This document shows, piece by piece, positions 1-64,000 of a stretch of 64,000 nt of DNA. How positions within the stretch are numbered: the stretch's first letter is position 1; each line of letters starts with the position of its first letter. The notes under the pieces are model-generated. The model searched no databases and was not told the DNA's origin. It worked only from the letters and a program-made list of their open reading frames with translations. The translations under genes and the position numbers were made by a program. Source of the DNA: Halopseudomonas sabulinigri (GTDB taxonomy: Bacteria; Pseudomonadota; Gammaproteobacteria; Pseudomonadales; Pseudomonadaceae); the NCBI RefSeq assembly GCF_900105255.1, contig NZ_LT629763.1, positions 2,542,001 to 2,606,000 of the forward strand, given 5' to 3'.

Positions 1-936
1 CTGATCCCGCTGAGCGATGCCCAGGGCTGGGCCGAACTTGGGTTGAAGATGGCGCCGCTGCTGCTCTGCGCCGCCGGGCTGACCATCTGTTACCGCGCCA
101 AGATCTGGAACATCGGCGCCGAGGGCCACTTCCTCATGGGTTCGCTGTGGGCCAGCGTCGCGGCGCTGCAGCTCAGCTCGCAAAGCGGTTTCTGGGTGCT
201 GCCCGTAGTCCTGCTGGCCGGCATTATTGCCGGTGCACTCTGGGCACTGCTGGCCGGGGTGTTGAAGACGCAGTTTCACTGCAACGAAATCCTCACCACC
301 ATCATGCTCAATTACATCGCCCTGAACCTGCTGTTGTACGCAGTGCACGGCCCGTTGAAAGACCCCTACGGCTTTGGCTTTCCGCAGTCGGAAATGTTTG
401 CCGCCGCGGCGCTGCTGCCCAAGCTGATCCCCGATACCCGCCTGCACATTGGCCTGCTGTTTGCGCTGCTGGCCGCCGTGGCCGTGGGCGTGCTGTTTGC
501 GCGTACCTTCATCGGCTTTCAGCTCAAGGTGTTGGGGCAGGATGAGCGCGCCGCCGCCTTCGCCGGCTTCCCGGCCAAACGTCTGACCCTACTGGCGTTC
601 ATTCTGGCCGGGGGCCTGGCCGGTCTGGCGGGCGCCAGCGAGGTGACCGGGCCGCTGGGCCAGCTGGTGCCACAGGTCTCGCCGGGGTACGGCTATACCG
701 CCATCATTGTGGTGTTTCTCGGCCGCATGCAGGCAGTGGGCATCATTCTGGCTGCCGCGCTGCTGGCGCTGACCTTCATGGGCGGCGAGATGCTGCAGAT
801 CGCGATGAACCTGCCCAAGGCGATTACCGGGCTGTTTCAGGGCTTGCTGCTGTTTTATCTGCTGACCTGTGACGCCTTTATTCACTACCGCATTCGTTTT
901 CGCCGCGCCCCCGCGGCCAGCGCCGGGGAGGCTTGA
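1..936 (+). CDS. Nucleoside ABC importer permease (NupP/YufP-like), 5' end missing
   Basis: The reading frame is open from the first base of the window, so the N-terminus lies upstream. The product is a very hydrophobic inner-membrane permease of the BPD_transp_2 type found in BMP-family (purine) nucleoside importers. The stretch around KIWNIGAEGHFLMG is characteristic of that family (established knowledge). The next permease gene starts 2 bases after this stop, so the two probably form a heterodimeric channel. The ATPase and lipoprotein binding protein should lie upstream of the window. The Tsx-like pore that follows supports a nucleoside substrate, but the exact ligand is inferred. Confidence 0.85.
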   Translation: MIPLSDAQGWAELGLKMAPLLLCAAGLTICYRAKIWNIGAEGHFLMGSLWASVAALQLSSQSGFWVLPVVLLAGIIAGALWALLAGVLKTQFHCNEILTTIMLNYIALNLLLYAVHGPLKDPYGFGFPQSEMFAAAALLPKLIPDTRLHIGLLFALLAAVAVGVLFARTFIGFQLKVLGQDERAAAFAGFPAKRLTLLAFILAGGLAGLAGASEVTGPLGQLVPQVSPGYGYTAIIVVFLGRMQAVGIILAAALLALTFMGGEMLQIAMNLPKAITGLFQGLLLFYLLTCDAFIHYRIRFRRAPAASAGEA

Positions 937-937
937 G

Positions 938-1864
938 ATGGACGCCGTACTGCTTACCAACGTATTGGCCGCCACCGTGATTGCCGGCACCCCGCTGCTG
1001 CTGGTCGCCTTGGGTGAACTGGTGTGCGAACGCTCCGGCGTACTCAACCTGGGCCAGGAAGGCATGATGCTGATGGGCGCGGTGATCGGCTTCATGGCTG
1101 CTGTCACCTCCGGCAGCCTGGCGATTGGCGTGCTGGCGGCGATGCTCGGCGGCGTCATGATGTCGATGCTGTTCGCGCTGATGGCCGTCACCCTGGCAGC
1201 CAACCAGTATGCCGCCGGCCTGGCGCTGACCATCTTCGGCGTGGGCCTCAGCTCCTTCGTCGGCAGCGGCTATGTCGGTCAGGCCATCGACGGCTTCGAC
1301 AAGGTCGCCATCCCGCTGCTGTCTGACATTCCGGTACTGGGCACCGTGCTGTTCACCCAGGACATTCTGGTCTACGCCTCGCTGGTGATCTTCGTGCTGG
1401 TGTTCTGCTTTTTGCGTTACACCCGCGGCGGCCTGATCCTGCGTGCCGTCGGCGAGTCCCCCGAAGCGGCCAATGCCAACGGTCTGCGCGTATTGCAGGT
1501 GCGCTATCTGGCGGTCGCCTTTGGCGGCGCCATGGCCGGGCTGGCGGGCGCCTACCTGTCGCTGGCCTACACCCCAATGTGGACCGAAAACATGACCGCC
1601 GGGCGGGGCTGGATCGCGCTGGCGCTGGTGGTGTTCGCCACCTGGAAACCCGAACGTGTACTGCTGGGGGCCTACCTGTTTGGCGCCGCCAGCATCCTGC
1701 ATTTGGTACTGCAGGGCCTTGGCTGGCAGAGCTCGACCGAGCTGCTGGCCATGCTGCCCTATGTGGTCACCATTCTGGTGCTTGTGCTGCTGTCCTGGAA
1801 TCCCACCCGGACGCGGCTCAACACACCGCTATCAATCGGCCAACCTTATAGGCCGAGCAAATAA
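938..1864 (+). CDS. Nucleoside ABC importer permease (NupQ/YufQ-like)
   Basis: A 308-residue integral membrane protein, the second permease of the BMP-type nucleoside importer. I chose the ATG 2 bases after the previous stop, in tight coupling; an upstream in-frame start would overlap the first permease by about 70 bases without need. The early motif ERSGVLNLGQEGMMLMGA matches the family's conserved segment after the first helices. About eight hydrophobic segments follow, ending in a short basic tail. It acts with the preceding permease to form the transmembrane channel, presumably for purine nucleosides or related compounds. Family assignment is firm; the ligand is inferred from the Tsx-like and purine genes nearby. 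Confidence 0.88.
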   Translation: MDAVLLTNVLAATVIAGTPLLLVALGELVCERSGVLNLGQEGMMLMGAVIGFMAAVTSGSLAIGVLAAMLGGVMMSMLFALMAVTLAANQYAAGLALTIFGVGLSSFVGSGYVGQAIDGFDKVAIPLLSDIPVLGTVLFTQDILVYASLVIFVLVFCFLRYTRGGLILRAVGESPEAANANGLRVLQVRYLAVAFGGAMAGLAGAYLSLAYTPMWTENMTAGRGWIALALVVFATWKPERVLLGAYLFGAASILHLVLQGLGWQSSTELLAMLPYVVTILVLVLLSWNPTRTRLNTPLSIGQPYRPSK

Positions 1865-1922
1865 CGAGTAACACCCACTATGCCAATCAAAAAACCATAT
1901 CTTGGATTATTAGGAGCATTAC

Positions 1923-2678
1923 ATGAGCACAATGCGTAAAACCCTGATTGCCGCCTGCATCGCAGCCGCCTTCGTCCCTGCAGCACACGCCGAGAAGTAT
2001 TTCTCCGACTCCAGCCTGTCGATCCTCTACAGCGATGACTATCAGGCGTTCGGCAAGCAGAAACGTACCGACACCTATTTCACTTTCGAGAACGCGACCG
2101 GTCACAACTGGGGCAGCACCTTCTTCTTCTTTGACCGCAATCAGGGTCACGGCAAGGACGCAGACTCTGATGACCTGTATGGCGAGTTTGCGCCTGACAT
2201 GAACCTGAGCTGGGCACTGGGCAAAGACCTGAGCGTTGGTAACGTGATCAAGGACTTCACCCTGGCCGGTCAGTACGAAAATGGCGGCGGCACCAACGTC
2301 AACAACTACATGGTTGGCCCCGGCATCATCTGGAACGTCCCTGGCATGCAGTACTTCAAGACCAGCTTCTACCGCGTGTGGAACAGCGAAACCGACGACG
2401 ACTATCAAGCTACTGTGGTCTGGGGCATGCCCATGGAGTTTGGCGCTACCCGCATCCTGTTCGACGGTTACATCGACTGGTCTACCGCAGAAGACGACCA
2501 CAAGTCCGATTTCCACTTCAACCCGCAGCTGAAGCTGGACGTAGGTAACTACTTCAACGCGCCCAAGGTGCTGTACGCCGGTATCGAGTACTCTTACTGG
2601 AACAACAAGTACGGCCTGAACGACGACGTAATGGACACCGAAAGCGCCGTCAGTGCGCTGGTAAAATGGCACTTCTGA
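1923..2678 (+). CDS. tsx: Tsx-like outer-membrane nucleoside channel
   Basis: 251 residues with a Sec signal peptide (positively charged start, hydrophobic core, cleavage near AHA-EKYF at about residue 24) and a C-terminal phenylalanine in VKWHF, typical of outer-membrane beta-barrels. Aromatic-rich strands (DTYFTFENATGHNWGS; YFKTSFYRVW) match the Tsx/OmpK channel family, which admits nucleosides. It starts 58 bases after the permeases, preceded by the ribosome-binding sequence AGGAG. With the inner-membrane importer it would form a complete nucleoside entry route. A strong hairpin follows the stop. Whether it favours purine, pyrimidine or modified nucleosides cannot be read from the sequence. 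Confidence 0.85.
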   Translation: MSTMRKTLIAACIAAAFVPAAHAEKYFSDSSLSILYSDDYQAFGKQKRTDTYFTFENATGHNWGSTFFFFDRNQGHGKDADSDDLYGEFAPDMNLSWALGKDLSVGNVIKDFTLAGQYENGGGTNVNNYMVGPGIIWNVPGMQYFKTSFYRVWNSETDDDYQATVVWGMPMEFGATRILFDGYIDWSTAEDDHKSDFHFNPQLKLDVGNYFNAPKVLYAGIEYSYWNNKYGLNDDVMDTESAVSALVKWHF

Positions 2679-2684
2679 TCGACC

Positions 2685-2714
2685 ACAACGGCCCGGTGTA
2701 AACCGGGCCGTTGT
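2685..2714 (+). terminator. Rho-independent-type hairpin after tsx
   Basis: A 13-bp perfect stem (core AACGGCCCGGT / ACCGGGCCGTT) with a 4-base loop lies 6 bases after the tsx stop. The T-tract is weak, so it may also act as an mRNA 3'-end stabiliser. It separates the transporter genes from the TetR-type gene. Confidence 0.7.
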
Positions 2715-2748
2715 TACCAGTACGCCCCTTGCACGGAAGACAGGACTG

Positions 2749-3402
2749 ATGACCACCGCCACTGCCAAATCCAAGACCTACCGTCCCGGAAAGATTCGTG
2801 AGCGCAACCACGAGTTGATTCTGGCCGCAGCGGAGCAGGAATTTGCCCTGCACGGTTTTCGCGGCGCTACCATCCAAAACATTGCCGAACGTGCCGAACT
2901 ACCCAAATCGAACGTGCTGTATTACTTCAGCAACAAGAAGAAGATATATGCCGCCATGTTCGACGACATTCTTGCACGCTGGAACACCCTGTTCTCCAGC
3001 GTGACCGTCGACGACGATCCCGCCGAAGCGATCGCCGCCTTCATTCGTACCAAGGTGGAGACCTCAAGAACCCACCCGTTGGCCTCGCGCCTGTTCGCCA
3101 TGGAGATCATCCAGGGCGCGCCCTTTCTGATGACCCACCTGCGCACCAATATGCGCGAATGGGTGCGTGGCCGCGCCGGCGTGATGCAGCAATGGATCGA
3201 CCAGGGCCGCATGGCGCCGGTCGACCCGGTGCAGCTGATTTTCCTGATCTGGTCCTCGACGCAGCACTACTCCGACTTTCAGGTACAGATTCTGATGGTC
3301 GAGAACAAGGCCGAATACGAGCAGAAAGACTTTGACCACGCGGCCGACTTTCTCACCGAAGTAATACTGCGCGGCTGTGGCCTCGAGCCGCCGAAAAAAT
3401 GA
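2749..3402 (+). CDS. rutR: RutR-type TetR family repressor
   Basis: 217 residues. The N-terminal TetR helix-turn-helix (about residues 20-65, with ATIQNIAERAELPKSNVLYYF) is followed by a ligand domain very close to E. coli RutR. The shared blocks are SRTHPLASRLFAMEI, GAPFLM and the segment ending in STQHYSDF (YcdC_C type). E. coli RutR senses uracil/thymine and binds TTGACCA-N2-TGGTCAA (established knowledge). Several promoters between 12.8 and 21.9 kb carry that dyad, so this protein is the obvious candidate regulator of the distant cluster as well as its neighbours. No good copy of the box is visible directly upstream of this gene, so autoregulation is not supported. Confidence 0.85.
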   Translation: MTTATAKSKTYRPGKIRERNHELILAAAEQEFALHGFRGATIQNIAERAELPKSNVLYYFSNKKKIYAAMFDDILARWNTLFSSVTVDDDPAEAIAAFIRTKVETSRTHPLASRLFAMEIIQGAPFLMTHLRTNMREWVRGRAGVMQQWIDQGRMAPVDPVQLIFLIWSSTQHYSDFQVQILMVENKAEYEQKDFDHAADFLTEVILRGCGLEPPKK

Positions 3403-3545
3403 GCGGTGTGCGCCTTGCCGACGCGGCCCCGGTGGCAATCCGCCGGCGCTGCGGCGACAATGGCAACCCCATTACCCTAACCCAACCCTAGTGTTACAGC
3501 CGGACAGCCTCTGAGCCCGCCGCGCTCCTGACCGCCGAGGTACAG

Positions 3546-4892
3546 ATGAGCCAGTTTGCGCTGCGCGATGCAGCCATTTTCACCGTAGACCCCGATAACC
3601 GGGTCATTCCCCGTGGCACCCTGATCGTTGAGGACGGCCGCATCAGCGCCGTCGGCCCCAGCGATCAACTGATCATTCCGCCGGGTATCCCGACCATAGA
3701 CGCCAGCGGCCATGCGCTGCTGCCGGGGCTGATCGACGCCCATTCGCACTCCAGCCTGATGCGCGGGGTGACCGAGAACATGCAGCTGATGGACTGGCTG
3801 CCCTACTACCAGTTGGAGCACCGCGCGCTAACCGAGGAGTACGCCTATCACTCGGCCCGCCTGTGTTATCTGGAAGCGCTGAAGAGCGGCACCACCTGCG
3901 TGATGGACATGTACCGCTTCATGCACCGCTGCGCCGAGGCCGCGGACGAGGTCGGCATTCGGGTCAATCTCGCACCCTATGTGGCCGACGAAGCGGGCAA
4001 AGACTTTTTCGCCACCCGCGCCGAGAACCGCGCGCTGATCCACAGCCACCACGGCACCCAGAACGGTCGCATACAGGTGTGGATGGGCCTGGAGCATCTG
4101 TTCTACTGCACCCCCGACGCCTACCGCGAAGCGCTGGAGTGTCAGGCTGAATATGGTGTAGGCATCCACACCCACGCCTGCGAGCAAAAGGAAGAAGACG
4201 ACGCTGTCAGCGCGCATTTTGGCCGCCGCTCGATTGCCCAGCTGGATCATTACGGGATTCTCGGCGAACGCACCCTGCTGGCCCATTGCGTGTGGCTGAA
4301 CGACGACGAGATCAAGCGTATCGCCGATACCGGCACCAGCATCAGCCACTGCCCGATCAGCAACGCCAAACTAGCCAGCGGCGTGGCCCGCGTACCAGAG
4401 ATGCTCGCCGCCGGCATCACCGTCGGCCTGGGTACCGACGGCCCGGTATGCAACAACAGCCTGAGCCTGTTTGAGGAAATGAAGTTTGCCTCGCTGATTC
4501 AGAAAGCCACCCGGCTGGACGCCACCGTGCTGCCAGCCGATCAGATGCTGCGCATGGCCACCATCAACGGCGCACGCGCGCTGGGCCTGGGCGACCGCAT
4601 CGGCTCGCTGGAGGTCGGCAAGCAGGCCGACCTGTTGCTGCTGGATCTGGCCAGCCCCAACCTGACCCCAGCGGAACTGACCAACAGTGGCGGCAATCTA
4701 CTGTGGAACCTGGTATTTGCCGCCGGCACGCAGAATGTGGCCGCCGTGTGGGTCGATGGCCGCCAGCTGCTTGCCGATGGCCGCGCCACCCGCGTCAGCG
4801 AGGCCAGCCTGATCGCCGAAGCCCAGCAGCAGGGTCTGGCGCTATTTCAGCAGTGTCGCGATATCAGCCACCTGCGCACGTCCATGCTTTAA
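3546..4892 (+). CDS. Amidohydrolase of the MTA/SAH deaminase (TRZ/ATZ) family
   Basis: 448 residues forming a cyclic amidohydrolase barrel with all metal and catalytic residues: HSH at 66/68, HTHACE with His208 and Glu213, His247 in LLAHCVWL and Asp298 in GLGTDGPVCNN. The family hydrolytically deaminates aminated purines, nucleosides (5'-methylthioadenosine, S-adenosylhomocysteine) or triazines in the cytoplasm. It is followed 21 bases later by a 2OG oxygenase and preceded by the RutR-type gene, which points to a nucleobase or nucleoside derivative as substrate. It is a distant relative of the 8-oxoguanine deaminase at 11.4-12.8 kb and is likely to have a different specificity. The exact substrate is unknown. 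Confidence 0.82.
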   Translation: MSQFALRDAAIFTVDPDNRVIPRGTLIVEDGRISAVGPSDQLIIPPGIPTIDASGHALLPGLIDAHSHSSLMRGVTENMQLMDWLPYYQLEHRALTEEYAYHSARLCYLEALKSGTTCVMDMYRFMHRCAEAADEVGIRVNLAPYVADEAGKDFFATRAENRALIHSHHGTQNGRIQVWMGLEHLFYCTPDAYREALECQAEYGVGIHTHACEQKEEDDAVSAHFGRRSIAQLDHYGILGERTLLAHCVWLNDDEIKRIADTGTSISHCPISNAKLASGVARVPEMLAAGITVGLGTDGPVCNNSLSLFEEMKFASLIQKATRLDATVLPADQMLRMATINGARALGLGDRIGSLEVGKQADLLLLDLASPNLTPAELTNSGGNLLWNLVFAAGTQNVAAVWVDGRQLLADGRATRVSEASLIAEAQQQGLALFQQCRDISHLRTSML

Positions 4893-4913
4893 GGTCCTAC
4901 GGGAGTCCATACC

Positions 4914-5870
4914 ATGACCTCACTACCGATTATCTCCGTCGCCGGCCTGCGCAGCGACGACCCGGCTGTTCGCGCCGCCACCGCCGCCGAGCTGGGCAAG
5001 GCCTGCCGCGACGTCGGTTTTTTCTACGCCATCGACCACGGCATTCCCGAGGCCGTCATGAGCGGCGCGTTCGACAACGCCAAGACCTTCTTCGCCCTGC
5101 CGCTGGAAAGCAAGCAGGCGCTGTCGATCAAACTGTCACCGCATAACCGTGGCTACGTGGCCATGGCCGATGAAAAGCTCAATCCCGAGGCCGGCGCCGA
5201 CATGAAGGAAGCCTTCAACATCGGCACCGACTTTCCCGAGGATCACCCCGAGGTGGTCGCCGGCAAGCCGTTTCGCGGAGTGAATTTCTGGCCGCCGGTA
5301 GAGGGTTGGCGCAGCGCCATGCTGGGTTACTTTGACGCCTGCCTGGATCTTGGCCGGCTGATTCACCGCGGCTTCAGCATCGACCTGGGGCTGCGCGAAG
5401 ACTTCTTCGACGCGCACCTGCAAGAGCCCATCGCCACCCTGCGCATGCTGCGCTACCCGGCCAGCGCCGGTGAAATCACCCGTGAAGACGGCGGCGCCGG
5501 CGCGCACACCGATTACGGCAACGTTACCCTGCTGGCCACCGACAAGGTCGCCGGCCTGCAGGTGGCTACCCGCCAGGGCAACTGGATAGATGCGCCGCAC
5601 ATTCCTGGCGCCTTCGTCTGCAACATCGGCGACTGCCTGATGCGCTGGAGCAACGACACCTATGTCTCAACCCCGCACCGGGTCAAGCCGCCGGAGCAGG
5701 AGCGCTACTCGATTGCCTTCTTCCTGGAAGTCGATCCGGATGCCGTCGTCGACCCGCGCGACATAGTGCCGAACGAGCAGCCCAAGTACCCGCCGATTAC
5801 CTGCGCCGAGTACCTGACACACCGCCTGAACGCCACCTACGAGCACCGCACAGACGCTGACGCAATGTAA
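4914..5870 (+). CDS. 2OG-Fe(II) oxygenase, isopenicillin N synthase-like (copy 1)
   Basis: 318 residues with an N-terminal DIOX_N-type domain (GFFYAIDHG near 36-43) and a C-terminal jelly-roll core. The iron ligands are His198 and Asp200 (GAHTDYGNVTLL) and His255 (STPHRV). The RxS motif at Arg264/Ser266 that binds 2-oxoglutarate is present. Members oxidise small molecules using O2 and 2-oxoglutarate; eukaryotic thymine 7-hydroxylase belongs to this family. It is coupled to the upstream deaminase, so hydroxylation or oxidative demethylation of a modified base is plausible but inferred. It is one of three such oxygenases in the window, divergent enough to suggest different substrates. Confidence 0.85.
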   Translation: MTSLPIISVAGLRSDDPAVRAATAAELGKACRDVGFFYAIDHGIPEAVMSGAFDNAKTFFALPLESKQALSIKLSPHNRGYVAMADEKLNPEAGADMKEAFNIGTDFPEDHPEVVAGKPFRGVNFWPPVEGWRSAMLGYFDACLDLGRLIHRGFSIDLGLREDFFDAHLQEPIATLRMLRYPASAGEITREDGGAGAHTDYGNVTLLATDKVAGLQVATRQGNWIDAPHIPGAFVCNIGDCLMRWSNDTYVSTPHRVKPPEQERYSIAFFLEVDPDAVVDPRDIVPNEQPKYPPITCAEYLTHRLNATYEHRTDADAM

Positions 5871-5874
5871 TGCC

Positions 5875-5898
5875 TGCGCCGTGTATCATCACGGCGCA
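5875..5898. terminator. Bidirectional hairpin between oxygenase 1 and msrB
   Basis: A 9-bp perfect stem (TGCGCCGTG / CACGGCGCA) with a 6-base loop lies between two convergent genes, with A-rich sequence on one side. It probably terminates both. Confidence 0.6.
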
Positions 5899-5905
5899 AA
5901 ACCCG

Positions 5906-6349
5906 TTAACCGACCTTCTTCAACGCCACCGCATTCATGCAAAAACGCAGGCCGGTCGGCGGTGGCCCATCGGGGAACACATGCCCCAGGTGCGCATCGC
6001 AGACATTGCAGGTGTTCTCCACGCGTTGCATGCCGTGGCTATTGTCCATCTTGCAAGCCACCACATTGTCTTTCAGCGGCTGGGTAAACGACGGCCAGCC
6101 GCTGTGCGATTCAAACTTGTGGCTGGCATCAAACAGCTCGGTGCCACAGCACACACAGGCGTAGATACCCGGCTCGAACAGACTGCACATCTCTGAACTG
6201 AACGCCCGCTCGGTACCCGCCTGACGGGTCACCCGGTACTCCTCCTCGCTCAACTGCGCACGCCACTCGGCCTCGCTTTTTTGTACGCGGCGCTCTGGCT
6301 CAGGGTTACCGTTGGTCGCGCGGGCAATCACATCATTCCAGTTCTGCAC
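5906..6349 (-). CDS. msrB: Peptide-methionine (R)-S-oxide reductase MsrB
   Basis: 147 residues from a GTG start that has a good ribosome-binding site (GGAGG about 6 bases upstream); no suitable ATG lies nearer. The SelR domain is complete: two CxxC zinc pairs (CVCCG and CNVCDAHLGH) and the catalytic cysteine in GLRFCMNA near the C-terminus. It reduces methionine-R-sulfoxide in proteins in the cytoplasm, recycled by thioredoxin. It is divergent from the glutathione transferase gene with a 135-base promoter region between, so both may respond to oxidative conditions; no specific operator was recognised. Confidence 0.93.
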   Translation of the reverse strand: MQNWNDVIARATNGNPEPERRVQKSEAEWRAQLSEEEYRVTRQAGTERAFSSEMCSLFEPGIYACVCCGTELFDASHKFESHSGWPSFTQPLKDNVVACKMDNSHGMQRVENTCNVCDAHLGHVFPDGPPPTGLRFCMNAVALKKVG

Positions 6350-6484
6350 TTTTTCACCTCCGCAAAAATTGAACAAGTTACCTGCATAGGACTCCAAAAG
6401 CTTATCAGGGTTACCGGCGGAAAACGTGCGTCGCATCGCGCAACCCCGCCTTGCCCACATCCTCTCCAATTCAGCGGAGGCAAC

Positions 6485-7189
6485 ATGTCCAACCTGTCCA
6501 GTTACGCCGTCACCGAAAAGTGGCCAGCGACCCATCCCGAGCGCCTGCAGCTCTACTCGCTGCCAACCCCCAACGGCGTAAAAGCCTCCATCATGCTGGA
6601 GGAGATCGAGCTGGCCTATGAGCCGCATCGGGTAGATTTTGGCCGGGGCGATCAACATACGCCTGAATTCCTCTCGGTCAGCCCGAACAACAAGATCCCC
6701 GCGATTCTTGACCCCAACGGCCCCCACGGCCAGCCACTGGCGCTGTTCGAGTCCGGCGCTATCCTGCTCTATCTGGCAGAAAAAAGCGGCCAGCTGGTGC
6801 CACGCGACCCAGCCGAGCGTCTCAAGTGCATCCAATGGCTGCTTTTCCAGATCGGCGGCATAGGCCCCATGTTCGGCCAGCTCGGCTACTTCGTGAAGTT
6901 CGACGGCAAGGAAGTACAAGACCCACGCCCACGGCGACGCTACATCGATGAAACCCTGCGGTTGCTGGGTGTGCTTGACCGTCAGCTGAAAGACAAGGAC
7001 TGGATCATGGGCGGCCAATACAGCATTGCCGATATCGCGGTGTTCCCTTGGATTCGGGGGATGCTGGAGTTTTATGAGGCGGGGCCACTGGTGGATTTTG
7101 AGCAGTTCACCAACGTGCGGCGGGTGTACGACGCCTTTATGGCGCGGCCCGCGGTGCAGCGGGGGTTGGATATTCCAGCGCCGGAGTAA
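6485..7189 (+). CDS. Glutathione transferase-like protein (YfcG/YghU group)
   Basis: 234 residues, with the start chosen at the ATG preceded by GCGGAGG. The N-terminal thioredoxin-like half contains LYSLPTPNGVKASIMLEE and the cis-proline region NNKIPAI, then FESGAILLYLAEK. The C-terminal helical half carries the N-capping-type motif YSIADIAVFPW. The TPNG signature is that of the Nu-class YfcG/YghU enzymes, which act mainly as disulfide-bond oxidoreductases with bound glutathione (family knowledge). It is divergent from msrB, consistent with a redox role. The preferred substrate is unknown. Confidence 0.88.
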   Translation: MSNLSSYAVTEKWPATHPERLQLYSLPTPNGVKASIMLEEIELAYEPHRVDFGRGDQHTPEFLSVSPNNKIPAILDPNGPHGQPLALFESGAILLYLAEKSGQLVPRDPAERLKCIQWLLFQIGGIGPMFGQLGYFVKFDGKEVQDPRPRRRYIDETLRLLGVLDRQLKDKDWIMGGQYSIADIAVFPWIRGMLEFYEAGPLVDFEQFTNVRRVYDAFMARPAVQRGLDIPAPE

Positions 7190-7226
7190 GCCTCTGCGTG
7201 CCACTTCTGCGGTGACCGTGCACTGA

Positions 7227-7253
7227 TCGTTCCCACGCTCTGCGTGGGAATGC
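7227..7253. repeat. REP-like palindrome (GTTCCCACGC type)
   Basis: The inverted repeat TTCCCACGC-TCT-GCGTGGGAA lies 40 bases after the GST gene. Palindromes of this type are common extragenic repeats in Pseudomonas. A degenerate second copy is near 9085, in both cases followed by about 80 bases of related sequence and then the modular repeat described at 7311. Confidence 0.7.
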
Positions 7254-7310
7254 AGCCTCGGACCCTCTACGGCCCTACCTGCCAACCCAACACTCTTAAC
7301 GACCGCTTCC

Positions 7311-7440
7311 TAGCTAATTAATGTACAAACCGATAGCGCGCTTCCCGCCTATCTCGCGCGCCAAGCGGGGCCGCTTGCGCGGCAGCCCTGCGCTACTCGC
7401 CCGCATAAACGGGATTGGGGGTGCGTGGGCTCTGGTCATT
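7311..7440 (-). repeat. Modular dispersed repeat, copy A (short form)
   Basis: This copy shares the GGGCGAGTAGCGCAG end (on the minus strand) and the other end (TAGCTAATTAATGTRCA, followed by a CGCC-rich segment) with copies at 8797, 10348, 11137 and 35946. The central section is shortened. The whole 480-base gap between GST and the channel gene contains only this repeat, the REP palindrome and the channel's upstream region. The frames running through it are short and arise from the repeat itself. Confidence 0.7.
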
Positions 7441-7669
7441 CTTTGTAACGCACACTCAAACGACCGACGAGACACTCTAATCTGACCCCATTTTTCGCAG
7501 TTTTTTCGCCATGCAGACAAGGGTATTGGCAGCTCTCCAATACCGAAGGGGAATTCAACGGCACTCGCGAAGTCTCACGCGATGAACCCATTGAAGCCAA
7601 GGCAGCTCGGTTAGTTGCTTTGGCTTTTTCAATCGCACTCACCGCCCGGCATCGCCTAACGGATATCAC

Positions 7670-8671
7670 ATGACCATTGTCGACATCCTCGTCGCCCTCT
7701 TTGGGCTTCTTCTCATTCTGTTTACGCTGTTCGATGCGTTGGTAACGATATTGGGCCTGCAAGGTGGCGGGCCCGGCACTACCTTTGTCACGCAAAAGAT
7801 CTGGCGCGTTTTACTGATGCTCCATCGCCGCAAACCGCAGCACAGACTGCTGACTGTATGCGGCCCTGCTTTGATGGTTCTGGTGGTGCTGCTGTGGTAC
7901 GCGATGCTGTATCTCGGCTGGTTTTTGGTGTTCAACTCGGTAAGCGGTGCAGTAGTCAACGACTCCACGACCATCTTCGCCTCGGACCTGCAAACCTTAT
8001 ACTTTACGGGCGTCACCATCAGCGGGCTGGGTTACGGTGACTTTACCGCACGCGGCTTTCCGTGGACTCTTTACGCTACCTTGGCAGTATCGACCGGTAC
8101 TTTACTGACCTCCTTGGGGCTGTCTTACATTATCGCTGTGGTACCAGTTGCGTTGGAAAGGAAGCAGATTGCCCTGAAGCTGAATACGCTTGCCGCCAAG
8201 CCGGATGAGCTGATCAGGCAGCTGAACTCCAAGGAAAACGTGGATTACGTTTGGCAGTATCTGTTTTCAATCCAATCGGACGGCACAGACTTTTCCAGCA
8301 AATACGGCGCCTACCCCGTCGTCACCTATTTTCATGCGTTGCGGGTCGATAGCGTGTTCTCGTTAGCCTATTTGAACTCTGCGGATATTCTGTTTTACAT
8401 CGCCAATCACCCCGACCCTTCCCTGCGACCGGCTGCGCCCGCGGTGCAAGCGTTGAGAAATATCATCAGTGCGCATACCGATAACCTGCAGCACGTGATT
8501 GAGGGTGGCAAGTCAGGTGTTTACGCAGAGACTGCTAACGGAGCTTTGCCGGAATATCTTGAGAACCTGAGCCAAGACCAGGGCTACTCGCGGCAACTGT
8601 ATACCGCGCAGCGCAGGCAACTGGTGACTGCCTGTATTTACGACGGTTGGTGGGATAAGCCTAGACGTTGA
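7670..8671 (+). CDS. Two-helix potassium channel protein
   Basis: 333 residues. Hydrophobic helices lie near residues 5-30 and 65-92, and the pore helix and selectivity filter are at about 113-125 (TGVTISGLGYGDF, a variant of TVGYGD). The inner pore helix spans about 133-155. The remaining roughly 170 residues are a soluble C-terminal domain that I do not recognise, with no RCK/TrkA-N nucleotide motif visible. It probably assembles as a tetrameric K+ (or related cation) channel in the inner membrane. It sits alone, bracketed by repeat copies and with lower GC than the core genes, so it is likely part of an accessory insertion. Confidence 0.8.
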   Translation: MTIVDILVALFGLLLILFTLFDALVTILGLQGGGPGTTFVTQKIWRVLLMLHRRKPQHRLLTVCGPALMVLVVLLWYAMLYLGWFLVFNSVSGAVVNDSTTIFASDLQTLYFTGVTISGLGYGDFTARGFPWTLYATLAVSTGTLLTSLGLSYIIAVVPVALERKQIALKLNTLAAKPDELIRQLNSKENVDYVWQYLFSIQSDGTDFSSKYGAYPVVTYFHALRVDSVFSLAYLNSADILFYIANHPDPSLRPAAPAVQALRNIISAHTDNLQHVIEGGKSGVYAETANGALPEYLENLSQDQGYSRQLYTAQRRQLVTACIYDGWWDKPRR

Positions 8672-8796
8672 GATGAGCGGGGGCAGGTCTCCAATTGGAT
8701 CATTCCCAACCCCCCGGCGAGGTAACGCAACTCAGAACGCACCTGGGTCTTACCTACGGTCTGCTATGCGTAAACAACTGAATTGCTGAAGTTTTC

Positions 8797-9060
8797 GCTC
8801 ATTGATGTGCAAGCTGATGATTCGTTTCTCGCCTACCTGGCGAGCCAAGGGGGGCCGCTTGCCCGGCCCCCCTTGGCAATCCCCCGGGGCACCCGACTAC
8901 GCGACCCTTCGGGTTCGCTGCGTTGCCCGGTCTGACGGGGATGCTCGCAAACTCGCTTCGCTCAGACACCCCGCCCATCTTTTTCCCGCCAGCCCTGCGC
9001 TACTCGCCCGGGTAAACGGGAAAGGGGGCCGTGCATTCTGGTCTCTCTTTGGACTCGAAC
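8797..9060 (-). repeat. Modular dispersed repeat, copy B (full length)
   Basis: About 260 bases. Read on the minus strand it contains, in order: GGGCGAGTAGCGCAGGGCTG, then GTGTCTGAGCGAAGCGAG, then GCAACGCAGCGAAC. A long inverted repeat (GGGGGGCC arms) follows, then CTCGCC...GGCGAGAAACG. The same order occurs in copies D and F. The 645-base gap between the channel and the HigA-like gene is filled by this copy, the degenerate REP near 9085 and a partial end at 9178. The apparent 94-codon frame inside is a by-product of the repeat. Confidence 0.75.
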
Positions 9061-9084
9061 CAAAAGCAACCGCTATCCCATTTT

Positions 9085-9115
9085 GATCGTTCCCACGCTC
9101 CTGCGCGGTAACGCA
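9085..9115. repeat. Degenerate REP-like palindrome, second copy
   Basis: GATCGTTCCCACGCTCCTGCG is shared with the palindrome at 7227, but the right arm has decayed. Similar downstream sequence (TACCTGCCA, then a CTAGCTAATT-type end) shows that a larger unit of about 150 bases was duplicated on both sides of the channel gene. Confidence 0.55.
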
Positions 9116-9177
9116 TCCCTGAACGCTCCGCGTCCATACCTGCCATCCCTAAAATCAAGTGTCTGAACGAATGCTGC

Positions 9178-9240
9178 CTAGCTAATTGATATGCAGACTG
9201 GTAGTTCGCTTTTCGGCTTACTGGTGAGGCAAGGAGACCA
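9178..9240 (-). repeat. Modular dispersed repeat, terminal fragment B'
   Basis: Only the terminal part is present (CTAGCTAATTGATATGCA followed by TTCGCTTTTCGGC and GGTGAGGCAAGG). It matches the corresponding end of copies A and B and directly precedes the HigA-like gene. Confidence 0.55.
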
Positions 9241-9284
9241 GCCTACCGCGTGGATGTCGCATGTATTCAGAATCAAACACGGTT

Positions 9285-9301
9285 GTTGCGCGATGCGCAA
9301 C
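9285..9301. promoter_or_regulatory. Perfect palindrome upstream of the HigA-like gene
   Basis: GTTGCGC-GAT-GCGCAAC, a 7-bp perfect dyad ending 16 bases before the ATG. This is where antitoxins of this type usually bind to repress their own promoter, so it is a candidate operator (inference). Confidence 0.45.
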
Positions 9302-9317
9302 ACGCTAAGGTTTGATT

Positions 9318-9614
9318 ATGAAGACTATGCATAAGCCGCCGCATCCCGGCAATTTCATTCGGGAGATTTACCTTGAGCCTTTCGGCATCAGTTCCCGTCA
9401 GCTCGCGTCCAGCCTGGGGGGTTCACCCTCTACGTTGTCTCGCTTGCTCAAAGGGGCTAGCGGTGTGAGCCCGGAAATGGCTTTGCGGCTATCCAAAGTT
9501 CTTGGGCGTGCCCCTGAAAGCTGGTTGGTGATGCAAGATATGTACGACCTCTGGGTGGCCCGCAATACGATCAATTTGGATGGGCTCCACCCTCTGGACT
9601 TCGAAGCAGCTTAA
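9318..9614 (+). CDS. HigA-like antitoxin / XRE-family regulator (orphan)
   Basis: 98 residues from the ATG with AAGG 7 bases upstream. The N-terminal HPGNFIREIYLEPFGISSRQLA and the helix-turn-helix GGSPSTLSRLLKGASGVSPEMALRL followed by LGRAPESWLVMQ are diagnostic of the HigA/VapI antitoxin family. HigA normally follows its RelE-type toxin HigB. Here the upstream sequence is repeat-derived and no HigB frame is visible on either side, so it is an orphan antitoxin or stand-alone regulator. A perfect palindrome just upstream may be its operator. Confidence 0.8.
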   Translation: MKTMHKPPHPGNFIREIYLEPFGISSRQLASSLGGSPSTLSRLLKGASGVSPEMALRLSKVLGRAPESWLVMQDMYDLWVARNTINLDGLHPLDFEAA

Positions 9615-9669
9615 CGATAGTTGCAAGGAAATGCGCTAATGTTGCTTGCTCAGAATTAATGTCATCTGA

Positions 9670-9843
9670 TCCCAAATTACACAGAATGTTGTGGGAGGCT
9701 TGAGTGGAGCTTATGGCCATGCACTTGGTTTCCAGGTGGGCAAGAGCATGTGGTATGGCGGAGCAAAATCGGCGAAAGCAATTCCAAGAAGCCTTGCCAT
9801 AGGTGGAATGGAAGCTAATGCGATGGCGGGTGTTTTAACATGA
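9670..9843 (+). pseudogene. Possible remnant of a polymorphic-toxin C-terminal region
   Basis: A short open stretch with no convincing start encodes VVGGLSGAYGHALGFQ and continues to AMAGVLT. Glycine/alanine-rich VGGLSGAYG segments resemble the linker before the toxin tip of Rhs/CDI-type proteins. It is followed 70 bases later by a small membrane protein of a size usual for immunity proteins. The resemblance is weak and this is an inference; the fragment could also be a chance frame in an eroded accessory region. Confidence 0.3.
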
Positions 9844-9913
9844 TATTGCCGAACAACTACGGCGGCATGCGTGCCTCCAGTGGCATGTCTAGCTGTAGTT
9901 GCGGAGGATAACA

Positions 9914-10177
9914 GTGATTATTTTCGTTTTGCTGCATGTGCTTTTTGGTATTACAACCGGAGCTATGGTCATTTATCTTCCACGGGCGTCAAGTAAAGCG
10001 AAAGCATGGGCTGTATGGATTCTTGGGATTCTTTTTACTTTCGTGCTAGTCGCAATATTTGGGGAATTTACCGTAAGAGGTAAAGTTGAGGAGGGGTACG
10101 GGCTGATTGCCGGTGTGGCCGTCATAGTGGCTTTTTTTTCGGTTTTGCTATTGGGTAAGAGGTACGGAAGAAAATAG
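9914..10177 (+). CDS. Small hydrophobic membrane protein, function unknown
   Basis: 87 residues. The start is set at a GTG with GGAGG 6 bases upstream; the longer version from an upstream TTG lacks a site. Three hydrophobic segments (about residues 1-20, 32-52 and 62-80) are separated by short basic loops, and it ends in KRYGRK. No family was recognised. Its size, topology, low GC and position after a possible toxin remnant would fit an immunity protein, but nothing in the sequence proves this. Confidence 0.5.
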   Translation: MIIFVLLHVLFGITTGAMVIYLPRASSKAKAWAVWILGILFTFVLVAIFGEFTVRGKVEEGYGLIAGVAVIVAFFSVLLLGKRYGRK

Positions 10178-10347
10178 AGAAGTGATTGGAGCCCACCCCG
10201 GTCGCCATACCAGCGTGGGGGCCTACCCCAAGGTCCCGTCTACGCGCGCGCGAGAAAAGAAGTAACTGGGGATCAAATAAAAATTATTCTAGGTTCACGC
10301 TAGAGATAAGAAATCCTGAAAAAGCATGTGAACCATGCACGGGCTCA

Positions 10348-10472
10348 TAATCCCCGTCTACGCGGGCGAGCAACGCAGCGAACCCGCAGGGCCGCGTAGT
10401 TGGGGTGGCCTAGGGGGGTGCAGGGGAAAATGGCCATGCATTTCCCCCTCTCGTCATCAGGGCGAAAGGCTG
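10348..10472 (+). repeat. Modular dispersed repeat, copy C (internal deletion)
   Basis: It begins CCCCGTCTACGCGGGCGAG and jumps directly to CAACGCAGCGAACCCGCAGG, so the middle third present in copies B, D and F is missing. It then has the GGGTGGCCTAGGGGG block, the inverted repeat (GGGGAAAATG / CATTTCCCC) and the terminal GGCGAAAGGCTG. With a further GC-rich degenerate stretch near 10195-10260 it accounts for the gap between the two membrane-protein genes. Confidence 0.7.
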
Positions 10473-10513
10473 GATCAATAACACCACCAGCGTCTTAATT
10501 TCACAGTCAGTCG

Positions 10514-10915
10514 TTATTCAGGCTTGGGGGTATCCCAGATGTCCCTGCCATGTCGTACTCTGTGGATTCTGGCCACCCCAGCATGACCGACCAGACACCC
10601 CAAACAGCTACTAAAAACCCAAAGCGGTGTTTGCCAATCAGCCCCTTTAAACAGGTACTGACCTGTCATGCCCAAAGCAATACCAAAGAAAAGTACGGCG
10701 CAGAGATAGTAAAGCCAGAATGTGCTCGCCAGCAGATGGTGCCTGCTGGCGAGCGAAGCTCCGCCCCCAACCAGAACTACCGTCGCAACTCCGAGCGGGA
10801 AGGCAGCCACAGAATCCCAAAATCCGCGACCTGCAGAGCTCTCATACTGCATAAAAAAACCCATCACAGAGCCCAGCAGGAAAAGCGAAGCATGGATGAA
10901 AATGACGGACTTCAT
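10514..10915 (-). CDS. Predicted four-helix membrane protein, function unknown
   Basis: 133 residues from an internal ATG (MKSVIFIHASLFLLG). The frame can be extended upstream by 33 codons but the extension looks non-coding. Hydrophobic segments lie near 4-18, 35-55, 62-84 and 98-118, with a charged C-terminal tail (RIHRVRHGRDIW). No family was recognised and the ribosome-binding site is only moderate (AAGGA about 13 bases away). It sits alone between repeat copies C and D in the accessory patch. Confidence 0.5.
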   Translation of the reverse strand: MKSVIFIHASLFLLGSVMGFFMQYESSAGRGFWDSVAAFPLGVATVVLVGGGASLASRHHLLASTFWLYYLCAVLFFGIALGMTGQYLFKGADWQTPLWVFSSCLGCLVGHAGVARIHRVRHGRDIWDTPKPE

Positions 10916-11136
10916 ACGACTTCGCGTTCCTTGAGCACACAAAGACCAACCCACAGACGCATGCAAGGTATGACTCGGAAAGGTGGGGATATGGATAGAG
11001 ATCGTGGCATCCATGCCTCAAGCGTAATTAAGCTGTGATGAGTAAGAACCCGATATTGCGGCCAGCGTTAACGTTTGGCAATCCGTAGTTGGAAGACAAT
11101 CCGAATACGTCAAAACCTGGCAAAACAAGTGAGCAC

Positions 11137-11349
11137 AACTCGAACCCCAAATCCCCGTCTACGCGGGCGAGTAGCGCAGGTCTGGCGGGAATAAGCCCGA
11201 GGACTGTCTGAGCGAAGCGAGTTCCGCAGGGCCCCGCCAGCCCGAGCAACGCAGCGAACCAGCAGGGCCGTGTAGTTGGGGTGGCCTAGGGGGTGCAGGG
11301 GGAAATGGCCAAGCATTTCCCCCTGCTCGCCATCAGGCGAAAGGCTGAC
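11137..11349 (+). repeat. Modular dispersed repeat, copy D (full length)
   Basis: It carries all modules in order: ACTCGAACCCCAAATCCCCG, GGGCGAGTAGCGCAGG, CTGTCTGAGCGAAGCGAG, GAGCAACGCAGCGAAC, GGGGTGGCCTAGGGGG, inverted repeat GGGGGAAATGG / CATTTCCCCC, then CTCGCCATCAGGCGAAAGGCTG. It closes the accessory patch on the 8-oxoguanine deaminase side. The roughly 530-base gap around it contains no gene I can support. Confidence 0.75.
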
Positions 11350-11450
11350 TTGAACACTCCGCCGCGTTACGAGACGGACGCAGAGCGACTAGCAAAGCGT
11401 TACTACGCTGGAGCGGGGGAACGATCAAGTAGAGAGCGCACCAGCGCCAC

Positions 11451-12818
11451 TCACTTGCCTAACACCAACTCCCGCGCCAACCGATTATGTTCCTCAATAA
11501 TCAACGGAATCTCCCGCGTCAAAAGCCGCCCATCCTCAACTACCTGCCGCCCATTGATGATGCTGTGCGCCACCCGCTGCGGCGTGCAGAACACCAGCGC
11601 GGCCAGCGGATCAACCAGCGCACCCGCCATGGCGATGTCGTCGGTGCGGAAGGCGATGATGTCGGCGCAGTAACCGGGTTGAATACGACCCAGCATATCG
11701 GCACGGCCAAGTACTTCAGCGCCGCCACGGGTGGCGATAAACAAGGCTTCACGCGCACTCATGGCGCCGGGATCTTCATCCCGCACCCGCGCTGAGAGCA
11801 TCGCCTGACGAGTCTCGTCGAGCAGGTTGTTGGTGTCGTTGGAGGCGCTGCCGTCCACGCCCAGGCCAACCTTTACGCCAGCATCGCGCATCTTGCGGAT
11901 TGGCGCGATGCCGGAGGCCAGGCGCATGTTGGAGCAAGGGCAGTGGGCGACGCCGGTGCCGGTGCGGGCGAACAGGGCGATGCCCGGGTCATCCAGATGC
12001 ACGCAGTGGGCGTGCCATACGTCTGCCCCGACCCAGCCGACCGACTCGGTGTATTCGGTGGGGGTCATGCCATAGCGCTCCTTGCTGAAGGCAAGGTCCT
12101 TGGCGTTTTCGGCGGTGTGGGTGTGCAGGCCAACGCCGTAGGAGCGCGCCAAAGCAGCACCTTCGCGCATCAGGTCGGTGGTCACGGTGAAGGGTGAGCA
12201 GGGGCCGAGCGCGACCTTGATCATGGCGTCTGACGTGGCGTCGTGCAGCTCTTCCACGACCCGACGCATCTCGGTGAGGATCGCATCTTCATCCTGCTCG
12301 ACCAGTGCATCCGGCGGCAGCCCGCCCTTGCTCTGGCCCAGACTCATGGCGCCGCGCACGGCGTGAAAGCGCATACCCATTTCCTCGGCGGCCTGCACGC
12401 TGTCGTCCAGCCGGGTGCCGTTCACATACAGGTAGGCGTGATCCGCGGCCGTGGTGCACCCCGACAGCATCAGCTCGGCCATCGCGGTGCGGGTGGCAGC
12501 GCGCTGCATGGCCGGGGTGATGTTCTGCCAGACCGGGAAGAGGGCGGTGAGCCAGTCGAACAGCTCGGCATCCTGCGCGGCGGGCAGGGCACGGGTGAGC
12601 GACTGGAACATGTGGTGATGGGTGTTGATCAGGCCCGGAATCAGCACGTGACCGGTCATGTCGATGACCTTGTCAGCGGTGTCTGGCAGCTCACTGGCGG
12701 GGCCGACCGCTTCGACGCGGTTGCCGCGAATAAACACGGAGCCGTTGGCTATTTCACGTTGCTCGTCATCCAGGGTGGCGATGACCAGCGCGTTCTTGAG
12801 CAGCAGAGTGGGTGACAT
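11451..12818 (-). CDS. 8-oxoguanine deaminase
   Basis: 455 residues, with the start at the ATG of MSPTLLLKNALVIATL; the frame extends further upstream without a site. Amidohydrolase barrel with HHH at 67-69, HTHTAE (His232/234, Glu237), WHAHCVHLD (His269/271) and Asp322 in GLGVDGSASNDTNNL. The HHHMFQSLTRALP and GVDGSASND signatures match the Pseudomonas enzyme family that converts 8-oxoguanine to uric acid and ammonia (PA0142 type; established knowledge). It is divergent from an oxygenase/binding-protein operon, and the shared 335-base region contains sigma-54, NtrC-like and RutR-like elements. This is the strongest substrate clue for the cluster: purine-derived nitrogen. Confidence 0.85.
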   Translation of the reverse strand: MSPTLLLKNALVIATLDDEQREIANGSVFIRGNRVEAVGPASELPDTADKVIDMTGHVLIPGLINTHHHMFQSLTRALPAAQDAELFDWLTALFPVWQNITPAMQRAATRTAMAELMLSGCTTAADHAYLYVNGTRLDDSVQAAEEMGMRFHAVRGAMSLGQSKGGLPPDALVEQDEDAILTEMRRVVEELHDATSDAMIKVALGPCSPFTVTTDLMREGAALARSYGVGLHTHTAENAKDLAFSKERYGMTPTEYTESVGWVGADVWHAHCVHLDDPGIALFARTGTGVAHCPCSNMRLASGIAPIRKMRDAGVKVGLGVDGSASNDTNNLLDETRQAMLSARVRDEDPGAMSAREALFIATRGGAEVLGRADMLGRIQPGYCADIIAFRTDDIAMAGALVDPLAALVFCTPQRVAHSIINGRQVVEDGRLLTREIPLIIEEHNRLARELVLGK

Positions 12819-12843
12819 GCGATTCCTCGATATTTCGTTATGT

Positions 12844-12857
12844 TGACCAGTGGGACA
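12844..12857 (-). promoter_or_regulatory. RutR-like box upstream of 8-oxoguanine deaminase (imperfect)
   Basis: TGACCA-GT-GGGACA: the left half is perfect and the right half has two mismatches to TGACCA-N2-TGGTCA. It lies 25 bases upstream of the start codon. Confidence 0.45.
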
Positions 12858-12906
12858 AAAATTCCCCATATCGCGCGACATGCAATTCCGGGGCCGCTGT
12901 AAAACC

Positions 12907-12952
12907 GCGCAGATTGGGTGCCATAGCCCTCATATCAGCACAGTATCAGTGC
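12907..12952 (+). promoter_or_regulatory. Pair of NtrC-like dyads
   Basis: Two 15-base elements, GCGCA-N5-GGTGC and GCAC-AGTATCA-GTGC, are centred about 119 and 88 bases before the predicted start of transcription from the sigma-54 promoter at 13006. The NtrC consensus is GCACC-N5-GGTGC. The first also overlaps a possible, weaker sigma-54 element on the minus strand (TGGCACC-N4-CTGC) for the deaminase gene. Confidence 0.5.
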
Positions 12953-13005
12953 ATTAGCAGGCTGTTTTGGCGCGCAATCGCGCAGTCATTCCCGTGCCAG
13001 AGGGC

Positions 13006-13022
13006 TTGGCACAGCCCTTGCT
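13006..13022 (+). promoter_or_regulatory. Sigma-54 (-24/-12) promoter
   Basis: TTGGCACA-GCCC-TTGCT, with the GG and GC doublets correctly spaced (10 bases between). It is placed about 130 bases before the oxygenase start and would give a transcription start near 13033. Confidence 0.7.
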
Positions 13023-13033
13023 TTTTCAATTCT

Positions 13034-13047
13034 TGCGTGACTGGTCA
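13034..13047 (+). promoter_or_regulatory. RutR-like box overlapping the predicted transcription start
   Basis: TGCGTG-AC-TGGTCA followed by GG; the right half is perfect and the left is degenerate. It starts 12 bases after the -12 element, so a bound repressor would block promoter escape. Confidence 0.5.
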
Positions 13048-13108
13048 GGTTATGAGTCGTGTCGTCCTGAACACGGGTTCGAGGACTAAACCGCAGGTCG
13101 CATTAATC

Positions 13109-13129
13109 CACCGCCGCCAGGCGGCGGTG
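13109..13129 (+). promoter_or_regulatory. Strong leader hairpin before the oxygenase gene
   Basis: CACCGCCGCC-A-GGCGGCGGTG is a near-perfect GC-rich palindrome in the 5' leader, ending 25 bases before the start codon. It may slow translation or mark an attenuation or processing point (inference). Confidence 0.4.
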
Positions 13130-13154
13130 CATGTACCCGCAACAGGAGACACTG

Positions 13155-14078
13155 ATGACAACAGACTCAATACCGGTAATCGACTTTTCCCCCTTCATCG
13201 ACGGCGACGCCGCCGCCCGCGCCGAGGTGGCGCGGCAGATGCGCCAGGCCAGCAGCGACTGGGGCTTCTTTTACCTGGCCGGCTGCGGCATGCCGCAGGC
13301 CAGCTTGCAGCAAGCCTTTGCCGATTCGCAGGCCTTGTTTGCCTTGAGCGACGATGCCAAGCAGGCGGTTGCCTGGCAGAACGCCGAGAGTAACCGTGGC
13401 TACGTGGGCGTGCGCCGCGAACGGCTCGATCCAAACAAGCCCGGCGACCTGAAGGAAGCCTTCAATCTGGCACCCGAGCAGCCAGAGGGGCCGCGTAATA
13501 TGTGGCCCGCCGAGCTGCCCGCCTTTCGACCGCAGATGGAGGATTTTCTGCAGCAGTGCGTGGCTACCGCTGACCGCGTGCTGCAGGCCTTTGCCTTGGC
13601 GCTGCAGCAATCGCAAGACTTTTTCGTCAGCGCCCATGATCAGCATCACCACACGCTGCGGTTGCTGCACTACCCGGCGCTACCGGCGGACTTCAGCGCC
13701 CAGGGCGGCGAGAGTCGCGCGGGCGAACATACCGATTACGGCAGTATTACCCTGCTGTTTCAGGATGATGCCGGCGGGCTGGAAGTGCGCACTCGCGCCG
13801 GTGACTGGATCGCCGCCACGCCGATTCCCGGCACCGTGGTGGTGAACACCGGCGACCTGATGCAACGCTGGACCAATCACGTGTTCTGCTCAACGCCGCA
13901 CAAGGTCAACCTGCGCTCCAGCAACCGCGAGCGCTATTCCATCGCCTTCTTTTGCCACCCGAATCACAACGCCGACATCCGTTGTATCAGTACCTGCAGC
14001 GATGCCGAGAACCCGCCGCGCTACCCGCCGATTAGCGCGGGGGAGCATCTGCTTGAACGCCTCAACGCCACTTACTGA
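13155..14078 (+). CDS. 2OG-Fe(II) oxygenase, isopenicillin N synthase-like (copy 2)
   Basis: 307 residues, with the start at the ATG preceded by CAGGAGAC. Iron ligands His192/Asp194 (EHTDYGSITLL) and His249 (STPHKV) and the 2-oxoglutarate-binding Arg260-x-Ser262 (RYSIAFF) are all present. An N-terminal DIOX_N-type region carries WGFFYLAGCG. It precedes a periplasmic binding protein by 24 bases and is transcribed away from the 8-oxoguanine deaminase. Promoter elements indicate sigma-54 activation and RutR-like repression. A role in oxidising an imported nucleobase derivative is inferred. Confidence 0.85.
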   Translation: MTTDSIPVIDFSPFIDGDAAARAEVARQMRQASSDWGFFYLAGCGMPQASLQQAFADSQALFALSDDAKQAVAWQNAESNRGYVGVRRERLDPNKPGDLKEAFNLAPEQPEGPRNMWPAELPAFRPQMEDFLQQCVATADRVLQAFALALQQSQDFFVSAHDQHHHTLRLLHYPALPADFSAQGGESRAGEHTDYGSITLLFQDDAGGLEVRTRAGDWIAATPIPGTVVVNTGDLMQRWTNHVFCSTPHKVNLRSSNRERYSIAFFCHPNHNADIRCISTCSDAENPPRYPPISAGEHLLERLNATY

Positions 14079-14102
14079 TTCACCCTTACAGGAGCACCAC
14101 CC

Positions 14103-15092
14103 ATGCAACAAAGAGGATTGAAACTCACCGCCCTGGCGCTTGCCCTGGGCTTCAGCGCCGCGAGCGCAAGCGCTGCCGACCTGACGCCTATCACCGTCAC
14201 CACCACCTGGTATGCCCAGGCCGAACACGGTGGGCTGTACGCCGCCAAGGCCGCCGGCATCTACGAGCAACACGGGCTGGATGTGACCATCAAGATGGGC
14301 GGACCGCAGGTGAACAACGTGCAGTTGCTGATGGCCGGCAAGACCGACTTCAGCATGGGCTATGCGCTGCAGTCGCTGAACGCGGTCAAGCAGGATATCC
14401 CCATGGTCACGGTCGCGGCCTGGTTCCAGAAAGACCCGCAGACGCTGATCGTGCACGAGGGCGCCGGAGTCGACACCTTGGCCGACCTGGAAGGCAAGGG
14501 CATTCGCATGCCCACCGCCGGCCGGGTTGCCTACTGGCCCTGGATGAAAGCCGAATTTGGCTATAGTGACGATCAGCTACGTCCCTACGATTACAGCTTG
14601 GGGCCGTTTATCGCTGACCCCGAGGCGGTGCAGCAGGGCTACATCACCAACGATGGCTACTTTCTCGACAAGGCCGGTGTGAAGGGCAAGAGCCTGCTGC
14701 TAGCGGACTTTGGTTGGGGCGCTTACTCCTGCACGCTGGACGTCACGCAGAAGATGGTGGATGAGAATCCCGAGGTGGTGCAGGCGATGGTAATGGCTAC
14801 CGCCGAGGGCTGGGCCGCCTACTTCAAGGACCCCGCGCCGGCGAATGCGCTGATCAAGCAGGATAACCCCGAGATGCAGGACGACCTGCTGGCCTACAGC
14901 ATCGCCAAGCTGCAGGAAGACAATATTCTGCTGGCCGGCGATGCCGAGGGTGGAAAATACGGCAACATGACCGAGGCGCACTGGCAGTCGTTCTTCGACG
15001 ATATGGTCAAGGCCGAGACCTTGCCGGCGGATCTGGAGTGGCAGAAGGCCTTTGATCTGACCTTCGTCAAGGCTCTGTACGGCGCGGAGTAA
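14103..15092 (+). CDS. NMT1/ThiY-like periplasmic binding protein (orphan)
   Basis: 329 residues with a signal peptide (cleavage near ASA-ADLTP, about residue 25). The mature N-terminus TTTWYAQAEHGGLYAAKAAG and the GGPQVNNVQLLMAGKTDF segment are the NMT1/THI5-like fold, used for pyrimidine precursors, sulfonates and similar ligands. It is clearly paralogous to the protein at 17903 (same WFAQ/WYAQAEHGG and MGGPQVN blocks). It has no ATPase or permease of its own, so it may feed the transporter encoded at 18993-20680. Co-transcription with an oxygenase suggests it delivers that enzyme's substrate. Confidence 0.82.
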   Translation: MQQRGLKLTALALALGFSAASASAADLTPITVTTTWYAQAEHGGLYAAKAAGIYEQHGLDVTIKMGGPQVNNVQLLMAGKTDFSMGYALQSLNAVKQDIPMVTVAAWFQKDPQTLIVHEGAGVDTLADLEGKGIRMPTAGRVAYWPWMKAEFGYSDDQLRPYDYSLGPFIADPEAVQQGYITNDGYFLDKAGVKGKSLLLADFGWGAYSCTLDVTQKMVDENPEVVQAMVMATAEGWAAYFKDPAPANALIKQDNPEMQDDLLAYSIAKLQEDNILLAGDAEGGKYGNMTEAHWQSFFDDMVKAETLPADLEWQKAFDLTFVKALYGAE

Positions 15093-15097
15093 ACACT

Positions 15098-15171
15098 GGG
15101 AAGGTCGAGCATCTGCTCGACCACCAGACCACCGCACATCCTGCGTGGCCGAGTTGGAACTCGGCCTTCCC
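15098..15171. repeat. Paired REP elements (BIME-like)
   Basis: Two palindromes, GGTCGAGCA-TC-TGCTCGACC and GGCCGAGTTGGAACTCGGCC, are enclosed by GGGAAGG and CCTTCCC in opposite orientation. The same layout recurs at 29421, and half of it at 31105. It lies between convergent genes and may serve as a terminator. Confidence 0.75.
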
Positions 15172-15173
15172 GT

Positions 15174-15917
15174 TTAGCTGGCGAACGCCAGCAGCGCATC
15201 GGCAACCGCATCGGTCGCCACCACCTGCGGGACGTGCCCACAATCCAGGCTGACCACCTCGGCCCCCGGCACCAGCAGCTGCATGCGCCGCTGTACCGGC
15301 AGGACGACTGACCTGTCCTGGGTGGCCTCGATATACAGACGCGGCAGGCGGCCAAAGCGCTCCGGCGTCCATTCAGCCACCAGCGCGCGGGTGCCTTCCG
15401 GCTGGGCGCAAAACAGCTGCGCCGCCGCCATTGCCTGCTCACGCGGCAAGTCCTGCAAAAATACCTCGCAGACCGTCTCGGCGGGCACGCTGGACCATTG
15501 GCGATCCTCGCTCCAGCGCAGATAGGGCCAGATACCGACGGCCTCGGGGTGAGTCTTTTGCGCTTCTGCGGCCAGCTCGGCAAAACCCAGGCCGCTGGGC
15601 AGCATCATGCCGGCAATGTAGGCGACGCCCGCCACTCGCTCGGCCAGTGCCTCGGCTGCCTGGGTGGCAATCACGCCGCCGCCGGAATGCCCGACGATCA
15701 GCAGCGGTCCGCTGACACCGGCGCAGCTGTCTTCCACCGCACGCAAGCAGCCCGCCATGGTGATTTGCTCGGGCGTGGCGGGGTTACGCGAGTTGCCTGG
15801 CATATCCGGGGTGACCACGTTGTGGCCCTGGCCTTGCAGCACAGCGCGCAGACTGTCCCAAACCCAGCTGCCAGCCCAGGCGCCGTGAATCAGGACGAAG
15901 GTGGGCTGCTCAGACAT
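15174..15917 (-). CDS. Alpha/beta hydrolase of the AB_hydrolase_6 / methylesterase-like type
   Basis: 247 residues from an ATG with GGAGG close upstream. The oxyanion/early motif VLIHGAWAGSWVW, the nucleophile elbow GHSGGG (about residue 76-81) and a C-terminal histidine in SLDCGHVPQ give a complete Ser-His-acid triad type. Relatives include plant methylesterase-like hydrolases and bacterial esterases of unknown substrate. It overlaps the end of oxygenase copy 3 by 8 bases, so the two are co-translated and probably act on successive intermediates. The substrate is unknown. Confidence 0.8.
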   Translation of the reverse strand: MSEQPTFVLIHGAWAGSWVWDSLRAVLQGQGHNVVTPDMPGNSRNPATPEQITMAGCLRAVEDSCAGVSGPLLIVGHSGGGVIATQAAEALAERVAGVAYIAGMMLPSGLGFAELAAEAQKTHPEAVGIWPYLRWSEDRQWSSVPAETVCEVFLQDLPREQAMAAAQLFCAQPEGTRALVAEWTPERFGRLPRLYIEATQDRSVVLPVQRRMQLLVPGAEVVSLDCGHVPQVVATDAVADALLAFAS

Positions 15918-16881
15918 AGGTCCTCCGGTACATATCCTGCAGGTGCTGTTCGACCGTGGTGGCCGGGTACTTGGGCGACTCACCCGCCGCCAGACAAACC
16001 GGCAGGCAGCGCACCTCGTGTTCGGGAGCGCCACTGTAGAAGAAGGGCACCGAATAGCGCTCGGCGCCAGAGGTGTTCACCACCCGGTGCAGGGTGGAGC
16101 GGTAGCGGTCGTTGGTCCAGCGCGCGATCATGTCGCCCAGATTGACCACAAAGGTACCGGGGATCGGCGGCGCATCCATCCAGCGTTCACCCTTGGCATC
16201 CCACACTTGCAGGCCGGGCTTGTCATCCAGCAGCAATATGGTGATGCCGCCAAAGTCGGTATGCGCGCCGCAGCCCTTTTCACCGGGCAGGGGTTTGGCC
16301 GGTTGCGGCGGGTAGTGCAGCAAGCGCAGGGTGCACAACGGCTCATGGCAGAAATCGGCGAAGAAGTCTTCCGGCAGCTGCAACGACAGCGCCAGCCCGG
16401 CCATGATCCGCTCACTCAGCGTCAGCATGGCGTCGTAGTAACCCTGCATCGCCGGGCGGAACGCAGGCAGCTCGACCGGCCACTGATTCGGCCCTTGATT
16501 GAAGCGCCCGGCCAGCACCCGCGGGTGATCCTCGGCCAGTTCTTCACCGATATAGAAGCCCTCCTTCAGGTCCGGCGGCATACCCGGCTCCAGCGTTTGC
16601 CCGCCGAGCTTTTCATAGCCGCGGTTGGCCTTGGATTGCGCCTTGTCGGTCTGCAGCTTGGTCGCCATGGGCTGGGCAAAGAAGGCCTGCGATTGCACAA
16701 TAACACGCTGAATCAGCGCCGGATCAATGCCATGGCCGCTGATATAGAAAAACCCGGTGTGCTCGCAGGCCTCGCGCAGGGCGCGACCTACTGCCGCCTT
16801 GGCCTCGGCCGAAGCGGCGAACAGCGCGCTCAGGTCGATGATCGGCAGGCCGTGTGCCGGGGATGATTGCTGTGCCGCCAT
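15910..16881 (-). CDS. 2OG-Fe(II) oxygenase, isopenicillin N synthase-like (copy 3)
   Basis: 323 residues from the ATG that begins MAAQQSSPAHG; upstream in-frame codons lie in the regulatory region. Iron ligands are His207/Asp209 (GAHTDFGGITILL) and His265 (STLHRV), with Arg275-x-Ser277 (RYSVPFF). GFFYISGHGID at 43-53 marks the N-terminal domain. It is divergent from the WrbA-like gene across a region with a RutR-like box, and overlaps the downstream hydrolase. It shares the family with the copies at 4914 and 13155 but has its own insertions (LEPGMPPDLKEGF region). The three may act on different oxidation steps or bases. Confidence 0.85.
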   Translation of the reverse strand: MAAQQSSPAHGLPIIDLSALFAASAEAKAAVGRALREACEHTGFFYISGHGIDPALIQRVIVQSQAFFAQPMATKLQTDKAQSKANRGYEKLGGQTLEPGMPPDLKEGFYIGEELAEDHPRVLAGRFNQGPNQWPVELPAFRPAMQGYYDAMLTLSERIMAGLALSLQLPEDFFADFCHEPLCTLRLLHYPPQPAKPLPGEKGCGAHTDFGGITILLLDDKPGLQVWDAKGERWMDAPPIPGTFVVNLGDMIARWTNDRYRSTLHRVVNTSGAERYSVPFFYSGAPEHEVRCLPVCLAAGESPKYPATTVEQHLQDMYRRTYV

Positions 16882-16932
16882 GGTTGCCTGGTCTCCTCTC
16901 TGGTGAGTGCAGGTTGCCCTGCTCATTTTTAC

Positions 16933-16946
16933 TGTCCAGCTGGTCA
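16933..16946. promoter_or_regulatory. RutR-like box between divergent oxygenase and flavoprotein genes
   Basis: TGTCCA-GC-TGGTCA followed by GG, one mismatch to the RutR dyad. It lies 52 bases upstream of one start codon and 89 bases upstream of the other, so it could control both directions. No convincing sigma-54 element was found here. Confidence 0.6.
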
Positions 16947-17034
16947 GGTATTCATATTGCATGCCAATGCGCAGCGGCGTGCCGAATTCCTTTACCGGCG
17001 CACCAATCCACCATCAATTACCCGAGGAGCATTC

Positions 17035-17691
17035 ATGAAACCGTCGCGCATCTGCATCGTTGTCGACTCCCGTTATGGCAGCACATTGGCACTGGCCAAG
17101 GCCATCGCTGAAGGCGCCGCCGCTGAGCAGGCAGAGGTACGCCTGTGCCGTGTGGCGCTCAGCGAGCCGGAATTCAGCGTGGATACCGAACGTGCCGATT
17201 TCATCGCCGCGCAGACCGAATACCGCAGCCTGCCGCAGGCCAACGCGGCCGATCTTGAGTGGGCCACGGGCATCATCTGGGGCTCGCCCACGCGCTACGG
17301 CCTGATGAGCACGCCACTGCGCGCCTTTATCGACGAGGTTGCGCCGCTGTGGCGCCAGGGCGCGCTGATCGGCAAGGTAGGCGCAGCCTTCACCTCTACT
17401 GGGGGCATGCACTCGGGCAACGAAATGACCCTGCTCAATCTGCTGCTGCCGTTTTTGCAGCACGGCATGGTACTCGCGGGCGTACCGCACAGCGTGCCGG
17501 AACTGGTACACACCCGCAGCGGCGGCTCGCCCTACGGCGCCTCTGCCGTGACCGGCTTTGACGGCAGCCTGGGAGTAGATGCCGGTGAGCTGGCGATCGG
17601 CCGTGCGCTCGGTGCCAGGGTGGCGAGGCTGGCCGCACAGATCATCCCGGAACCGTCCTCGGTTGACCTGGCCGCGGGTCAGGCGCACTGA
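17035..17691 (+). CDS. WrbA-like flavodoxin / NAD(P)H:quinone oxidoreductase
   Basis: 218 residues, with the start at the ATG preceded by GAGGAGC. It has the flavodoxin-fold FMN-binding loop SRYGSTLALAKAIAEGA near residue 12, the WGSPTRYGLMSTPLRAFID segment and the FTSTGGMHSGNE loop typical of WrbA. It reduces quinones, or flavin for partner enzymes, in the cytoplasm. It sits between the divergent oxygenase and the ABC importer and faces a shared RutR-like box, so it may supply reduced flavin or protect against reactive intermediates of the pathway (inference). The role in the regulon is unproven. Confidence 0.83.
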   Translation: MKPSRICIVVDSRYGSTLALAKAIAEGAAAEQAEVRLCRVALSEPEFSVDTERADFIAAQTEYRSLPQANAADLEWATGIIWGSPTRYGLMSTPLRAFIDEVAPLWRQGALIGKVGAAFTSTGGMHSGNEMTLLNLLLPFLQHGMVLAGVPHSVPELVHTRSGGSPYGASAVTGFDGSLGVDAGELAIGRALGARVARLAAQIIPEPSSVDLAAGQAH

Positions 17692-17767
17692 CGGTGCTCC
17701 GTTCACGCATGCGACGACGGTGATCATTTTTTGCGCACTGACGGTGCAGCCATCGTGATCACTGTCG
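17683..17767 (+). promoter_or_regulatory. Upstream activating region: two exact 15-bp NtrC-like repeats
   Basis: GCGCACTGACGGTGC occurs twice, at 17683-17697 and 17733-17747. The right half matches the NtrC half-site GGTGC. They are centred about 169 and 119 bases before the predicted start from the sigma-54 promoter at 17833. The first copy overlaps the stop codon of the flavoprotein gene. An inverted repeat CGACGGTGATCA / TGATCACTGTCG flanks the second copy. Confidence 0.55.
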
Positions 17768-17788
17768 CAATCCAGTGCATAAATTTAC

Positions 17789-17802
17789 TGACCAATTGAT
17801 CA
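17789..17802 (+). promoter_or_regulatory. RutR-like box
   Basis: TGACCA-AT-TGATCA followed by GG: one mismatch to TGACCA-N2-TGGTCA, and the best left half in the window. It lies between the NtrC-like sites and the sigma-54 promoter. A weaker half-site (TGAATA-AA-TGGTCA) covers the predicted transcription start at 17862-17875. Confidence 0.6.
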
Positions 17803-17832
17803 GGAAATACAAAACAAGCGCTTTCAGCCATG

Positions 17833-17848
17833 TGGCACGCTGCTTGCT
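17833..17848 (+). promoter_or_regulatory. Sigma-54 (-24/-12) promoter
   Basis: TGGCACG-CTGC-TTGCT is an exact match to the consensus TGGCACG-N4-TTGCW. It drives the binding protein, ATPase, permease and exporter genes. Confidence 0.82.
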
Positions 17849-17902
17849 CTCCAGAAAATATTGAATAAATGGTCAGCTAATAAAATCCACTGGAGTATGA
17901 AT

Positions 17903-18925
17903 ATGCGCGACACACGTAAGCCCCTGATCTCCTCCGCCAAACGCAGCCTGTCACTGCTGGCCGGTTCGCTGGCGGTGGCCGGCAGTCTTTCATCACCTGC
18001 CATGGCAGCCGATCTGGACGAAGTGGTGTTTGGTACCAACTGGTTCGCCCAGGCCGAGCATGGCGGTTTCTATCAGGCCAAGGCCACCGGGATTTATGAA
18101 AAGTACGGTCTGGATGTCTCCATCGAAATGGGCGGCCCGCAGGTCAATGGCATGCAGTTGCTGGTGGCCGGCAAGCGCGACTTTTCCATGGGCTACCCGA
18201 TCGGCAACATCAAGGCGGTGGAAGAGGGTCTGCCGGTAAAAACCGTGGCCGCGGCCTTTCAGGGTGACCCCCAGGCGCTGATCGCCCACCCCAACATCAC
18301 CTCGCTGGAGCAGATCAAGGAAGAGGGCCTGCCGGTGTACATCGCCGCCTTCGCCAACACCACCTTCTGGCCCTGGCTGAAGTCCAAGTATGGCTACACC
18401 GATGACATGATTCGCCCCTATACCTTCAGCGTGGCGCCCTTCTTGGCTGACGACAGCATCGTGCAGCAGGGCTACCTCTCGTCCGAGCCCTTTGCGATGG
18501 AAAAAGCCGGTGTGAAGCCGTCTGTCTTCCTGCTCGCCGACTACGGCTACCCGGCCTACGCCACCACCATCGAAACCACCGACAAGATGATCGAGGAAAA
18601 TCCTGATCTGGTGCGCCGCTTTGTACAGGCCAGCATGGAAGGCTGGGCGAGCTACTTCAACGACCCGGCACCGGGCAACGAGCTGATTCAGGAAGCCAAC
18701 CCGGAAATGACCGATGAGCAGATCGCCTACGGCATCGAGAAGATGAAGGAATACGGTCTGGTCACCGGCGGCGACGCAACCAGCGGCGGCATTGGCGTGA
18801 TGACCGATGCGCGCTGGGCCAAGATCCGCGAGTTCATGCTGACTGCCGGTCTGGTGGACAAGGACCTGGACATCAACGACGTCTACAGCCTCGACTTCCT
18901 GCCCAAGGAGCCGGTGCTGCCCTGA
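17903..18925 (+). CDS. NMT1/ThiY-like periplasmic binding protein of an ABC importer
   Basis: 340 residues. The second of two close ATGs is preferred because GGAG lies 7 bases before it. A long signal peptide ends near AMA-ADLDE (about residue 33). The mature protein begins VVFGTNWFAQAEHGGFYQAKATG, the NMT1/THI5-like fold, and carries MGGPQVNGMQLLVAGKRDF. It is followed by its ATPase and permease in one operon. Related proteins bind pyrimidine or thiamine-precursor-like rings, so a nucleobase-type ligand is likely given the neighbouring deaminases and RutR-like box. The ligand itself is inferred. Confidence 0.85.
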   Translation: MRDTRKPLISSAKRSLSLLAGSLAVAGSLSSPAMAADLDEVVFGTNWFAQAEHGGFYQAKATGIYEKYGLDVSIEMGGPQVNGMQLLVAGKRDFSMGYPIGNIKAVEEGLPVKTVAAAFQGDPQALIAHPNITSLEQIKEEGLPVYIAAFANTTFWPWLKSKYGYTDDMIRPYTFSVAPFLADDSIVQQGYLSSEPFAMEKAGVKPSVFLLADYGYPAYATTIETTDKMIEENPDLVRRFVQASMEGWASYFNDPAPGNELIQEANPEMTDEQIAYGIEKMKEYGLVTGGDATSGGIGVMTDARWAKIREFMLTAGLVDKDLDINDVYSLDFLPKEPVLP

Positions 18926-18992
18926 ACGGCAGCAACCTGACCCTTTCCAGATAACGGTGGCCTGCCCGGCAGGCCGCCCACGGGAGCACAAG

Positions 18993-19880
18993 ATGACCTC
19001 TTCCAGAGTCACCCCCCTGAAACCCAGCAATCCGGTGCCCGCCGATGAGCCAAGCGCCAAGGCCGGCAGCAGCAACGGTCGCCCGGTGCTGCAGGTGGAA
19101 GGCGTGAACAAGATCTACGCCAACGGCACGGTCGCGCTCAAGGGCGCGGATCTGACCGTACGCCAGGGCGAATTCGTCAGCCTGCTGGGGCCCTCCGGCT
19201 GCGGCAAGAGTACCCTGCTGCGCATCATGGCCGGACTGGGCGATGTGACCACCGGCAGCGTCAAGTTCTGGGAACAGGACTACGACGTCGTCGGCGACAA
19301 GGGCCGCAAGCTGGCCTTCGTGTTTCAGAACGCCACCCTGATGCCTTGGGCACGGGTACGCAAGAATGTGCGCCTGCCGCTGGATCTGGAGCACCAGAGC
19401 GGCCCGGCGACCGAGCAGAAGATCGACCAGGCGCTGGAGATGGTCGGCCTCAAGGGTTTCGACAACGCCTTCCCGCGCGAGCTGTCCGGCGGTATGCAGA
19501 TGCGTGCCTCGATTGCCCGCGCCATGGTCACCGAGCCAAACCTGTTGCTGATGGATGAACCCTTCGGCGCGCTGGACGAGATGACCCGCAACAAACTCAA
19601 CGATGACGTGCTCAAACTGTGGCAGAAAAACGGCTGGACCATCGTCTTCGTCACCCACAGCGTTTATGAGGCGGTGTATCTATCAAGCCGCGTGGTGGTG
19701 ATGGCGGCGCGCCCCGGGCGCATCGTCGACGACATCAAGATCGACCAACCCTTCCCGCGCAATGCCGATTTCCGCGTCTCTACCGAGTTTGCCGGTTATT
19801 GCCGTCAGGTCTCACAGGCACTGGAGCGCGCCAGCGCCATGGGCGCAAGCACGGGTGCAACGCAGGAGAAATCGGCATGA
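18993..19880 (+). CDS. ABC importer ATPase (SsuB/ThiZ-like)
   Basis: 295 residues with a low-complexity N-terminal extension of about 30 residues. Walker A GPSGCGKST is at about 66-74, followed by a Q-loop (VFQNATLMPW), the ABC signature LSGGMQ, Walker B LLLMDEPFGALDE and the switch histidine (FVTHS). It powers the permease encoded next, whose ATG overlaps this stop in an ATGA arrangement. The subfamily serves taurine, sulfonate, nitrate and pyrimidine-precursor importers. Its partner binding protein is directly upstream. Confidence 0.9.
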   Translation: MTSSRVTPLKPSNPVPADEPSAKAGSSNGRPVLQVEGVNKIYANGTVALKGADLTVRQGEFVSLLGPSGCGKSTLLRIMAGLGDVTTGSVKFWEQDYDVVGDKGRKLAFVFQNATLMPWARVRKNVRLPLDLEHQSGPATEQKIDQALEMVGLKGFDNAFPRELSGGMQMRASIARAMVTEPNLLLMDEPFGALDEMTRNKLNDDVLKLWQKNGWTIVFVTHSVYEAVYLSSRVVVMAARPGRIVDDIKIDQPFPRNADFRVSTEFAGYCRQVSQALERASAMGASTGATQEKSA

Positions 19881-20680
19881 AAGCGCCGCTGATTCAGAAC
19901 GAAAACTTCGTCAAGATCGCCGCGCCGCTGGTGGTGGGCGTGTTCTTTCTGCTGTTCTGGCAGATCGCCGTGGTGGCCTTTGAAATGCCCAAGTACATAC
20001 TGCCGGGGCCAATCGAGATCATGAAATCGCTGGTCACCGACTGGGCCACCCTGCTCAACGCGCTGATGATGACGCTGAAGATCACCCTGCTGGCCTTCGT
20101 GATTGCCGTGGTGCTGGGCGTCGCCGCCTCCCTGCTGTTTATCCAGAGCAAGTGGATCGAGCTGAGTCTGTTCCCCTACGCGGTACTGCTGCAGGTGACG
20201 CCGGTGGTGGCTATTGCCCCGCTGATTATCATCTGGGTCGATGACACCACCTGGGCGCTGACCGTGTGTGCGGTGATCATTGCCATCTTCCCGATCATTT
20301 CCAACACCACCCTGGGCCTGCGCAGCGTTGATCCCAACCTGCTCAGCATGTTCCGCATGTACCGCACCAGCCGCTGGCAGGAGCTGACCCGGCTGCGCAT
20401 CCCCGGCGCGTTGCCGTACTTCTTTGGCGGGCTGCGGATCAGCTGCGGTCTGGCACTGATTGGCGCCGTGGTAGCGGAATTTGTCGCCGGCACCGGCGGC
20501 GCCAAGGCCGGCCTCGCCTACCTGATTCTGCAATCGGGCTACAACCTGCAGATTCCGCGCATGTTTGCCGCGCTGGTACTGATTACCCTGACCGGTATTG
20601 CGCTGTTCGCGCTGATGGTCTGGCTGTCTGACCGCGCCCTGCGCAACTGGCACGAGAGCGCGCTGGAAGTGGAACATTGA
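19877..20680 (+). CDS. ABC importer permease (SsuC/ThiX-like)
   Basis: 267 residues with about six membrane helices. The cytoplasmic EAA-type coupling loop (MYRTSRWQELTRLRIPGALPYFFGG region) is intact. Translation is coupled to the ATPase by a 4-base ATGA overlap and to the exporter that follows by a similar overlap. It forms the inner-membrane channel of the importer served by the binding protein at 17903, and perhaps also the orphan one at 14103. Confidence 0.9.
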   Translation: MKAPLIQNENFVKIAAPLVVGVFFLLFWQIAVVAFEMPKYILPGPIEIMKSLVTDWATLLNALMMTLKITLLAFVIAVVLGVAASLLFIQSKWIELSLFPYAVLLQVTPVVAIAPLIIIWVDDTTWALTVCAVIIAIFPIISNTTLGLRSVDPNLLSMFRMYRTSRWQELTRLRIPGALPYFFGGLRISCGLALIGAVVAEFVAGTGGAKAGLAYLILQSGYNLQIPRMFAALVLITLTGIALFALMVWLSDRALRNWHESALEVEH

Positions 20681-21627
20681 GCCGCATCAACCCAGCCACG
20701 CAGCGCTATTCCTTTGGCCTGGGTTACCTGCTGCTGGGCTTTACGGCACTGGCCTGGGGGTTGAACTTCCCGATCCTCAAGCTGGGGCTGGAAAACAGCC
20801 CACCGCTGCTGTTCACCGCCATGCGCATGGCGCTGGGCGCGATCACCATGTTCAGCATCGCCGCAGCCATGGGCATTCTGCGCCTGCCGCCGCGCGCCGA
20901 TTGGCCGGTGCTGTTCTCGGTCGGTGTATTGCAGAACATGGCGTTCATCTCTTTGGTGACCCTGGGGCTGCAGTTTCTGCCCGCCGGACGGGCGGCGATC
21001 CTCGCCTATACCACGCCGATCTGGGTGGTGCCGGCGGCGGCGCTGTTCCTGGGGGAGCGCTTTACCGCACCACGCGCATTGGGCGTGGGCCTGGGGCTGG
21101 CGGGTCTGCTGACGGTATTCAACCCGCTGTCGCTGGGTTGGGATGATCCCAAGGTGTTCATTGGCGGCGGCCTTATCATGCTCGCCACCCTGGTCTGGAC
21201 GGTGGGGTTGATCCACGTGCGCAAGCACCACTGGCAGGGCGACGTGCTGTCGCTGATCCCCTGGCAGGTGCTGGTGTCGGTGGTGGTACTCACGCCCTTC
21301 GCGCTCTTCTTTGAGGACCCGCGCGCAATTATCTGGGAGCCGGCGTTCGCCTGGCAGCTGGTTTTCAGCGGTGCGGTGGCCTCCGGCCTTTGTGTCGCGG
21401 CGCAGGTAGCGGCGATCCGCTCGCTGCCGGCAGTGAGCCTCTCGGTCAGCTCGGCGGCAGTGCCGGCGGTAGGGCTGCTCACCTCCAGTCTGTTTCTGCA
21501 CGAACAGGCTACCCATACCGACCTGGTGGGCTTTGCGCTGATAGCCGGGGGCATTCTGGTAGTCGGCCTGGGCGATCGGCGACAGGCGCTGCGCACGCGG
21601 CGCGAGGCCGAAACCACCGGCAGCTGA
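20677..21627 (+). CDS. DMT-superfamily (EamA) transporter
   Basis: 316 residues starting at a TTG that overlaps the permease stop (ATTGA), so it is translationally coupled. Ten hydrophobic segments are arranged as two EamA repeats, with the typical ALAWGLNFPILKLGL start and ALFLGERFTAPRALGVGLGLAG end of the first repeat. Such proteins usually export metabolites across the inner membrane. Placed at the end of an importer operon, it may expel a toxic or unused product of the imported compound. The substrate is unknown. Confidence 0.85.
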   Translation: MSRINPATQRYSFGLGYLLLGFTALAWGLNFPILKLGLENSPPLLFTAMRMALGAITMFSIAAAMGILRLPPRADWPVLFSVGVLQNMAFISLVTLGLQFLPAGRAAILAYTTPIWVVPAAALFLGERFTAPRALGVGLGLAGLLTVFNPLSLGWDDPKVFIGGGLIMLATLVWTVGLIHVRKHHWQGDVLSLIPWQVLVSVVVLTPFALFFEDPRAIIWEPAFAWQLVFSGAVASGLCVAAQVAAIRSLPAVSLSVSSAAVPAVGLLTSSLFLHEQATHTDLVGFALIAGGILVVGLGDRRQALRTRREAETTGS

Positions 21628-21635
21628 GGCGCCAG

Positions 21636-21676
21636 CCCCGTGGCTGGGCGCACTCCGGTCGCGCCCAGCCATGGGG
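21636..21676 (+). terminator. Hairpin after the importer-exporter operon
   Basis: A 16-base stem with one mismatch (CCCCGTGGCTGGGCGC / GCGCCCAGCCATGGGG) and a 9-base loop lies 9 bases after the stop codon. There is no clear T-tract. Confidence 0.6.
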
Positions 21677-21680
21677 CGGC

Positions 21681-21695
21681 GCACCAACTCTGTGC
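21681..21695 (+). promoter_or_regulatory. NtrC-like dyad
   Basis: GCACCAACTCTGTGC, nearly identical to the glnA NtrC-site pattern GCACC-N5-GGTGC (one mismatch in the right half). It is centred about 143 bases before the predicted start from the sigma-54 promoter at 21805. Confidence 0.5.
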
Positions 21696-21804
21696 ACAAT
21701 TCCTGACCCTGGCCCGCGCTGGCTACCTCTGTAGCCGCCGCGCTGCGAGCCTGAACCCGCTGATTGCAGGGTTTTGCGGCGTATTTACTGGCACCACGCC
21801 AAGC

Positions 21805-21820
21805 TGGCCCGCAATTTGCT
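21805..21820 (+). promoter_or_regulatory. Sigma-54 (-24/-12) promoter
   Basis: TGGCCCG-CAAT-TTGCT: only one base departs from the optimal -24 element and the spacing is correct. It precedes the third binding protein and its importer. Confidence 0.7.
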
Positions 21821-21836
21821 CTTCATCACTAAAACC

Positions 21837-21850
21837 TGCCCAAGTGGTCA
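21837..21850 (+). promoter_or_regulatory. RutR-like box overlapping the predicted transcription start
   Basis: TGCCCA-AG-TGGTCA followed by GG: one mismatch to the RutR dyad, with a perfect right half. It lies at about +6 relative to the sigma-54 promoter, the same geometry as at 13034. Confidence 0.6.
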
Positions 21851-21890
21851 GGATATAAAGCCAAACACTAAACCCCTGTGGAGAAAGACT

Positions 21891-22886
21891 ATGTTAAAGA
21901 AAGCATCCGGCGTTCTGGCGATGGTCATCGCCATGTCTGCCAGCGGTATGGCAGCAGCTGCCGATAAGGTTACCTACCAGCTCGACTGGTTGCCCGGTGG
22001 CGACAAGGCCCCGGTCTACGTTGGCGTACAGCAGGGCTTCTTTGCCGACGAGGGGCTGGAGGTCAGCATCGCCAGCGGCCGCGGCTCCACCGACGCTATC
22101 ACCAAGATCGCCACCGGGCAGGCCGACATCGGCAGTGCCGACATTGGCGCCCTGATGGCCGCCCGCGCGCAGGATACCGTGCCGGTCAGCGCCGTTTACA
22201 TGATCTTCAACCAGGGCCCGCACGCTTTCTTCTCGCTGTCTGACTCCGGCATCGAGAGCTTCAGCGACATCGCTGGCAAAAAGGTCGCCACCTCACCGTT
22301 CACCTCATCCAATGCTTTCCTGCCGCTGGTGCTGAAAGCCAACGATATGCCCGCTGACGCGGTCAGCCTGACCAAATCCGATCCGGGCGCCCTGGGCCCG
22401 ATGCTGGTCACCGGCAACACCGACGCCATCATCGCCTGGGTCACCAACATCGCCCTGTTCAAGCAACAGGCCGCGGCCGCCGGCAAGGACATCAACGTGA
22501 TCCGCTGGTCCGACGCCGGTCTCTCGCTGTACAGCTCCGCTGTGGTCGCCAGCGACAAGTTCCTCGGCGAGCGCCCGGACGTGGCCAAGCGCTTCATGCG
22601 TGCCTTCGACAAGTCGCTGCGCTTTACCAATGAGCACCCGGAAAAGGCCGCAGCTGACCTGCACACCATGGTGCCTGAAGTCGACGCCGCCGTTGCTACC
22701 GCACAAATCGGCGACTCCATGGAACTGGTGTTCAACGACATCAGCAAGGCCGACGGCCTGGGCAGCATGACGCCCGAGCGCATCGCCACCACCTGGAAGT
22801 GGGTCGCCGAGGCCAACGAGCTGAGCGTCGACTCGCTTGATCCGGAAACCATCGTCAACCGCGACTTCATGCCTGCTGCGGAGTAA
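21891..22886 (+). CDS. NMT1/TauA-like periplasmic binding protein
   Basis: 331 residues; the frame extends far upstream but the ATG at MLKKASGV has a GGAGAAAGACT site. The signal peptide is cleaved near AAA-ADKVT (about residue 24). The mature N-terminus YQLDWLPGGDKAPVYVGVQQ is the NMT1/THI5-like fold, less similar to the other two binding proteins than they are to each other. It is followed 3 bases later by an ATPase. It forms a second importer, again with a sigma-54 promoter and RutR-like box, so the ligand is probably another nitrogen-bearing ring compound (inferred). Confidence 0.85.
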   Translation: MLKKASGVLAMVIAMSASGMAAAADKVTYQLDWLPGGDKAPVYVGVQQGFFADEGLEVSIASGRGSTDAITKIATGQADIGSADIGALMAARAQDTVPVSAVYMIFNQGPHAFFSLSDSGIESFSDIAGKKVATSPFTSSNAFLPLVLKANDMPADAVSLTKSDPGALGPMLVTGNTDAIIAWVTNIALFKQQAAAAGKDINVIRWSDAGLSLYSSAVVASDKFLGERPDVAKRFMRAFDKSLRFTNEHPEKAAADLHTMVPEVDAAVATAQIGDSMELVFNDISKADGLGSMTPERIATTWKWVAEANELSVDSLDPETIVNRDFMPAAE

Positions 22887-22889
22887 CAC

Positions 22890-23675
22890 ATGGAGCACAC
22901 TAGCGAACGCGCCTTTGTGCGGATGGCGGGAGTGGGTCATCGCTACGACCCCACCCCCGGCAGTCCGATGGCGGTGCAGAACATCGACCTCGACATCAAC
23001 CGCCACGAGTTTGTGGCGGTGGTGGGCCCCTCCGGCTGCGGCAAGAGTACCTTGCTGCGCATGGTGTCCGGCCTGTTGGTGCCGAGCGAGGGTGAAGTCA
23101 GCGTATTCGGCAAGCAGGTCAACGGCCCCCGTGACGACGTTGGCATCGTGTTTCAAAAGCCGACCCTGCTGCCGTGGCTGAGCGTTCGCAAGAATGTGCT
23201 CTTTCCGCTCAAGCACAAGTTTGGCCGCTATGGCGCGCAGGATGAAAAGCGCGCCAACGAGTTGCTGGCCATGGCTGGGCTCGAGGCCTTTGCCGACAAG
23301 ATGCCGGACGAGTTGTCCGGCGGCATGCAACAGCGTGTGGGCATTGTCCGCGCGCTGCTGCTCAATCCCGACATTCTGCTGATGGACGAACCATTCTCCG
23401 CACTGGATGCCATGACCCGTGAACAGATCGGTTTCGATCTGCTGAAAATCTGGGACGAACAGCCCAAGACGGTGCTGTTCATCACCCACTCGATTTCCGA
23501 AGCCGTATTGCTGGCCGACCGCGTATTGGTCATGAGCAAGCGACCCGGCAGTGTGCTGGACCTGATAGAAGTAGACCTGCCGCGCCCGCGCAGCCCCGAG
23601 ACCATCAAACATCCCCGCTTCAGCGAGCTGACTGACCGCATAAGGAAACATATCTATGAGCCAGACGCCCACTGA
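22890..23675 (+). CDS. ABC importer ATPase (TauB/SsuB-like)
   Basis: 261 residues with Walker A GPSGCGKST at about 47-55, a Q-loop (VFQKPTLLPW), signature LSGGMQQRVGIV, Walker B ILLMDEPFSALD and switch histidine (FITHS). It overlaps the permease gene by 20 bases. It energises the importer using the preceding binding protein. The C-terminal tail (VDLPRPRSPE) is the usual taurine/nitrate-type end of this subfamily. Confidence 0.9.
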   Translation: MEHTSERAFVRMAGVGHRYDPTPGSPMAVQNIDLDINRHEFVAVVGPSGCGKSTLLRMVSGLLVPSEGEVSVFGKQVNGPRDDVGIVFQKPTLLPWLSVRKNVLFPLKHKFGRYGAQDEKRANELLAMAGLEAFADKMPDELSGGMQQRVGIVRALLLNPDILLMDEPFSALDAMTREQIGFDLLKIWDEQPKTVLFITHSISEAVLLADRVLVMSKRPGSVLDLIEVDLPRPRSPETIKHPRFSELTDRIRKHIYEPDAH

Positions 23676-24447
23676 CGCCGCCGCGCGCCGCGCGCTGCTG
23701 TTGAACCTCTCGCCCTGGCTATTCTTTGTGGGCTTGATCGTGCTCTGGGAGGTGGTTTGCCGCGTCTTCGAGCTGCCGACCTACGTATTGCCGGCACCCT
23801 CGGCGATTTTCAGCGCCTTTTTCGACGTTGAATTCAGCCGCTGGATGATGCATCTGTGGGCTACGCTGCGCGTGGCGCTGATGGGCTTTGCGCTGTCGAT
23901 CGTGATCGCCATTCCGTTGGCCATTGCCATGATGCGCTCGGAGTTTCTCTCGCGCACCCTCTACCCGCTGCTGGTGGTGATCCAGTCCACGCCGGTGGTC
24001 GCGGTCGCGCCGCTGATCATCGTCATGATGGGCTCGGACGATCCCTCGCGCGTGCTGATTACCTGCCTGCTGACCTTCTTCCCGCTGGTGGTCTCTACCG
24101 CCACCGGGATCAACGAGACGCCGGGAGAACTGATCGAGCTGAGCCGCTCGCTGGATGCACCGACCCGCCGCGAAACCTGGCAGATCCGCATTCCCTACGC
24201 GATTCCGCACATCTTCAGCGGCCTCAAGGTAGCGATCACCTTGGCGATCATCGGCGCCGTGGTGGCCGAGTTTGTCGCCGCCGAAGAAGGGCTCGGCTAT
24301 TTCATCCAGTTCTCGACCTCGTTCTTCAAGATTCCGCAGGCCTTTGCCGGTCTGTTCTTCCTCGCCATTGTCAGCCTGCTGCTGTTCAAGTCGGTGCAAT
24401 GGACCCAGCAGATCTTCTTCGCCTGGAGCCTGCCGAAGAAAAAATAA
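23656..24447 (+). CDS. ABC importer permease (TauC/SsuC-like)
   Basis: 263 residues with about six transmembrane segments. The EAA-type loop (LDAPTRRETWQIRIPYAIPHIF) couples it to the ATPase. It begins 20 bases inside the ATPase gene, with a plausible ribosome-binding site in the coding sequence (AAGGAAA). It completes the second importer; a terminator-like hairpin follows before the deaminase gene. Confidence 0.9.
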   Translation: MSQTPTDAAARRALLLNLSPWLFFVGLIVLWEVVCRVFELPTYVLPAPSAIFSAFFDVEFSRWMMHLWATLRVALMGFALSIVIAIPLAIAMMRSEFLSRTLYPLLVVIQSTPVVAVAPLIIVMMGSDDPSRVLITCLLTFFPLVVSTATGINETPGELIELSRSLDAPTRRETWQIRIPYAIPHIFSGLKVAITLAIIGAVVAEFVAAEEGLGYFIQFSTSFFKIPQAFAGLFFLAIVSLLLFKSVQWTQQIFFAWSLPKKK

Positions 24448-24453
24448 GTCGCT

Positions 24454-24479
24454 GCCGGGCATTACAAACACTGCCCGGC
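24454..24479 (+). terminator. Hairpin after the second importer
   Basis: GCCGGGCA / TGCCCGGC stem with a 10-base loop, just after the permease stop. It may attenuate rather than fully separate the deaminase gene. Confidence 0.55.
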
Positions 24480-24521
24480 CACGCCCTACATCCAGCAATA
24501 GATGCAACAAGGACCATTTTT

Positions 24522-25004
24522 GTGAGCCATACCGAACGCGACATCCACTTTCTGCGTGACAGCTTCCGCCTGGCCGAACAAGCCGCCGAGCAGGGCATCC
24601 ACCCCTTCGCTGCCATCCTCGTCGATGCCGACGGCAAGGTGCTGATGGAGCAGCTCAACGCTTTCCTGCCCGATCACGACATGACCGGCCACGCCGAGCG
24701 GGTGCTGATGACCCGCGCCAACACCACTTACTCACCAGAAGTGCTGGCCGGCTGCACCATGTACACCTCCGCCGAGCCCTGCGCCATGTGCGCCGGCGCG
24801 GTGTACTGGGCCGGCGTTGGCCGCGTGGTCTACGGCGCCAGCGAAAAGCGCCTGAAAGAACTCACCGGCAACCACCCGGAAAACCCCACCCTGGATCTGC
24901 CCTGCCGCACCGTGTTCGAGTCCGGTCAGCGCAAGGTCGAGGTGGTTGGCCCGCTACTGGAAGAAGAATCCGCCCAGGTGCACTTCGAGTTCTGGAAAGA
25001 CTGA
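24522..25004 (+). CDS. Nucleobase/nucleoside deaminase (guanine deaminase GuaD / TadA-like fold)
   Basis: 160 residues from a GTG with AAGGA 8 bases upstream. It has the zinc cytidine-deaminase-fold motifs HAE (GHAERVLM) and PCxxC (EPCAMCAG). The family includes Bacillus-type guanine deaminase, cytosine deaminase and tRNA adenosine deaminase; the length and the isolated HAE/PCAMC pattern fit a free-base deaminase. Placed at the end of the importer series, it probably releases ammonia from an imported base. Guanine, cytosine or isoguanine-like substrates are all possible. Confidence 0.82.
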   Translation: MSHTERDIHFLRDSFRLAEQAAEQGIHPFAAILVDADGKVLMEQLNAFLPDHDMTGHAERVLMTRANTTYSPEVLAGCTMYTSAEPCAMCAGAVYWAGVGRVVYGASEKRLKELTGNHPENPTLDLPCRTVFESGQRKVEVVGPLLEEESAQVHFEFWKD

Positions 25005-25024
25005 CCCTCAAGCCGGAACCGGAA

Positions 25025-25042
25025 GGGAGGCGGGTGCCTCCC
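25025..25042. terminator. Hairpin between convergent deaminase and AraC-type genes
   Basis: GGGAGGC-GGGT-GCCTCCC, a 7-bp GC stem with a 4-base loop, 20 bases after the deaminase stop. Confidence 0.5.
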
Positions 25043-25145
25043 GGCCAGCGGCGGTGGGGCTGGCCACGGCGCTAGAGATGCTGTCAGACCTTACCGGCAA
25101 CGCCGCGCCCCGCTGGCGAGACCCTCTAGTTCTCAACCCTGGCAA

Positions 25146-26111
25146 TCAACCTTGCCGGTAACGCGCCGGGGTCATGCCCTGCCAGCGGCGGAAGGCGCGA
25201 ACGAAGGCGTTCTCGTCCGAAAAGCCGAGCTGTTCGGCAATGTGCGCCACGCTCTGCTTGCCCTGTAACGCCTGGCAGGCCATTTCCTGCAGCACGTTCT
25301 CGCGCAGCGCCTTGAACGACAGGCCTTCCTCGGCCAGTTTGCGGTTCAGGTGGCGACCGCTGATGTTCAATTGCTCGGCGATGCGCTCCTTGCCCCAGCG
25401 CGGCTGCAGCCGCACGGCGCGCTGGACTTCGGCGCTGAGGCTGTGCTGGCCGAGGGCTTCGAGCGTTTCATCGGCCAGCTGGCGCAGATGCTCACGCAGC
25501 GCGCTGTTGGCCTGAATCAGTGGCAGCGACAGCTGGTCGACGCTGAAGCTGAGGCGGTTGTGGCCGGCGTTGAACTGTAGCGGGCAATCGACCAGCTCAC
25601 GGTAGTCGGCTTCTGCGCTGAGCGGCGCATGGGCAAAGTGAATGCTATGCGGCTGGAAGCGCCCGCCGGTCGACCAGCGCGTCAGGTTCAGCTGCGTGGC
25701 CAGCACGGCCTCGACTCGCTCGGCCTGACGTACCGCCAGATGCGGCTGGTATTCGATCCAGGCCAGTGCGCCCTGCTGCTGCAGGCTGAAATCACCGCCG
25801 GCACCAATCACCGGGGCGTACTCCACCAATTGCTCCAGCGCCTCGCCCAGAGTGTCGCAGGTGACCAGCAGCATGCCGGCGCTATCGAGATGCCCCACCT
25901 GAATATCCAGCCCCAGGCGCAGCCCGGCAAGCGGGTCGGGCAGCAGGGCGCAATAGCTTTCCCAGAGTTCATCCTGCACCGCCAGCGGTATGCGCTCGCG
26001 CGCCTGCAGCCGCGAACACAAGTGCGCGGGCAGAGCCACGCCATGCCGCGCTGCGGACTGCAGCAGCGCCTGGGCGTAGAGTGGGGTGACGCTGTGGGTG
26101 TCGTCTGACAT
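25146..26111 (-). CDS. AraC-family transcriptional regulator (Arabinose_bd + HTH_18 type)
   Basis: 321 residues. The N-terminal ~200-residue sensor resembles the OruR/ArgR-type Arabinose_bd domain (HLDSAGMLLVTCDTLGEALE). The C-terminal double helix-turn-helix contains ISGRHLNRKLAEEGLSFKAL and the signature VAHIAEQLGFSDENAFVRAF. It is divergent from the flavin monooxygenase operon with about 100 bases between, so it most likely activates that operon in response to a pathway substrate. No inverted operator could be assigned. Confidence 0.87.
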   Translation of the reverse strand: MSDDTHSVTPLYAQALLQSAARHGVALPAHLCSRLQARERIPLAVQDELWESYCALLPDPLAGLRLGLDIQVGHLDSAGMLLVTCDTLGEALEQLVEYAPVIGAGGDFSLQQQGALAWIEYQPHLAVRQAERVEAVLATQLNLTRWSTGGRFQPHSIHFAHAPLSAEADYRELVDCPLQFNAGHNRLSFSVDQLSLPLIQANSALREHLRQLADETLEALGQHSLSAEVQRAVRLQPRWGKERIAEQLNISGRHLNRKLAEEGLSFKALRENVLQEMACQALQGKQSVAHIAEQLGFSDENAFVRAFRRWQGMTPARYRQG

Positions 26112-26215
26112 GGCGTGAATTGCCGGTTTCCTGTCCCGTTTGGTGCGATACCCGCACAGGCTGATTAGCTAGACTCTGCATCATAACAACAATGTCCCTG
26201 ATCGGAGCACACCAC

Positions 26216-27544
26216 ATGTACGCTGTCATTGGCGCCGGCCCCATGGGTCTGGCCACGGCCCGCAACCTGCAGAAACTGGATATCCCCTTCGTCGGCCTGG
26301 AGCTGAACAACGATGTGGGCGGCCTGTGGGACATCGACAACCCGCACAGCACCATGTACGAGACCGCGCACCTGATTTCCTCCAAGCGGATGACCGAGTT
26401 CGCCGAGTTCCCCATGGGCGAGGAGGTGGCCAGCTACCCGCACCACAGCGAACTGAAACGCTATTTCCGCGACTACGCCACGCATTTTGATCTGTATCGC
26501 CACTACGAATTCAACACCCGGGTGATCAGCATCAGCCCGCAGAGCGGTGGTTGGCAGCTGGTGACCGAGCGCAACGGTGAGCAGCAAAGCCGCCACGTGG
26601 AAGGCGTGCTGATTGCCAACGGCACCCTGCACACGCCCAACCGGCCACAGCTGCCGGGCGAGTTCGCTGGCCGCATCATGCACTCCAGCGAGTACCGCGA
26701 CCCTTCGGTATTCAAGGACAAGCGCGTGCTCATCGTCGGCTGCGGCAACTCGGGCGCCGACATTGCCGTGGATGCGGTGCACCATGCCAAATCGGTGGAT
26801 ATGAGCCTGCGCCGCGGCTATTACTTTCTGCCCAAGTTTCTCAAGGGTCGGCCTATCGATACCCTGGGCGGCAAGTTCAAGCTGCCGCGCAAACTCAAAC
26901 AACGCGTGGATGCGGCGCTGATCCGCTTCATCATGGGCAAGCCATCGGATTACGGCCTGCCCGACCCGGACTACCGCCTGTACGAGTCGCACCCGGTGGT
27001 CAACTCGCTGATTCTGCATCACCTGGGGCATGGCGATATCAAGGCGCGCCGCGACATTCAGGGCCTGAACGGCAATGAAGTGGATTTTGTCGACGGCGAA
27101 AGCGCCGAGTACGACCTGATCCTGCTCGCCACTGGCTACCAGCTCGATTATCCCTTTGTGGACCGTCAGCATCTGAACTGGCCGGCCCAGCTTGACGCGC
27201 CGCAGCTGTACCTCAACGTGTTCCACCCCGAATACCACAACCTATTCATGATGGGCATGATCGAAGCGGCCGGGCTGGGCTGGGAAGGGCGCAATCTGCA
27301 AGCGCGATTGGCCGCGCTCTACATTCACCAGCGCCAGCAGTGCAGCGCCGCCGCGCTCACCTTTGACCAGATCAAGCGCACGCAGGCCACAGCCAGTCTG
27401 GACGGCGGCTACGACTACATCAAGCTGGCGCGCATGGCCTACTACGTCAACAAGGATGCCTACCTGGCGGCCCTCAAGCAGCACATTGCCGAGCTTGAAG
27501 CCGGGCTTGAGCAGCACGCGCCGCAGCCGGTAGCCGCCACATGA
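26216..27544 (+). CDS. Flavin-containing monooxygenase
   Basis: 442 residues; the ATG preceded by CGGAGC is preferred to one 24 bases upstream without a site. FAD-binding GAGPMG is at 6-11, the FMO fingerprint FAGRIMHSSEY near 155-165, and the second Rossmann motif GCGNSGADIA for NADPH. Members carry out Baeyer-Villiger or heteroatom oxygenation of small lipophilic compounds. The operon continues with a BASS-type symporter (4-base overlap) and two SDR-type enzymes, suggesting uptake and oxidation of an organic acid, terpenoid or steroid-like compound. The substrate is not identifiable. Confidence 0.86.
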   Translation: MYAVIGAGPMGLATARNLQKLDIPFVGLELNNDVGGLWDIDNPHSTMYETAHLISSKRMTEFAEFPMGEEVASYPHHSELKRYFRDYATHFDLYRHYEFNTRVISISPQSGGWQLVTERNGEQQSRHVEGVLIANGTLHTPNRPQLPGEFAGRIMHSSEYRDPSVFKDKRVLIVGCGNSGADIAVDAVHHAKSVDMSLRRGYYFLPKFLKGRPIDTLGGKFKLPRKLKQRVDAALIRFIMGKPSDYGLPDPDYRLYESHPVVNSLILHHLGHGDIKARRDIQGLNGNEVDFVDGESAEYDLILLATGYQLDYPFVDRQHLNWPAQLDAPQLYLNVFHPEYHNLFMMGMIEAAGLGWEGRNLQARLAALYIHQRQQCSAAALTFDQIKRTQATASLDGGYDYIKLARMAYYVNKDAYLAALKQHIAELEAGLEQHAPQPVAAT

Positions 27545-28488
27545 GCGGCGCGCTGCCGATCCAATTTGATCCGGCCAGCCTGATTCTGCTCAACATCATC
27601 ATGGCCGGGATGATGTTTGGCGTCTCGCTGACGCTCAAGCTGGACGACTTCAAACGCCTCCTCAAGGCGCCGGTAGCACCGGTGGCCGGTCTGTTTGCGC
27701 AGTTTCTGCTGCTGCCGCTGGCCACCTGCCTGCTGACCTGGGTGCTGCGCATTGACCCCGAGCTGGCGCTGGGCATGATCCTGGTTGCCTCCTGCCCCGG
27801 CGGCAGCTTCTCCAACGTGATGACCTGGCTGGGCAAGGGCAACGTGGCGGTGTCGGTCAGCATGACGGCTATCTCCAGCCTGGCTGCCACCGTGCTAACA
27901 CCGCTCAACTTTGCCTTCTACGGCTGGCTCAACCCGCATACCCGCGCCTACCTCACGCAGATCAGCCTGGAGCCGGGCAGCATTCTGCTGATCGTGCTGC
28001 TGGTGCTGGCGGTGCCGCTGGTTCTCGGCATGCTCAGTGGCCGGCGCTGGCCGCAGCTGGCCCAGCGCAGTGAAAAGCCGCTGCGGGTGATCTCGTTGCT
28101 GGTATTTCTGGGCTTTGTCGGCATTGCCTTCAGCAACAACTTCGCGCTGTTTATCGAGCGCTTCAACAGCTTCTTCTGGCTGGTGGTGGCGCACAACCTG
28201 CTGGCGCTGTCGCTGGGGTACGGCATGGCGCGGCTGATGAAGCTGCCGGTGGCCGACCGCCGCGCGGTGACCATGGAGGTGGGTATTCAGAACTCCGGGC
28301 TGGGGCTGGTAATCCTCTTCACCTTTTTCCCCGAGGCCGGCGGCATGATGCTGATCACTGCCTTCTGGGGCACCTGGCATCTGGTTTCCGGGCTGACCCT
28401 GTCTCAGATCTGGTCACGCCAGAGCCGCCGCGCCGCCGAACACGCACAACACCTTGCCGCCCAGCGCGGCGCAGAACAGAGCCTGTAA
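27541..28488 (+). CDS. Bile acid:sodium symporter (BASS) family transporter
   Basis: 315 residues with about nine or ten hydrophobic segments. The family's ASCPGGSFSNVMTWLGKGN substrate/sodium region (about residues 80-100) and the GIQNSGLGLVI segment are both intact. It overlaps the monooxygenase gene by ATGA, indicating coupled expression. It would import an organic anion with sodium. Bacterial members carry keto acids, bile acid analogues and unknown anions, so the ligand remains open. Confidence 0.87.
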   Translation: MSGALPIQFDPASLILLNIIMAGMMFGVSLTLKLDDFKRLLKAPVAPVAGLFAQFLLLPLATCLLTWVLRIDPELALGMILVASCPGGSFSNVMTWLGKGNVAVSVSMTAISSLAATVLTPLNFAFYGWLNPHTRAYLTQISLEPGSILLIVLLVLAVPLVLGMLSGRRWPQLAQRSEKPLRVISLLVFLGFVGIAFSNNFALFIERFNSFFWLVVAHNLLALSLGYGMARLMKLPVADRRAVTMEVGIQNSGLGLVILFTFFPEAGGMMLITAFWGTWHLVSGLTLSQIWSRQSRRAAEHAQHLAAQRGAEQSL

Positions 28489-28490
28489 GC

Positions 28491-29420
28491 ATGAGCAAAC
28501 GCATTCTTATCACCGGCGCGGCCGGTTACATCGGCCATCAGCTCGGGAACCGCCTGGCCAAGGATTATCACGTGGTGGGCACCGACCTGCGCAGCCGCGA
28601 TGACGTCGACTTCCCACTGCAGATCATGGATATCCGCGACCGCGAACTGGCGGCGCTGCTGAAGCAAAAGCAGATCACCCACGTGGTGCACCTGGCCTCC
28701 GTTCTGCAAGCCTCGAAGGACCGCGAACGTGACTTTGATATCGACGTCAACGGCACCCGCAACGTACTGCGCGCCTGCATCGAAGCCGGCGTGCAGCACC
28801 TGACGGTCACCAGCTCGGGTGCGGCCTACGGCTATTACCCAGACAATCCGACCTGGATTGACGAAGGCGACGCCATTCGCGGCAACGCCGAGTTTGCCTA
28901 TTCCGATCACAAGCGGCAGGTGGAAGAGTTGCTGGCCACCTTCCGCAGCAACCACCCCGAGCTGCAGCAACTGATCTTCCGCCCCGGCACCGTGCTGGGC
29001 ACGGACACCCGCAACCAGATCACCGGGCTGTTTGAAGCCAAGCGCGTACTGACCATCAAGGGCAGCGACTCGCCCTTTGTGTTCATCTGGGATCAGGACG
29101 TGCTTGCCGCCATGGAAATGGGCATCCGCGAAGACAAGCGCGGCATTTACAACATGGCCGGCGATGGCGCCCTGACTATGCGCGAAATCGCCCAACGGCT
29201 GAACAAGCCGACGCTCACTCTTGCGCCCTGGGTGCTGAAGAGCGCACTGCAAGTCGCCAAATGGCTAGGCAAACCCACCGGCCCCGAGCAGATCAACTTT
29301 CTGCGCTACCGCCCGGTGCTGAGCAATCAGCGGCTGAAGAACGAGTTCGGCTATCAGCTGCAGAAAACCTCGGCCGAGACCTTCGATTTTTTTGTCGAAG
29401 CCCGGGGGCTGCGGCGCTGA
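28491..29420 (+). CDS. NAD-dependent epimerase/dehydratase (extended SDR)
   Basis: 309 residues. N-terminal TGAAGYIGHQLG nucleotide-binding motif, a Thr-Ser stretch (VTSSGAAYG) and the catalytic YSDHK (YxxxK). It begins 2 bases after the symporter stop. It probably oxidises or reduces a hydroxyl or keto group of the compound handled by the operon; extended SDRs of this type also occur as steroid/terpenoid 3-hydroxy dehydrogenases. Function is assigned only at superfamily level. Confidence 0.83.
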   Translation: MSKRILITGAAGYIGHQLGNRLAKDYHVVGTDLRSRDDVDFPLQIMDIRDRELAALLKQKQITHVVHLASVLQASKDRERDFDIDVNGTRNVLRACIEAGVQHLTVTSSGAAYGYYPDNPTWIDEGDAIRGNAEFAYSDHKRQVEELLATFRSNHPELQQLIFRPGTVLGTDTRNQITGLFEAKRVLTIKGSDSPFVFIWDQDVLAAMEMGIREDKRGIYNMAGDGALTMREIAQRLNKPTLTLAPWVLKSALQVAKWLGKPTGPEQINFLRYRPVLSNQRLKNEFGYQLQKTSAETFDFFVEARGLRR

Positions 29421-29494
29421 CGGGAAGGCCGAGTTCCTACTCGGCCAAGGTGCTGCGGCGCGCTCGCGGGTCGAGTTGGAACTCGACCTTCCCG
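29421..29494. repeat. Paired REP elements (BIME-like)
   Basis: GGGAAGGCCGAGTTCCTACTCGGCC and, in opposite orientation, GGTCGAGTTGGAACTCGACCTTCCC. The layout is the same as at 15098. It lies inside the operon, between the epimerase and the second SDR gene. Confidence 0.75.
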
Positions 29495-29562
29495 GGCGGA
29501 GCGACTTTGCAGCGCAGGAACTGTTCAGCTCACATCAAACAACAATAAAAGAATACGCCAAC

Positions 29563-30348
29563 ATGAAGACAATATTGATCACCGGTGCCGCCTCCGGCCT
29601 GGGCTGGGCCATGGCGCAGCGCTGGTTTGCCGCCGGCCACCAGTTAGTACTGGCCGATATCAACGCCGAACTGCTGGCCGAGCGCGAAGCTCAGCTCAAC
29701 GCGCCAGAGCGGGTGCTCACGGTGGTCGCCGACATCACCCAGGCCGAAGACATCCAGCGCCTGATCGGCGCCACCGAACAAAAGTTTGGCCGGCTGGATA
29801 GGCTGGTCAACAACGCCGGTATTACCCACCGCTCACCCGCGCACAAGACTGACCCGGCGGTGTTCCGCAAGGTCATGGCGGTCGACTGGCAGGGCCCGGT
29901 GGAACTGACCATGGCGGCGTTGCCGCTGCTGCGCGCCAGCCGTGGCGAGATTCTCTGCATCGGCTCCATGGCCGGCTGGATGCCGGTGCCGGGGCGCGCC
30001 GCCTACTGCGCCGCCAAGGGCGCGCTGACCCAGTTCTTCGAGGTGCTGCGGCTGGAGCTGGAAGCCGACGGCATCCACGTGTTGATGGTCTACCCCAGCT
30101 TTCTCGACACGCCCATCGAGCACAACGCCCTGGGCAAGGATGGCAAGCCCGCCAGCCACGCGCGCTCCATGGTCGGCGGCATGCGCAGCGCGGAATGGAT
30201 GGTAGAACTGATCGACAAAGCGCTCGCAAACGGGCAACGTTGGCTGCTGCCCGAGCCGGTGTCGAAATTCGGCAGCCTGCTCTGGCGCTTCGCCCCGGCG
30301 CTTTACTTGCGTCAGGTACGCAAACGTTTTGCCGGAGAGCTAAGTTGA
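29563..30348 (+). CDS. Short-chain dehydrogenase/reductase
   Basis: 261 residues from the ATG after a poorly marked site (ATACGCCAAC). TGAASGLG cofactor motif, NNAG, catalytic serine in CIGSMAGW and YCAAK. The C-terminal FAPALYLRQVRKRF segment is somewhat hydrophobic, as in SDRs that act on lipophilic substrates. It is separated from the epimerase by a REP pair but is probably still in the same transcription unit as the genes on either side. Confidence 0.87.
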   Translation: MKTILITGAASGLGWAMAQRWFAAGHQLVLADINAELLAEREAQLNAPERVLTVVADITQAEDIQRLIGATEQKFGRLDRLVNNAGITHRSPAHKTDPAVFRKVMAVDWQGPVELTMAALPLLRASRGEILCIGSMAGWMPVPGRAAYCAAKGALTQFFEVLRLELEADGIHVLMVYPSFLDTPIEHNALGKDGKPASHARSMVGGMRSAEWMVELIDKALANGQRWLLPEPVSKFGSLLWRFAPALYLRQVRKRFAGELS

Positions 30349-30355
30349 GGGCTCA

Positions 30356-31096
30356 ATGATCGTCGACCCCTGGATCTGGCTGGGTGTCTTTATCCTGCTG
30401 GCTTATACCATCGAAGCCATTACCGGCTTCGGCAGCATCGTTATAGCACTGTCACTCGGCGCACTGCTGCTGCCCATCCCCGAGATGCTACCGGTTCTGG
30501 TGCCGTTGAATATCTTCATGAGCGGCTATCTGGCCTGGCGCAACCGTCAGCACATCCAATGGTCGTTGCTGCTCAAGCTGATTCTGCCGCTGATGCTGCT
30601 CGGCATGCTGCTTGGCTACGGCCTGCGGCCTTGGCTCGACGGCCAGCTGCTCAAGGGACTGTTCGGTCTGCTGGTGCTCTGGTTTGCCGGGCGTGAATTA
30701 CTGCGCCTGTTTCGCGGCCATGAAAGTGCCGCCCATCCCGGCTGGCTCAGCCGCAGCCTAACGCTCGGCGCCGGCGTCACCCACGGCCTGTTCGCCTCCG
30801 GCGGCCCGCTGCTGGTCTACGCCCTGGCCGGCACCACACTGGACAAGAGCAAACTGCGCGCCACCCTGATCAGCGTCTGGTTTGGCCTCAACAGCAGCAT
30901 GACCCTCCTGTTCCTGCTCGACGGCAGCCTGCTGCCCAGCGTGCCGCATATTCTCAGCTACCTGCCGCTACTGGTGATCGGCGTACTGCTGGGCGAGTTT
31001 CTGCATCACCGCCTGAACGAGCAGCGCTTTCGGCAGGTGATTTATTCGTTGCTGGTGGTGACGGGGGGGTTGTTGTTGGGTAAGGCGGTGGTGTGA
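30356..31096 (+). CDS. TauE/SafE (TSUP) family membrane transporter
   Basis: 246 residues, about eight membrane segments. The repeat halves ITGFGSIVIALSLGALLLP and THGLFASGGPLLVYAL are typical of the TSUP/sulfite-exporter family. It starts 7 bases after the SDR stop. These proteins export sulfite, sulfoacetate or other small organic anions; which one is not visible here. It ends the catabolic operon and is followed by a single REP. Confidence 0.85.
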   Translation: MIVDPWIWLGVFILLAYTIEAITGFGSIVIALSLGALLLPIPEMLPVLVPLNIFMSGYLAWRNRQHIQWSLLLKLILPLMLLGMLLGYGLRPWLDGQLLKGLFGLLVLWFAGRELLRLFRGHESAAHPGWLSRSLTLGAGVTHGLFASGGPLLVYALAGTTLDKSKLRATLISVWFGLNSSMTLLFLLDGSLLPSVPHILSYLPLLVIGVLLGEFLHHRLNEQRFRQVIYSLLVVTGGLLLGKAVV

Positions 31097-31104
31097 GCGC
31101 GGCT

Positions 31105-31130
31105 GGTCGAGTTGGAACTCGACCCTCCCG
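31105..31130. repeat. Single REP element
   Basis: GGTCGAGTTGGAACTCGACC followed by CTCCCGG, the same core as one half of the BIMEs at 15098 and 29421. It lies between convergent TauE-like and Fic genes. Confidence 0.72.
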
Positions 31131-31166
31131 GCCACGATGCGAGGCCTTTATAAACTCGCAGCGCAA

Positions 31167-32291
31167 TCAACCCCACCGGACCTGATACCGCGTACTCCGC
31201 CCACCGCCCGGCAGGCGCTCGATGCAGCCCTTGTCCAGCAAGTCAGCCAGATGCCGCGTTGCCGTCGCCTTGGATACCTTGGCCACGGCCTGATATTGCG
31301 CTGCGCTGATGCCCTGTTCGAAACCGCGCTCGCCGCCATCCAGCAATCGGTTTAATACCTTTTTTTGCTCGACAGACAAGGCCAGGGTGCGGCGCTTTTG
31401 CCAGTAACGCGCCTTTGCAAGCAGCCGCTCAATACGCGCCAACGCCTCCTGCAGGCTGTGCAGCAGGGTAGTGAGAAACCACTCCAGCCAATCGGTAATG
31501 TCCAATCCGCCTCTTTGGCTGGCTTCCAGAATGCGGTAGTAGCCCGCCCGGTTGGCCAGGATACTGGCCGACATGGCATGTAGCCGAATAGCCTGCGGCT
31601 CGGCTTGGGCCAGCGCCAGATCGGTGATGGCGCGGGTGAGTCGGCCATTGCCGTCGTCAAACGGGTGCAGGGTGACAAACCAGAAATGCGCGATACCCGC
31701 GCGCAACAACGGATCAAGCGTGTCGTCGCGACGGCTTGCGTCAAACCAGGTCAGGAAGGCATCCAGCGCCAATTCCAGCCCTTCACGTGGTGGTGCTTCA
31801 AAATGCACCTTGGGGTTGTCCAATCTGCCGGAAACCACCTGCATGGGATCATCGCCACGCAACGCCGCCACGTGAATCGGACGCGACAGCGACGCCCCTT
31901 GGCTGGGGAACAAACAGGCATGCCAGGCAAACAGCCGCTCGGCACTCAGGGGTTGCGCCAGATTGGTGGTGGCATCCAGCATGAGGTCTGCCAGCCCCTC
32001 ACTGCGCGCGCTGACTTTGCCCTCGGGCGCCAAACCCAGCCGCCGTGCGAGGGATGACCGCACCGACTGCACGTTAAGCGTTTCGCCCTCGATCGCGGAG
32101 GATGTAATGATGTTCTGCAGCAGTGCATCCAGACTAGTGCGCGCCTCTTCGTCGGCCTCGACCGCGCCCGCCATCCCCAGCAGTCGGCCCTGAGCCTGAG
32201 TACAGGCACGCAGCAACGGCGCCAGGCGCTCCGTTTGCCATACAAAGCGCGGCCAATCCGCTTGCTGCCATATCCAGAATGCTGTTTGCAT
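31167..32291 (-). CDS. Fic-family AMP transferase with C-terminal winged helix
   Basis: 374 residues from the ATG (MQTAFWIWQQADWP) with GGGAAG upstream. The N-terminal DUF4172-like region carries the class II inhibitory helix (Ser64-xxx-Glu68-Gly69 within SSAIEGE). The canonical Fic motif HPFDDGNGRLTR lies at 209-220, so it should transfer AMP (or a related moiety) to a target hydroxyl, with the inhibitory glutamate in place. The C-terminal about 50 residues (VAKVSKATATRHLADLLDKG) form a DNA-binding winged helix. A four-half-site inverted-repeat array precedes the gene, so it probably regulates its own promoter. No partner toxin/antitoxin is seen. Confidence 0.9.
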   Translation of the reverse strand: MQTAFWIWQQADWPRFVWQTERLAPLLRACTQAQGRLLGMAGAVEADEEARTSLDALLQNIITSSAIEGETLNVQSVRSSLARRLGLAPEGKVSARSEGLADLMLDATTNLAQPLSAERLFAWHACLFPSQGASLSRPIHVAALRGDDPMQVVSGRLDNPKVHFEAPPREGLELALDAFLTWFDASRRDDTLDPLLRAGIAHFWFVTLHPFDDGNGRLTRAITDLALAQAEPQAIRLHAMSASILANRAGYYRILEASQRGGLDITDWLEWFLTTLLHSLQEALARIERLLAKARYWQKRRTLALSVEQKKVLNRLLDGGERGFEQGISAAQYQAVAKVSKATATRHLADLLDKGCIERLPGGGRSTRYQVRWG

Positions 32292-32309
32292 CGGCTTCCC
32301 AACAGTTAA

Positions 32310-32372
32310 TGAGCTGAATAGCCACTCTATTCGGCTCACGTTATGAGCCGAATTTACCGGCTAATCGGCTCA
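32310..32372. promoter_or_regulatory. Operator array at the fic promoter
   Basis: Four half-sites in strict alternation: TGAGCTGAAT, ATTCGGCTCA, TGAGCCGAAT and AATCGGCTCA, with gaps of 9, 5 and 9 bases. The central pair is a perfect 10-bp dyad. The same dyad with a 9-base gap appears at 35070. The Fic protein's winged helix is the natural candidate binder (inference). Confidence 0.65.
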
Positions 32373-32488
32373 AATGCCAGGCTTGGAGATCGACCCTCTT
32401 GAGCGCGACACTTTTCGTTGTAGGCGACGTTAGCGGGTCCTCTGAATGCGCACGAGCCTGGTGGCCAGGACGACAGCCATTCAACAAA

Positions 32489-32514
32489 AAACCCCGCGCA
32501 ATGGCGCGGGGTTT
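32489..32514 (-). terminator. Rho-independent terminator of the DUF4394 gene
   Basis: AAACCCCGCGC / GCGCGGGGTTT, an 11-bp stem with a 4-base loop. It is followed on the minus strand by six T residues, 25 bases after the gene's stop. Confidence 0.85.
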
Positions 32515-32538
32515 CTGGTTACGGCTGCAATAACCGAA

Positions 32539-33318
32539 TTACATCTCAGGCCATACGGCGATATCGATAATGTTCTCTGGCAGGTCGGCAACCATCCCCA
32601 GCGCGGTGGGTGTGCCGGTTTTCAGGTCCACGGTGTGCAGGGTGCCGTTGGCCAGTACGTAGGCGGTGTTGCCACCTTTGCCGTCGCTGGCGATGTCCAT
32701 CGCCGCGGCGTCCAGGCCTTTGGCCAGTTCACCTACCGGTTTCTGTACGCCGTCGTTCGGCGGATCCTGCAGCATCAGCATGCCGCTGGAAAGGTCGATG
32801 GTGTAAAGCTCGGTTTTTTCGGTGCCGGCGAAAGAGTCGGTGTAAGCGCCGGCCACCACTTTTTCCATCATGTTGTCGTGCTTGAAATCGGCAGCGTAGG
32901 CCACGCTACCGTCGGTGGCGACTTCACCGGTTTCTACGTTGACGCGGTAGTTGGTGCCATCGGCGGCCAGCAAACGCAGGCGGTCGGCCTTGGGGTTGAA
33001 GTCGACGACTGCATGCTCACTGCCCGGCAGCGCTGAACTCAGCTTGGCGCCGACGGTGGCTTTGCCGGTGGCGGCATCAATGGTGTACAGCTGGTCACCG
33101 CCGCCGAGGGCGTAGAGCGTGCCGTTGGCAGGGCGTACGTCTATGCCGCGCAAGTCGCTGGCGCCATCTACTTGCATACTGGCGGTCACTTTGAGGGTAT
33201 CGCTGTCGATTTTGTGCAGCATGCCGTCTTCGCTCAGCGCCAGCAGGTGGGCGGCGCTGGCAGTGCCGGCGGCGAGTGTGAGTGAGGTGGTCAGGAGCAG
33301 TTTGTTGAACGTATTCAT
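32539..33318 (-). CDS. Secreted DUF4394 domain protein
   Basis: 259 residues with a Sec signal peptide (cleavage near ASA-AHLLAL, about residue 22). The rest is a DUF4394-type repeated-strand domain, seen in recurring blocks such as LALSEDGMLHKIDSDTL, ALGGGDQLYTIDAATG and ELYTIDLSSGML. It may be a propeller-like fold, and is exported to the periplasm or beyond. The family frequently accompanies ECF sigma/anti-sigma pairs (recalled family context), and here such a pair lies just upstream on the same strand. It may be a stress-induced target of that sigma factor. No enzymatic residues are recognisable. Confidence 0.82.
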   Translation of the reverse strand: MNTFNKLLLTTSLTLAAGTASAAHLLALSEDGMLHKIDSDTLKVTASMQVDGASDLRGIDVRPANGTLYALGGGDQLYTIDAATGKATVGAKLSSALPGSEHAVVDFNPKADRLRLLAADGTNYRVNVETGEVATDGSVAYAADFKHDNMMEKVVAGAYTDSFAGTEKTELYTIDLSSGMLMLQDPPNDGVQKPVGELAKGLDAAAMDIASDGKGGNTAYVLANGTLHTVDLKTGTPTALGMVADLPENIIDIAVWPEM

Positions 33319-33620
33319 CTGTGATTCCTCGCATTCAATGGGTGATGGGCTTGGCCCATCCAGCTGGGTGCTTTGTAAGTCACCTGTTAGCTAATACCCG
33401 CGGGGATTGGGTTTGGATGTCGGCGGATGAAAATAAATTTTGCGGCGCCGCATTTGCGCCGCCCCCTGATAAAGCTCAGCAGCCAGCGATTTCCGGGGAT
33501 TGGCTGGCCAGTTGAGTGCCGGTTACGCCTCCCGGCCAGAAAGAGGAAGAGGCTTGCCCATCTCCCCCTGACGCCCCCGGCACCCGGCGGCGCTGCTCGC
33601 CAGCCAGGCGCAGATACCGC
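33319..33620. other. Intergenic region between anti-sigma and DUF4394 genes
   Basis: About 300 bases. It should hold the promoter of the DUF4394 gene. A GC-rich hairpin (GCGGCGC...GCGCCGC near 33442-33463) is visible. I could not assign an ECF -35/-10 pair with confidence and see no gene. Confidence 0.4.
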
Positions 33621-34340
33621 CTAGTTACTCGCGATCAGTACCGCCCGCCCGATATACAACACCGGCCCGGTAGGTCGATCCAACGGCGAGCCGCCCTGCG
33701 GCTCCAGCGTCAGCTCAAACAGCTGCCCGGCCTGCACGGCGCCAATCTGCTCGGCACTCAGGGTAACGCCCTTGCCCGGCTCGATCAGGCCCAGTGAACG
33801 CGGCCCGTCCTTGGGGTCGATCAGCGTCCAGAACTGCACGCTGCGACCCGCCGGTATGGCGTCGGCCACCAGCGATTGCAGCTTCAGCGTGCCATCGCCA
33901 TCGACCGTCACCACCCAGCCCGGCTTGGCGCTTTCACCCGGTACCTGCAGCACGGCGGTGAAGCTGTCGCCGCTCGGTGCATCACGCAGCACACCGGGCA
34001 GCCAACTGAGCAGTACCAGCAGCGCCAGCGCGCCGCTGGTCAAGCGCCACAGGCCAAGGCTGTTCCACCAACCGGCGGCACCCTCAGCGGCGTTAGCCTG
34101 CGCTGCAGGGGCCCAACCCAGGCTCTGCTGCACCCGCTCCCACAATACCAACGAAGGGCTTTGCGCTGGCAGCTCGTCCGCCAGTTCCAGCAGATGTTGC
34201 TCCCACTCCAGCGCCATGCGCGCGGCCTCGCGGTCGCGGGCAATCAACGCGCGCACCTCGCTGGCCTCCGGCTCTTCGAGCAGGCCCAGCACGTATTCGC
34301 CGATCAACGCCCGACGCGGCTCAATTGCCTCTGGAATCAT
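33621..34340 (-). CDS. Anti-sigma factor (RskA/anti-sigma-K type)
   Basis: 239 residues, with the start at the ATG that overlaps the sigma gene stop (ATGA); a GTG 12 bases further upstream is possible. An N-terminal cytoplasmic sigma-binding region (YVLGLLEEPEASEVRALIARD, about 15-35) is followed by one membrane helix (about residues 100-120, LTSGALALLVLLSWL). A periplasmic RskA-type domain of about 120 residues contains QFWTLIDPKDGPRSLG. It should hold the ECF sigma factor at the membrane until a signal triggers release. The signal is unknown. Confidence 0.86.
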   Translation of the reverse strand: MIPEAIEPRRALIGEYVLGLLEEPEASEVRALIARDREAARMALEWEQHLLELADELPAQSPSLVLWERVQQSLGWAPAAQANAAEGAAGWWNSLGLWRLTSGALALLVLLSWLPGVLRDAPSGDSFTAVLQVPGESAKPGWVVTVDGDGTLKLQSLVADAIPAGRSVQFWTLIDPKDGPRSLGLIEPGKGVTLSAEQIGAVQAGQLFELTLEPQGGSPLDRPTGPVLYIGRAVLIASN

Positions 34341-34885
34341 GCCTGCAAACACTCCTGCAATGCGCGTAGTCCGGCGCGGATACGTCCCTTGATAGTGCCC
34401 AGCGGCGTGGACAGCCGACTGGCAATCTGTTCATGGGTCAGGCCCCGGTAAAAGGCCAAGAGGATCGGATGGCGACGTGGGCGCTCCAGCTGCCGCAAAC
34501 AACGCCGCAGCTCACGGCCGTCCGACTGCTCGCTGGCGATGTCTTCTGCCTGCGCACCGTCATCGGCCATCTGCTCGATAAAGCCGTCGTCGGTATCAAC
34601 CAGCCGCCCGCGACTGCGCAACTGATTCAGCGCCCGGTAACGCAGAATGCTGTAAATCCAGGCACGGCCCTGACCCAGCGAGCGATCAAAACGATCCGCG
34701 TTGTGCCACACCTTCACCAGCGCATCGTGCAAACAGTCCTCCGCCTGATCCCGCCGCCCCAGCAAGGTAATGGCCAACCCCAGCAACTGCCCCGCCTCGC
34801 GCTGATAAAGCCGCGCAAACGCGCCCTTATCACCCCGCGCACAGGCCTCCAGAGTGCCCTCGTAATCAAACTCGCTGTCTGCCAT
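34337..34885 (-). CDS. ECF sigma factor (SigK-like)
   Basis: 182 residues with sigma-70 region 2 (AITLLGRRDQAEDCLHDALVKVW and the -10 binding RAWIYSILRYRALNQLR) and region 4 (LLAFYRGLTHEQIASRLSTPLGTIKGRIRAGL helix-turn-helix). There is no region 3, as usual in ECF factors. It is followed by its anti-sigma partner with a 4-base overlap, which identifies the pair. Its regulon probably includes the DUF4394 gene. A Fic-type operator lies about 185 bases upstream, so the promoter may also be under that control. Confidence 0.9.
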   Translation of the reverse strand: MADSEFDYEGTLEACARGDKGAFARLYQREAGQLLGLAITLLGRRDQAEDCLHDALVKVWHNADRFDRSLGQGRAWIYSILRYRALNQLRSRGRLVDTDDGFIEQMADDGAQAEDIASEQSDGRELRRCLRQLERPRRHPILLAFYRGLTHEQIASRLSTPLGTIKGRIRAGLRALQECLQA

Positions 34886-35069
34886 ACCCGCTTCCTGTAC
34901 TCAATCGCCGTTCCGTCCCTGCAGGCTATACCCCCGAGCAGGCATTACGGATGTCGCGCAGTGAAATAAAGTGGGGAATTCGTGAGGAATTGTTTCGGTG
35001 GCCCGCACAGCGTCAGCCGCTCACCCCGCAGCAGAGGTCAACGATATGTAGCGAAGAACGACGAGTCCG

Positions 35070-35098
35070 TGAGCCGAATAAAGCCGCTATTCGGCTCA
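35070..35098. promoter_or_regulatory. Second copy of the fic-type operator
   Basis: TGAGCCGAAT, a 9-base gap, then ATTCGGCTCA: a perfect 10-bp dyad with the same half-site and 9-base spacing as the outer pairs at the fic promoter 2.7 kb away. It lies upstream of the ECF sigma gene, in a 560-base region without genes. Confidence 0.6.
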
Positions 35099-35317
35099 CA
35101 AGGGAGAAGGGTTAACCGCAACCGCCACTGGTCAAAAACAGGGTTGGCAAACCAACCAAAGCGTAGCACTATGCCAGTAACTGTTTTTTACAGACCCCTT
35201 TCTGGAGGCACGGATTCCTGACGACCCCAACCCACAAAACCAAACGCCCCGCCCGTTGCTGGCCAAGGCAGCGTTGTGACGCGCGTGCGCAGCCATAATG
35301 GACTTATATCGCACGCA

Positions 35318-35401
35318 GTTTAACGTGAGGAATAACAGCATGAGCACGCACAAGTGACTGATAAAAAACAAGTATCTAGTTATTTTCCACGCACGTTATA
35401 C
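35318..35401. other. attC-like degenerate inverted repeat
   Basis: GTTTAACGTGAGGAATAAC at the left is nearly complementary to GTTATTTTCCACGCACGTTATAC at the right, over about 84 bases. The left arm fits the RYYYAAC core of an integron attC, but the right arm (GTTATAC) does not fully fit GTTRRRY. It may be an eroded cassette end upstream of the cassette gene. Confidence 0.3.
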
Positions 35402-35447
35402 CGCGTATTAACGCAGCGTTCTATCTAATCACTGTTAGGACAGATAC

Positions 35448-35843
35448 ATGCGAAATGAAGACGGCACTTTCTGCAAAGACTGTCACTTTCAGCTTGATGA
35501 AGCCTTAACAGCTAACAAAAATTATCCATGTCCGAGCTGTGGTTCAACGGAAAGATATATAAATATGTCGATGTTTGAAGGAGTTAATCTCTACGACTCA
35601 TGGGGTGCTCAGTCCAAAGATCCCAAGCATCCCGGAAAAAGAAAAGTTCGGTGGGAAACGTTTGTTGGGTGGCAACGGAGCCATAAATTACAAAGCATGG
35701 TTCATAAAACGAGAACTATTGACCGTGACAATGATACGTACCAAGAAATAGTGACCGATCCAAAAACCGGAGAGATCATTCACCGTTGTGAAGAGCCGCT
35801 CTCCGAACACTTTGGCCATGGCTCAGCAAAGCGGAAGTCCTAA
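35448..35843 (+). CDS. Integron cassette protein with zinc-ribbon motif, function unknown
   Basis: 131 residues. Cysteine pairs CKDC (residues 9-12) and CPSC (28-31) form a probable zinc ribbon. The rest is polar with a conserved-looking KVRWETFVGWQRSHKLQ segment and no known domain. The gene is markedly richer in A+T than its surroundings. It begins 8 bases after a GTTAGGA junction, and its TAA stop lies inside a well-formed attC site, the usual arrangement of an integron gene cassette. Its promoter would normally be outside the cassette; none is evident. Confidence 0.7.
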   Translation: MRNEDGTFCKDCHFQLDEALTANKNYPCPSCGSTERYINMSMFEGVNLYDSWGAQSKDPKHPGKRKVRWETFVGWQRSHKLQSMVHKTRTIDRDNDTYQEIVTDPKTGEIIHRCEEPLSEHFGHGSAKRKS

Positions 35844-35930
35844 CAATCGGCTGTTGTCGCCCCTGCGGGGCTGGGACGGCCTTTCCGCCGCTTCGCGGCT
35901 ACAAGTCCGCCCCAAAGCCGGGCGTTAAGC
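35838..35930 (+). other. Integron attC recombination site
   Basis: 93 bases from TCCTAAC (RYYYAAC-type core, containing the gene's stop codon) to GTTAAGC (exact GTTRRRY). The adjacent inner boxes pair (CGGCTG with AGCCGGG). The centre is imperfectly self-complementary (GGGGCTGGGAC with GTCCGCCCC) and has a CCGCTTCGCGG tip. This is the architecture of Pseudomonas-type attC sites. No integrase gene is present in the window, so this is an isolated cassette. Confidence 0.72.
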
Positions 35931-35945
35931 AGAACTATCCGGCAC

Positions 35946-36160
35946 CACTCGGACCCAAATCCCATCTGCGCGGGCGAGTAGCGCAGAGCTGCCGGGAAAA
36001 AGGCGCTTGCGGTGTCTGAGCGCAGCGAGTTTGCAAGTGTCCCCGGCAGCTTGAGCAACGCAGCGAACCCGCAGGGCCGCGCAGCTGGGTGCCCTGGGGA
36101 GTTGTTAGAGGGGAATGGGCAAGCATTCCCCTCTAACTCGCCAGCAAGGCGAAAAACAGA
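35946..36160 (+). repeat. Modular dispersed repeat, copy F (full length)
   Basis: It carries the same module order as copies B and D: CACTCGGACCCAAATCCC, GGGCGAGTAGCGCAG, GTGTCTGAGCGCAGCGAG, GAGCAACGCAGCGAAC, inverted repeat TAGAGGGGAATG / CATTCCCCTCTA, then CTCGCCAGCAAGGCGAAA. It begins 15 bases after the attC. Confidence 0.72.
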
Positions 36161-36327
36161 GACGAGCTGCCCACCAAGACCGATCCCAGGCACAAGCCCC
36201 AAAACATGCTGCACCCGCCATCACCCCAATGATTCCCCAATAATCACCAAACCACCCCTTGGCTCCCAAGCCACCCCACCAGTGCTAACGTCACCCCATC
36301 CACAACACCAACAAGAGAGCCCCAAAC

Positions 36328-37113
36328 ATGTCCCAAGCCGCTGGCCGTCAATCCATCTTCATCACCGGTGCCGCCTCCGGCATGGGGCGTGAAACAGCGC
36401 GTTTGTTTCACCAACAGGGCTGGTTCATCGGTGCCTTCGACGTCAACCAGGCCGGGCTGGACGCGCTGCAGCAAGAGCTGGGCGCCGACAACTGTATCAC
36501 CCAGACGCTGGATGTGAGCGACAAGGCGCAGTTTGAGGCGGCGGTCGCCTCCTTTGGCGCCGCTACCGATGGCCGTATGGATGTGCTTTTCAACAATGCC
36601 GGCATCATCATGCGCGGCTTTTTCGATGAGATGTCGTTCGAGGATCAGCTGAAGATCATCAACGTGAACGTGATTGGCGTACTCAACGGCACCCACGCCG
36701 CGCTGCCGCTGCTGAAGGCCACGCCCAATGCGCTGTGCTTCAACACCTCCTCATCGTCCGCGACCATGGGCATGCCACTGATTGCCGTGTATTCGGCCAG
36801 CAAGCACGCGGTGAAGGGCCTGACCGAGGCCTGGTCGAACGAATTCAAGCGCTTTGATATTCGCTGCGCCGATGCGCTGCCGGGGCTGATTCGCACCGGC
36901 ATGACCTCGGACGAATTCTTGCAGACGGCGCCCACCAAGGGGCCGTTCCGGCTGATTGAAGCGATCGAGGTAGCCAAGGTGGTGTGGGCCAGTTACCACG
37001 ATGCAAGCAAGCTGCACTGGTACATCCCCGAGGAGCTGGCCGAGCTGGACAAGGCCGCGAGCAACGACCCGGAGCTGCTGCGCGACAAGCTGGCGCGCAA
37101 TATGCCGCAGTAA
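36328..37113 (+). CDS. Short-chain dehydrogenase/reductase
   Basis: 261 residues. TGAASGMG cofactor loop, NNAG, the catalytic serine in NTSSSSATMG and YSASK. Classical SDR length and order. It stands alone with a terminator after it, separated from the cassette by repeat F. The substrate cannot be predicted; the family ranges over alcohols, sugars and fatty intermediates. Confidence 0.87.
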   Translation: MSQAAGRQSIFITGAASGMGRETARLFHQQGWFIGAFDVNQAGLDALQQELGADNCITQTLDVSDKAQFEAAVASFGAATDGRMDVLFNNAGIIMRGFFDEMSFEDQLKIINVNVIGVLNGTHAALPLLKATPNALCFNTSSSSATMGMPLIAVYSASKHAVKGLTEAWSNEFKRFDIRCADALPGLIRTGMTSDEFLQTAPTKGPFRLIEAIEVAKVVWASYHDASKLHWYIPEELAELDKAASNDPELLRDKLARNMPQ

Positions 37114-37123
37114 CAAAAACACC

Positions 37124-37145
37124 AAGGGGCGCCGTGGCGCCCCTT
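37124..37145. terminator. Terminator hairpin between SDR and lipoprotein genes
   Basis: AAGGGGCGCC-GT-GGCGCCCCTT, a 10-bp perfect stem flanked by an outer AACAC/GTGTT pair, between convergent genes. Confidence 0.75.
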
Positions 37146-37177
37146 AGTGTTGATCTAGAACAGTGTGCGTCGCTAGC

Positions 37178-37642
37178 TCACTCGCTGACCGAGCTGACCA
37201 CCTCCGCTTCAGGCGCGGTCGGCGCCATGGGTATCTGCACCAGGTTGGCTGTTTTCGCCGGCGGCAATTTGTACATGGCGCCGGTGGCGGGATCGACTGC
37301 CAGCATGCCAATCAGGCCGCCAAACAGGAGGTTGCCCCAGTACCAGCCATCCATGCTGGAATCCATGGTGTAATCCTGATCCTCGTAACCCTCTTTGGAA
37401 AAATGCAGTTTATAACGCTCACCCTTGAAGTACCCAGCGCCTGACTTAAGGGTTACGGTGCTTGGGGTGGTGCCTTGGTGAACCAAGCTACCGTTGCGAT
37501 TGCGGATCTGGTATTCAGCGCCTGACGGCTCGGATTTAACTACGACGGGGTATTGCGAGTCACTCACGATACTGGCGCAGCCAGAGACCAACAGGGAGGC
37601 AGAAATCGAAGCAGCCAAGGCCAGCTTTTTCATGGACGTCAT
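37178..37642 (-). CDS. Small lipoprotein with a PEGA-like segment, function unknown
   Basis: 154 residues with a lipobox LVSGC (acylated cysteine near residue 22). A conserved-type segment VVVKSEPSGAEYQIRN is followed by a hydrophobic Gly-rich stretch (WGNLLFGGLIGMLAVDPATGAMYKLP) near the C-terminus. The DPATGAMYKLP ending is common in small Pseudomonas lipoproteins of unknown role. It is convergent with the SDR gene. AAGGA lies 9 bases before the first ATG; the second ATG three codons on is also possible. Confidence 0.72.
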   Translation of the reverse strand: MTSMKKLALAASISASLLVSGCASIVSDSQYPVVVKSEPSGAEYQIRNRNGSLVHQGTTPSTVTLKSGAGYFKGERYKLHFSKEGYEDQDYTMDSSMDGWYWGNLLFGGLIGMLAVDPATGAMYKLPPAKTANLVQIPMAPTAPEAEVVSSVSE

Positions 37643-37800
37643 TCAGAAGAATCCTTCTTCAATCGTTTATTTTTAGTATGTGCTGCGCAAGCAGCTTGGC
37701 GATCATAATCAGCCCCGCAAATAATGTCATTATGATATTTACGCCATTTCTACCTACTTTTCTGCGCTGATTTCAGACGCGTGACGGATCGCCAGCCGGA

Positions 37801-37865
37801 CTGTCTCATGCACCCTGAAAAGACCTGCTCGTACCGCGAGCGCTGGCTGTCAGCCCATGAGACAG
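37801..37865. other. Inverted repeat with internal hairpin in a 327-base gap
   Basis: Perfect 10-bp arms CTGTCTCATG / CATGAGACAG enclose 45 bases that contain a second stem (GCTCG-TACC-GCGAGC-like). The gap between the lipoprotein and cytochrome b561 has no gene. It could be a structured leader, a small RNA or an operator pair (inference). Confidence 0.4.
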
Positions 37866-37969
37866 GGGCGCGCCACAAAGACAATACACAACACGCCAGT
37901 ATTGGGTGTTGCGACGCTGGGCTTCAGGGGTTAGCCTCTGCTGCTGGATAAAAATGTAGTGAGCAATGC

Positions 37970-38647
37970 ATGCAAGTTGTCGTCTGGGATCTGCCTCTTC
38001 GTCTGTTTCACTGGCTGTTGGCGCTGTGCGTCATCGGTGCTCTGGTAACGGTCAGCCTGGGTGGTAACTGGATGGTCTGGCATGAGCGGTTCGGCTTGGC
38101 GGTAGTGGGGCTGCTGACCTTCCGCCTGGTCTGGGGCCTGGTGGGCGGTACTTACGCGCGTTTTGGCGGTTTCTTCCCTACTCCGAAACGGGTTCTGGAC
38201 TATATTCGCGGCCATTGGCAGGGGCTGGGACACAATCCGCTGGGTGCGCTCTCGGTCTTTCTGATGCTGGGCTTGCTCAGCTTTCAGGCGCTGACCGGCC
38301 TGTTCTCCAACGACGACGTCGCTTTTTACGGCCCCCTGACCCGCCTGGTATCGAGTGAAACCAGCGCCCTGGTCAGCGGCTGGCACCGTTCCACTGAAGA
38401 GTTCATCTATGCCGTGATCGGCCTGCACCTGGCGGCGATTGCCTTCTACCGGCTGCGCGGAAAAAAGCTGGTGGGCCCCATGCTGCATGGCCGCAAGACG
38501 GTACACCAGATGAAGGACCCGGAGAACGAGGCGGCTGGCGGTTTGGCACTGAGTGTTGCGCTGATTATCGCCATTGGCATGGTCTGGCTGGCCTACGGCG
38601 GCTGGATTCCGGCGCCACCGCCGGCACCCGCGGTACCCGCCTGGTAG
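37970..38647 (+). CDS. Cytochrome b561 family membrane protein
   Basis: 225 residues with four main helices. Likely haem-ligand histidines lie in LPLRLFHWLLALC and MVWHERFG, and in the later SGWHRSTEEFIYAVIGLHLAA segment. The VWDLPLRLFHW start is typical of Ni/Fe-hydrogenase-type and CybB b561 proteins. It probably transfers electrons from the quinone pool to a periplasmic acceptor. The convergent neighbour encodes a cytochrome c', a frequent partner. A proline-rich tail (PAPPPAPAVPAW) is unusual. Confidence 0.85.
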   Translation: MQVVVWDLPLRLFHWLLALCVIGALVTVSLGGNWMVWHERFGLAVVGLLTFRLVWGLVGGTYARFGGFFPTPKRVLDYIRGHWQGLGHNPLGALSVFLMLGLLSFQALTGLFSNDDVAFYGPLTRLVSSETSALVSGWHRSTEEFIYAVIGLHLAAIAFYRLRGKKLVGPMLHGRKTVHQMKDPENEAAGGLALSVALIIAIGMVWLAYGGWIPAPPPAPAVPAW

Positions 38648-38676
38648 CTCTGGGCCAGCCCAACACCGGGTACAAA

Positions 38677-38709
38677 AAAAGGGGTCGCTGCAGTGCAGCG
38701 GCCCCTTTT
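38677..38709. terminator. Bidirectional terminator between b561 and cytochrome c' genes
   Basis: AAAAGGGG and CCCCTTTT arms enclose a CGCTGCA / TGCAGCG stem, with an A-run on one side and T-run on the other. It serves both convergent genes. Confidence 0.85.
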
Positions 38710-38726
38710 GCGTTGCGCCGGCCTAA

Positions 38727-39194
38727 TCAGTCCAGGCGATACTTCTCATGGCAGGCCTTGCAGGTTTTACCCACTTCACCAAAGGCGACGCGAATGGCGT
38801 CCTTGTCTCCGGTTTTTGCCTCGGCAGCCAGGGTATTCGCGGCGGTGCCCATGTTGCCGGCCAGCTTGGCCACGTCTGGCATGTTGTCGAACAGGGCAGG
38901 GTCAACGCGGGTACGCTGGTGGCCCACGTCCTTCTCGGTGCCGGGGCCGAAGAGCGCTCCGATGCCGGAATTGGCAATCGCGGCGATGGTGTTGGCGGCG
39001 GCCTCGACCTGCTCCTGATTGTACTCAACGCTACCTTCAATCACCTGCGCCTTGAGTTTGCCCATGTTCCAGGCCATGTAGCTGAAGCCGGCCTTGCGAA
39101 GTTCAATCTGGTCCTCTGGCGAGACCTGTGCCTGAGCGGTTACGGCAGCGCTCAGCAAAAGGGCGCTCAGGGCGCCGGCAATCACGGTTTTCAT
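38727..39194 (-). CDS. Cytochrome c' / c-556
   Basis: 155 residues from the ATG with AAGGAGAG upstream. The Sec signal is cleaved near AQA-QVSPE (about residue 23). A four-helix bundle with a single C-terminal haem motif CKACH, the hallmark of cytochrome c'. Located in the periplasm, it carries electrons or binds NO. It is convergent with a b561-type cytochrome that could be its reductant. Confidence 0.9.
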   Translation of the reverse strand: MKTVIAGALSALLLSAAVTAQAQVSPEDQIELRKAGFSYMAWNMGKLKAQVIEGSVEYNQEQVEAAANTIAAIANSGIGALFGPGTEKDVGHQRTRVDPALFDNMPDVAKLAGNMGTAANTLAAEAKTGDKDAIRVAFGEVGKTCKACHEKYRLD

Positions 39195-39266
39195 GCATCT
39201 CTCCTTGTTGGGCCTCAAGCAGGCCTGGGGTCATGTTAACGGCAGCCGGGCCGAGATTGCCATGCT

Positions 39267-40994
39267 CTAATCAGGGCGTTTCAGCTCGGCCAGGGTGTTG
39301 AAGGCAATGTGCGTGCTGGGAAACAGTTGATCCACCTGCCGCGTGATCCAGTCGGTGTGTTCCAGGTGATCCATCAGCGGGCCCTTTACCTCTGCCAGAT
39401 GCAGGTGAATGCCACGTTCGTTGAGGCCTTCGGTCAGCTCGCTGAGCATGTCCAGCCCGGTGCTGTCGATATGATTGACCGCCGACAGGATCAGTAACAC
39501 TTCACGGGTATCGGGGTAGTCAGCCAGCGCCTGGTAGATCGCCTGCTCCACGGCCTTGGTGTTGGCAAAGAAGATGTTCTCGTCGATGCGCAGCGCCAGC
39601 AGCTGCGGCACGGTTTCAACCAGGTGGCGCTTGGTGTTGCGGAAGTAATGGGTATCCGGCACCCGGCCGATAACCGCGACGTGGGGCCGGCTGCCACGCC
39701 ACAGCTGGGCGACAATCGACCAGCACACGCCAAGGATGATGCCGCCTTCCACGCCTAGAATCAGCACGCCAAGCAGGGTGCTGAGCAGCGTGAGGCCCTC
39801 GGCACGGTCATAGCGCCAGGCGCGGATCAGGCTGCGTACATCAATCAGCGGTGTGACCGCGACCATGATCACCGCGGCCAGCATGACCAGCGGCAGGTAG
39901 GCAAACAGCGGCGCTACCGTGAGCAGAATCAGGCCGATGATCAGCGCGGCAATCACGCCCGCCACCGGCGTATTGGCGCCAGCCTCGATGTTCACGCTGG
40001 AGCGCGAGAAGCCGCCCGCCACCGCAAAGCCACCGGTGACCGCCGAGCCCAGGTTGGCAGCGCCCAGACCCAGCAGCTCGCGGTCGGGATTGATGCTCTG
40101 GCGCTTGCGGCGAGCCAGTGACTGCGCGATGGAGACGCTCTCGACAAAGGTCACCAGGCTGATCAGCGCGGCCGGCAGCAGCAGCTGGCGCAAATCGCCC
40201 AGCCCCGGCGTGCTCCATACCAAGGCGGGCAGCCCGGCCGGCAGATGGCCGACCACCGGCACCCCATGGGCAGCCAGATCGAAGTACCAGGTCGCCCAGA
40301 CGGCTACCACCACCACCACGATAGGCGCCAGCCGTGCCAACAGGGTGGCCAGCGCCCCCGGCAGGCCCAGGCCGCGCAGGTGCCCGGCCATCCAGCTGCG
40401 CGCGTAAAGCAGCCAGGCCAGCGCCGCCAGGCCCATGCCCAGCACCAGAGTGTTGACCAGATGCCATTCGCGCACCAGCTCCCGCAGCCCGTGCGGCAGG
40501 CTCTCGCGGCCCAGCAGGCTGGGCAGTTGGCTGAACAGAATGAGAATGGCCGCACCACTGATGAAACCGCTGATCACCGGGTGGCTGAGAAAGTTGGCCA
40601 GAAAACCGAGCCGCAACAGACCCAATACAAACAGCATGCCGCCCGAGAGCAGGGCCAGCCAGACCGCCAATTGCAGATAATCCGGGCTACCAATGCTCGC
40701 CAGCGGCGCCAGCAGGGTAGCGGTCATCAGCCCGGTGACCGCTACCGGGCCGACCGACATGCTCATGCTGCTACCAAACAGCGCATAGCCCAGCAGCGGC
40801 AATAGGCTGGCATACAGCCCCACCTGCACCGGCATGCCGGCGAGCATCGCGTACGCCATGCTCTGCGGGATGACCATGATGCTCAGCACCAGACCGGCGG
40901 TCAGATCACCGCTCAGCCAGGCGCGGCGATAATGCCGCACCCAGGCGAGCATTTCGGTACCGCCGGGGGGTTGTAGCCGAGGGTTATCGCTCAT
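39267..40994 (-). CDS. SulP-family anion transporter with STAS domain
   Basis: 575 residues. The SulP membrane domain covers about residues 15-420 (LSIMVIPQSMAYAMLAGMP; SGAAILILFSQLPSL; the AVAGGFSRSSVNIEAGANT core). It ends in a cytoplasmic STAS domain (ILSAVNHIDSTGLDMLSEL). Members take up sulfate, bicarbonate or other oxyanions. It is translated last in an operon with two YeeE/YedE proteins and a persulfide-sensing-type repressor (4-base overlap with the preceding gene), so sulfate or a related sulfur oxyanion is the likely substrate. Confidence 0.9.
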   Translation of the reverse strand: MSDNPRLQPPGGTEMLAWVRHYRRAWLSGDLTAGLVLSIMVIPQSMAYAMLAGMPVQVGLYASLLPLLGYALFGSSMSMSVGPVAVTGLMTATLLAPLASIGSPDYLQLAVWLALLSGGMLFVLGLLRLGFLANFLSHPVISGFISGAAILILFSQLPSLLGRESLPHGLRELVREWHLVNTLVLGMGLAALAWLLYARSWMAGHLRGLGLPGALATLLARLAPIVVVVVAVWATWYFDLAAHGVPVVGHLPAGLPALVWSTPGLGDLRQLLLPAALISLVTFVESVSIAQSLARRKRQSINPDRELLGLGAANLGSAVTGGFAVAGGFSRSSVNIEAGANTPVAGVIAALIIGLILLTVAPLFAYLPLVMLAAVIMVAVTPLIDVRSLIRAWRYDRAEGLTLLSTLLGVLILGVEGGIILGVCWSIVAQLWRGSRPHVAVIGRVPDTHYFRNTKRHLVETVPQLLALRIDENIFFANTKAVEQAIYQALADYPDTREVLLILSAVNHIDSTGLDMLSELTEGLNERGIHLHLAEVKGPLMDHLEHTDWITRQVDQLFPSTHIAFNTLAELKRPD

Positions 40995-41410
40995 GCTGTC
41001 GCTCTACGGTCAGACCAGGCGAACAGGCCCATGCCGGCGAGCATGGCGAGGACAAACAGCAGCGCCTGCGGTACCAGGGCGCCCGCCGCTACCAGCGCCG
41101 GGCCGGGGCAAAAGCCCGCCACGCCCCACCCGGCGCCAAACAGCAGACTGCCGATCACCAAGCGGCGGTCGATCTGTCGGCCAGTGGGCAACTGCGCAGC
41201 CTCGCCGCGCAGGGTGGTGCCGCGGCGCTGCACCCACTGCAACGGGATAAAGGCCACGCCAATGGCCCCCAGCATCACCAGCGCCAGTGAGGGGTCCCAG
41301 GCGCCGGCCAGATCAAGAAAGCCAATCACCTTGGCCGGGTTGGCCATGCCCGAGAGCAGCAGACCCAAGCCAAAGATCAGCCCACTTGCCAATGCAATCA
41401 CTGCCCGCAT
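40991..41410 (-). CDS. YeeE/YedE (DUF395/DUF6691) membrane protein, half 2
   Basis: 139 residues. SGMANPAKVIGFLDLAGAWDPSLA and GWGVAGFCPGPALVAAG are signature loops of the second half of the YeeE/YedE thiosulfate transporter fold, here encoded as a separate protein. It starts 2 bases after the sister gene's stop. Together the two probably import sulfane-sulfur compounds such as thiosulfate, as in bigR-type operons. The cysteine in the FCPGP loop is the expected sulfur relay site. Confidence 0.87.
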   Translation of the reverse strand: MRAVIALASGLIFGLGLLLSGMANPAKVIGFLDLAGAWDPSLALVMLGAIGVAFIPLQWVQRRGTTLRGEAAQLPTGRQIDRRLVIGSLLFGAGWGVAGFCPGPALVAAGALVPQALLFVLAMLAGMGLFAWSDRRATA

Positions 41411-41412
41411 GT

Positions 41413-41844
41413 TTAGCCTCCCAGCAGGTGACGAAGTACAAACACGCAGGCAAACCCCGCGCCCATAAAGCTCAGAGTAGCCACCAGCGAGCGCGGCGAC
41501 AGCCGCGCCAGACCGCATACGCCGTGACCACTGGTACAGCCCGAGCCCAACCGCGAACCAAAGCCGACCAGCAAGCCGGCAACCACCAGCGCCAGCGGCC
41601 CGGCCGTCACCTGCACTTCAGTCTGCGCGCCAACCAACTGATACAGCCAGGGCGCCAGCAGCAGCCCAAGCACGAACAACAGAGCCTCACGGTTGCCCGC
41701 CTGCCACGTCAGTAATCGACCCAGCAAACCACTGATGCCCGCAATGCGGCCATTGAACAGCATCAGCAAGGCAACGGCGGCGCCAATCAGCGCGCCGCCC
41801 AGCAAGGCTGAGTAGGGCGTGAACGCGGCCCAATCAATGTTCAT
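41413..41844 (-). CDS. YeeE/YedE (DUF395) membrane protein, half 1
   Basis: 143 residues. [23 protein letters not shown] is the characteristic conserved-cysteine loop of the YeeE/YedE (TsuA-like) family. It forms the first half of a split transporter with the next gene. Its start lies 11 bases inside the ArsR-type gene. It acts in the inner membrane. Confidence 0.88.
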
Positions 41845-42160
41845 CTGGCGTCTCCTCGGCGCAATAGAGACCATAGAGCGTGTGAAGAATGGCTAATGCC
41901 TCGCGGCTTGCCACACTGTAGTAGACCTGTTTGCCTTCGCGGCGGGTATCGACCAGCCCTTCGCGGCGCAACACCGCCAGCTGCTGGGACAGAGTCGGCT
42001 GGACAATCCCCAGCAGCGCCTCCAGCTCGCCGACATTGCGTTCGCCATCCACCAGTTGGCAGAGCAGCAGCAAGCGGTCTCGATTGGCCAGCGCTTTGAG
42101 CAATTGATGGGCCTGGTCTGCAGAACTGCGCAGGCGCTGGATATCGGCTTGGTTATGCAT
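41834..42160 (-). CDS. ArsR-family repressor, BigR/SqrR-like persulfide sensor
   Basis: 108 residues. Winged-helix ArsR fold (ILQ-type recognition helix GIVQPTLSQQLAVLRREGL, wing RREGKQVYYSV). Cysteines at 34 (LLLLCQLV) and 100 (LYGLYCAEE) are 66 residues apart, the same separation as the redox cysteine pair of BigR (Cys42/Cys108), which forms a tetrasulfide bridge when reactive sulfur is present (established knowledge). It heads the YeeE-YeeE-SulP operon and is divergent from the OsmC gene. Confidence 0.87.
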   Translation of the reverse strand: MHNQADIQRLRSSADQAHQLLKALANRDRLLLLCQLVDGERNVGELEALLGIVQPTLSQQLAVLRREGLVDTRREGKQVYYSVASREALAILHTLYGLYCAEETPDEH

Positions 42161-42197
42161 GACAGCAACACAGTCTCTTGAAGTAGGCTATTGACCG

Positions 42198-42221
42198 ACA
42201 ATATATAAAAAAATAGATTGT
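42198..42221. promoter_or_regulatory. AT-rich imperfect dyad, candidate operator of the BigR-like repressor
   Basis: ACAAT and ATTGT arms separated by an AT-only stretch (ATATAAAAAAATAG) in the 93-base divergent promoter region. It resembles the AT-rich operators of BigR-type repressors. Confidence 0.45.
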
Positions 42222-42253
42222 TTGCAAGCAGACCCACCCACCGGTAGCAGGTT

Positions 42254-42703
42254 ATGAGTGAAGATCGCGTAGAAGTCACCCTTCAGCAGCAGGAGGGTTA
42301 TCGCTTTGCAGCCCACTACCGCAACGGCACGCCAAGCCTGATCACCGACGAACCGGCGCCGCTCGGCGGCAATCAGGGGCCTAGCCCATCCCAGCTGCTG
42401 GTCACCGCCCTGGCCAACTGTCTGAGCGACAGCCTGATTTTCGCGCTGGGCAAGTTTCGCCAGCCCAGCGACGGCATCCGCACCGAGGCGGTGGGGCTGA
42501 TGGGGCGCAACGCGGAGAACCGCATGCGCATAGTCGGGGTTGAGGTGACCCTGCATCTGGGCCACCCCGCGGCCGCTTTTGAACGGCTGGAGCGCATCCT
42601 CGATCAGTTCGAACAGTTCTGCACGGTGTCGCAAAGCGTGGTCAGCGCGCTGCCCATCACCCTCAAGGTACTCGACAGTGACGGCACACTGCTGAAAGGG
42701 TAA
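42254..42703 (+). CDS. OsmC/Ohr-family redox protein
   Basis: 149 residues. The OsmC fold has its two conserved cysteines, in TALANCLSDSL (about 55) and QFCTVSQSV (about 118). Family members reduce organic hydroperoxides, and some handle persulfides. It is divergent from the BigR-like repressor, so induction by reactive sulfur is likely. Arg/Glu helpers of classic Ohr are not clearly placed, which leans toward the general OsmC subfamily. Confidence 0.85.
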   Translation: MSEDRVEVTLQQQEGYRFAAHYRNGTPSLITDEPAPLGGNQGPSPSQLLVTALANCLSDSLIFALGKFRQPSDGIRTEAVGLMGRNAENRMRIVGVEVTLHLGHPAAAFERLERILDQFEQFCTVSQSVVSALPITLKVLDSDGTLLKG

Positions 42704-42828
42704 ACGCAGCCCCCGATCATCCGCTGAATTGCGCATCATCACGCAAACCTGCTGGGCTGGAAACAACCTCCCGGCTGACGGATACTCCGTGGCAACCTGA
42801 ACAGCCAGCATCGAGAGGACACCTCACC

Positions 42829-43602
42829 ATGAGCAGCCAACGCTTCGATTTGACCGGTAAAACCGCCCTGATTACCGGCGCCTCCAGCGGCCTGGGCGCG
42901 CACTTTGCGCGACTGCTGGCCAGCGCGGGTGCTCGCGTGGTGGTGGCCGCGCGCCGGGCCGAACGGCTGTCTGCGCTGGTCGAGGAACTCAAGAGCCAGG
43001 GGCATAGCGCGCTGGCGGTGACCATGGATGTAACCGACAGCGATAGCGTTGAAGCCGGCTTCAGCGCCGCCGAGCAAGCCTTCGGCGTGTGCGACATCCT
43101 GGTCAACAATGCCGGCATCGGCGATCCGGTGCCGTTTCTGGAGATGAGCGAGGGCAACTGGCGCAGCATGCTGGACACCAACCTTGATGGCGCCTGGCGC
43201 GTCGCGCACCGTGCCTGCGTGGCCATGGCCAAGGGCGGGCAGGGCGGCAGCGTGATCAACATTGCCTCCATTCTTGGCCTGCGCGTGGGTACCGCGTTGA
43301 GCCATTACGCGGTGGCCAAGGCCGGCGTGGTGCAACTGACCAAGGCTATGGCGCTGGAGCTGGCGCGCGAGAACATCCGCGTCAATGCGATTGCGCCCGG
43401 CTATTTCCGCACCGAAATGAACACCGATTATTTCGACACCGAACACGGCCAGAACTACATCCGCAGCAAGGTTCCGATGCGCCGCCTGGGCCAGCTGGAA
43501 GAGCTCGACGGGCCGCTGTTGCTGCTGGCCAGCGAGGCCGGCGCCTTCATGACCGGCACGGTACTGAACGTCGACGGCGGCCACCTGAGCAACAGCCTGT
43601 AG
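42829..43602 (+). CDS. Short-chain dehydrogenase/reductase
   Basis: 257 residues. TGASSGLGAHFARLL cofactor loop, NNAG, catalytic serine in INIASILG and YAVAK. The C-terminal VLNVDGGHLSNSL ending is typical of FabG-like/glucose dehydrogenase-type SDRs. GAGAGGACACCTCACC precedes the start. It stands as a single gene, so the substrate is unknown. Confidence 0.88.
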   Translation: MSSQRFDLTGKTALITGASSGLGAHFARLLASAGARVVVAARRAERLSALVEELKSQGHSALAVTMDVTDSDSVEAGFSAAEQAFGVCDILVNNAGIGDPVPFLEMSEGNWRSMLDTNLDGAWRVAHRACVAMAKGGQGGSVINIASILGLRVGTALSHYAVAKAGVVQLTKAMALELARENIRVNAIAPGYFRTEMNTDYFDTEHGQNYIRSKVPMRRLGQLEELDGPLLLLASEAGAFMTGTVLNVDGGHLSNSL

Positions 43603-43717
43603 GCGCAACCGCACTGGCAGCCGGGTGCTGCAGGGGCTATTGTCAGGCCATTGAGTCACTGTTGAAAAAGCCACAGGCGGCGTACTGCAGTCTGTGCTGT
43701 CACCCGCGGATGTGTTC

Positions 43718-46700
43718 ATGGCCAAGGCACCACATATAAAAGCTGGCCCGCTGGTTTATCTGATCGGCGGGATCGCGCTCGGTCTGTTTTTTCTATTCCT
43801 GGCCAGTAGCGCCTGGCAACAACGCGAGCAGCAGTGGCAGGAGCAACTGGCCAGTCAGGCCGAGATTACCCGACGCAGCATTGAACAGAGCCAGGTCGCG
43901 CTGCGCAACCAGGCGCTGATGACCGCCCGCAGCCTGGCCGAAGATCCTGACACCCGCCGGCTGATCCGACGCATCAAGGCACTGAGCCAGGCCGGGCCGC
44001 AAAACCAGGGCGAGATTCTGCGCCTGCGCGCGCAACTGCGCCGCGATTTCAGCGGAGTCTGGTCGATCCTGCAGCGCGCAGGCGCGCAGGTGCTGGAGGT
44101 CCACCTGGCCAGTCCGGCGCAACCCCTGGTGCGCATGCAGCAAGTGCCCGACCCCGTGCTCGGCCTGCCCGCCAACAATCGTCCGCTGCTGCTGCGCGCG
44201 CAGACCACGGCACAGGAGCAGAGCGGCCTGGAGCTGGACCAACAGGGCCTGCGTCAGGCCGCGGTGGTACCTGTCCGCGCGCTGGACGATGCCGCCAGCC
44301 CCGTGGTCGCCAGCATCGCTGTCGGGTTCTACGTGCTCCCCAAACCTTTCGCCGACAGCCTGGAGGGTGATGCCGAGATTGCCCTGCTGGTGCCACCCTC
44401 GGCGGTGGTGGATCAGAGCCTGCTGCCGGCTACCGCCAACGGGCGCTGGCTGCTCGGCCGCTACTCCAACCCCGACATCAACCGCTGGCTGGATGCCGCC
44501 GAGCTGCCCACCAGGGTCACCGCGCCCAGCCACCAGCAGGTGCGGGTGGGCGAACACGCCTACCTGGTCACCTGGCTGCCGCTGATACCCGCAGACAGTA
44601 CCGCCAGTGAGTACCAGGGCGCCGGACGGATTGCGGCCTGGCACGACATTTCCGCCGCCGCCGCTACGCACCGCAGCGAGCAGGCGCGACTGCTGGTCAA
44701 CTGGCTGCTGGCCTGCCTGGCCACCGCGCTGTTGCTCAGCTTCCTGATGCTGGCCTCACGGGCAGCGCAACGGCGCCAAAGCGCCCGTCATCAGCAGGCG
44801 ATTCTGGCCGAAAGCCAGCAACGCGAGCGCAGCCGCCAATTACTCTCGATCATCGCCAAGGCGCAATCGGCTTACATTCAGCGTGATCAGATCGAACGGG
44901 GCTTCGGCCAGTTGCTGGAGCAGATCCTCGAGCTGACCGACAGCCGTTTCGGCCTGGTAGCGCAGGTCGTACACGACGCCGACTCAGCCACGCGGCTGCA
45001 CCCCTACGCGCTGACGCTGCAGGACTCGCCGAGCGCCGCGGCGCCGCCCCCGGCCGATCCGGCCGGCGCCGCACGCGTGCTGGCCGACAACCTGCCGCTG
45101 TTTGAGCCATTACTACAACGCGGTGAGGTCGTCATGCTGCCGGCGCTGGACAATACCAGCGGCCTGAGCGCGCTGCTGGCCATGCCGATTCACAACGATC
45201 AGCAGTTGGTCGGGGTACTCGCGCTGGGCAACCGCAGCGCCGGCTATGACCGCGACATGCTGGCGTTTCTCGGCCCACTGCTGGCCACACTTGGGCAACT
45301 GATCCAGGCGCTGCGGCACAACGCCGAGAAACATCAGATTCAGCAACGCCTTGAACGCCAGCGCCATGCCCTGCGGGCGCTCAACGAAGTGGCCGCCGCC
45401 AGCGGCATCAACCTGCAGGAACGCCTTGCCCGTACCCTGCAGCTAGGCTGCGAGCACCTGCAGCTCAGCCTTGGCCTGGTCAGCAGAATCGAAGGCGCGG
45501 TGTACACCGTCGAAGCCAGCTACGCGGCCGAGGCGCCACCCACGCCCGGCACCCGGTTCGACTTTGACCAGACCTACTGCAGCCTGACCTACCAGGCCAA
45601 CGACGTGGTCGCCATCGACTCCATGGGCAGCTCACGCTTCAGCGGCCATCCGTGCTATCAGCACTTTGCCCTGGAGGCCTACATCGGCATTCCGCTGCTG
45701 GTTGCTGGTGAGCGCTGGGGCACGCTGAATTTTTCCAGCAGTGCGCGGCGCAACCCACCCTTCGATGAGGTGGACCTGGAGTTCATGCGGCTTAGCGCAC
45801 GCTGGATCAGCAGCCTGCTGGAGCAGGCAGAGATCGAGCAGCAGCGTGAAGACTTGCTGCAACGCTTCAACAAGCTCACCCGTCACCTGCCCGGTATGGT
45901 GTACCAGTATCAGCTGTCGGCAGACGGCCAGGCCTGGTTCCCCTACAGCAGTACCGGGATCAACGAAATTTACGGAATTACCCCGGAACAGGCAGCCAAT
46001 TCCGGCGATCTGGCGCTGGAGCGGGTACATCCGGATGACCTCGACTCGGTCATCGAGAGCATCACCGCCTCCGCCTTGCGGCTGAAAACCTGGCGCGCTG
46101 AGTACCGTGTGCGCCATCCGCTCAAGGGTGAGCTGTGGGTAGCCGGTTTTGCCAGCCCGGAGTTACTGGAGAATGGCAGCATCGTATGGCATGGCTTTAT
46201 TGCCGACATCACCGCGCGCAAGCGCATTCAACTGGCGCTCGCCAGCGAGCAACAGCGCCTGGCGCGGGTCATCGACGCCACCGGCGTCGCCACTTGGGAG
46301 TGGGACCTGGCCAGCGATGCCGTGCTGATCAACGAGCGGTGGGCGCAGATGATCGGCTATCAACCCGAGGAGCTGCAGCCGGTGACGGCGCAGACCTGGA
46401 TCCAACGTATTCACCCCGAGGATCATGCGCACTTCGATCAGCAGCTGGCCGCCCACCTGGGCGGAGAAACGCCGTTCTACAGTTGCCGCTGCCGCGTGCA
46501 GCACCGCGACGGCCATTGGCTGTGGGTGCAGGATCGTGGCCAGGTGGTGGAGCGTGATGCCGAGGGCCGGGCAGTGCGCATGAGCGGCACGCACGCCGAC
46601 ATCAGCAACGAAATGCAGCGCCAGGAAGAGATTCGTCAAGCGCGCTCCTTCCTCGACGCGCTGATTGATGCCGCCAGCGAGGTAGCCATCATGGCTGCCG

Positions 46701-48181
46701 ACATGGACGGCAATATCACCCTTTTCAATACCGGCGCAGAAAAGCTACTTGGTTATAGTGCCGACGAAGTGATCGGCAAGCTCTCCCCGGCGGTCTTCCA
46801 TTTGCCCAGCGAAATACAGCGACATAGCGAGGTATTAAGTGCTGAGGCCGGGCATCCGGTCGAAGGCAGCGAGGTATTTTTCTATCGCGCGCGGCAGGGC
46901 GGCTCGGAAACCCTGCCCTGTACCTACGTGCGCAAGGATGGCACGCATCGCCTGGTCAACCTGACCTTGACGCGAATAGCCGACCGCGACGGCGGCCTGG
47001 TCGGCTTTCTCGGCATGGCCACCGACATCACCGATCTGATCCAGACCACCCGCGCCCTGCAGAAGAGCGAGTCACGCTACCGCGGCATGGTCAGCAACCT
47101 GCCGGGCGCGGTATACCGCTGCCAGGCAGACCAGCAATGGACGATGGTCTACCTGAGCCAGGAAATCGAACGGATTACCGGTTACCCGGCCAGTGACTTC
47201 ATCAACAACCAGCGGCGCAGCTATGCCAGCGTGATCCACCCAGATGACTTTGACAGCACCTTGCTGGCCAGCGCCGGCGTCAGCGCCGACGACGCCAGCT
47301 TCGAACTCACCTACCGCCTGCTGCATGCCCAGGGCCACATTGTGCAGGTGCGCGAAAAGGGTCGCGCCGAATACGACGCCCAGGGCCAGCTGAAGTGGTT
47401 CGACGGCTTCATCTGGGATGTCACCGAGCAGGTACGCGTCGAGCAGCTGAAATCGCAGTTTGTCTCGACCGTCAGCCACGAACTGCGCACCCCGCTTACC
47501 GCCATTTCCGGTGCCATCAAGCTGATCAATGGCGGTGCACTCGGCGAGGTGCCCGCGGCCATGCAGAAACTACTGGGGATTGCCGAGCAGAACACCCAGT
47601 CCCTGAATACCCTGATCAACGATCTGCTCGACATGGAGCGCTTGGCCGCTGGCAAGATTCAATTCGACCTGCAGGTGCAACCCTTGCGGCCGCTGCTGCA
47701 CAAGGCGCTGGAGCTGAACAGCAGCTACGCTGATCAGTATCAGGTGAGCCAACGCTGCACCACGCTGGACGATGCCTGGGTCAGAGTCGACGCCTTGCGT
47801 CTGGGGCAGGTATTGAGCAACCTTCTCTCCAACGCCGCCAAGTTTTCACACAGCGGTGGTGACATCCAGTTGAGCAGCAAAGTAGAGGGCGGCCAGGTGT
47901 GCATCAGCGTAACGGATCAGGGCGCGGGTATACCGCCGGCCTTTCACGCGCAGATATTCCAGAAGTTCTCCCAGGTCGACAGCTCCAGCACCCGTCAGCG
48001 TGGTGGCTCAGGCCTCGGCCTGGCGATCAGCAAGGAATTGGTGCAACAGATGGGCGGCAGCATCGGTTTTGAGTCCGAGCCGGGAGTCGGCTCGCGCTTC
48101 TGGTGTTGTCTGCCGCTGCAATCCCCTCCCAACGACGACGCCCCAGACCGGCGCTCGGACAATCCCGAGGTAACCCCATGA
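43718..48181 (+). CDS. Large membrane sensor histidine kinase (GAF-GAF-PAS x4)
   Basis: About 1,487 residues from the ATG (MAKAPHIKAG); a GTG 24 bases upstream is possible and neither has a strong ribosome-binding site. One helix near 12-35 and a second near 330-350 enclose a ~290-residue periplasmic sensor of no clear family. The cytoplasmic part has two GAF-like regions (about 380-550 and 560-715), then about four PAS/PAC units (roughly 730-1240). HisKA follows with phospho-acceptor His1254 (STVSHELRTPL), then HATPase_c (NLLSNAAKFS; GSGLGLAI). It has no receiver. It overlaps the next kinase by ATGA. Confidence 0.88.
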   Translation: MAKAPHIKAGPLVYLIGGIALGLFFLFLASSAWQQREQQWQEQLASQAEITRRSIEQSQVALRNQALMTARSLAEDPDTRRLIRRIKALSQAGPQNQGEILRLRAQLRRDFSGVWSILQRAGAQVLEVHLASPAQPLVRMQQVPDPVLGLPANNRPLLLRAQTTAQEQSGLELDQQGLRQAAVVPVRALDDAASPVVASIAVGFYVLPKPFADSLEGDAEIALLVPPSAVVDQSLLPATANGRWLLGRYSNPDINRWLDAAELPTRVTAPSHQQVRVGEHAYLVTWLPLIPADSTASEYQGAGRIAAWHDISAAAATHRSEQARLLVNWLLACLATALLLSFLMLASRAAQRRQSARHQQAILAESQQRERSRQLLSIIAKAQSAYIQRDQIERGFGQLLEQILELTDSRFGLVAQVVHDADSATRLHPYALTLQDSPSAAAPPPADPAGAARVLADNLPLFEPLLQRGEVVMLPALDNTSGLSALLAMPIHNDQQLVGVLALGNRSAGYDRDMLAFLGPLLATLGQLIQALRHNAEKHQIQQRLERQRHALRALNEVAAASGINLQERLARTLQLGCEHLQLSLGLVSRIEGAVYTVEASYAAEAPPTPGTRFDFDQTYCSLTYQANDVVAIDSMGSSRFSGHPCYQHFALEAYIGIPLLVAGERWGTLNFSSSARRNPPFDEVDLEFMRLSARWISSLLEQAEIEQQREDLLQRFNKLTRHLPGMVYQYQLSADGQAWFPYSSTGINEIYGITPEQAANSGDLALERVHPDDLDSVIESITASALRLKTWRAEYRVRHPLKGELWVAGFASPELLENGSIVWHGFIADITARKRIQLALASEQQRLARVIDATGVATWEWDLASDAVLINERWAQMIGYQPEELQPVTAQTWIQRIHPEDHAHFDQQLAAHLGGETPFYSCRCRVQHRDGHWLWVQDRGQVVERDAEGRAVRMSGTHADISNEMQRQEEIRQARSFLDALIDAASEVAIMAADMDGNITLFNTGAEKLLGYSADEVIGKLSPAVFHLPSEIQRHSEVLSAEAGHPVEGSEVFFYRARQGGSETLPCTYVRKDGTHRLVNLTLTRIADRDGGLVGFLGMATDITDLIQTTRALQKSESRYRGMVSNLPGAVYRCQADQQWTMVYLSQEIERITGYPASDFINNQRRSYASVIHPDDFDSTLLASAGVSADDASFELTYRLLHAQGHIVQVREKGRAEYDAQGQLKWFDGFIWDVTEQVRVEQLKSQFVSTVSHELRTPLTAISGAIKLINGGALGEVPAAMQKLLGIAEQNTQSLNTLINDLLDMERLAAGKIQFDLQVQPLRPLLHKALELNSSYADQYQVSQRCTTLDDAWVRVDALRLGQVLSNLLSNAAKFSHSGGDIQLSSKVEGGQVCISVTDQGAGIPPAFHAQIFQKFSQVDSSSTRQRGGSGLGLAISKELVQQMGGSIGFESEPGVGSRFWCCLPLQSPPNDDAPDRRSDNPEVTP

Positions 48182-49782
48182 GCGCCACTGCAGCCGAACG
48201 AGAGCAGCAACGACTGGGAGCGCTGGCGCAGTACCAGGTCATGGACAGCGCCAGCGAGCAGGCCTTCGACGACATTACTGCGCTGGCGTCGCTGTGGCTG
48301 GAGATGCCCATTGCGCTTATTTCGCTGGTGGACGACCACCGTCAGTGGTTCAAGAGCCGGGTGGGGCTCGACGCACTGGAAACCCCACGCGATCTCGCCT
48401 TTTGCGCCCACGCCATCGCCCAGGGCCACCTTATGGAAGTGCCCGATGCACGCCAGGACTCACGCTTCAGCCACAATCCGCTGGTCACTGATGCGCCCTT
48501 CATTCGGTTCTACGCCGGCATGCCGATCAGTACGCCCCAGGGCCACCTGCTAGGCACGCTTTGTGTAATAGACAACAAACCGAGACAGCTGGATGCGGTG
48601 CAACGCGAAACCCTGGAGCGACTGACCCGCATGGTCGAATACCAGCTGGAGTTGCGACTGGCGCTGATTCATAGCGCCGAGCGCGAACGGGAGTTACGCG
48701 AGCAACGCGCGCTGGCGGAAGGCGTGCTGGACAACATTCACGCCGGCGTGGTGGTCTGCAACGAGGCGGGCGAGCTGACTATTTTCAATAACACCGCGCG
48801 CGACTGGCATGGCCTGGATGTGCTCAAGATTCCGCCTGAGCAGTGGGCCCTGTACTACGACCTGTACCGCGCCGATGGCACCACACCGTTGCCGCCGAAC
48901 GAGATTCCGCTGCTGCGCGCCTGGCAGGGCGAGCAGGTGGAGAATGCCGAGATCTGCCTGCAGGCTCAGGGTCAGGCGCCGCGCATCCTGCTCTGCAACG
49001 GCGGCCCGCTTGAGCGCCAGACTCGTCAGTCGTCGGCTATTGTGGTCATGCACGACATCACCGAGCTGCGCCAGGCCACCCAGCTGAAAAGCCAGTTTCT
49101 CGCCACCGTGAGCCACGAACTGCGTACCCCGCTTACCTCACTCAGCGGCGCCATCAGTTTGCTGCGCGGCGGCACCTGTGGTGAGCTGCCCGCCGCCGCC
49201 CAGCGCCTGTTGCAGATCGCCCACGACAACGGGCTCAGACTCAACGAACTGATCAACGACCTGCTCGACCTGGAGAAGCTCGAAGCCGGCAAGCTACCCC
49301 TGCTGTGCAGCAACCAGCCGCTCCGCCCGCTGCTAGAACAGGTGCTGGAAGCCAACCGACTCTATGCCCAGCGTTACAAAGTGAGCTTGCGACTGCAGGA
49401 ACCCTGTGCCAATCCTGAAGTGTATGTTGATCCACGTCGCTTATTGCAGGTGCTGAGCAATTACCTATCCAACGCCGCCAAGTTTTCCCATGAGCACGGC
49501 GAGGTGATCGTTGAATGCGAGCAACTGACCGATCAAGTCGAAGTGCGCGTGATCGATCAGGGCATCGGCATTGATAGCGCACAGATCGGCAACCTGTTCC
49601 AGAAATTCACCCAGCTGGACGTTGGCGATACCCGCCAGCGCGGCGGCACCGGCTTGGGTCTGGTCATCTGCAAGGAACTGATTGAGCGCATGCAGGGCGA
49701 AGTCGGGGTATCATCCACCCTGGGACAAGGCGCGACCTTCTGGTTTCGTCTGCCGTTGACCTCGGGTACGGAGCCGCAATGA
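48178..49782 (+). CDS. Cytoplasmic sensor histidine kinase (GAF-PAS)
   Basis: 534 residues without membrane helices. An N-terminal GAF domain (about 20-175, FAGMPISTP-type core and GTLCVID) is followed by a PAS-like unit (about 185-295), HisKA with His313 (ATVSHELRTPL) and HATPase_c (NYLSNAAKFS; GGTGLGLVI). Its kinase core is very similar to that of the preceding and following kinases. ATGA overlaps on both sides make a tightly coupled operon. It probably phosphorylates the shared response regulator or HPt protein. Confidence 0.9.
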   Translation: MSATAAEREQQRLGALAQYQVMDSASEQAFDDITALASLWLEMPIALISLVDDHRQWFKSRVGLDALETPRDLAFCAHAIAQGHLMEVPDARQDSRFSHNPLVTDAPFIRFYAGMPISTPQGHLLGTLCVIDNKPRQLDAVQRETLERLTRMVEYQLELRLALIHSAERERELREQRALAEGVLDNIHAGVVVCNEAGELTIFNNTARDWHGLDVLKIPPEQWALYYDLYRADGTTPLPPNEIPLLRAWQGEQVENAEICLQAQGQAPRILLCNGGPLERQTRQSSAIVVMHDITELRQATQLKSQFLATVSHELRTPLTSLSGAISLLRGGTCGELPAAAQRLLQIAHDNGLRLNELINDLLDLEKLEAGKLPLLCSNQPLRPLLEQVLEANRLYAQRYKVSLRLQEPCANPEVYVDPRRLLQVLSNYLSNAAKFSHEHGEVIVECEQLTDQVEVRVIDQGIGIDSAQIGNLFQKFTQLDVGDTRQRGGTGLGLVICKELIERMQGEVGVSSTLGQGATFWFRLPLTSGTEPQ

Positions 49783-51983
49783 AGCAGCCGCGTTACAGCC
49801 GCCTGGCGATCAAGATACTGTTATTGATTCTGGGTGCCAGCCTGCTCGAAGTCGTGCTCTCCGGCTGGGTAACCCAGCAGGCGTTACGCAGCGACATGCA
49901 GGATCTGCTGATCGAGCAGCAGGCACGTATCAATCGCAATGCCGTTGAGCTGATCGACCGCGAGCTGGATATTCGCCAGCAGTTTCTGGCCACCCTGGCA
50001 GGTCAGCTGGCCCTCAGCGGCCGGGTCAGTTACCCGGCGGCGGCACGGCTGATCGCCAGCCAGCGCGACAACATCAACGGTTACTTTCCCGGCGGCATTC
50101 TGGTGCTCAACGATCAGGGCGTGGCGATCGGCGAATCGACCCACGTGGAGGGTCGCCTGGGAACCCGCTACGCCGATCGCCCGCATATTCAGCAAGCCCT
50201 GCGCAGCGGCCAACCCAGCATCAGCAAACCCATCATGGGGCGCACCCTGCGCACGCCCATCATCAGCATCAGCGCGCCGGTCAAGAATGCCGGCGGCGAG
50301 GTCATCGGCCTGATCGCCGGCGTGATCGAGCTGGAGCGTGAGAACCTCTTCGATGTGGCCGTGAACCTGACCCTGGGCGTGCCCTCGCGCCTGTTTGTAC
50401 TGGATACCACGCATCAGATCTACGTCACCGCCACCGATCCGAAATTAGCCATGCAGCCGCTGCCGGACGATGCCGACAGCCCCTTGCTGGCAGCGCTGCG
50501 CAGCGGGCAAAAACGGGGGCTGCTGCACAACAGCGAAACCGGCGGCGACGACCTGTTCATTGCCGACGACGTGCCCCACCTGGGCTGGCGCGTGGTCAGC
50601 CTGACGCCACTGAAGCAGATCACCGACAAGCTTGAGCCGATTCTCACGCAGAAACTGGTCATCGGGCTGGTGTTCTTCCTGCTGTTGGCGCTGGCGCTGG
50701 TACTGCTGCTGCGCCGCGCCATGCATCCGCTCAGCGCCGCGGCCCAGCAAATTACCCAGATGATGGAGGGCGAACGGCCCATCCAGCCGATCCAGATCAA
50801 CCGCACCGACGAGGTGGGCTATCTGGTGCATGCCTTCAATCAACTGAGCCAGCGCCAGCAACAGCAGGCGCTGGAGCTACAACGCGAGCGCGATCTGCTG
50901 CGTAGCCAGTTCGACCAGTCCTCTGATGCCATCGTGCTGCTGGATGTGCACAGCCTGCAGATTCTCGAAGCCAATCCGCAGTGCTCACGACTACTGGGCT
51001 ACAGCGTCGACCGGCTGCGCGGGCGGCCCTTCGCCGAGCTGCTGGCCGCCGAGCAAGCAGCGCTGCCTGACTTGCTCAGCCAGGCCATGGCCGAAGCCGG
51101 GCACTGCAACATGGCGTTGCTGCGTCAGTTCGGCGGCAGCGTGCACTGCGAAGTAACCGCTGCCAGTGTCGGCTTGCCGGATCAGCGCCAACTCATGCTG
51201 AACCTGCGCGATATCTCCGAGCGCATGCGCAGCGAACAGCTGAAAAACGATTTTGTCTCTACCGTCAGCCATGAACTGCGCACCCCGCTAACCAGTATTT
51301 ATGGCGCACTACGGCTAGCTAACAGTGGCGTACTGCACGACCAGCCCGAACAGGCCAGGTCGCTGTTGCAGGCCGCCGAAGAAAACAGCCAGCGACTCAC
51401 CGCCCTGATCAATGACCTGCTCGACATCGACAAGCTGGAGGCCGGCAAGCTGGAGCTGAGCCTGCAGCCGCTCGATCTCGATCAGCAACTGCAGGACGCG
51501 CGGCGTATGCTTGCCTCGACGGCGGATGAGGCTGAGGTGCACTTGCGACTGCCCGAGCCAGGTGGCCAGCGCATCATGGCCGACCCGCAGCGCTTTCAAC
51601 AGGTGCTGGCCAATCTGCTATCCAACGCCATCAAGTTTTCACCACCGGGGGCTCAAGTCGAGATCGAAACCCAGGCCTGCGAGCAGCAGGTACGCCTGAC
51701 GATAACCGATCACGGTGACGGCATACCGCTGGCCTTCCAGCCCAATGTCTTCCAGCGCTTTGCCCAGGCGGATGCCACCGCCACCCGACAGCGCGGCGGC
51801 ACCGGTCTGGGGCTGGCCATTACCCGCTCGCTAGTGCGCGCCATGCACGGCGCCATCGGCTTCAGCTCCACACCTGGCCAAGGCAGCCGCTTCTGGGTTA
51901 GCTTGCCCAGAGTACTGCCTGCCAACACTCAAGACCCGCGCCCTGCCGCGCCCGACAGTAATGGATCAAAGGCCCATGAATAA
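49779..51983 (+). CDS. Membrane sensor histidine kinase (dCACHE-HAMP-PAS)
   Basis: 734 residues. Helix near 10-30, a ~250-residue periplasmic dCACHE-type domain (GTRYADRPHIQQALRSGQPS; SAPVKNAGGEVIGLIAGVI) that typically binds small ligands, and a second helix near 288-310. HAMP (~310-365), PAS (~375-480), HisKA with His498 (STVSHELRTPLTS) and HATPase_c (NLLSNAIKFS; GGTGLGLAI) follow. It is the only kinase of the three with a recognisable extracellular ligand domain. It overlaps the response regulator by 8 bases. Confidence 0.9.
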   Translation: MKQPRYSRLAIKILLLILGASLLEVVLSGWVTQQALRSDMQDLLIEQQARINRNAVELIDRELDIRQQFLATLAGQLALSGRVSYPAAARLIASQRDNINGYFPGGILVLNDQGVAIGESTHVEGRLGTRYADRPHIQQALRSGQPSISKPIMGRTLRTPIISISAPVKNAGGEVIGLIAGVIELERENLFDVAVNLTLGVPSRLFVLDTTHQIYVTATDPKLAMQPLPDDADSPLLAALRSGQKRGLLHNSETGGDDLFIADDVPHLGWRVVSLTPLKQITDKLEPILTQKLVIGLVFFLLLALALVLLLRRAMHPLSAAAQQITQMMEGERPIQPIQINRTDEVGYLVHAFNQLSQRQQQQALELQRERDLLRSQFDQSSDAIVLLDVHSLQILEANPQCSRLLGYSVDRLRGRPFAELLAAEQAALPDLLSQAMAEAGHCNMALLRQFGGSVHCEVTAASVGLPDQRQLMLNLRDISERMRSEQLKNDFVSTVSHELRTPLTSIYGALRLANSGVLHDQPEQARSLLQAAEENSQRLTALINDLLDIDKLEAGKLELSLQPLDLDQQLQDARRMLASTADEAEVHLRLPEPGGQRIMADPQRFQQVLANLLSNAIKFSPPGAQVEIETQACEQQVRLTITDHGDGIPLAFQPNVFQRFAQADATATRQRGGTGLGLAITRSLVRAMHGAIGFSSTPGQGSRFWVSLPRVLPANTQDPRPAAPDSNGSKAHE

Positions 51984-52362
51984 GCTTGAACGTATCATGC
52001 ACATCGAAGATGACCCGTCGATTCAGGAAGTTGCCCGCGTCGCATTGGAGATAGTCGGCGGGTTTACGGTCAAAAGCTGTGAGTCAGGCGCAGAGGGCCT
52101 GGCCGAGGCCCCGAGCTTTGCGCCGCAGCTGGTGCTGCTGGACGTCATGATGCCCGGCATGGACGGCCCGCAAACCCTGGTCGAGCTAAAGAAGCTATCC
52201 TGCATGGAAGGCGTGCCAGTGGTGTTCATGACTGCCAAAGCACAAACCCAGGAGGTATCGGGTTACCATGATCTGGGCGCCGCCGGCGTCATCATCAAGC
52301 CCTTTGACCCCATGACTCTTTCCACGCAAATCACCGAGATATGGAATAGCTGGCATGACTAA
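51976..52362 (+). CDS. Single-domain response regulator
   Basis: 128 residues consisting only of a receiver. Acidic pocket Glu11-Asp12-Asp13, phospho-acceptor Asp56 (LVLLDVMMPGMDG), Thr86 and Lys108 (IIKPFDP). Without an output domain it probably relays phosphate between the kinases and the HPt-containing diguanylate cyclase encoded next, or acts by protein contact. It overlaps the upstream kinase and the downstream gene by 8 bases each. Confidence 0.92.
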   Translation: MNKLERIMHIEDDPSIQEVARVALEIVGGFTVKSCESGAEGLAEAPSFAPQLVLLDVMMPGMDGPQTLVELKKLSCMEGVPVVFMTAKAQTQEVSGYHDLGAAGVIIKPFDPMTLSTQITEIWNSWHD

Positions 52363-54001
52363 ACAGGATCTGATGGACAGCCAGCTGGCGGCCCTGGAAG
52401 CACGATTCCGCGAACGGCTGCGCAGCGAACTGGCCGATATGAAGGCGCTGGCTGACCAGTTGCAGCACACCGCCAACCCCGGCGCGCCTGTGCTGCAAGA
52501 CCTGCGCGACCGCCTGCACAAGCTGGCGGGCTCGGCTGGCACCTTTGGCTATACCGACCTCGGCAGCCGTTGCCGCGAGCTGGAGCAGCAAGCGCAATAC
52601 GAGCTCGAGCGTGAGCATTACGACCACAAGGCGCTGGATGCCCTGGCCATCGCCACCCAGCATCTGCACATGTTGCTGCAACGCAGCACGCCGGCCGCGC
52701 AGCAACCACAAACCTTGAGTACTGCGGCGCGCCAGACCGCGGGCGGGCGCCACATCGGCCTGCTGATCGAAGAGCAGCCGCTGGCGCAGCAGATGAGTAA
52801 AACGCTGACCAGCTTCGGTTATCAAATCAGTCTGTTTCGTCACCAGCAGGAACTGGCCAATGCCAGCCCGCCACTGGATGCGCTGATTGTCGATACCAGC
52901 CCCAGGGGCCACAACATGCTGTTGCAGGCGCCCTTTGCCGAACGCGACGGGCAGGCCCCACCGCTGCTGGTCATCAGCTCGCAGGACGATTTCATCAGCC
53001 GCCTGCAGGCGGTGCGCGCCGGCGCCTGCGGCTTTTTCACCAAGCCGGTAGACCTGCCGTCGCTGGAAAGCCGGCTGGAGCGCAGCTTCAACAACCACCA
53101 GGGCGGGCCCTTCCGCGTGCTGATCGTGGACGACGATACCGAGCTCGCCGCGCGCTACCAGTTGGTGCTGGGCAACAACGGCATGCTGGTCGACACCGCC
53201 TCGGACCCCAACCTGCTGCTCGAGAAGATGCACAATTTTCTGCCCGACGTGGTGCTGATGGACATCAGCATGCCCGATTACAGCGGCCCCGAGCTGGCCC
53301 AGGTGATACGCCTGAATGACGACTGGCTGCGCGTGCCCATCGTCTACCTCTCGGCAGAGACCAATGCCGAACGGCAGATGGACGCGTTGCTCAAGGCCGG
53401 TGATGATTTCATTACCAAACCGATCAGCGACAGCGCTCTTCTGACCACCGTCTACGCTCGCGCACAGCGCGCCCGCATGGTCAGTGAAGCGTTGGCCCGC
53501 GACAGCCTGACCGGCCTGCTCAAGCACGCCGATATCAAGGAGCAGGTCGATATTGAGATCGAACGCGCCCGTCGCTGTCAGCAGCCGATGGCCGTGGCGA
53601 TGATCGATATCGACCACTTCAAGTCGGTCAACGATCAGTACGGCCACGCCTTTGGCGACAACGTGATTCGCGCCCTGTCCAACCTGCTGCGCCAGCGCCT
53701 GCGCAAGGTCGATCGGCTGGGCCGCTACGGCGGCGAAGAGTTTGTCGCCGTGCTGCCCAATTGCAACACCACCGACGCCTGGCTGATCCTCGAAGAGATC
53801 CGCGAAGCATTCAACGCGCTGCAATTCTCCACCGACGAGCATACCTTCTGCTGCAGCTTCAGCGCTGGCATCAGCGGCTGTGAAGAACCCGAATGGGACT
53901 GCGACGAGCTGCTGGACCAGGCTGACCGTCAGCTATATCGCGCCAAACACGCTGGTCGCAACCGCATTTGCAGCACCAGCAGAGACGCCGCCGACGACTG
54001 A
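52355..54001 (+). CDS. HPt-REC-REC-GGDEF diguanylate cyclase
   Basis: 548 residues. HPt with His55 (RLHKLAGSAGTFG); first receiver about 131-245 (Asp180, Lys230, acidic pair altered to Glu139-Glu140); second receiver about 253-370 (Asp259/260, Asp303, Lys355); GGDEF domain from about 380 with an active GGEEF site at 459-463. An inhibitory RxxD site (RKVD, 450-453) lies five residues upstream. It should make cyclic di-GMP under control of the phosphorelay, with product inhibition. It is the only output protein of the operon, so the system likely governs biofilm or motility. Confidence 0.9.
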   Translation: MTKQDLMDSQLAALEARFRERLRSELADMKALADQLQHTANPGAPVLQDLRDRLHKLAGSAGTFGYTDLGSRCRELEQQAQYELEREHYDHKALDALAIATQHLHMLLQRSTPAAQQPQTLSTAARQTAGGRHIGLLIEEQPLAQQMSKTLTSFGYQISLFRHQQELANASPPLDALIVDTSPRGHNMLLQAPFAERDGQAPPLLVISSQDDFISRLQAVRAGACGFFTKPVDLPSLESRLERSFNNHQGGPFRVLIVDDDTELAARYQLVLGNNGMLVDTASDPNLLLEKMHNFLPDVVLMDISMPDYSGPELAQVIRLNDDWLRVPIVYLSAETNAERQMDALLKAGDDFITKPISDSALLTTVYARAQRARMVSEALARDSLTGLLKHADIKEQVDIEIERARRCQQPMAVAMIDIDHFKSVNDQYGHAFGDNVIRALSNLLRQRLRKVDRLGRYGGEEFVAVLPNCNTTDAWLILEEIREAFNALQFSTDEHTFCCSFSAGISGCEEPEWDCDELLDQADRQLYRAKHAGRNRICSTSRDAADD

Positions 54002-54118
54002 AGTCGGTTACCCGGCAGGGAACGCCGGGATGTTCTTCAGCTGTCCCGCCGTGACCTTGCCCCTCCCGCACCCAAGTGTGTTTTAATCGCCGGCTGATTT
54101 CCCGGCCCGGACCCGCCC

Positions 54119-55771
54119 ATGAAGCTCCTCGCCCTGCTGTTTCGCGACAATCGCCTGCCCCTGCTGGGCATCCTGCTGCTGAGTGTGGGCAGCGCCCTGC
54201 TGAGCGTCGCCGTGATCGCCTACGTCAACAACCGGCTGATCGCCGGTAGCAGTGACCTCGGCCAGGCCCTGCTCGGCTTTCTCGGCTTGCTGGTGCTGCT
54301 GTTGATCTGCGCCACCGCCGCGCAATTGAGCTTGCATGGTCTCAGCCACCGCTTCGTCTATCGCCTGCGCCGCTCGTTGGTGAAACGGGTGATGGATACC
54401 GATATCGAACGGCTGGAGCAGATCGGCGGCGCGCGCATTCTGGCCAGCCTGTCGACCGACATCCGCAATATCACCATCGCCTTTGTCGGCCTGCCGGAAA
54501 TGCTCTACGGCCTATCGCTCACCGTCGCCGCCTTTGCCTATCTGGCCTGGCTGTCGCCGGCGCTGTTTATCACCACCCTGCTGTGGCTGGGCGTGACCTT
54601 TGTCGTCGGCTGGCTGCTGGTCAGCCGCGTACACCGCCACATTCAGCGCATGCGCGAGGCCGAAGACCGGCTGTATGGCAACTACCAGGATGTGATCGAC
54701 GGCCGCAAGGAGCTGGCGCTCAACCGCGACCGCGCGCACCGGCTGTATCAGGAAGAGTTTGACGACAACGCCAACGCCTACAAGCGCGAGATCATCCGCG
54801 CCGATATGTACCACGGCCTGTCCGGTAACTGGGCCAACATCATGGTTCTGGGGCTGATCGGGCTGGTGTTCTTTCTCGCTGGCGGGCTGGGCTGGGCCAG
54901 CGCCAGCGTGGCAGCCACCTACGCGCTGACCATGCTGTTTCTGCGCACGCCCATGGTCGCCGCCGTGGGCACCCTGCCGCACCTGATTACCGCGCAGGTC
55001 TCGCTCGACAAACTCGAAGCCCTGGCGCTGAGCCCGCATCAGGCTGATTTCCCGCCGCTGGCAAAACTGCAACCCGACTGGCAGACTCTGACGCTGGACG
55101 GCCTCAACTACCGCTACCCGGCGGAAGAGGGCGAGGGCTTCGACGTGGGTCCGCTGCACCTGCAACTGCAGCGCGGCGAGGTGGTATTCATCATCGGCGG
55201 CAACGGCAGCGGCAAATCCACCATGGCGCGCCTGCTGACCGGCCTGTATCGCCCGCACAGCGGGCGTATCCTGCTGGACGATCAACCAATCGACGCTGAC
55301 CATTGGGTCGCCTACCGCCAGCTGTTCGCCAGCGTGTTTACCGACTTCCACCTGTTCAGCCGTCTGCTTGGGCCCGCCGGCGAAGAGGCCGACGCCGAAG
55401 AAACCCGTGACTGGCTGACCCGGCTGCACCTGGACCGCAAGGTGCGCGTGGCCGCCGGGCGGCTGCTCGATACCCGCCTGTCGCAGGGCCAGCGCAAGCG
55501 CCTGGCGCTGCTGCTGGGTCTGCTCGAACACCGCGACGTGCTGCTGCTCGACGAATGGGCCGCCGATCAGGACCCGCTGTTCCGCCGTCTGTTCTACCGC
55601 GAGCTGCTGCCGGCCCTCAAGGCCGCCGGCAAGACCGTGGTCGCCATCACCCACGACGATCACTATTTCGACCAGGCCGACCGTATTTTGCGCATGGACA
55701 ACGGCCAGTTGTTGGAGCTCAACGCAGAGCAACGACGCCAGGCCAGCAGTGACAGCCTGTTGCTTATATAA
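54119..55771 (+). CDS. Cyclic peptide/siderophore-type ABC exporter (PvdE/SyrD-like)
   Basis: 550 residues. An N-terminal six-helix ABC exporter domain (about 1-300) is fused to a nucleotide-binding domain: Walker A GGNGSGKST near 360, signature LSQGQRKRLAL, Walker B VLLLDEWAADQDP and switch His (AITHDDHYF). The DEWAADQDP Walker B and LSQGQ signature are diagnostic of the cyclic-peptide exporters (PvdE, SyrD, YojI). It is followed by an FhuF-type reductase and a Fur-like element, so the cargo or partner is likely a siderophore or its precursor. Confidence 0.88.
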   Translation: MKLLALLFRDNRLPLLGILLLSVGSALLSVAVIAYVNNRLIAGSSDLGQALLGFLGLLVLLLICATAAQLSLHGLSHRFVYRLRRSLVKRVMDTDIERLEQIGGARILASLSTDIRNITIAFVGLPEMLYGLSLTVAAFAYLAWLSPALFITTLLWLGVTFVVGWLLVSRVHRHIQRMREAEDRLYGNYQDVIDGRKELALNRDRAHRLYQEEFDDNANAYKREIIRADMYHGLSGNWANIMVLGLIGLVFFLAGGLGWASASVAATYALTMLFLRTPMVAAVGTLPHLITAQVSLDKLEALALSPHQADFPPLAKLQPDWQTLTLDGLNYRYPAEEGEGFDVGPLHLQLQRGEVVFIIGGNGSGKSTMARLLTGLYRPHSGRILLDDQPIDADHWVAYRQLFASVFTDFHLFSRLLGPAGEEADAEETRDWLTRLHLDRKVRVAAGRLLDTRLSQGQRKRLALLLGLLEHRDVLLLDEWAADQDPLFRRLFYRELLPALKAAGKTVVAITHDDHYFDQADRILRMDNGQLLELNAEQRRQASSDSLLLI

Positions 55772-55786
55772 ATGATAATGGTTTAG
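55768..55786 (+). promoter_or_regulatory. Possible Fur box
   Basis: ATAAATGATAATGGTTTAG partly matches the Fur consensus GATAATGATAATCATTATC. It lies right at the end of the exporter gene and before the FhuF gene, so iron repression of the reductase is plausible. Confidence 0.45.
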
Positions 55787-55903
55787 TTTAAGGCCCCGCT
55801 TCATCACCCCGGGGCCGTCCATGACCGCTGTTGCCCACCCACTGCCAAAGATCCCCTGCGTGCCCTTCACCGTCGCCCCCGTGCCAACGGCTGACACGCC
55901 GGC

Positions 55904-56662
55904 ATGATTGCCGCACTTGCTTCACTGTTTCAGGGCCCGCTGGCGCCCTTGGGCGACTGGCTGACGCTGGTCGATGACCCAAGGCCAGGTATCAGCATGG
56001 CCGACTACCTGAACAGCGAGCAGCTGAGCGACCAGTTGCAGCGCTTTGCCCCGCAGTACGTCAATGCCGATCAACGCGCGCTGGTCTCGCTCTGGGGCAA
56101 GTACCACTTCATGCGGCTGGTGGCGCCGGTGGTCACAGCCAGCCTGCTGGCCAACTGGCGGCTGCCGGTGCACTTCAACGAGGTCGCGGTGATCGTCGGC
56201 GACGACGGCCTGCCCAGCGCCTTCAAACTGCCGGATCAGGGCGCGGCCTGGTCAAGCGGGCCGCGCGACGGCTTCAGCCGCTTTGAAAGCCTGTTTGATG
56301 GCCACCTGGATGTGCTGATCCGCGACCTGGCGGCGCGTTACAAGGTCGCGCCCAAGGTGTTCTGGAGCAGCGTGGGGCATTATTACGAATGGATTGTCGA
56401 GGAGGTGGCCAAGCTGCCGGTCGCCCCCGAGCGGCTGGCGCAGGCGCGGCAACTGATCAGCGACAGCAGCCGGCCAGATGGCCTGCGCAACCCGCTGTAT
56501 GGCTGCGTACGCTACCGTGAACGCGCCGGTGCGCCTGAACTGCACCGCGAGCGCAAGCATTGCTGCATTCGCTATCTGCTGCCAGACAAAGCCCTGTGCA
56601 GCAACTGCCCGCACCTGGACAAACCACCGGCTGGCTACGACCCGGCGGGGCGCAGCGACTGA
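55904..56662 (+). CDS. fhuF: Siderophore-iron reductase FhuF-like
   Basis: 252 residues. The C-terminus carries the [2Fe-2S] ligand pattern CC-x10-C-x2-C (CCIRYLLPDKALCSNC), the hallmark of FhuF. The N-terminal RFAPQYVNADQRALVSLWGKYHF and the central hydrophobic MRLVAPVVTASLL are typical of the family. It reduces ferric iron held by hydroxamate-type siderophores in the cytoplasm. It lies 132 bases after the PvdE-like exporter, behind a possible Fur box. Confidence 0.87.
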   Translation: MIAALASLFQGPLAPLGDWLTLVDDPRPGISMADYLNSEQLSDQLQRFAPQYVNADQRALVSLWGKYHFMRLVAPVVTASLLANWRLPVHFNEVAVIVGDDGLPSAFKLPDQGAAWSSGPRDGFSRFESLFDGHLDVLIRDLAARYKVAPKVFWSSVGHYYEWIVEEVAKLPVAPERLAQARQLISDSSRPDGLRNPLYGCVRYRERAGAPELHRERKHCCIRYLLPDKALCSNCPHLDKPPAGYDPAGRSD

Positions 56663-56670
56663 TCATCCGC

Positions 56671-56988
56671 TCAGCCGCCGTAATCCCGCTCGACCCGCGC
56701 CACGCGCACCTTGAACCCGGCGTACCAGGTGTTATGCCCCAGGCGCTGGGCTTCAAGGTGCTCCGCGTTTTGCTTCCAGTTTTTTATCGCTTCTTCACTC
56801 GCCCAGTAAGACACCGTGATACCCAGGCCCTCGCGCGCGGACTCTACGCCGAGAAAGCCCTCCTGGCGGGCTGCCAGCGCCAGCATGCGCTCAGCCATCG
56901 CGCCATAGCCATGGTCGCCGTCGGTACGCAGCGAACTGAAGATGACCGCGTAATACGGTGGTTCTGGGGTTTTTGCCATGCCCGACAT
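56671..56988 (-). CDS. Antibiotic biosynthesis monooxygenase (ABM) domain protein
   Basis: 105 residues. A ferredoxin-like alpha/beta ABM fold: YAVIFSSLRTD first strand, AARQEGFLGVESARE, ITVSYWASEEAIKNWKQNAEH and a final FKVRVARVE strand. Such small dimers degrade haem or oxidise aromatic metabolites, or have no known activity. It is convergent with FhuF with almost no gap and follows the nitronate monooxygenase on the same strand (16 bases). Its role is not established. Confidence 0.82.
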   Translation of the reverse strand: MSGMAKTPEPPYYAVIFSSLRTDGDHGYGAMAERMLALAARQEGFLGVESAREGLGITVSYWASEEAIKNWKQNAEHLEAQRLGHNTWYAGFKVRVARVERDYGG

Positions 56989-57004
56989 GCGTTTCTCCTG
57001 ACGT

Positions 57005-58048
57005 TCAGGCGCCTACTTTTGCCGCCAGCTCAAGCGTCAGCTCGGCTGCCGTTATAGCCTTGCAGCCGCTGTTGTTCTGACCCGACCAGAGCGGTGAAAA
57101 ATCGCTGCTGCCGCGTTGCTCGGCCGCGCTGCGCAGCGGCGTGATGGCGCCACCGGCCAAGGGGAAGGGTGGTGGCGTCTCGCTGAGCGGCCCCAGCTCG
57201 CGCATCACCCGATTGACGATGCCGCGCGCCGCACCACCGGAGAACAGATTGGTCAGCGCGGTGTGCTGCGCCGCCTCGCTCTGCAATGCGGCGCGATGCA
57301 GCTGGCTGGTGGTCGCCTCCGGGCACAGCAGGTAACTGGTGCCCAGCTGCACACCGGCGGCGCCCAACGCCATGGCGGCCGCCACGCCATCGGCATCGGC
57401 GATTCCGCCGGCGGCAATCACCGGAATATCCAGCGCCGCGACCAGTTGCGGCAGCAGCGCGAAGGTGCCCATCTGCAGGCTCAGGTCAGTGGAGAGAAAG
57501 TGGCCACGATGGCCGCCGGCTTCCAGCCCCTGGGCGATGACGGCGTCCGCGCCATGGGCCTGCAGCCAACGGCCCTCCGCAAGGGTAGTAGCGGTCGACA
57601 GCACCTTGCCACCCCAGCCCTTGATGCGCTCGATGATTGCCGCCTCCGGCAGGCCAAAGTGAAAGCTCACCACCGGCGGCCGGAAAGGCGCGATCAACTC
57701 CAGCGTGGCGGCATCGAACGGGCGGCGACCGGCGCCGGCGCTGATGGCCTCGATGTCCAGGCCCAGCTCGGCATAGTAGGGTGCCAGCGCGGCGCGCCAC
57801 TGCTGCTCGCGCGCCGCCTCGGCCGGCGGGTTGCTGTGGGCAAAGAAGTTCAGATTCCAGGGGCCTGCCGCCTCGGCGCTGAGCAATTCCAGCTCCTGCA
57901 CCAGGGCTTCGGCACTCAGCATGGCGCAGGGCAACGAGCCCAGGCCGCCAGCGCGGCACACCGCCAGCGCCAGCGCGCTGTTCTGCACCCCAGCCATGGG
58001 TGCCTGAATGATCGGCAGACGGGTACCTAGCAGCGGTTCAATGCGCAT
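57005..58048 (-). CDS. Nitronate monooxygenase (NMO/2-nitropropane dioxygenase family)
   Basis: 347 residues. TIM-barrel flavoprotein with LLGTRLPIIQAPMAGVQNSALA at the start, FHFGLPEAAII, the AQGLEAGGHRGHF segment with the family histidine, AAGGIADADGVAAAMALGA and GTSYLLCPEA. It uses FMN and O2 to oxidise toxic nitronates such as propionate 3-nitronate. It is co-directional with the ABM gene and may share a transcript. It could equally belong to the wider NMO-like class with unknown substrates. Confidence 0.88.
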   Translation of the reverse strand: MRIEPLLGTRLPIIQAPMAGVQNSALALAVCRAGGLGSLPCAMLSAEALVQELELLSAEAAGPWNLNFFAHSNPPAEAAREQQWRAALAPYYAELGLDIEAISAGAGRRPFDAATLELIAPFRPPVVSFHFGLPEAAIIERIKGWGGKVLSTATTLAEGRWLQAHGADAVIAQGLEAGGHRGHFLSTDLSLQMGTFALLPQLVAALDIPVIAAGGIADADGVAAAMALGAAGVQLGTSYLLCPEATTSQLHRAALQSEAAQHTALTNLFSGGAARGIVNRVMRELGPLSETPPPFPLAGGAITPLRSAAEQRGSSDFSPLWSGQNNSGCKAITAAELTLELAAKVGA

Positions 58049-58200
58049 GGGGTTGCTCCTGATTCAAGGGTTGGCTCGGGCGGTTTAAGGCTTTACCACC
58101 GCTGCTGCCCATTGTGCTGGTAGCGCCGCTGCAAACCAAGCCGCAAAAGCTCAGGGCGCAGACACAGCCGCCGCTGCAGGGAGTGACCACGGAGCTGGGC

Positions 58201-59193
58201 TTACCTGGGCCGATAGAAGGCGGCGTTTCTGGCCGCTATCCAGCTGCGCGCGTATGCCAGTACATCAGCGGCCAGCGTGACGGGGAAATGAATCACCCCG
58301 TGCGGCGAAGACGGCAGAACATGACATTCCACCTCGGCTGACCTGCACCACCGCTCGGCCAACAGACAGCTATCGTCCAGCAGCGGGTCCTGCTCGCCGG
58401 CAAACATCAGGGCCGGCGGGAAGCCGGTAAAGTCGCCATGCAAGGGCGACAAGGGCGACGCGCGGCGTTGCTCGTCGCTCAACTCCGGCGTCAGCATGCG
58501 CATGGCATCCACCATACCCGGCCCGTCCAGCAGCAGCGTGTCTGGCGGCGCGGCGCGCACACTCGGTGTGCCCGTCAGATCGTACACCCCGTAGTAGAGC
58601 AAAGCCCCCTTCACCCGTGCCAACAGCGCTGGCCAGCGTTTCAGCTGGAGCAAGGTCGCGACCGCAAGATGGCCACCGGCCGACTCACCCACCACGGTGA
58701 CCGGCAGGCCGGCAAACTCGCTGTTGGTATCGTCCAGCAGCCAGCGTGCGGCACACAGACAGTCCTCAATCAGCGCCTCCATAGGTGCTGAGACAGCAAG
58801 CCGGTAATCGACCGAGACGACCGCTACCTCGCACTCCTTCACCATGGCGATATTGAATTTGTCATTCATCTGCGCGTTGCCGATCACCCAGGCACCACCA
58901 TGAATATCCAGCACCACGCCCTTTGCCCTGGTCGCGGGCCGGATGATCCGCACCGACACCGCCACACCGTCTATCTCGACCCGCCGCGTTTCCGCCCTGA
59001 GGCCGTGCTTGCGCAGCCGCCAGGCAGCGCCCAGCTGACTGACGCGCAGCAAGCCTTGCACCAGACGGAGCACCGCACGATTGAACAATTTCAAGCGCGG
59101 CAGCCGTGCCAGCTTTTTATTGAAAGCCTGCACCTGCTCCAGCTGCTGCGGGCTGGCGGGCCAGCGCATCAGGTACGCCGGCTGGCCGCTCAT
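58201..59193 (-). CDS. Alpha/beta hydrolase (hormone-sensitive lipase-like)
   Basis: 330 residues, with the start at the ATG that overlaps the TspO stop (TGATG). HGGAW oxyanion motif (LDIHGGAWVIGNA), nucleophile GESAGG near 170, the acid in AGEQDPLLDD and a His in SSPHGVIHF. It hydrolyses short to medium acyl esters; HSL-type enzymes vary widely. It is translationally linked to TspO, though a metabolic connection is not evident. Confidence 0.87.
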   Translation of the reverse strand: MSGQPAYLMRWPASPQQLEQVQAFNKKLARLPRLKLFNRAVLRLVQGLLRVSQLGAAWRLRKHGLRAETRRVEIDGVAVSVRIIRPATRAKGVVLDIHGGAWVIGNAQMNDKFNIAMVKECEVAVVSVDYRLAVSAPMEALIEDCLCAARWLLDDTNSEFAGLPVTVVGESAGGHLAVATLLQLKRWPALLARVKGALLYYGVYDLTGTPSVRAAPPDTLLLDGPGMVDAMRMLTPELSDEQRRASPLSPLHGDFTGFPPALMFAGEQDPLLDDSCLLAERWCRSAEVECHVLPSSPHGVIHFPVTLAADVLAYARSWIAARNAAFYRPR

Positions 59194-59636
59194 CACCAAC
59201 TGTTCCGGCGCATGATGGCGAAGTTGAGCGCCGCCGCCACGCTAAGCCAGCCGAGATAGGGCAGCAATAGCAGACCGCTGATGACATCCAGCTTGAACGC
59301 CAGCAATACCATCATGGCGACCACCAGCCAGAGCACGGCGATGATAAGCATCGCGGCGAACAGCCGGTGCGCGCCGAAGAATACCGGAGTCCAGAGCGCG
59401 TTAAGGGCGATTTGCGCCGCCCACAGGGCCAGCAGCACCTGGCTGCCGGGGATCGCCACCAGACGATGACCAACCCAGGCCAACAGCAGATAGATAAGCG
59501 TCCAGGCCACCGGAAACGCCCAGTTGGGCGGCGTAAAACCGGGCTTGTCCAAGGTCTCGTACCACTGCCCCGGTTTGAAGATGATGCCGGTGGTGGCGGC
59601 CGCGCCGCAGGCCAACAGAAATATGAAAAAAGTCAT
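59193..59636 (-). CDS. tspO: TspO/MBR family protein
   Basis: 147 residues with five transmembrane helices. Hallmarks: KPGFTPPNWAFPVAWTLIYLLLAW, LNALWTPVFFGAHRL and the final LLLLPYLGWLSVAAALNFAI. Bacterial TspO binds tetrapyrroles and cholesterol-like ligands and affects stress responses. It precedes the lipase-like gene with overlapping stop/start. Confidence 0.92.
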   Translation of the reverse strand: MTFFIFLLACGAAATTGIIFKPGQWYETLDKPGFTPPNWAFPVAWTLIYLLLAWVGHRLVAIPGSQVLLALWAAQIALNALWTPVFFGAHRLFAAMLIIAVLWLVVAMMVLLAFKLDVISGLLLLPYLGWLSVAAALNFAIMRRNSW

Positions 59637-60022
59637 GGTCTATCCTTGGCTGAAGTCAGCCGCCAGAAATGAACAGGGTTTTTACTCCACTGTTCAATGA
59701 CTCGTTTGCGTGGCGATAAATTCCATTGATCCGCGATTTACCCCCCTGGCAGCGGGCCGATGCCCCTTCCCTGGGCGCCTGCCCGGCTGGCGCCAGCGGC
59801 CGATTGCCTATCAGCGCCTGTGCCTCGCCTGGTGACTCCACCGCCACCCGCTGCCGTGGCGGTCGCCCGACCAGGCGGAATTATTGCGGCCAACACCGGT
59901 CTCTTGCTTACCACTTGAAGGGGCGCGCAGCCCGCAGGGGTTACTGCGCCGCCATCCTGAATCAGCCTGCGAGCGATACCGATTACCGCCGCCGGCTCTG
60001 CCACCAGCGAGGAGAACACCGC
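59637..60022. other. Intergenic region between tspO and aldo/keto reductase genes
   Basis: 386 bases between divergent genes. The frame of the reductase stays open upstream, but the extension (Arg/Ala/Cys-rich) looks non-coding and no start or ribosome-binding site is better than the one chosen. I see no RNA gene or repeat here. Confidence 0.4.
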
Positions 60023-60844
60023 ATGATGAATTCGACTTCCGAGAGCAGCATTCCCCCTATCGGCATGGGTACCTTCCGGCTCAAGGGCGATGACGCCTAC
60101 CAGGCCGTCAGCACGGCGCTGGAACTGGGGTATCGGCACATTGATACCGCACAGATCTACGGTAACGAGCAGGATGTGGGCCGCGCCATTGCCGACAGCG
60201 GCGTGCCGCGCGGCGAGCTGTTTGTCACCACCAAGATCTGGACCGACAACTTCGGCGAAGGCAAGCTGATCCCCAGCCTGCGCGAAAGCCTCGACAAGCT
60301 GCAGCTCGACCAGGTCGACCTGACGCTGATCCACTGGCCCTCACCTGGCGGCAAGGTGCCCATGCAGGAATACCTGGGTGAGCTGATGAAGGCCCGCGAG
60401 CAGGGCATGACGCGGCTGACCGGCGTTTCCAACTTCACCATTGATCAGCTCAATGAAGCCTTTGAACTGGTAGGGCCAGACAACATCGCCACCAACCAGA
60501 TAGAGATTCACCCCTTCCTGCAGAACCGCAAACTGGTCGAGTTCGCCCGTGAAGAGGGTTTGCACCTGACCGCCTACATGCCACTGGCGGTAGGCAAGGT
60601 GATGAAAGACGAAACCCTGGACCGCATCGCCGAAGAACACGGCGCCACGCCGCCGCAGGTGGTCATGGCCTGGCTGATGCTGCAGGGCATCGCGGTGATT
60701 CCATCCTCCACCAAGCGACTGCATCTGGAGAGCAATCTGGAGGCCGACCGCGTGAAGCTCACCGCCGATGACCTCAACTTCATCCGCGAGCTGGACAAGG
60801 GCGAGCGTATTGCCAACCCGGACTTTGCGCCCGAGTGGGACTGA
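60023..60844 (+). CDS. Aldo/keto reductase (DkgB-like)
   Basis: 273 residues from the first of two adjacent ATGs with GAGGAG upstream. Catalytic tetrad pieces visible: Asp in HIDTAQIYGNE with the Tyr, Lys in VTTKIW, His in LTLIHWPSP; then GVSNFTIDQL and the cofactor end PSSTKRLHLESNL. It reduces small aldehydes and ketones with NADPH in the cytoplasm, like 2,5-diketo-D-gluconate reductase B. It stands alone. Confidence 0.88.
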   Translation: MMNSTSESSIPPIGMGTFRLKGDDAYQAVSTALELGYRHIDTAQIYGNEQDVGRAIADSGVPRGELFVTTKIWTDNFGEGKLIPSLRESLDKLQLDQVDLTLIHWPSPGGKVPMQEYLGELMKAREQGMTRLTGVSNFTIDQLNEAFELVGPDNIATNQIEIHPFLQNRKLVEFAREEGLHLTAYMPLAVGKVMKDETLDRIAEEHGATPPQVVMAWLMLQGIAVIPSSTKRLHLESNLEADRVKLTADDLNFIRELDKGERIANPDFAPEWD

Positions 60845-60940
60845 GCGGTCGCGCGCTTTATTTGAGTCAGGAAAGCTCATGGCCGGGATGGAGCCCGGCA
60901 CTCGCCGCGTGCCGCGCTAACCATTGCAGCGACGCTGGGG

Positions 60941-63033
<2,093 letters not shown>

Positions 63034-63037
<4 letters not shown>

Positions 63038-63942
63038 GCCTGCTCCCGCGCCAGCAAGGCCCGCGCCACGCGCGAGCCGTTGGTTTTGCCGAGCACGTTG
63101 CAGATGTGCTGACCGGCCTGCACCAGCGCGGCCATATCGACGCCCGTCTCGATACCCAGCCCGTTGAGCAGGTAGAGCACGTCTTCGCTGGCGACGTTGC
63201 CAGTCGCGCCCTTGGCATACGGGCAACCGCCCAGCCCGGCGACCGAGCTGTCGAACACCGCCACGCCTTCCAGCAGGCTGGCGTGAATGTTCGCCAGCGC
63301 CTGCCCGTAGGTATCGTGAAAATGCCCGGCTAGCAGGCGGCGGTCGATGTCTCGGCCGACCACCTCGATCAGCCGCCGGGTATCGCCGGCGGTGCCGACG
63401 CCGATGGTGTCGCCGAGCGAGACCTCGTAGCAGCCGCTGTCGAGCAGCTCGCGGGCAATCGCGGCGACCTGCTCCGGCGCCACGTCGCCATCAATCGGGC
63501 AACCGAGCACGCAGGAGATATAACCGCGTACCCGCACGCCGTGCTCCCTGGCCGCCGCCATAATCGGTTCGAAGCGCTGCAGACTCTCGGCAATCGAGCA
63601 GTTGATGTTCTTCTGGGAAAACCCCTCGCTGGCCGCGGCAAACACCGCCACTTCCTTCACACCGGCTTCCAGCGCGCCTTCAAACCCCTTGAGGTTGGGC
63701 GCCAGCGCCGCGTAGGTCACGCCGGGCTGTTGCTGTATCGCGGCAAATACCTCGGCCGAGCCGGCCATCTGCGGCACCCACTTGGGCGAGACGAAGCTGC
63801 CGACTTCGATATAGCGCAGCCCGGCAGCGCTCAGGTCATCGACCAGGCGTACCTTGTCGGCAACGCTGATCGGCTGTTTTTCATTCTGCAGGCCATCGCG
63901 CGGGCCCACTTCGACCAGTCGCACCTGTTGCGGCATGCTCAT
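63034..63942 (-). CDS. liuE: Hydroxymethylglutaryl-CoA lyase
   Basis: 302 residues from the ATG with GGAGG upstream. LVEVGPRDGLQNE start, RYIEVGSFVSPKWVPQM, the metal and catalytic region GHFHDTYGQALANIHASL, and the lid cysteine motif GLGGCPYAKGATGNVASED. It cleaves HMG-CoA to acetoacetate and acetyl-CoA, the last step of leucine catabolism (LiuE/MvaB). It is coupled by 4-base overlaps to the biotin carboxylase-type gene upstream and to acetoacetyl-CoA synthetase downstream, an order that captures the acetoacetate made. Confidence 0.94.
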
Positions 63943-64000
63943 GCCGTTGCCTCCTCAGCAAGCGGTTGCAGCGCCACCAGCACCCGGCCTTCCTCGACCA
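63939..64000 (-). CDS. liuD: C-terminal end of the methylcrotonyl-CoA carboxylase biotin subunit (partial)
   Basis: Only about 19 codons are in the window (VEEGRVLVALQPLAEEATA then TGA). The pattern fits the last strand of a biotinyl domain (V-x-EG-x-x-L-V-x-L). The stop overlaps the liuE start in ATGA form. In Pseudomonas the gene before liuE is liuD, which supports the call; the short fragment alone would not. Confidence 0.65.
   Translation of the reverse strand, partial: VEEGRVLVALQPLAEEATA

What the first reader, a model, noticed from the sequence alone, without database searches (positions are those of the whole stretch)
2749..25004. A RutR-like, sigma-54/NtrC-type regulon for modified nucleobases built from oxygenases rather than Rut/Pyd enzymes
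A clear RutR homologue, a nucleoside importer and pore, three 2OG oxygenases, 8-oxoguanine deaminase, another amidohydrolase, a CDA-fold deaminase, a WrbA-like flavoprotein, a hydrolase and three NMT1-type binding proteins occur together. No rutA-G or pydAB gene is visible. The combination suggests import, oxidation (possibly demethylation) and deamination of modified or oxidised bases as a nitrogen source. To my knowledge this pathway as a whole has no described form.
Basis: partly seen in the sequence, partly recalled or inferred. Interest (0 to 1): 0.9.

Follow-up and report, generated by a model that had tools for sequence, protein, structure and literature searches.

The report
Purine regulon with thymine-hydroxylase-like oxygenases
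A Pseudomonas-related bacterium seems to widen ordinary purine breakdown with extra importers, deaminases and iron enzymes resembling a fungal thymine-oxidising enzyme, partly under one shared DNA switch, which hints at an undescribed way to use chemically modified nucleobases as nitrogen.

Summary
The listed genes are real, but form two blocks (about 1-5870 and 11451-25004) with unrelated genes between. The regulon is real: of 4096 palindromic 6-2-6 half-sites, TGACCA (recalled E. coli RutR half-site) is uniquely best, in 5 of 12 promoter regions here versus 0 of 15 controls, and in 18 of 22 versus 6 of 70 in congeners. At sbp2, sbp3 and a distant chemoreceptor gene, the box starts 29-34 nt after a sigma-54-like element. 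Just outside the window lies the classical purine operon xdhABC-uraD-uraH-guaD-puuD. A rutA cluster with its own RutR exists elsewhere. The oxygenases resemble fungal thymine-7-hydroxylase; oxyB shows 41% identity, TM 0.88, and keeps the base-binding residues except N294. In two other lineages, related modules carry Rieske enzymes; the one tested is closest to methylxanthine N1-demethylase. Most likely, modified purines are imported, oxidised or demethylated, deaminated and fed to urate. The purine regulon is well supported; substrates and NtrC control are not shown. Cyanobacterial oxyB relatives mostly lack purine neighbours, which weighs against a strict purine role.

The parts
49..936 (+). 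nupP1, nucleoside-type ABC permease
   Evidence: BPD_transp_2, 150 bits; its ATPase is outside the window at L059:8318
938..1864 (+). nupP2, nucleoside-type ABC permease
   Evidence: BPD_transp_2, 120.4 bits
1932..2678 (+). possible outer-membrane nucleoside channel (tsx-like)
   Evidence: DUF5020, 24.1 bits, below the cut-off 36.7; syntenic in congeners
2749..3402 (+). RutR-family TetR repressor, paralogue of the RutR next to rutA
   Evidence: TetR_C_3 173.9 bits; 193.5 bits against the RutR cut-off 368; 3loc E 5.3e-41
3546..4892 (+). amdA, TRZ/ATZ-type amidohydrolase, probable purine or adenosine-type deaminase
   Evidence: Amidohydro_1; best NCBIfam 5'-deoxyadenosine deaminase, below cut-off; best PDB 4f0r MTA/SAH deaminase
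4914..5870 (+). oxyA, T7H-like 2OG-Fe(II) oxygenase
   Evidence: DIOX_N and 2OG-FeII_Oxy; T7H residues N87, E122, R190, Y217, F292 kept
11451..12818 (-). oxoGD, 8-oxoguanine deaminase
   Evidence: NF006055, 675 bits, above the cut-off 532
12844..12857 (.). RutR-type box upstream of oxoGD
   Evidence: 2 mismatches to TGACCANNTGGTCA; boxes in the same intergenic region of congeners
13007..13022 (+). sigma-54 -24/-12 element upstream of oxyB
   Evidence: TGGCACN5TTGCT, no mismatch; no box at up to 2 mismatches within 150 bp
13131..14078 (+). oxyB, closest to fungal thymine-7-hydroxylase
   Evidence: 5c3p E 8.8e-64; model pLDDT 89.1; 41% identity, TM 0.88
14103..15092 (+). sbp1, NMT1/ThiY-type binding protein without its own ATPase or permease
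   Evidence: NMT1 118.9 bits; Foldseek ranks 3ix1 and 4nmy first
15174..15917 (-). alpha/beta hydrolase
   Evidence: sub-threshold hits to PcaD, BioH and other alpha/beta hydrolases
15910..16881 (-). oxyC, T7H-like 2OG-Fe(II) oxygenase
   Evidence: T7H residues kept with Y217F
16933..16946 (.). RutR-type box between oxyC and wrbA
   Evidence: 1 mismatch; with one flanking base each side one of only two perfect CTGNCCANNTGGTCAG sites in the genome
17035..17691 (+). WrbA-type NAD(P)H:quinone oxidoreductase
   Evidence: 150.3 bits, above the cut-off 141
17789..17802 (.). distal RutR-type box of sbp2
   Evidence: 1 mismatch
17833..17848 (+). sigma-54 -24/-12 element of sbp2
   Evidence: no mismatch
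17862..17875 (.). proximal RutR-type box of sbp2, 29 nt after the sigma-54 element
   Evidence: 2 mismatches; 29 nt spacing in 7 of 7 promoters examined
17897..18925 (+). sbp2, NMT1-type binding protein
19035..19880 (+). atp1, ABC ATPase
19877..20680 (+). perm1, ABC permease
20677..21627 (+). EamA-type transporter
   Evidence: EamA 122.3 bits
21805..21820 (+). sigma-54-like element of sbp3
   Evidence: TGGCCCN5TTGCT, 1 mismatch; 31-32 nt before the box in 6 of 6 promoters examined
21837..21850 (.). RutR-type box of sbp3
   Evidence: 1 mismatch; the other perfect CTGNCCANNTGGTCAG site of the genome
21921..22886 (+). sbp3, NMT1/ThiY-type binding protein
   Evidence: NMT1 149 bits; best PDB 4nmy E 8.1e-22 and 3ix1
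22890..23675 (+). atp2, ABC ATPase
23656..24447 (+). perm2, ABC permease
24522..25004 (+). cda, CDA-fold nucleobase-type deaminase
   Evidence: dCMP_cyt_deam_1 68.1 bits; best PDB 8wlw and 5xkq mycobacterial-type deaminases, then TadA and guanine deaminases

Best explanation
This is a purine-scavenging regulon. A RutR-family repressor binds CTGACCA-N2-TGGTCAG-type boxes at the promoters of the xanthine/urate operon and nucleoside importer, of oxoGD, of oxyC and wrbA, and of two NMT1-type importers. At the sbp2 and sbp3 promoters the box lies just downstream of a sigma-54 element, where it could block transcription until a nucleobase is present. The modules widen the diet to modified bases. Binding-protein importers bring in bases; T7H-type 2OG oxygenases oxidise an exocyclic methyl group (or a ring carbon); the deaminases remove the amino group; the product enters xanthine -> urate -> ureido intermediates -> urea. 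Shown by sequence: gene content, boxes, sigma-54 elements, synteny, T7H-like fold and residues. Inferred: that the window's RutR paralogue is the protein that binds, the order of steps, demethylation, purine substrates, and nitrogen control.
For: Box enrichment and conservation without prior choice of motif. The six non-regulon hits can be matched to xdh/nup (3), BMP (1), oxyE/oxoGD2-like (1) and rutR-oxyD (1) promoters. Spacing of sigma-54 element to box: 29 nt in 7 of 7 sbp2 and 31-32 nt in 6 of 6 sbp3 promoters examined. Box at ureD in 6 of 9 congeners (five with 1 mismatch, one with 3) and sigma-54 plus box at a NIT-domain chemoreceptor in 6 of 6 genomes that have it. Adjacent xdhABC-uraD-uraH-guaD-puuD. 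T7H fold and residues. Each of the five T7H-like genes located in this genome lies in a base-catabolic setting: oxyA next to amdA, oxyB divergent from oxoGD, oxyE divergent from oxoGD2, oxyD in the rut cluster, oxyC in the same cluster as the others. In other genera oxyC lies in one run with abhyd-sbp3-atp2-perm2-cda, and a T7H-like gene with BMP and an adenosine-deaminase-family gene. NdmA-like Rieske genes lie next to oxyB/oxoGD2 or sbp2. Nucleobase markers occur in 9 of 12 far stretches whose oxygenase is at least 50% identical, against 1 of 20 random stretches.
Against: No substrate was tested. oxyB keeps thymine-binding residues, which would also suit a pyrimidine. Over all 40 far stretches only 12 carry a marker, so the wider oxygenase family has other roles; I chose the markers, and L121 and L122 are one genome. 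Of 30 cyanobacterial loci with oxyB relatives (48-61% identity) only 2 show nucleoside-importer genes, and the one neighbour tested is an FAD oxidoreductase. No NtrC-type box near the cluster. Of 13 strict sigma-54 sites in the genome only 2 have a box within 150 bp, and the oxyB one does not. No box at up to 2 mismatches directly upstream of tsx, rutR, amdA, atp1 or cda. The related cluster of G734 shows no such boxes near these genes and carries GntR and LysR regulators. No NdmA-like gene in this genome, only a fragment match at E 5.4e-5.
Confidence: 0.5

Rival explanations
1. OxyB is a true bacterial thymine (or 5-methylcytosine) hydroxylase, and the cluster feeds pyrimidines to the rut pathway elsewhere in the genome.
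For: 41% identity to N. crassa T7H and conserved N87, E122, R190, Y217, F292. Binding proteins resemble pyrimidine (FAMP/thiamin) binders. A rutA cluster exists in the genome. 8-oxoguanine deaminases also deaminate isocytosine (PMC6186785, passages).
Against: The neighbours are purine enzymes. No PF04909 (iso-orotate decarboxylase-type) match lies near the oxygenases (this family is broad). The rut cluster has its own T7H-like oxygenase, in which N87 is V.
Confidence: 0.2
2. The oxygenases hydroxylate ring carbon C8 rather than methyl groups: guanine -> 8-oxoguanine (OxyB) -> urate (oxoGD), a molybdenum-free bypass of xanthine dehydrogenase.
For: oxyB is divergent from oxoGD in all 8 congeners whose stretch I fetched, and a related oxoGD2 lies beside oxyB in other genera. 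8-oxoguanine to urate is a known reaction of this deaminase family (PMC6186785, passages).
Against: The nearest structure oxidises a methyl group. The genome keeps xdhABC and guaD. The C8-hydroxylating fungal XanA is of another 2OG family (recalled).
Confidence: 0.15
3. The modules handle non-nucleobase N-heterocycles or alkylated amines (pterins, s-triazines, thiamin pyrimidines), and lie next to purine genes because the end products are shared.
For: TRZ/ATZ-type amidohydrolase. Promiscuity of the AtzB/8-oxoguanine-deaminase cluster (PMC13054789, sections 7 and 8). ThiY-like binding proteins. FAD oxidoreductase next to oxyB in a cyanobacterium.
Against: Shared box with xdh and the nucleoside importer; 8-oxoguanine deaminase above its cut-off.
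Confidence: 0.12

Closest known systems
Classical bacterial purine catabolism (xdhABC, guaD, puuD, uraH, uraD)
   Same: Complete operon divergent from the nup importer just left of the window, sharing the box
   Different: Added T7H-type oxygenases, NMT1-type importers, CDA-fold and 8-oxoguanine deaminases
RutR regulon / rut pyrimidine pathway of E. coli
   Same: RutR-family repressor and TGACCA half-site (half-site recalled)
   Different: The regulator is a paralogue below the RutR cut-off; targets are purine genes; the rutA cluster is elsewhere with its own RutR paralogue
Fungal thymine-7-hydroxylase (5c3p-5c3s; PMC4787775)
   Same: Fold, Fe and 2OG ligands, N87, E122, R190, Y217, F292
   Different: Bacterial, N294H in oxyB, purine setting; activity unknown
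Caffeine N-demethylase NdmA (6ick)
   Same: NdmA-like Rieske genes lie with the related modules in G734 and G176
   Different: Not present in this genome; the 2OG oxygenases are unrelated to Rieske enzymes
N2,N2-dimethylguanine hydrolases and 8-oxoguanine deaminase (PMC13054789)
   Same: Same amidohydrolase cluster as oxoGD and probably oxoGD2, acting on modified guanines
   Different: That paper (outline, passages and sections 7-8 seen) assigns no operon; here importers, oxygenases and a shared box are added

Membership tests
RutR (TIGR03613) | score above the equivalog cut-off of 368 bits | tested here: not met
   193.5 bits
RutR (TIGR03613) | TetR_C_3 effector domain and best structural relative RutR | tested here: met
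RutR (TIGR03613) | TGACCANNTGGTCA operator at target promoters | tested here: met
   that this protein is the binder was not tested
Rut pathway | rutA next to the regulator | tested here: not met
   rutA is at G000:C1:739679, next to another RutR paralogue
Thymine-7-hydroxylase | Fe/2OG residues and base sandwich (R190, Y217, F292, N87) | tested here: met
   oxyB; oxyC has Y217F
Thymine-7-hydroxylase | oxidation of thymine to 5-carboxyuracil | not testable with these tools
   needs enzyme assay
8-oxoguanine deaminase (NF006055) | score above the curated cut-off | tested here: met
   675 against 532 bits
5'-deoxyadenosine deaminase (NF005557), for amdA | score above the curated cut-off | tested here: not met
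   362.1 against 522 bits
Aliphatic sulfonate binding proteins (TIGR01728), for sbp1-3 | score above the curated cut-off 163.5 | tested here: not met
   41.9, 29.6 and 87.9 bits
Purine catabolic cluster | xdhABC, uraH, uraD, guaD above cut-offs and a urate oxidase | tested here: met
   (outside the window, L059)
Sigma-54 promoters | TGGCAC-N5-TTGCW | tested here: met
   13007 and 17833; 21805 with one mismatch
NtrC regulon | NtrC-type palindrome upstream | tested here: not met
   no hit in the cluster with the recalled consensus at up to 1 mismatch; weaker sites not excluded

The most novel reading that the evidence does not exclude
Bacteria possess a family of 2OG-Fe(II) nucleobase oxygenases, several specialised paralogues per genome, each coupled to a deaminase or base-catabolic module, that strips methyl groups from (or hydroxylates) modified purines from DNA and RNA turnover and feeds them to urate. 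This would be a free-base counterpart of AlkB/TET chemistry used for nutrition, gated by a RutR paralogue and sigma-54.
Probability: 0.35. Interest if true: 0.85.

Novelty: new variant of a known kind. Interest (0 to 1): 0.68.

Why it matters
Where modified bases from RNA and DNA turnover go in the environment is poorly known. If the model holds, bacteria demethylate or oxidise free modified bases with a dedicated oxygenase family and use them as nitrogen. The cluster names concrete enzymes, importers and promoters to test, and it would give functions to oxygenases for which no NCBIfam model matched and which Pfam places only in broad superfamilies. The apparent double gate, sigma-54 plus a RutR-type box just downstream, is a testable promoter design.

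Tried and rejected
Sulfonate transport: rejected; SsuA-family scores are below cut-off and the nearest structures bind FAMP or thiamin. Guanidine or other riboswitch control: no Rfam match at gathering score in 1-30000. Reductive pyrimidine route (pyd): the best dihydropyrimidinase-type match in the own genome is 73.7 bits against a cut-off of 393.25. Thymine salvage by iso-orotate decarboxylase: PF04909 matches exist in the genome, but none near the oxygenases. NtrC box: none in the cluster. One coherent operon: rejected, because 5906-11450 is unrelated. Testing oxoGD2 as a dimethylguanine hydrolase by residue counting was inconclusive and dropped. Literature searches that gave nothing on this pathway in the held open-access library; some searches gave the three papers I looked into. 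That Msmeg-type CDA deaminases act on O6-methylguanine and isoguanine, that P. aeruginosa PA0142 and PA0147-0148 are related genes, and the E. coli RutR and NtrC consensus sequences, are recalled and come from no call. PubMed library only; subscription papers were not searched.

Full report
What is in the window. Gene calls and Pfam/NCBIfam scans confirm the listed families. They lie in two blocks. Block A: nupP1-nupP2-tsx-like-rutR-amdA-oxyA (49-5870). Block B: oxoGD (minus strand), oxyB-sbp1, abhyd and oxyC (minus strand), wrbA, sbp2-atp1-perm1-eamA, sbp3-atp2-perm2-cda (11451-25004). Between them lie MsrB, a GST, a channel-like protein and an HTH protein.

What lies outside. The window is G000:C1:2542001-2606000. 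Immediately to the left (L059), divergent from the nucleoside ATPase gene, is xdhA-xdhB-xdhC-uraD-uraH-guaD, each above its NCBIfam cut-off, then a Urate_ox_N protein (puuD-type). The genome also holds rutA (706.5 bits, cut-off 498.3) next to a second RutR paralogue. In that region, L102 shows rutR, a T7H-like oxygenase (oxyD), a glyoxalase-fold protein, a BMP binding protein and nucleoside ABC genes divergent from rutA and the following genes (rutC-F are named by position only). A fifth T7H-like gene, oxyE, is divergent from an amidohydrolase, oxoGD2 (37.9% identical to oxoGD), in L112. One search reports five matches in this genome; the fifth is not printed there, and I take it to be oxyE.

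Conservation. Among the 32 congeners shown, 11 carry an oxyB orthologue at 70% identity or more. In the 8 congeners whose stretches I fetched, oxoGD, oxyB and sbp1 keep their order in 8 of 8 (an extra oxyA-like gene lies between oxoGD and oxyB in some). sbp1-abhyd-oxyC-wrbA is present in 7 of 8. Record titles of identical contigs name congeners as Pseudomonas neustonica, Halopseudomonas xinjiangensis and H. sabulinigri, so the genus is most likely Halopseudomonas. In genus g15 (two stretches, L052 and L053) a run rutR-LysR-oxyC-abhyd-sbp3-atp2-perm2-cda is followed by nucleoside importer genes. In three other-genus stretches (L054, L056, L058) the order is BMP-oxygenase-adenosine-deaminase-family gene.

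The regulon. The E. coli RutR operator (recalled as TTGACCANNTGGTCAA) matches 8 times at up to 3 mismatches against 1.74 expected. Without choosing a motif, I scored all 4096 palindromic 6-2-6 half-sites at up to 2 mismatches: TGACCA is alone at the top with 5 of 12 promoter regions of the cluster plus L059 and 0 of 15 regions from the rest of the window; the next best reach 3. In 11 congener stretches it is again first, with 18 of 22 regulon regions and 6 of 70 others; the runner-up reaches 10. The six others correspond, to xdh/nup (3), BMP (1), oxyE/oxoGD2-like (1) and rutR-oxyD (1) promoters. Three further hits in the window lie inside genes (sbp1, 33084, 55297). Genome-wide, CTGNCCANNTGGTCAG at up to 2 mismatches gives 229 strand hits against 105 for the reversed control, and its only two perfect sites are in this cluster; that pattern was drawn from these sites, so it is descriptive. 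Of the 1-mismatch sites fetched around, the intergenic ones I took up are at a NIT-domain chemoreceptor (with sigma-54), at ureD and at an acyl-CoA dehydrogenase gene; others fall inside or far from gene starts. The ureD box recurs in 6 of 9 congeners and in 0 of 3 g15 genomes; the chemoreceptor box plus sigma-54 recurs in 6 of 6 genomes with the gene, at 24-34 nt spacing. In promoters where a box had been found, the sigma-54-like element precedes it by 29 nt in 7 of 7 (sbp2) and 31-32 nt in 6 of 6 (sbp3); wrbA, oxyC, oxoGD, nup and xdhA show no such element nearby. Of 13 strict sigma-54 sites in the genome, 2 have a box within 150 bp. No NtrC-type palindrome was found in the cluster. The rut promoters of the genome carry a variant with the same core, read by eye at rutA and at 2 mismatches before oxyD, so the two RutR paralogues might share sites.

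The oxygenases. oxyB matches N. crassa T7H over its full length (E 8.8e-64); the model (mean pLDDT 89.1) ranks eleven T7H chains first in Foldseek, 41% identity and TM 0.88. From passages of PMC4787775 the residues N87, E122, R190, Y194, H214, D216, Y217, H271, R286, S288, F292 and N294 bind metal, 2OG or base. oxyB keeps all but N294 (H). oxyA and oxyC also keep N87, E122, R190 and F292 (oxyC has Y217F). oxyD has V at 87, and the BMP/ADA-linked type has H. N88 of oxyB (T7H N87) is invariant over the 23 rows of alignment A1. For oxyA and oxyC the nearest structures are 6jyv and 9ovh, with T7H further down.

Distribution. Searches of 369 class-level and 398 phylum-level genomes gave 21 and 63 with a match at E 1e-40 or better. 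I fetched 40 stretches, a part of those hits, mostly the better ones, and 20 random control stretches. Nucleobase markers occur in 9 of 12 stretches whose best oxygenase is at least 50% identical to a reference, in 12 of 40 overall, in 1 of 20 controls and in 1 of 22 other stretches of the own genome. I chose the markers, and L121 and L122 are neighbours in one genome. In G734 the modules are mixed with puuD, uraH, guaD, an OHCU decarboxylase, a polysaccharide-deacetylase-fold gene and two Rieske oxygenases with VanA_C domain. The one tested is closest to methylxanthine N1-demethylase NdmA (E 8.9e-39); the other G734 copy is 48% and a G176 gene beside sbp2 45% identical to it; the own genome has only a fragment match at E 5.4e-5. 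Against a strict purine role, 30 cyanobacterial loci hold oxyB relatives (48-61% identity) and only 2 of them show nucleoside-importer genes; the downstream gene tested in one is an FAD oxidoreductase.

Mechanism. The most economical reading is that modified purines and nucleosides enter by the BMP/nup and ThiY-like importers, oxygenases oxidise the modification, deaminases remove nitrogen, and xanthine dehydrogenase and urate enzymes finish. PMC13054789 (sections 7, 8) shows that relatives of oxoGD hydrolyse N2,N2-dimethylguanine to xanthine and lists other alkyl-base deaminases; PMC6186785 (passages) shows 8-oxoguanine and isocytosine deamination by the same family. I place this at 0.5, the thymine rival at 0.2, C8 hydroxylation at 0.15 and unrelated heterocycles at 0.12.

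Novelty. None of the searches found a description of this combination in the held open-access library; that is no proof of absence elsewhere. I rate it a new variant of a known kind: purine catabolism and a RutR-type switch are known, the oxygenase modules are not described in what I could search.

Noticed in passing
25146-31096: AraC regulator divergent from FMO-like monooxygenase, SBF transporter, epimerase, SDR and TauE-type genes, syntenic next to cda in several congeners; looks like a separate catabolic operon.
   Followed up: no
6485-7189: Glutathione S-transferase-family gene after oxyA; kept after oxyA in G134 (L039) but not in most fetched congeners. A GST-like partner is known in caffeine demethylation (recalled).
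   Followed up: partly
9312-9614: Small HTH_3 protein that reads like a HigA-type antitoxin (reading from the sequence); no toxin partner was looked for.
   Followed up: no
43694-54001: Run of three histidine kinases (one of 1495 aa with PAS and GAF domains) followed by a GGDEF response regulator with Hpt domain.
   Followed up: no
L061:1337-3334 (G000:C1:191336): NIT-domain chemoreceptor gene with sigma-54 element and RutR-type box in 6 of 6 genomes that have it: possible chemotaxis towards nucleobases in the same regulon.
   Followed up: partly
L104:4326-5183 (G000:C1:1085328): ureD promoter with box in 6 of 9 congeners and sigma-54-like element at -52/-55 in 8 of 9, linking urease to the regulon.
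   Followed up: partly
L170-L199: Cyanobacteria, mostly Nostocales, hold oxyB relatives at 48-61% identity, often followed by a gene of about 1.1 kb; in L196 this is a DAO-family FAD oxidoreductase. Function unexplained.
   Followed up: partly
L112:13585: A 2-mismatch RutR-type box 82 bases before the start of a BMP binding-protein gene in the own genome.
   Followed up: no
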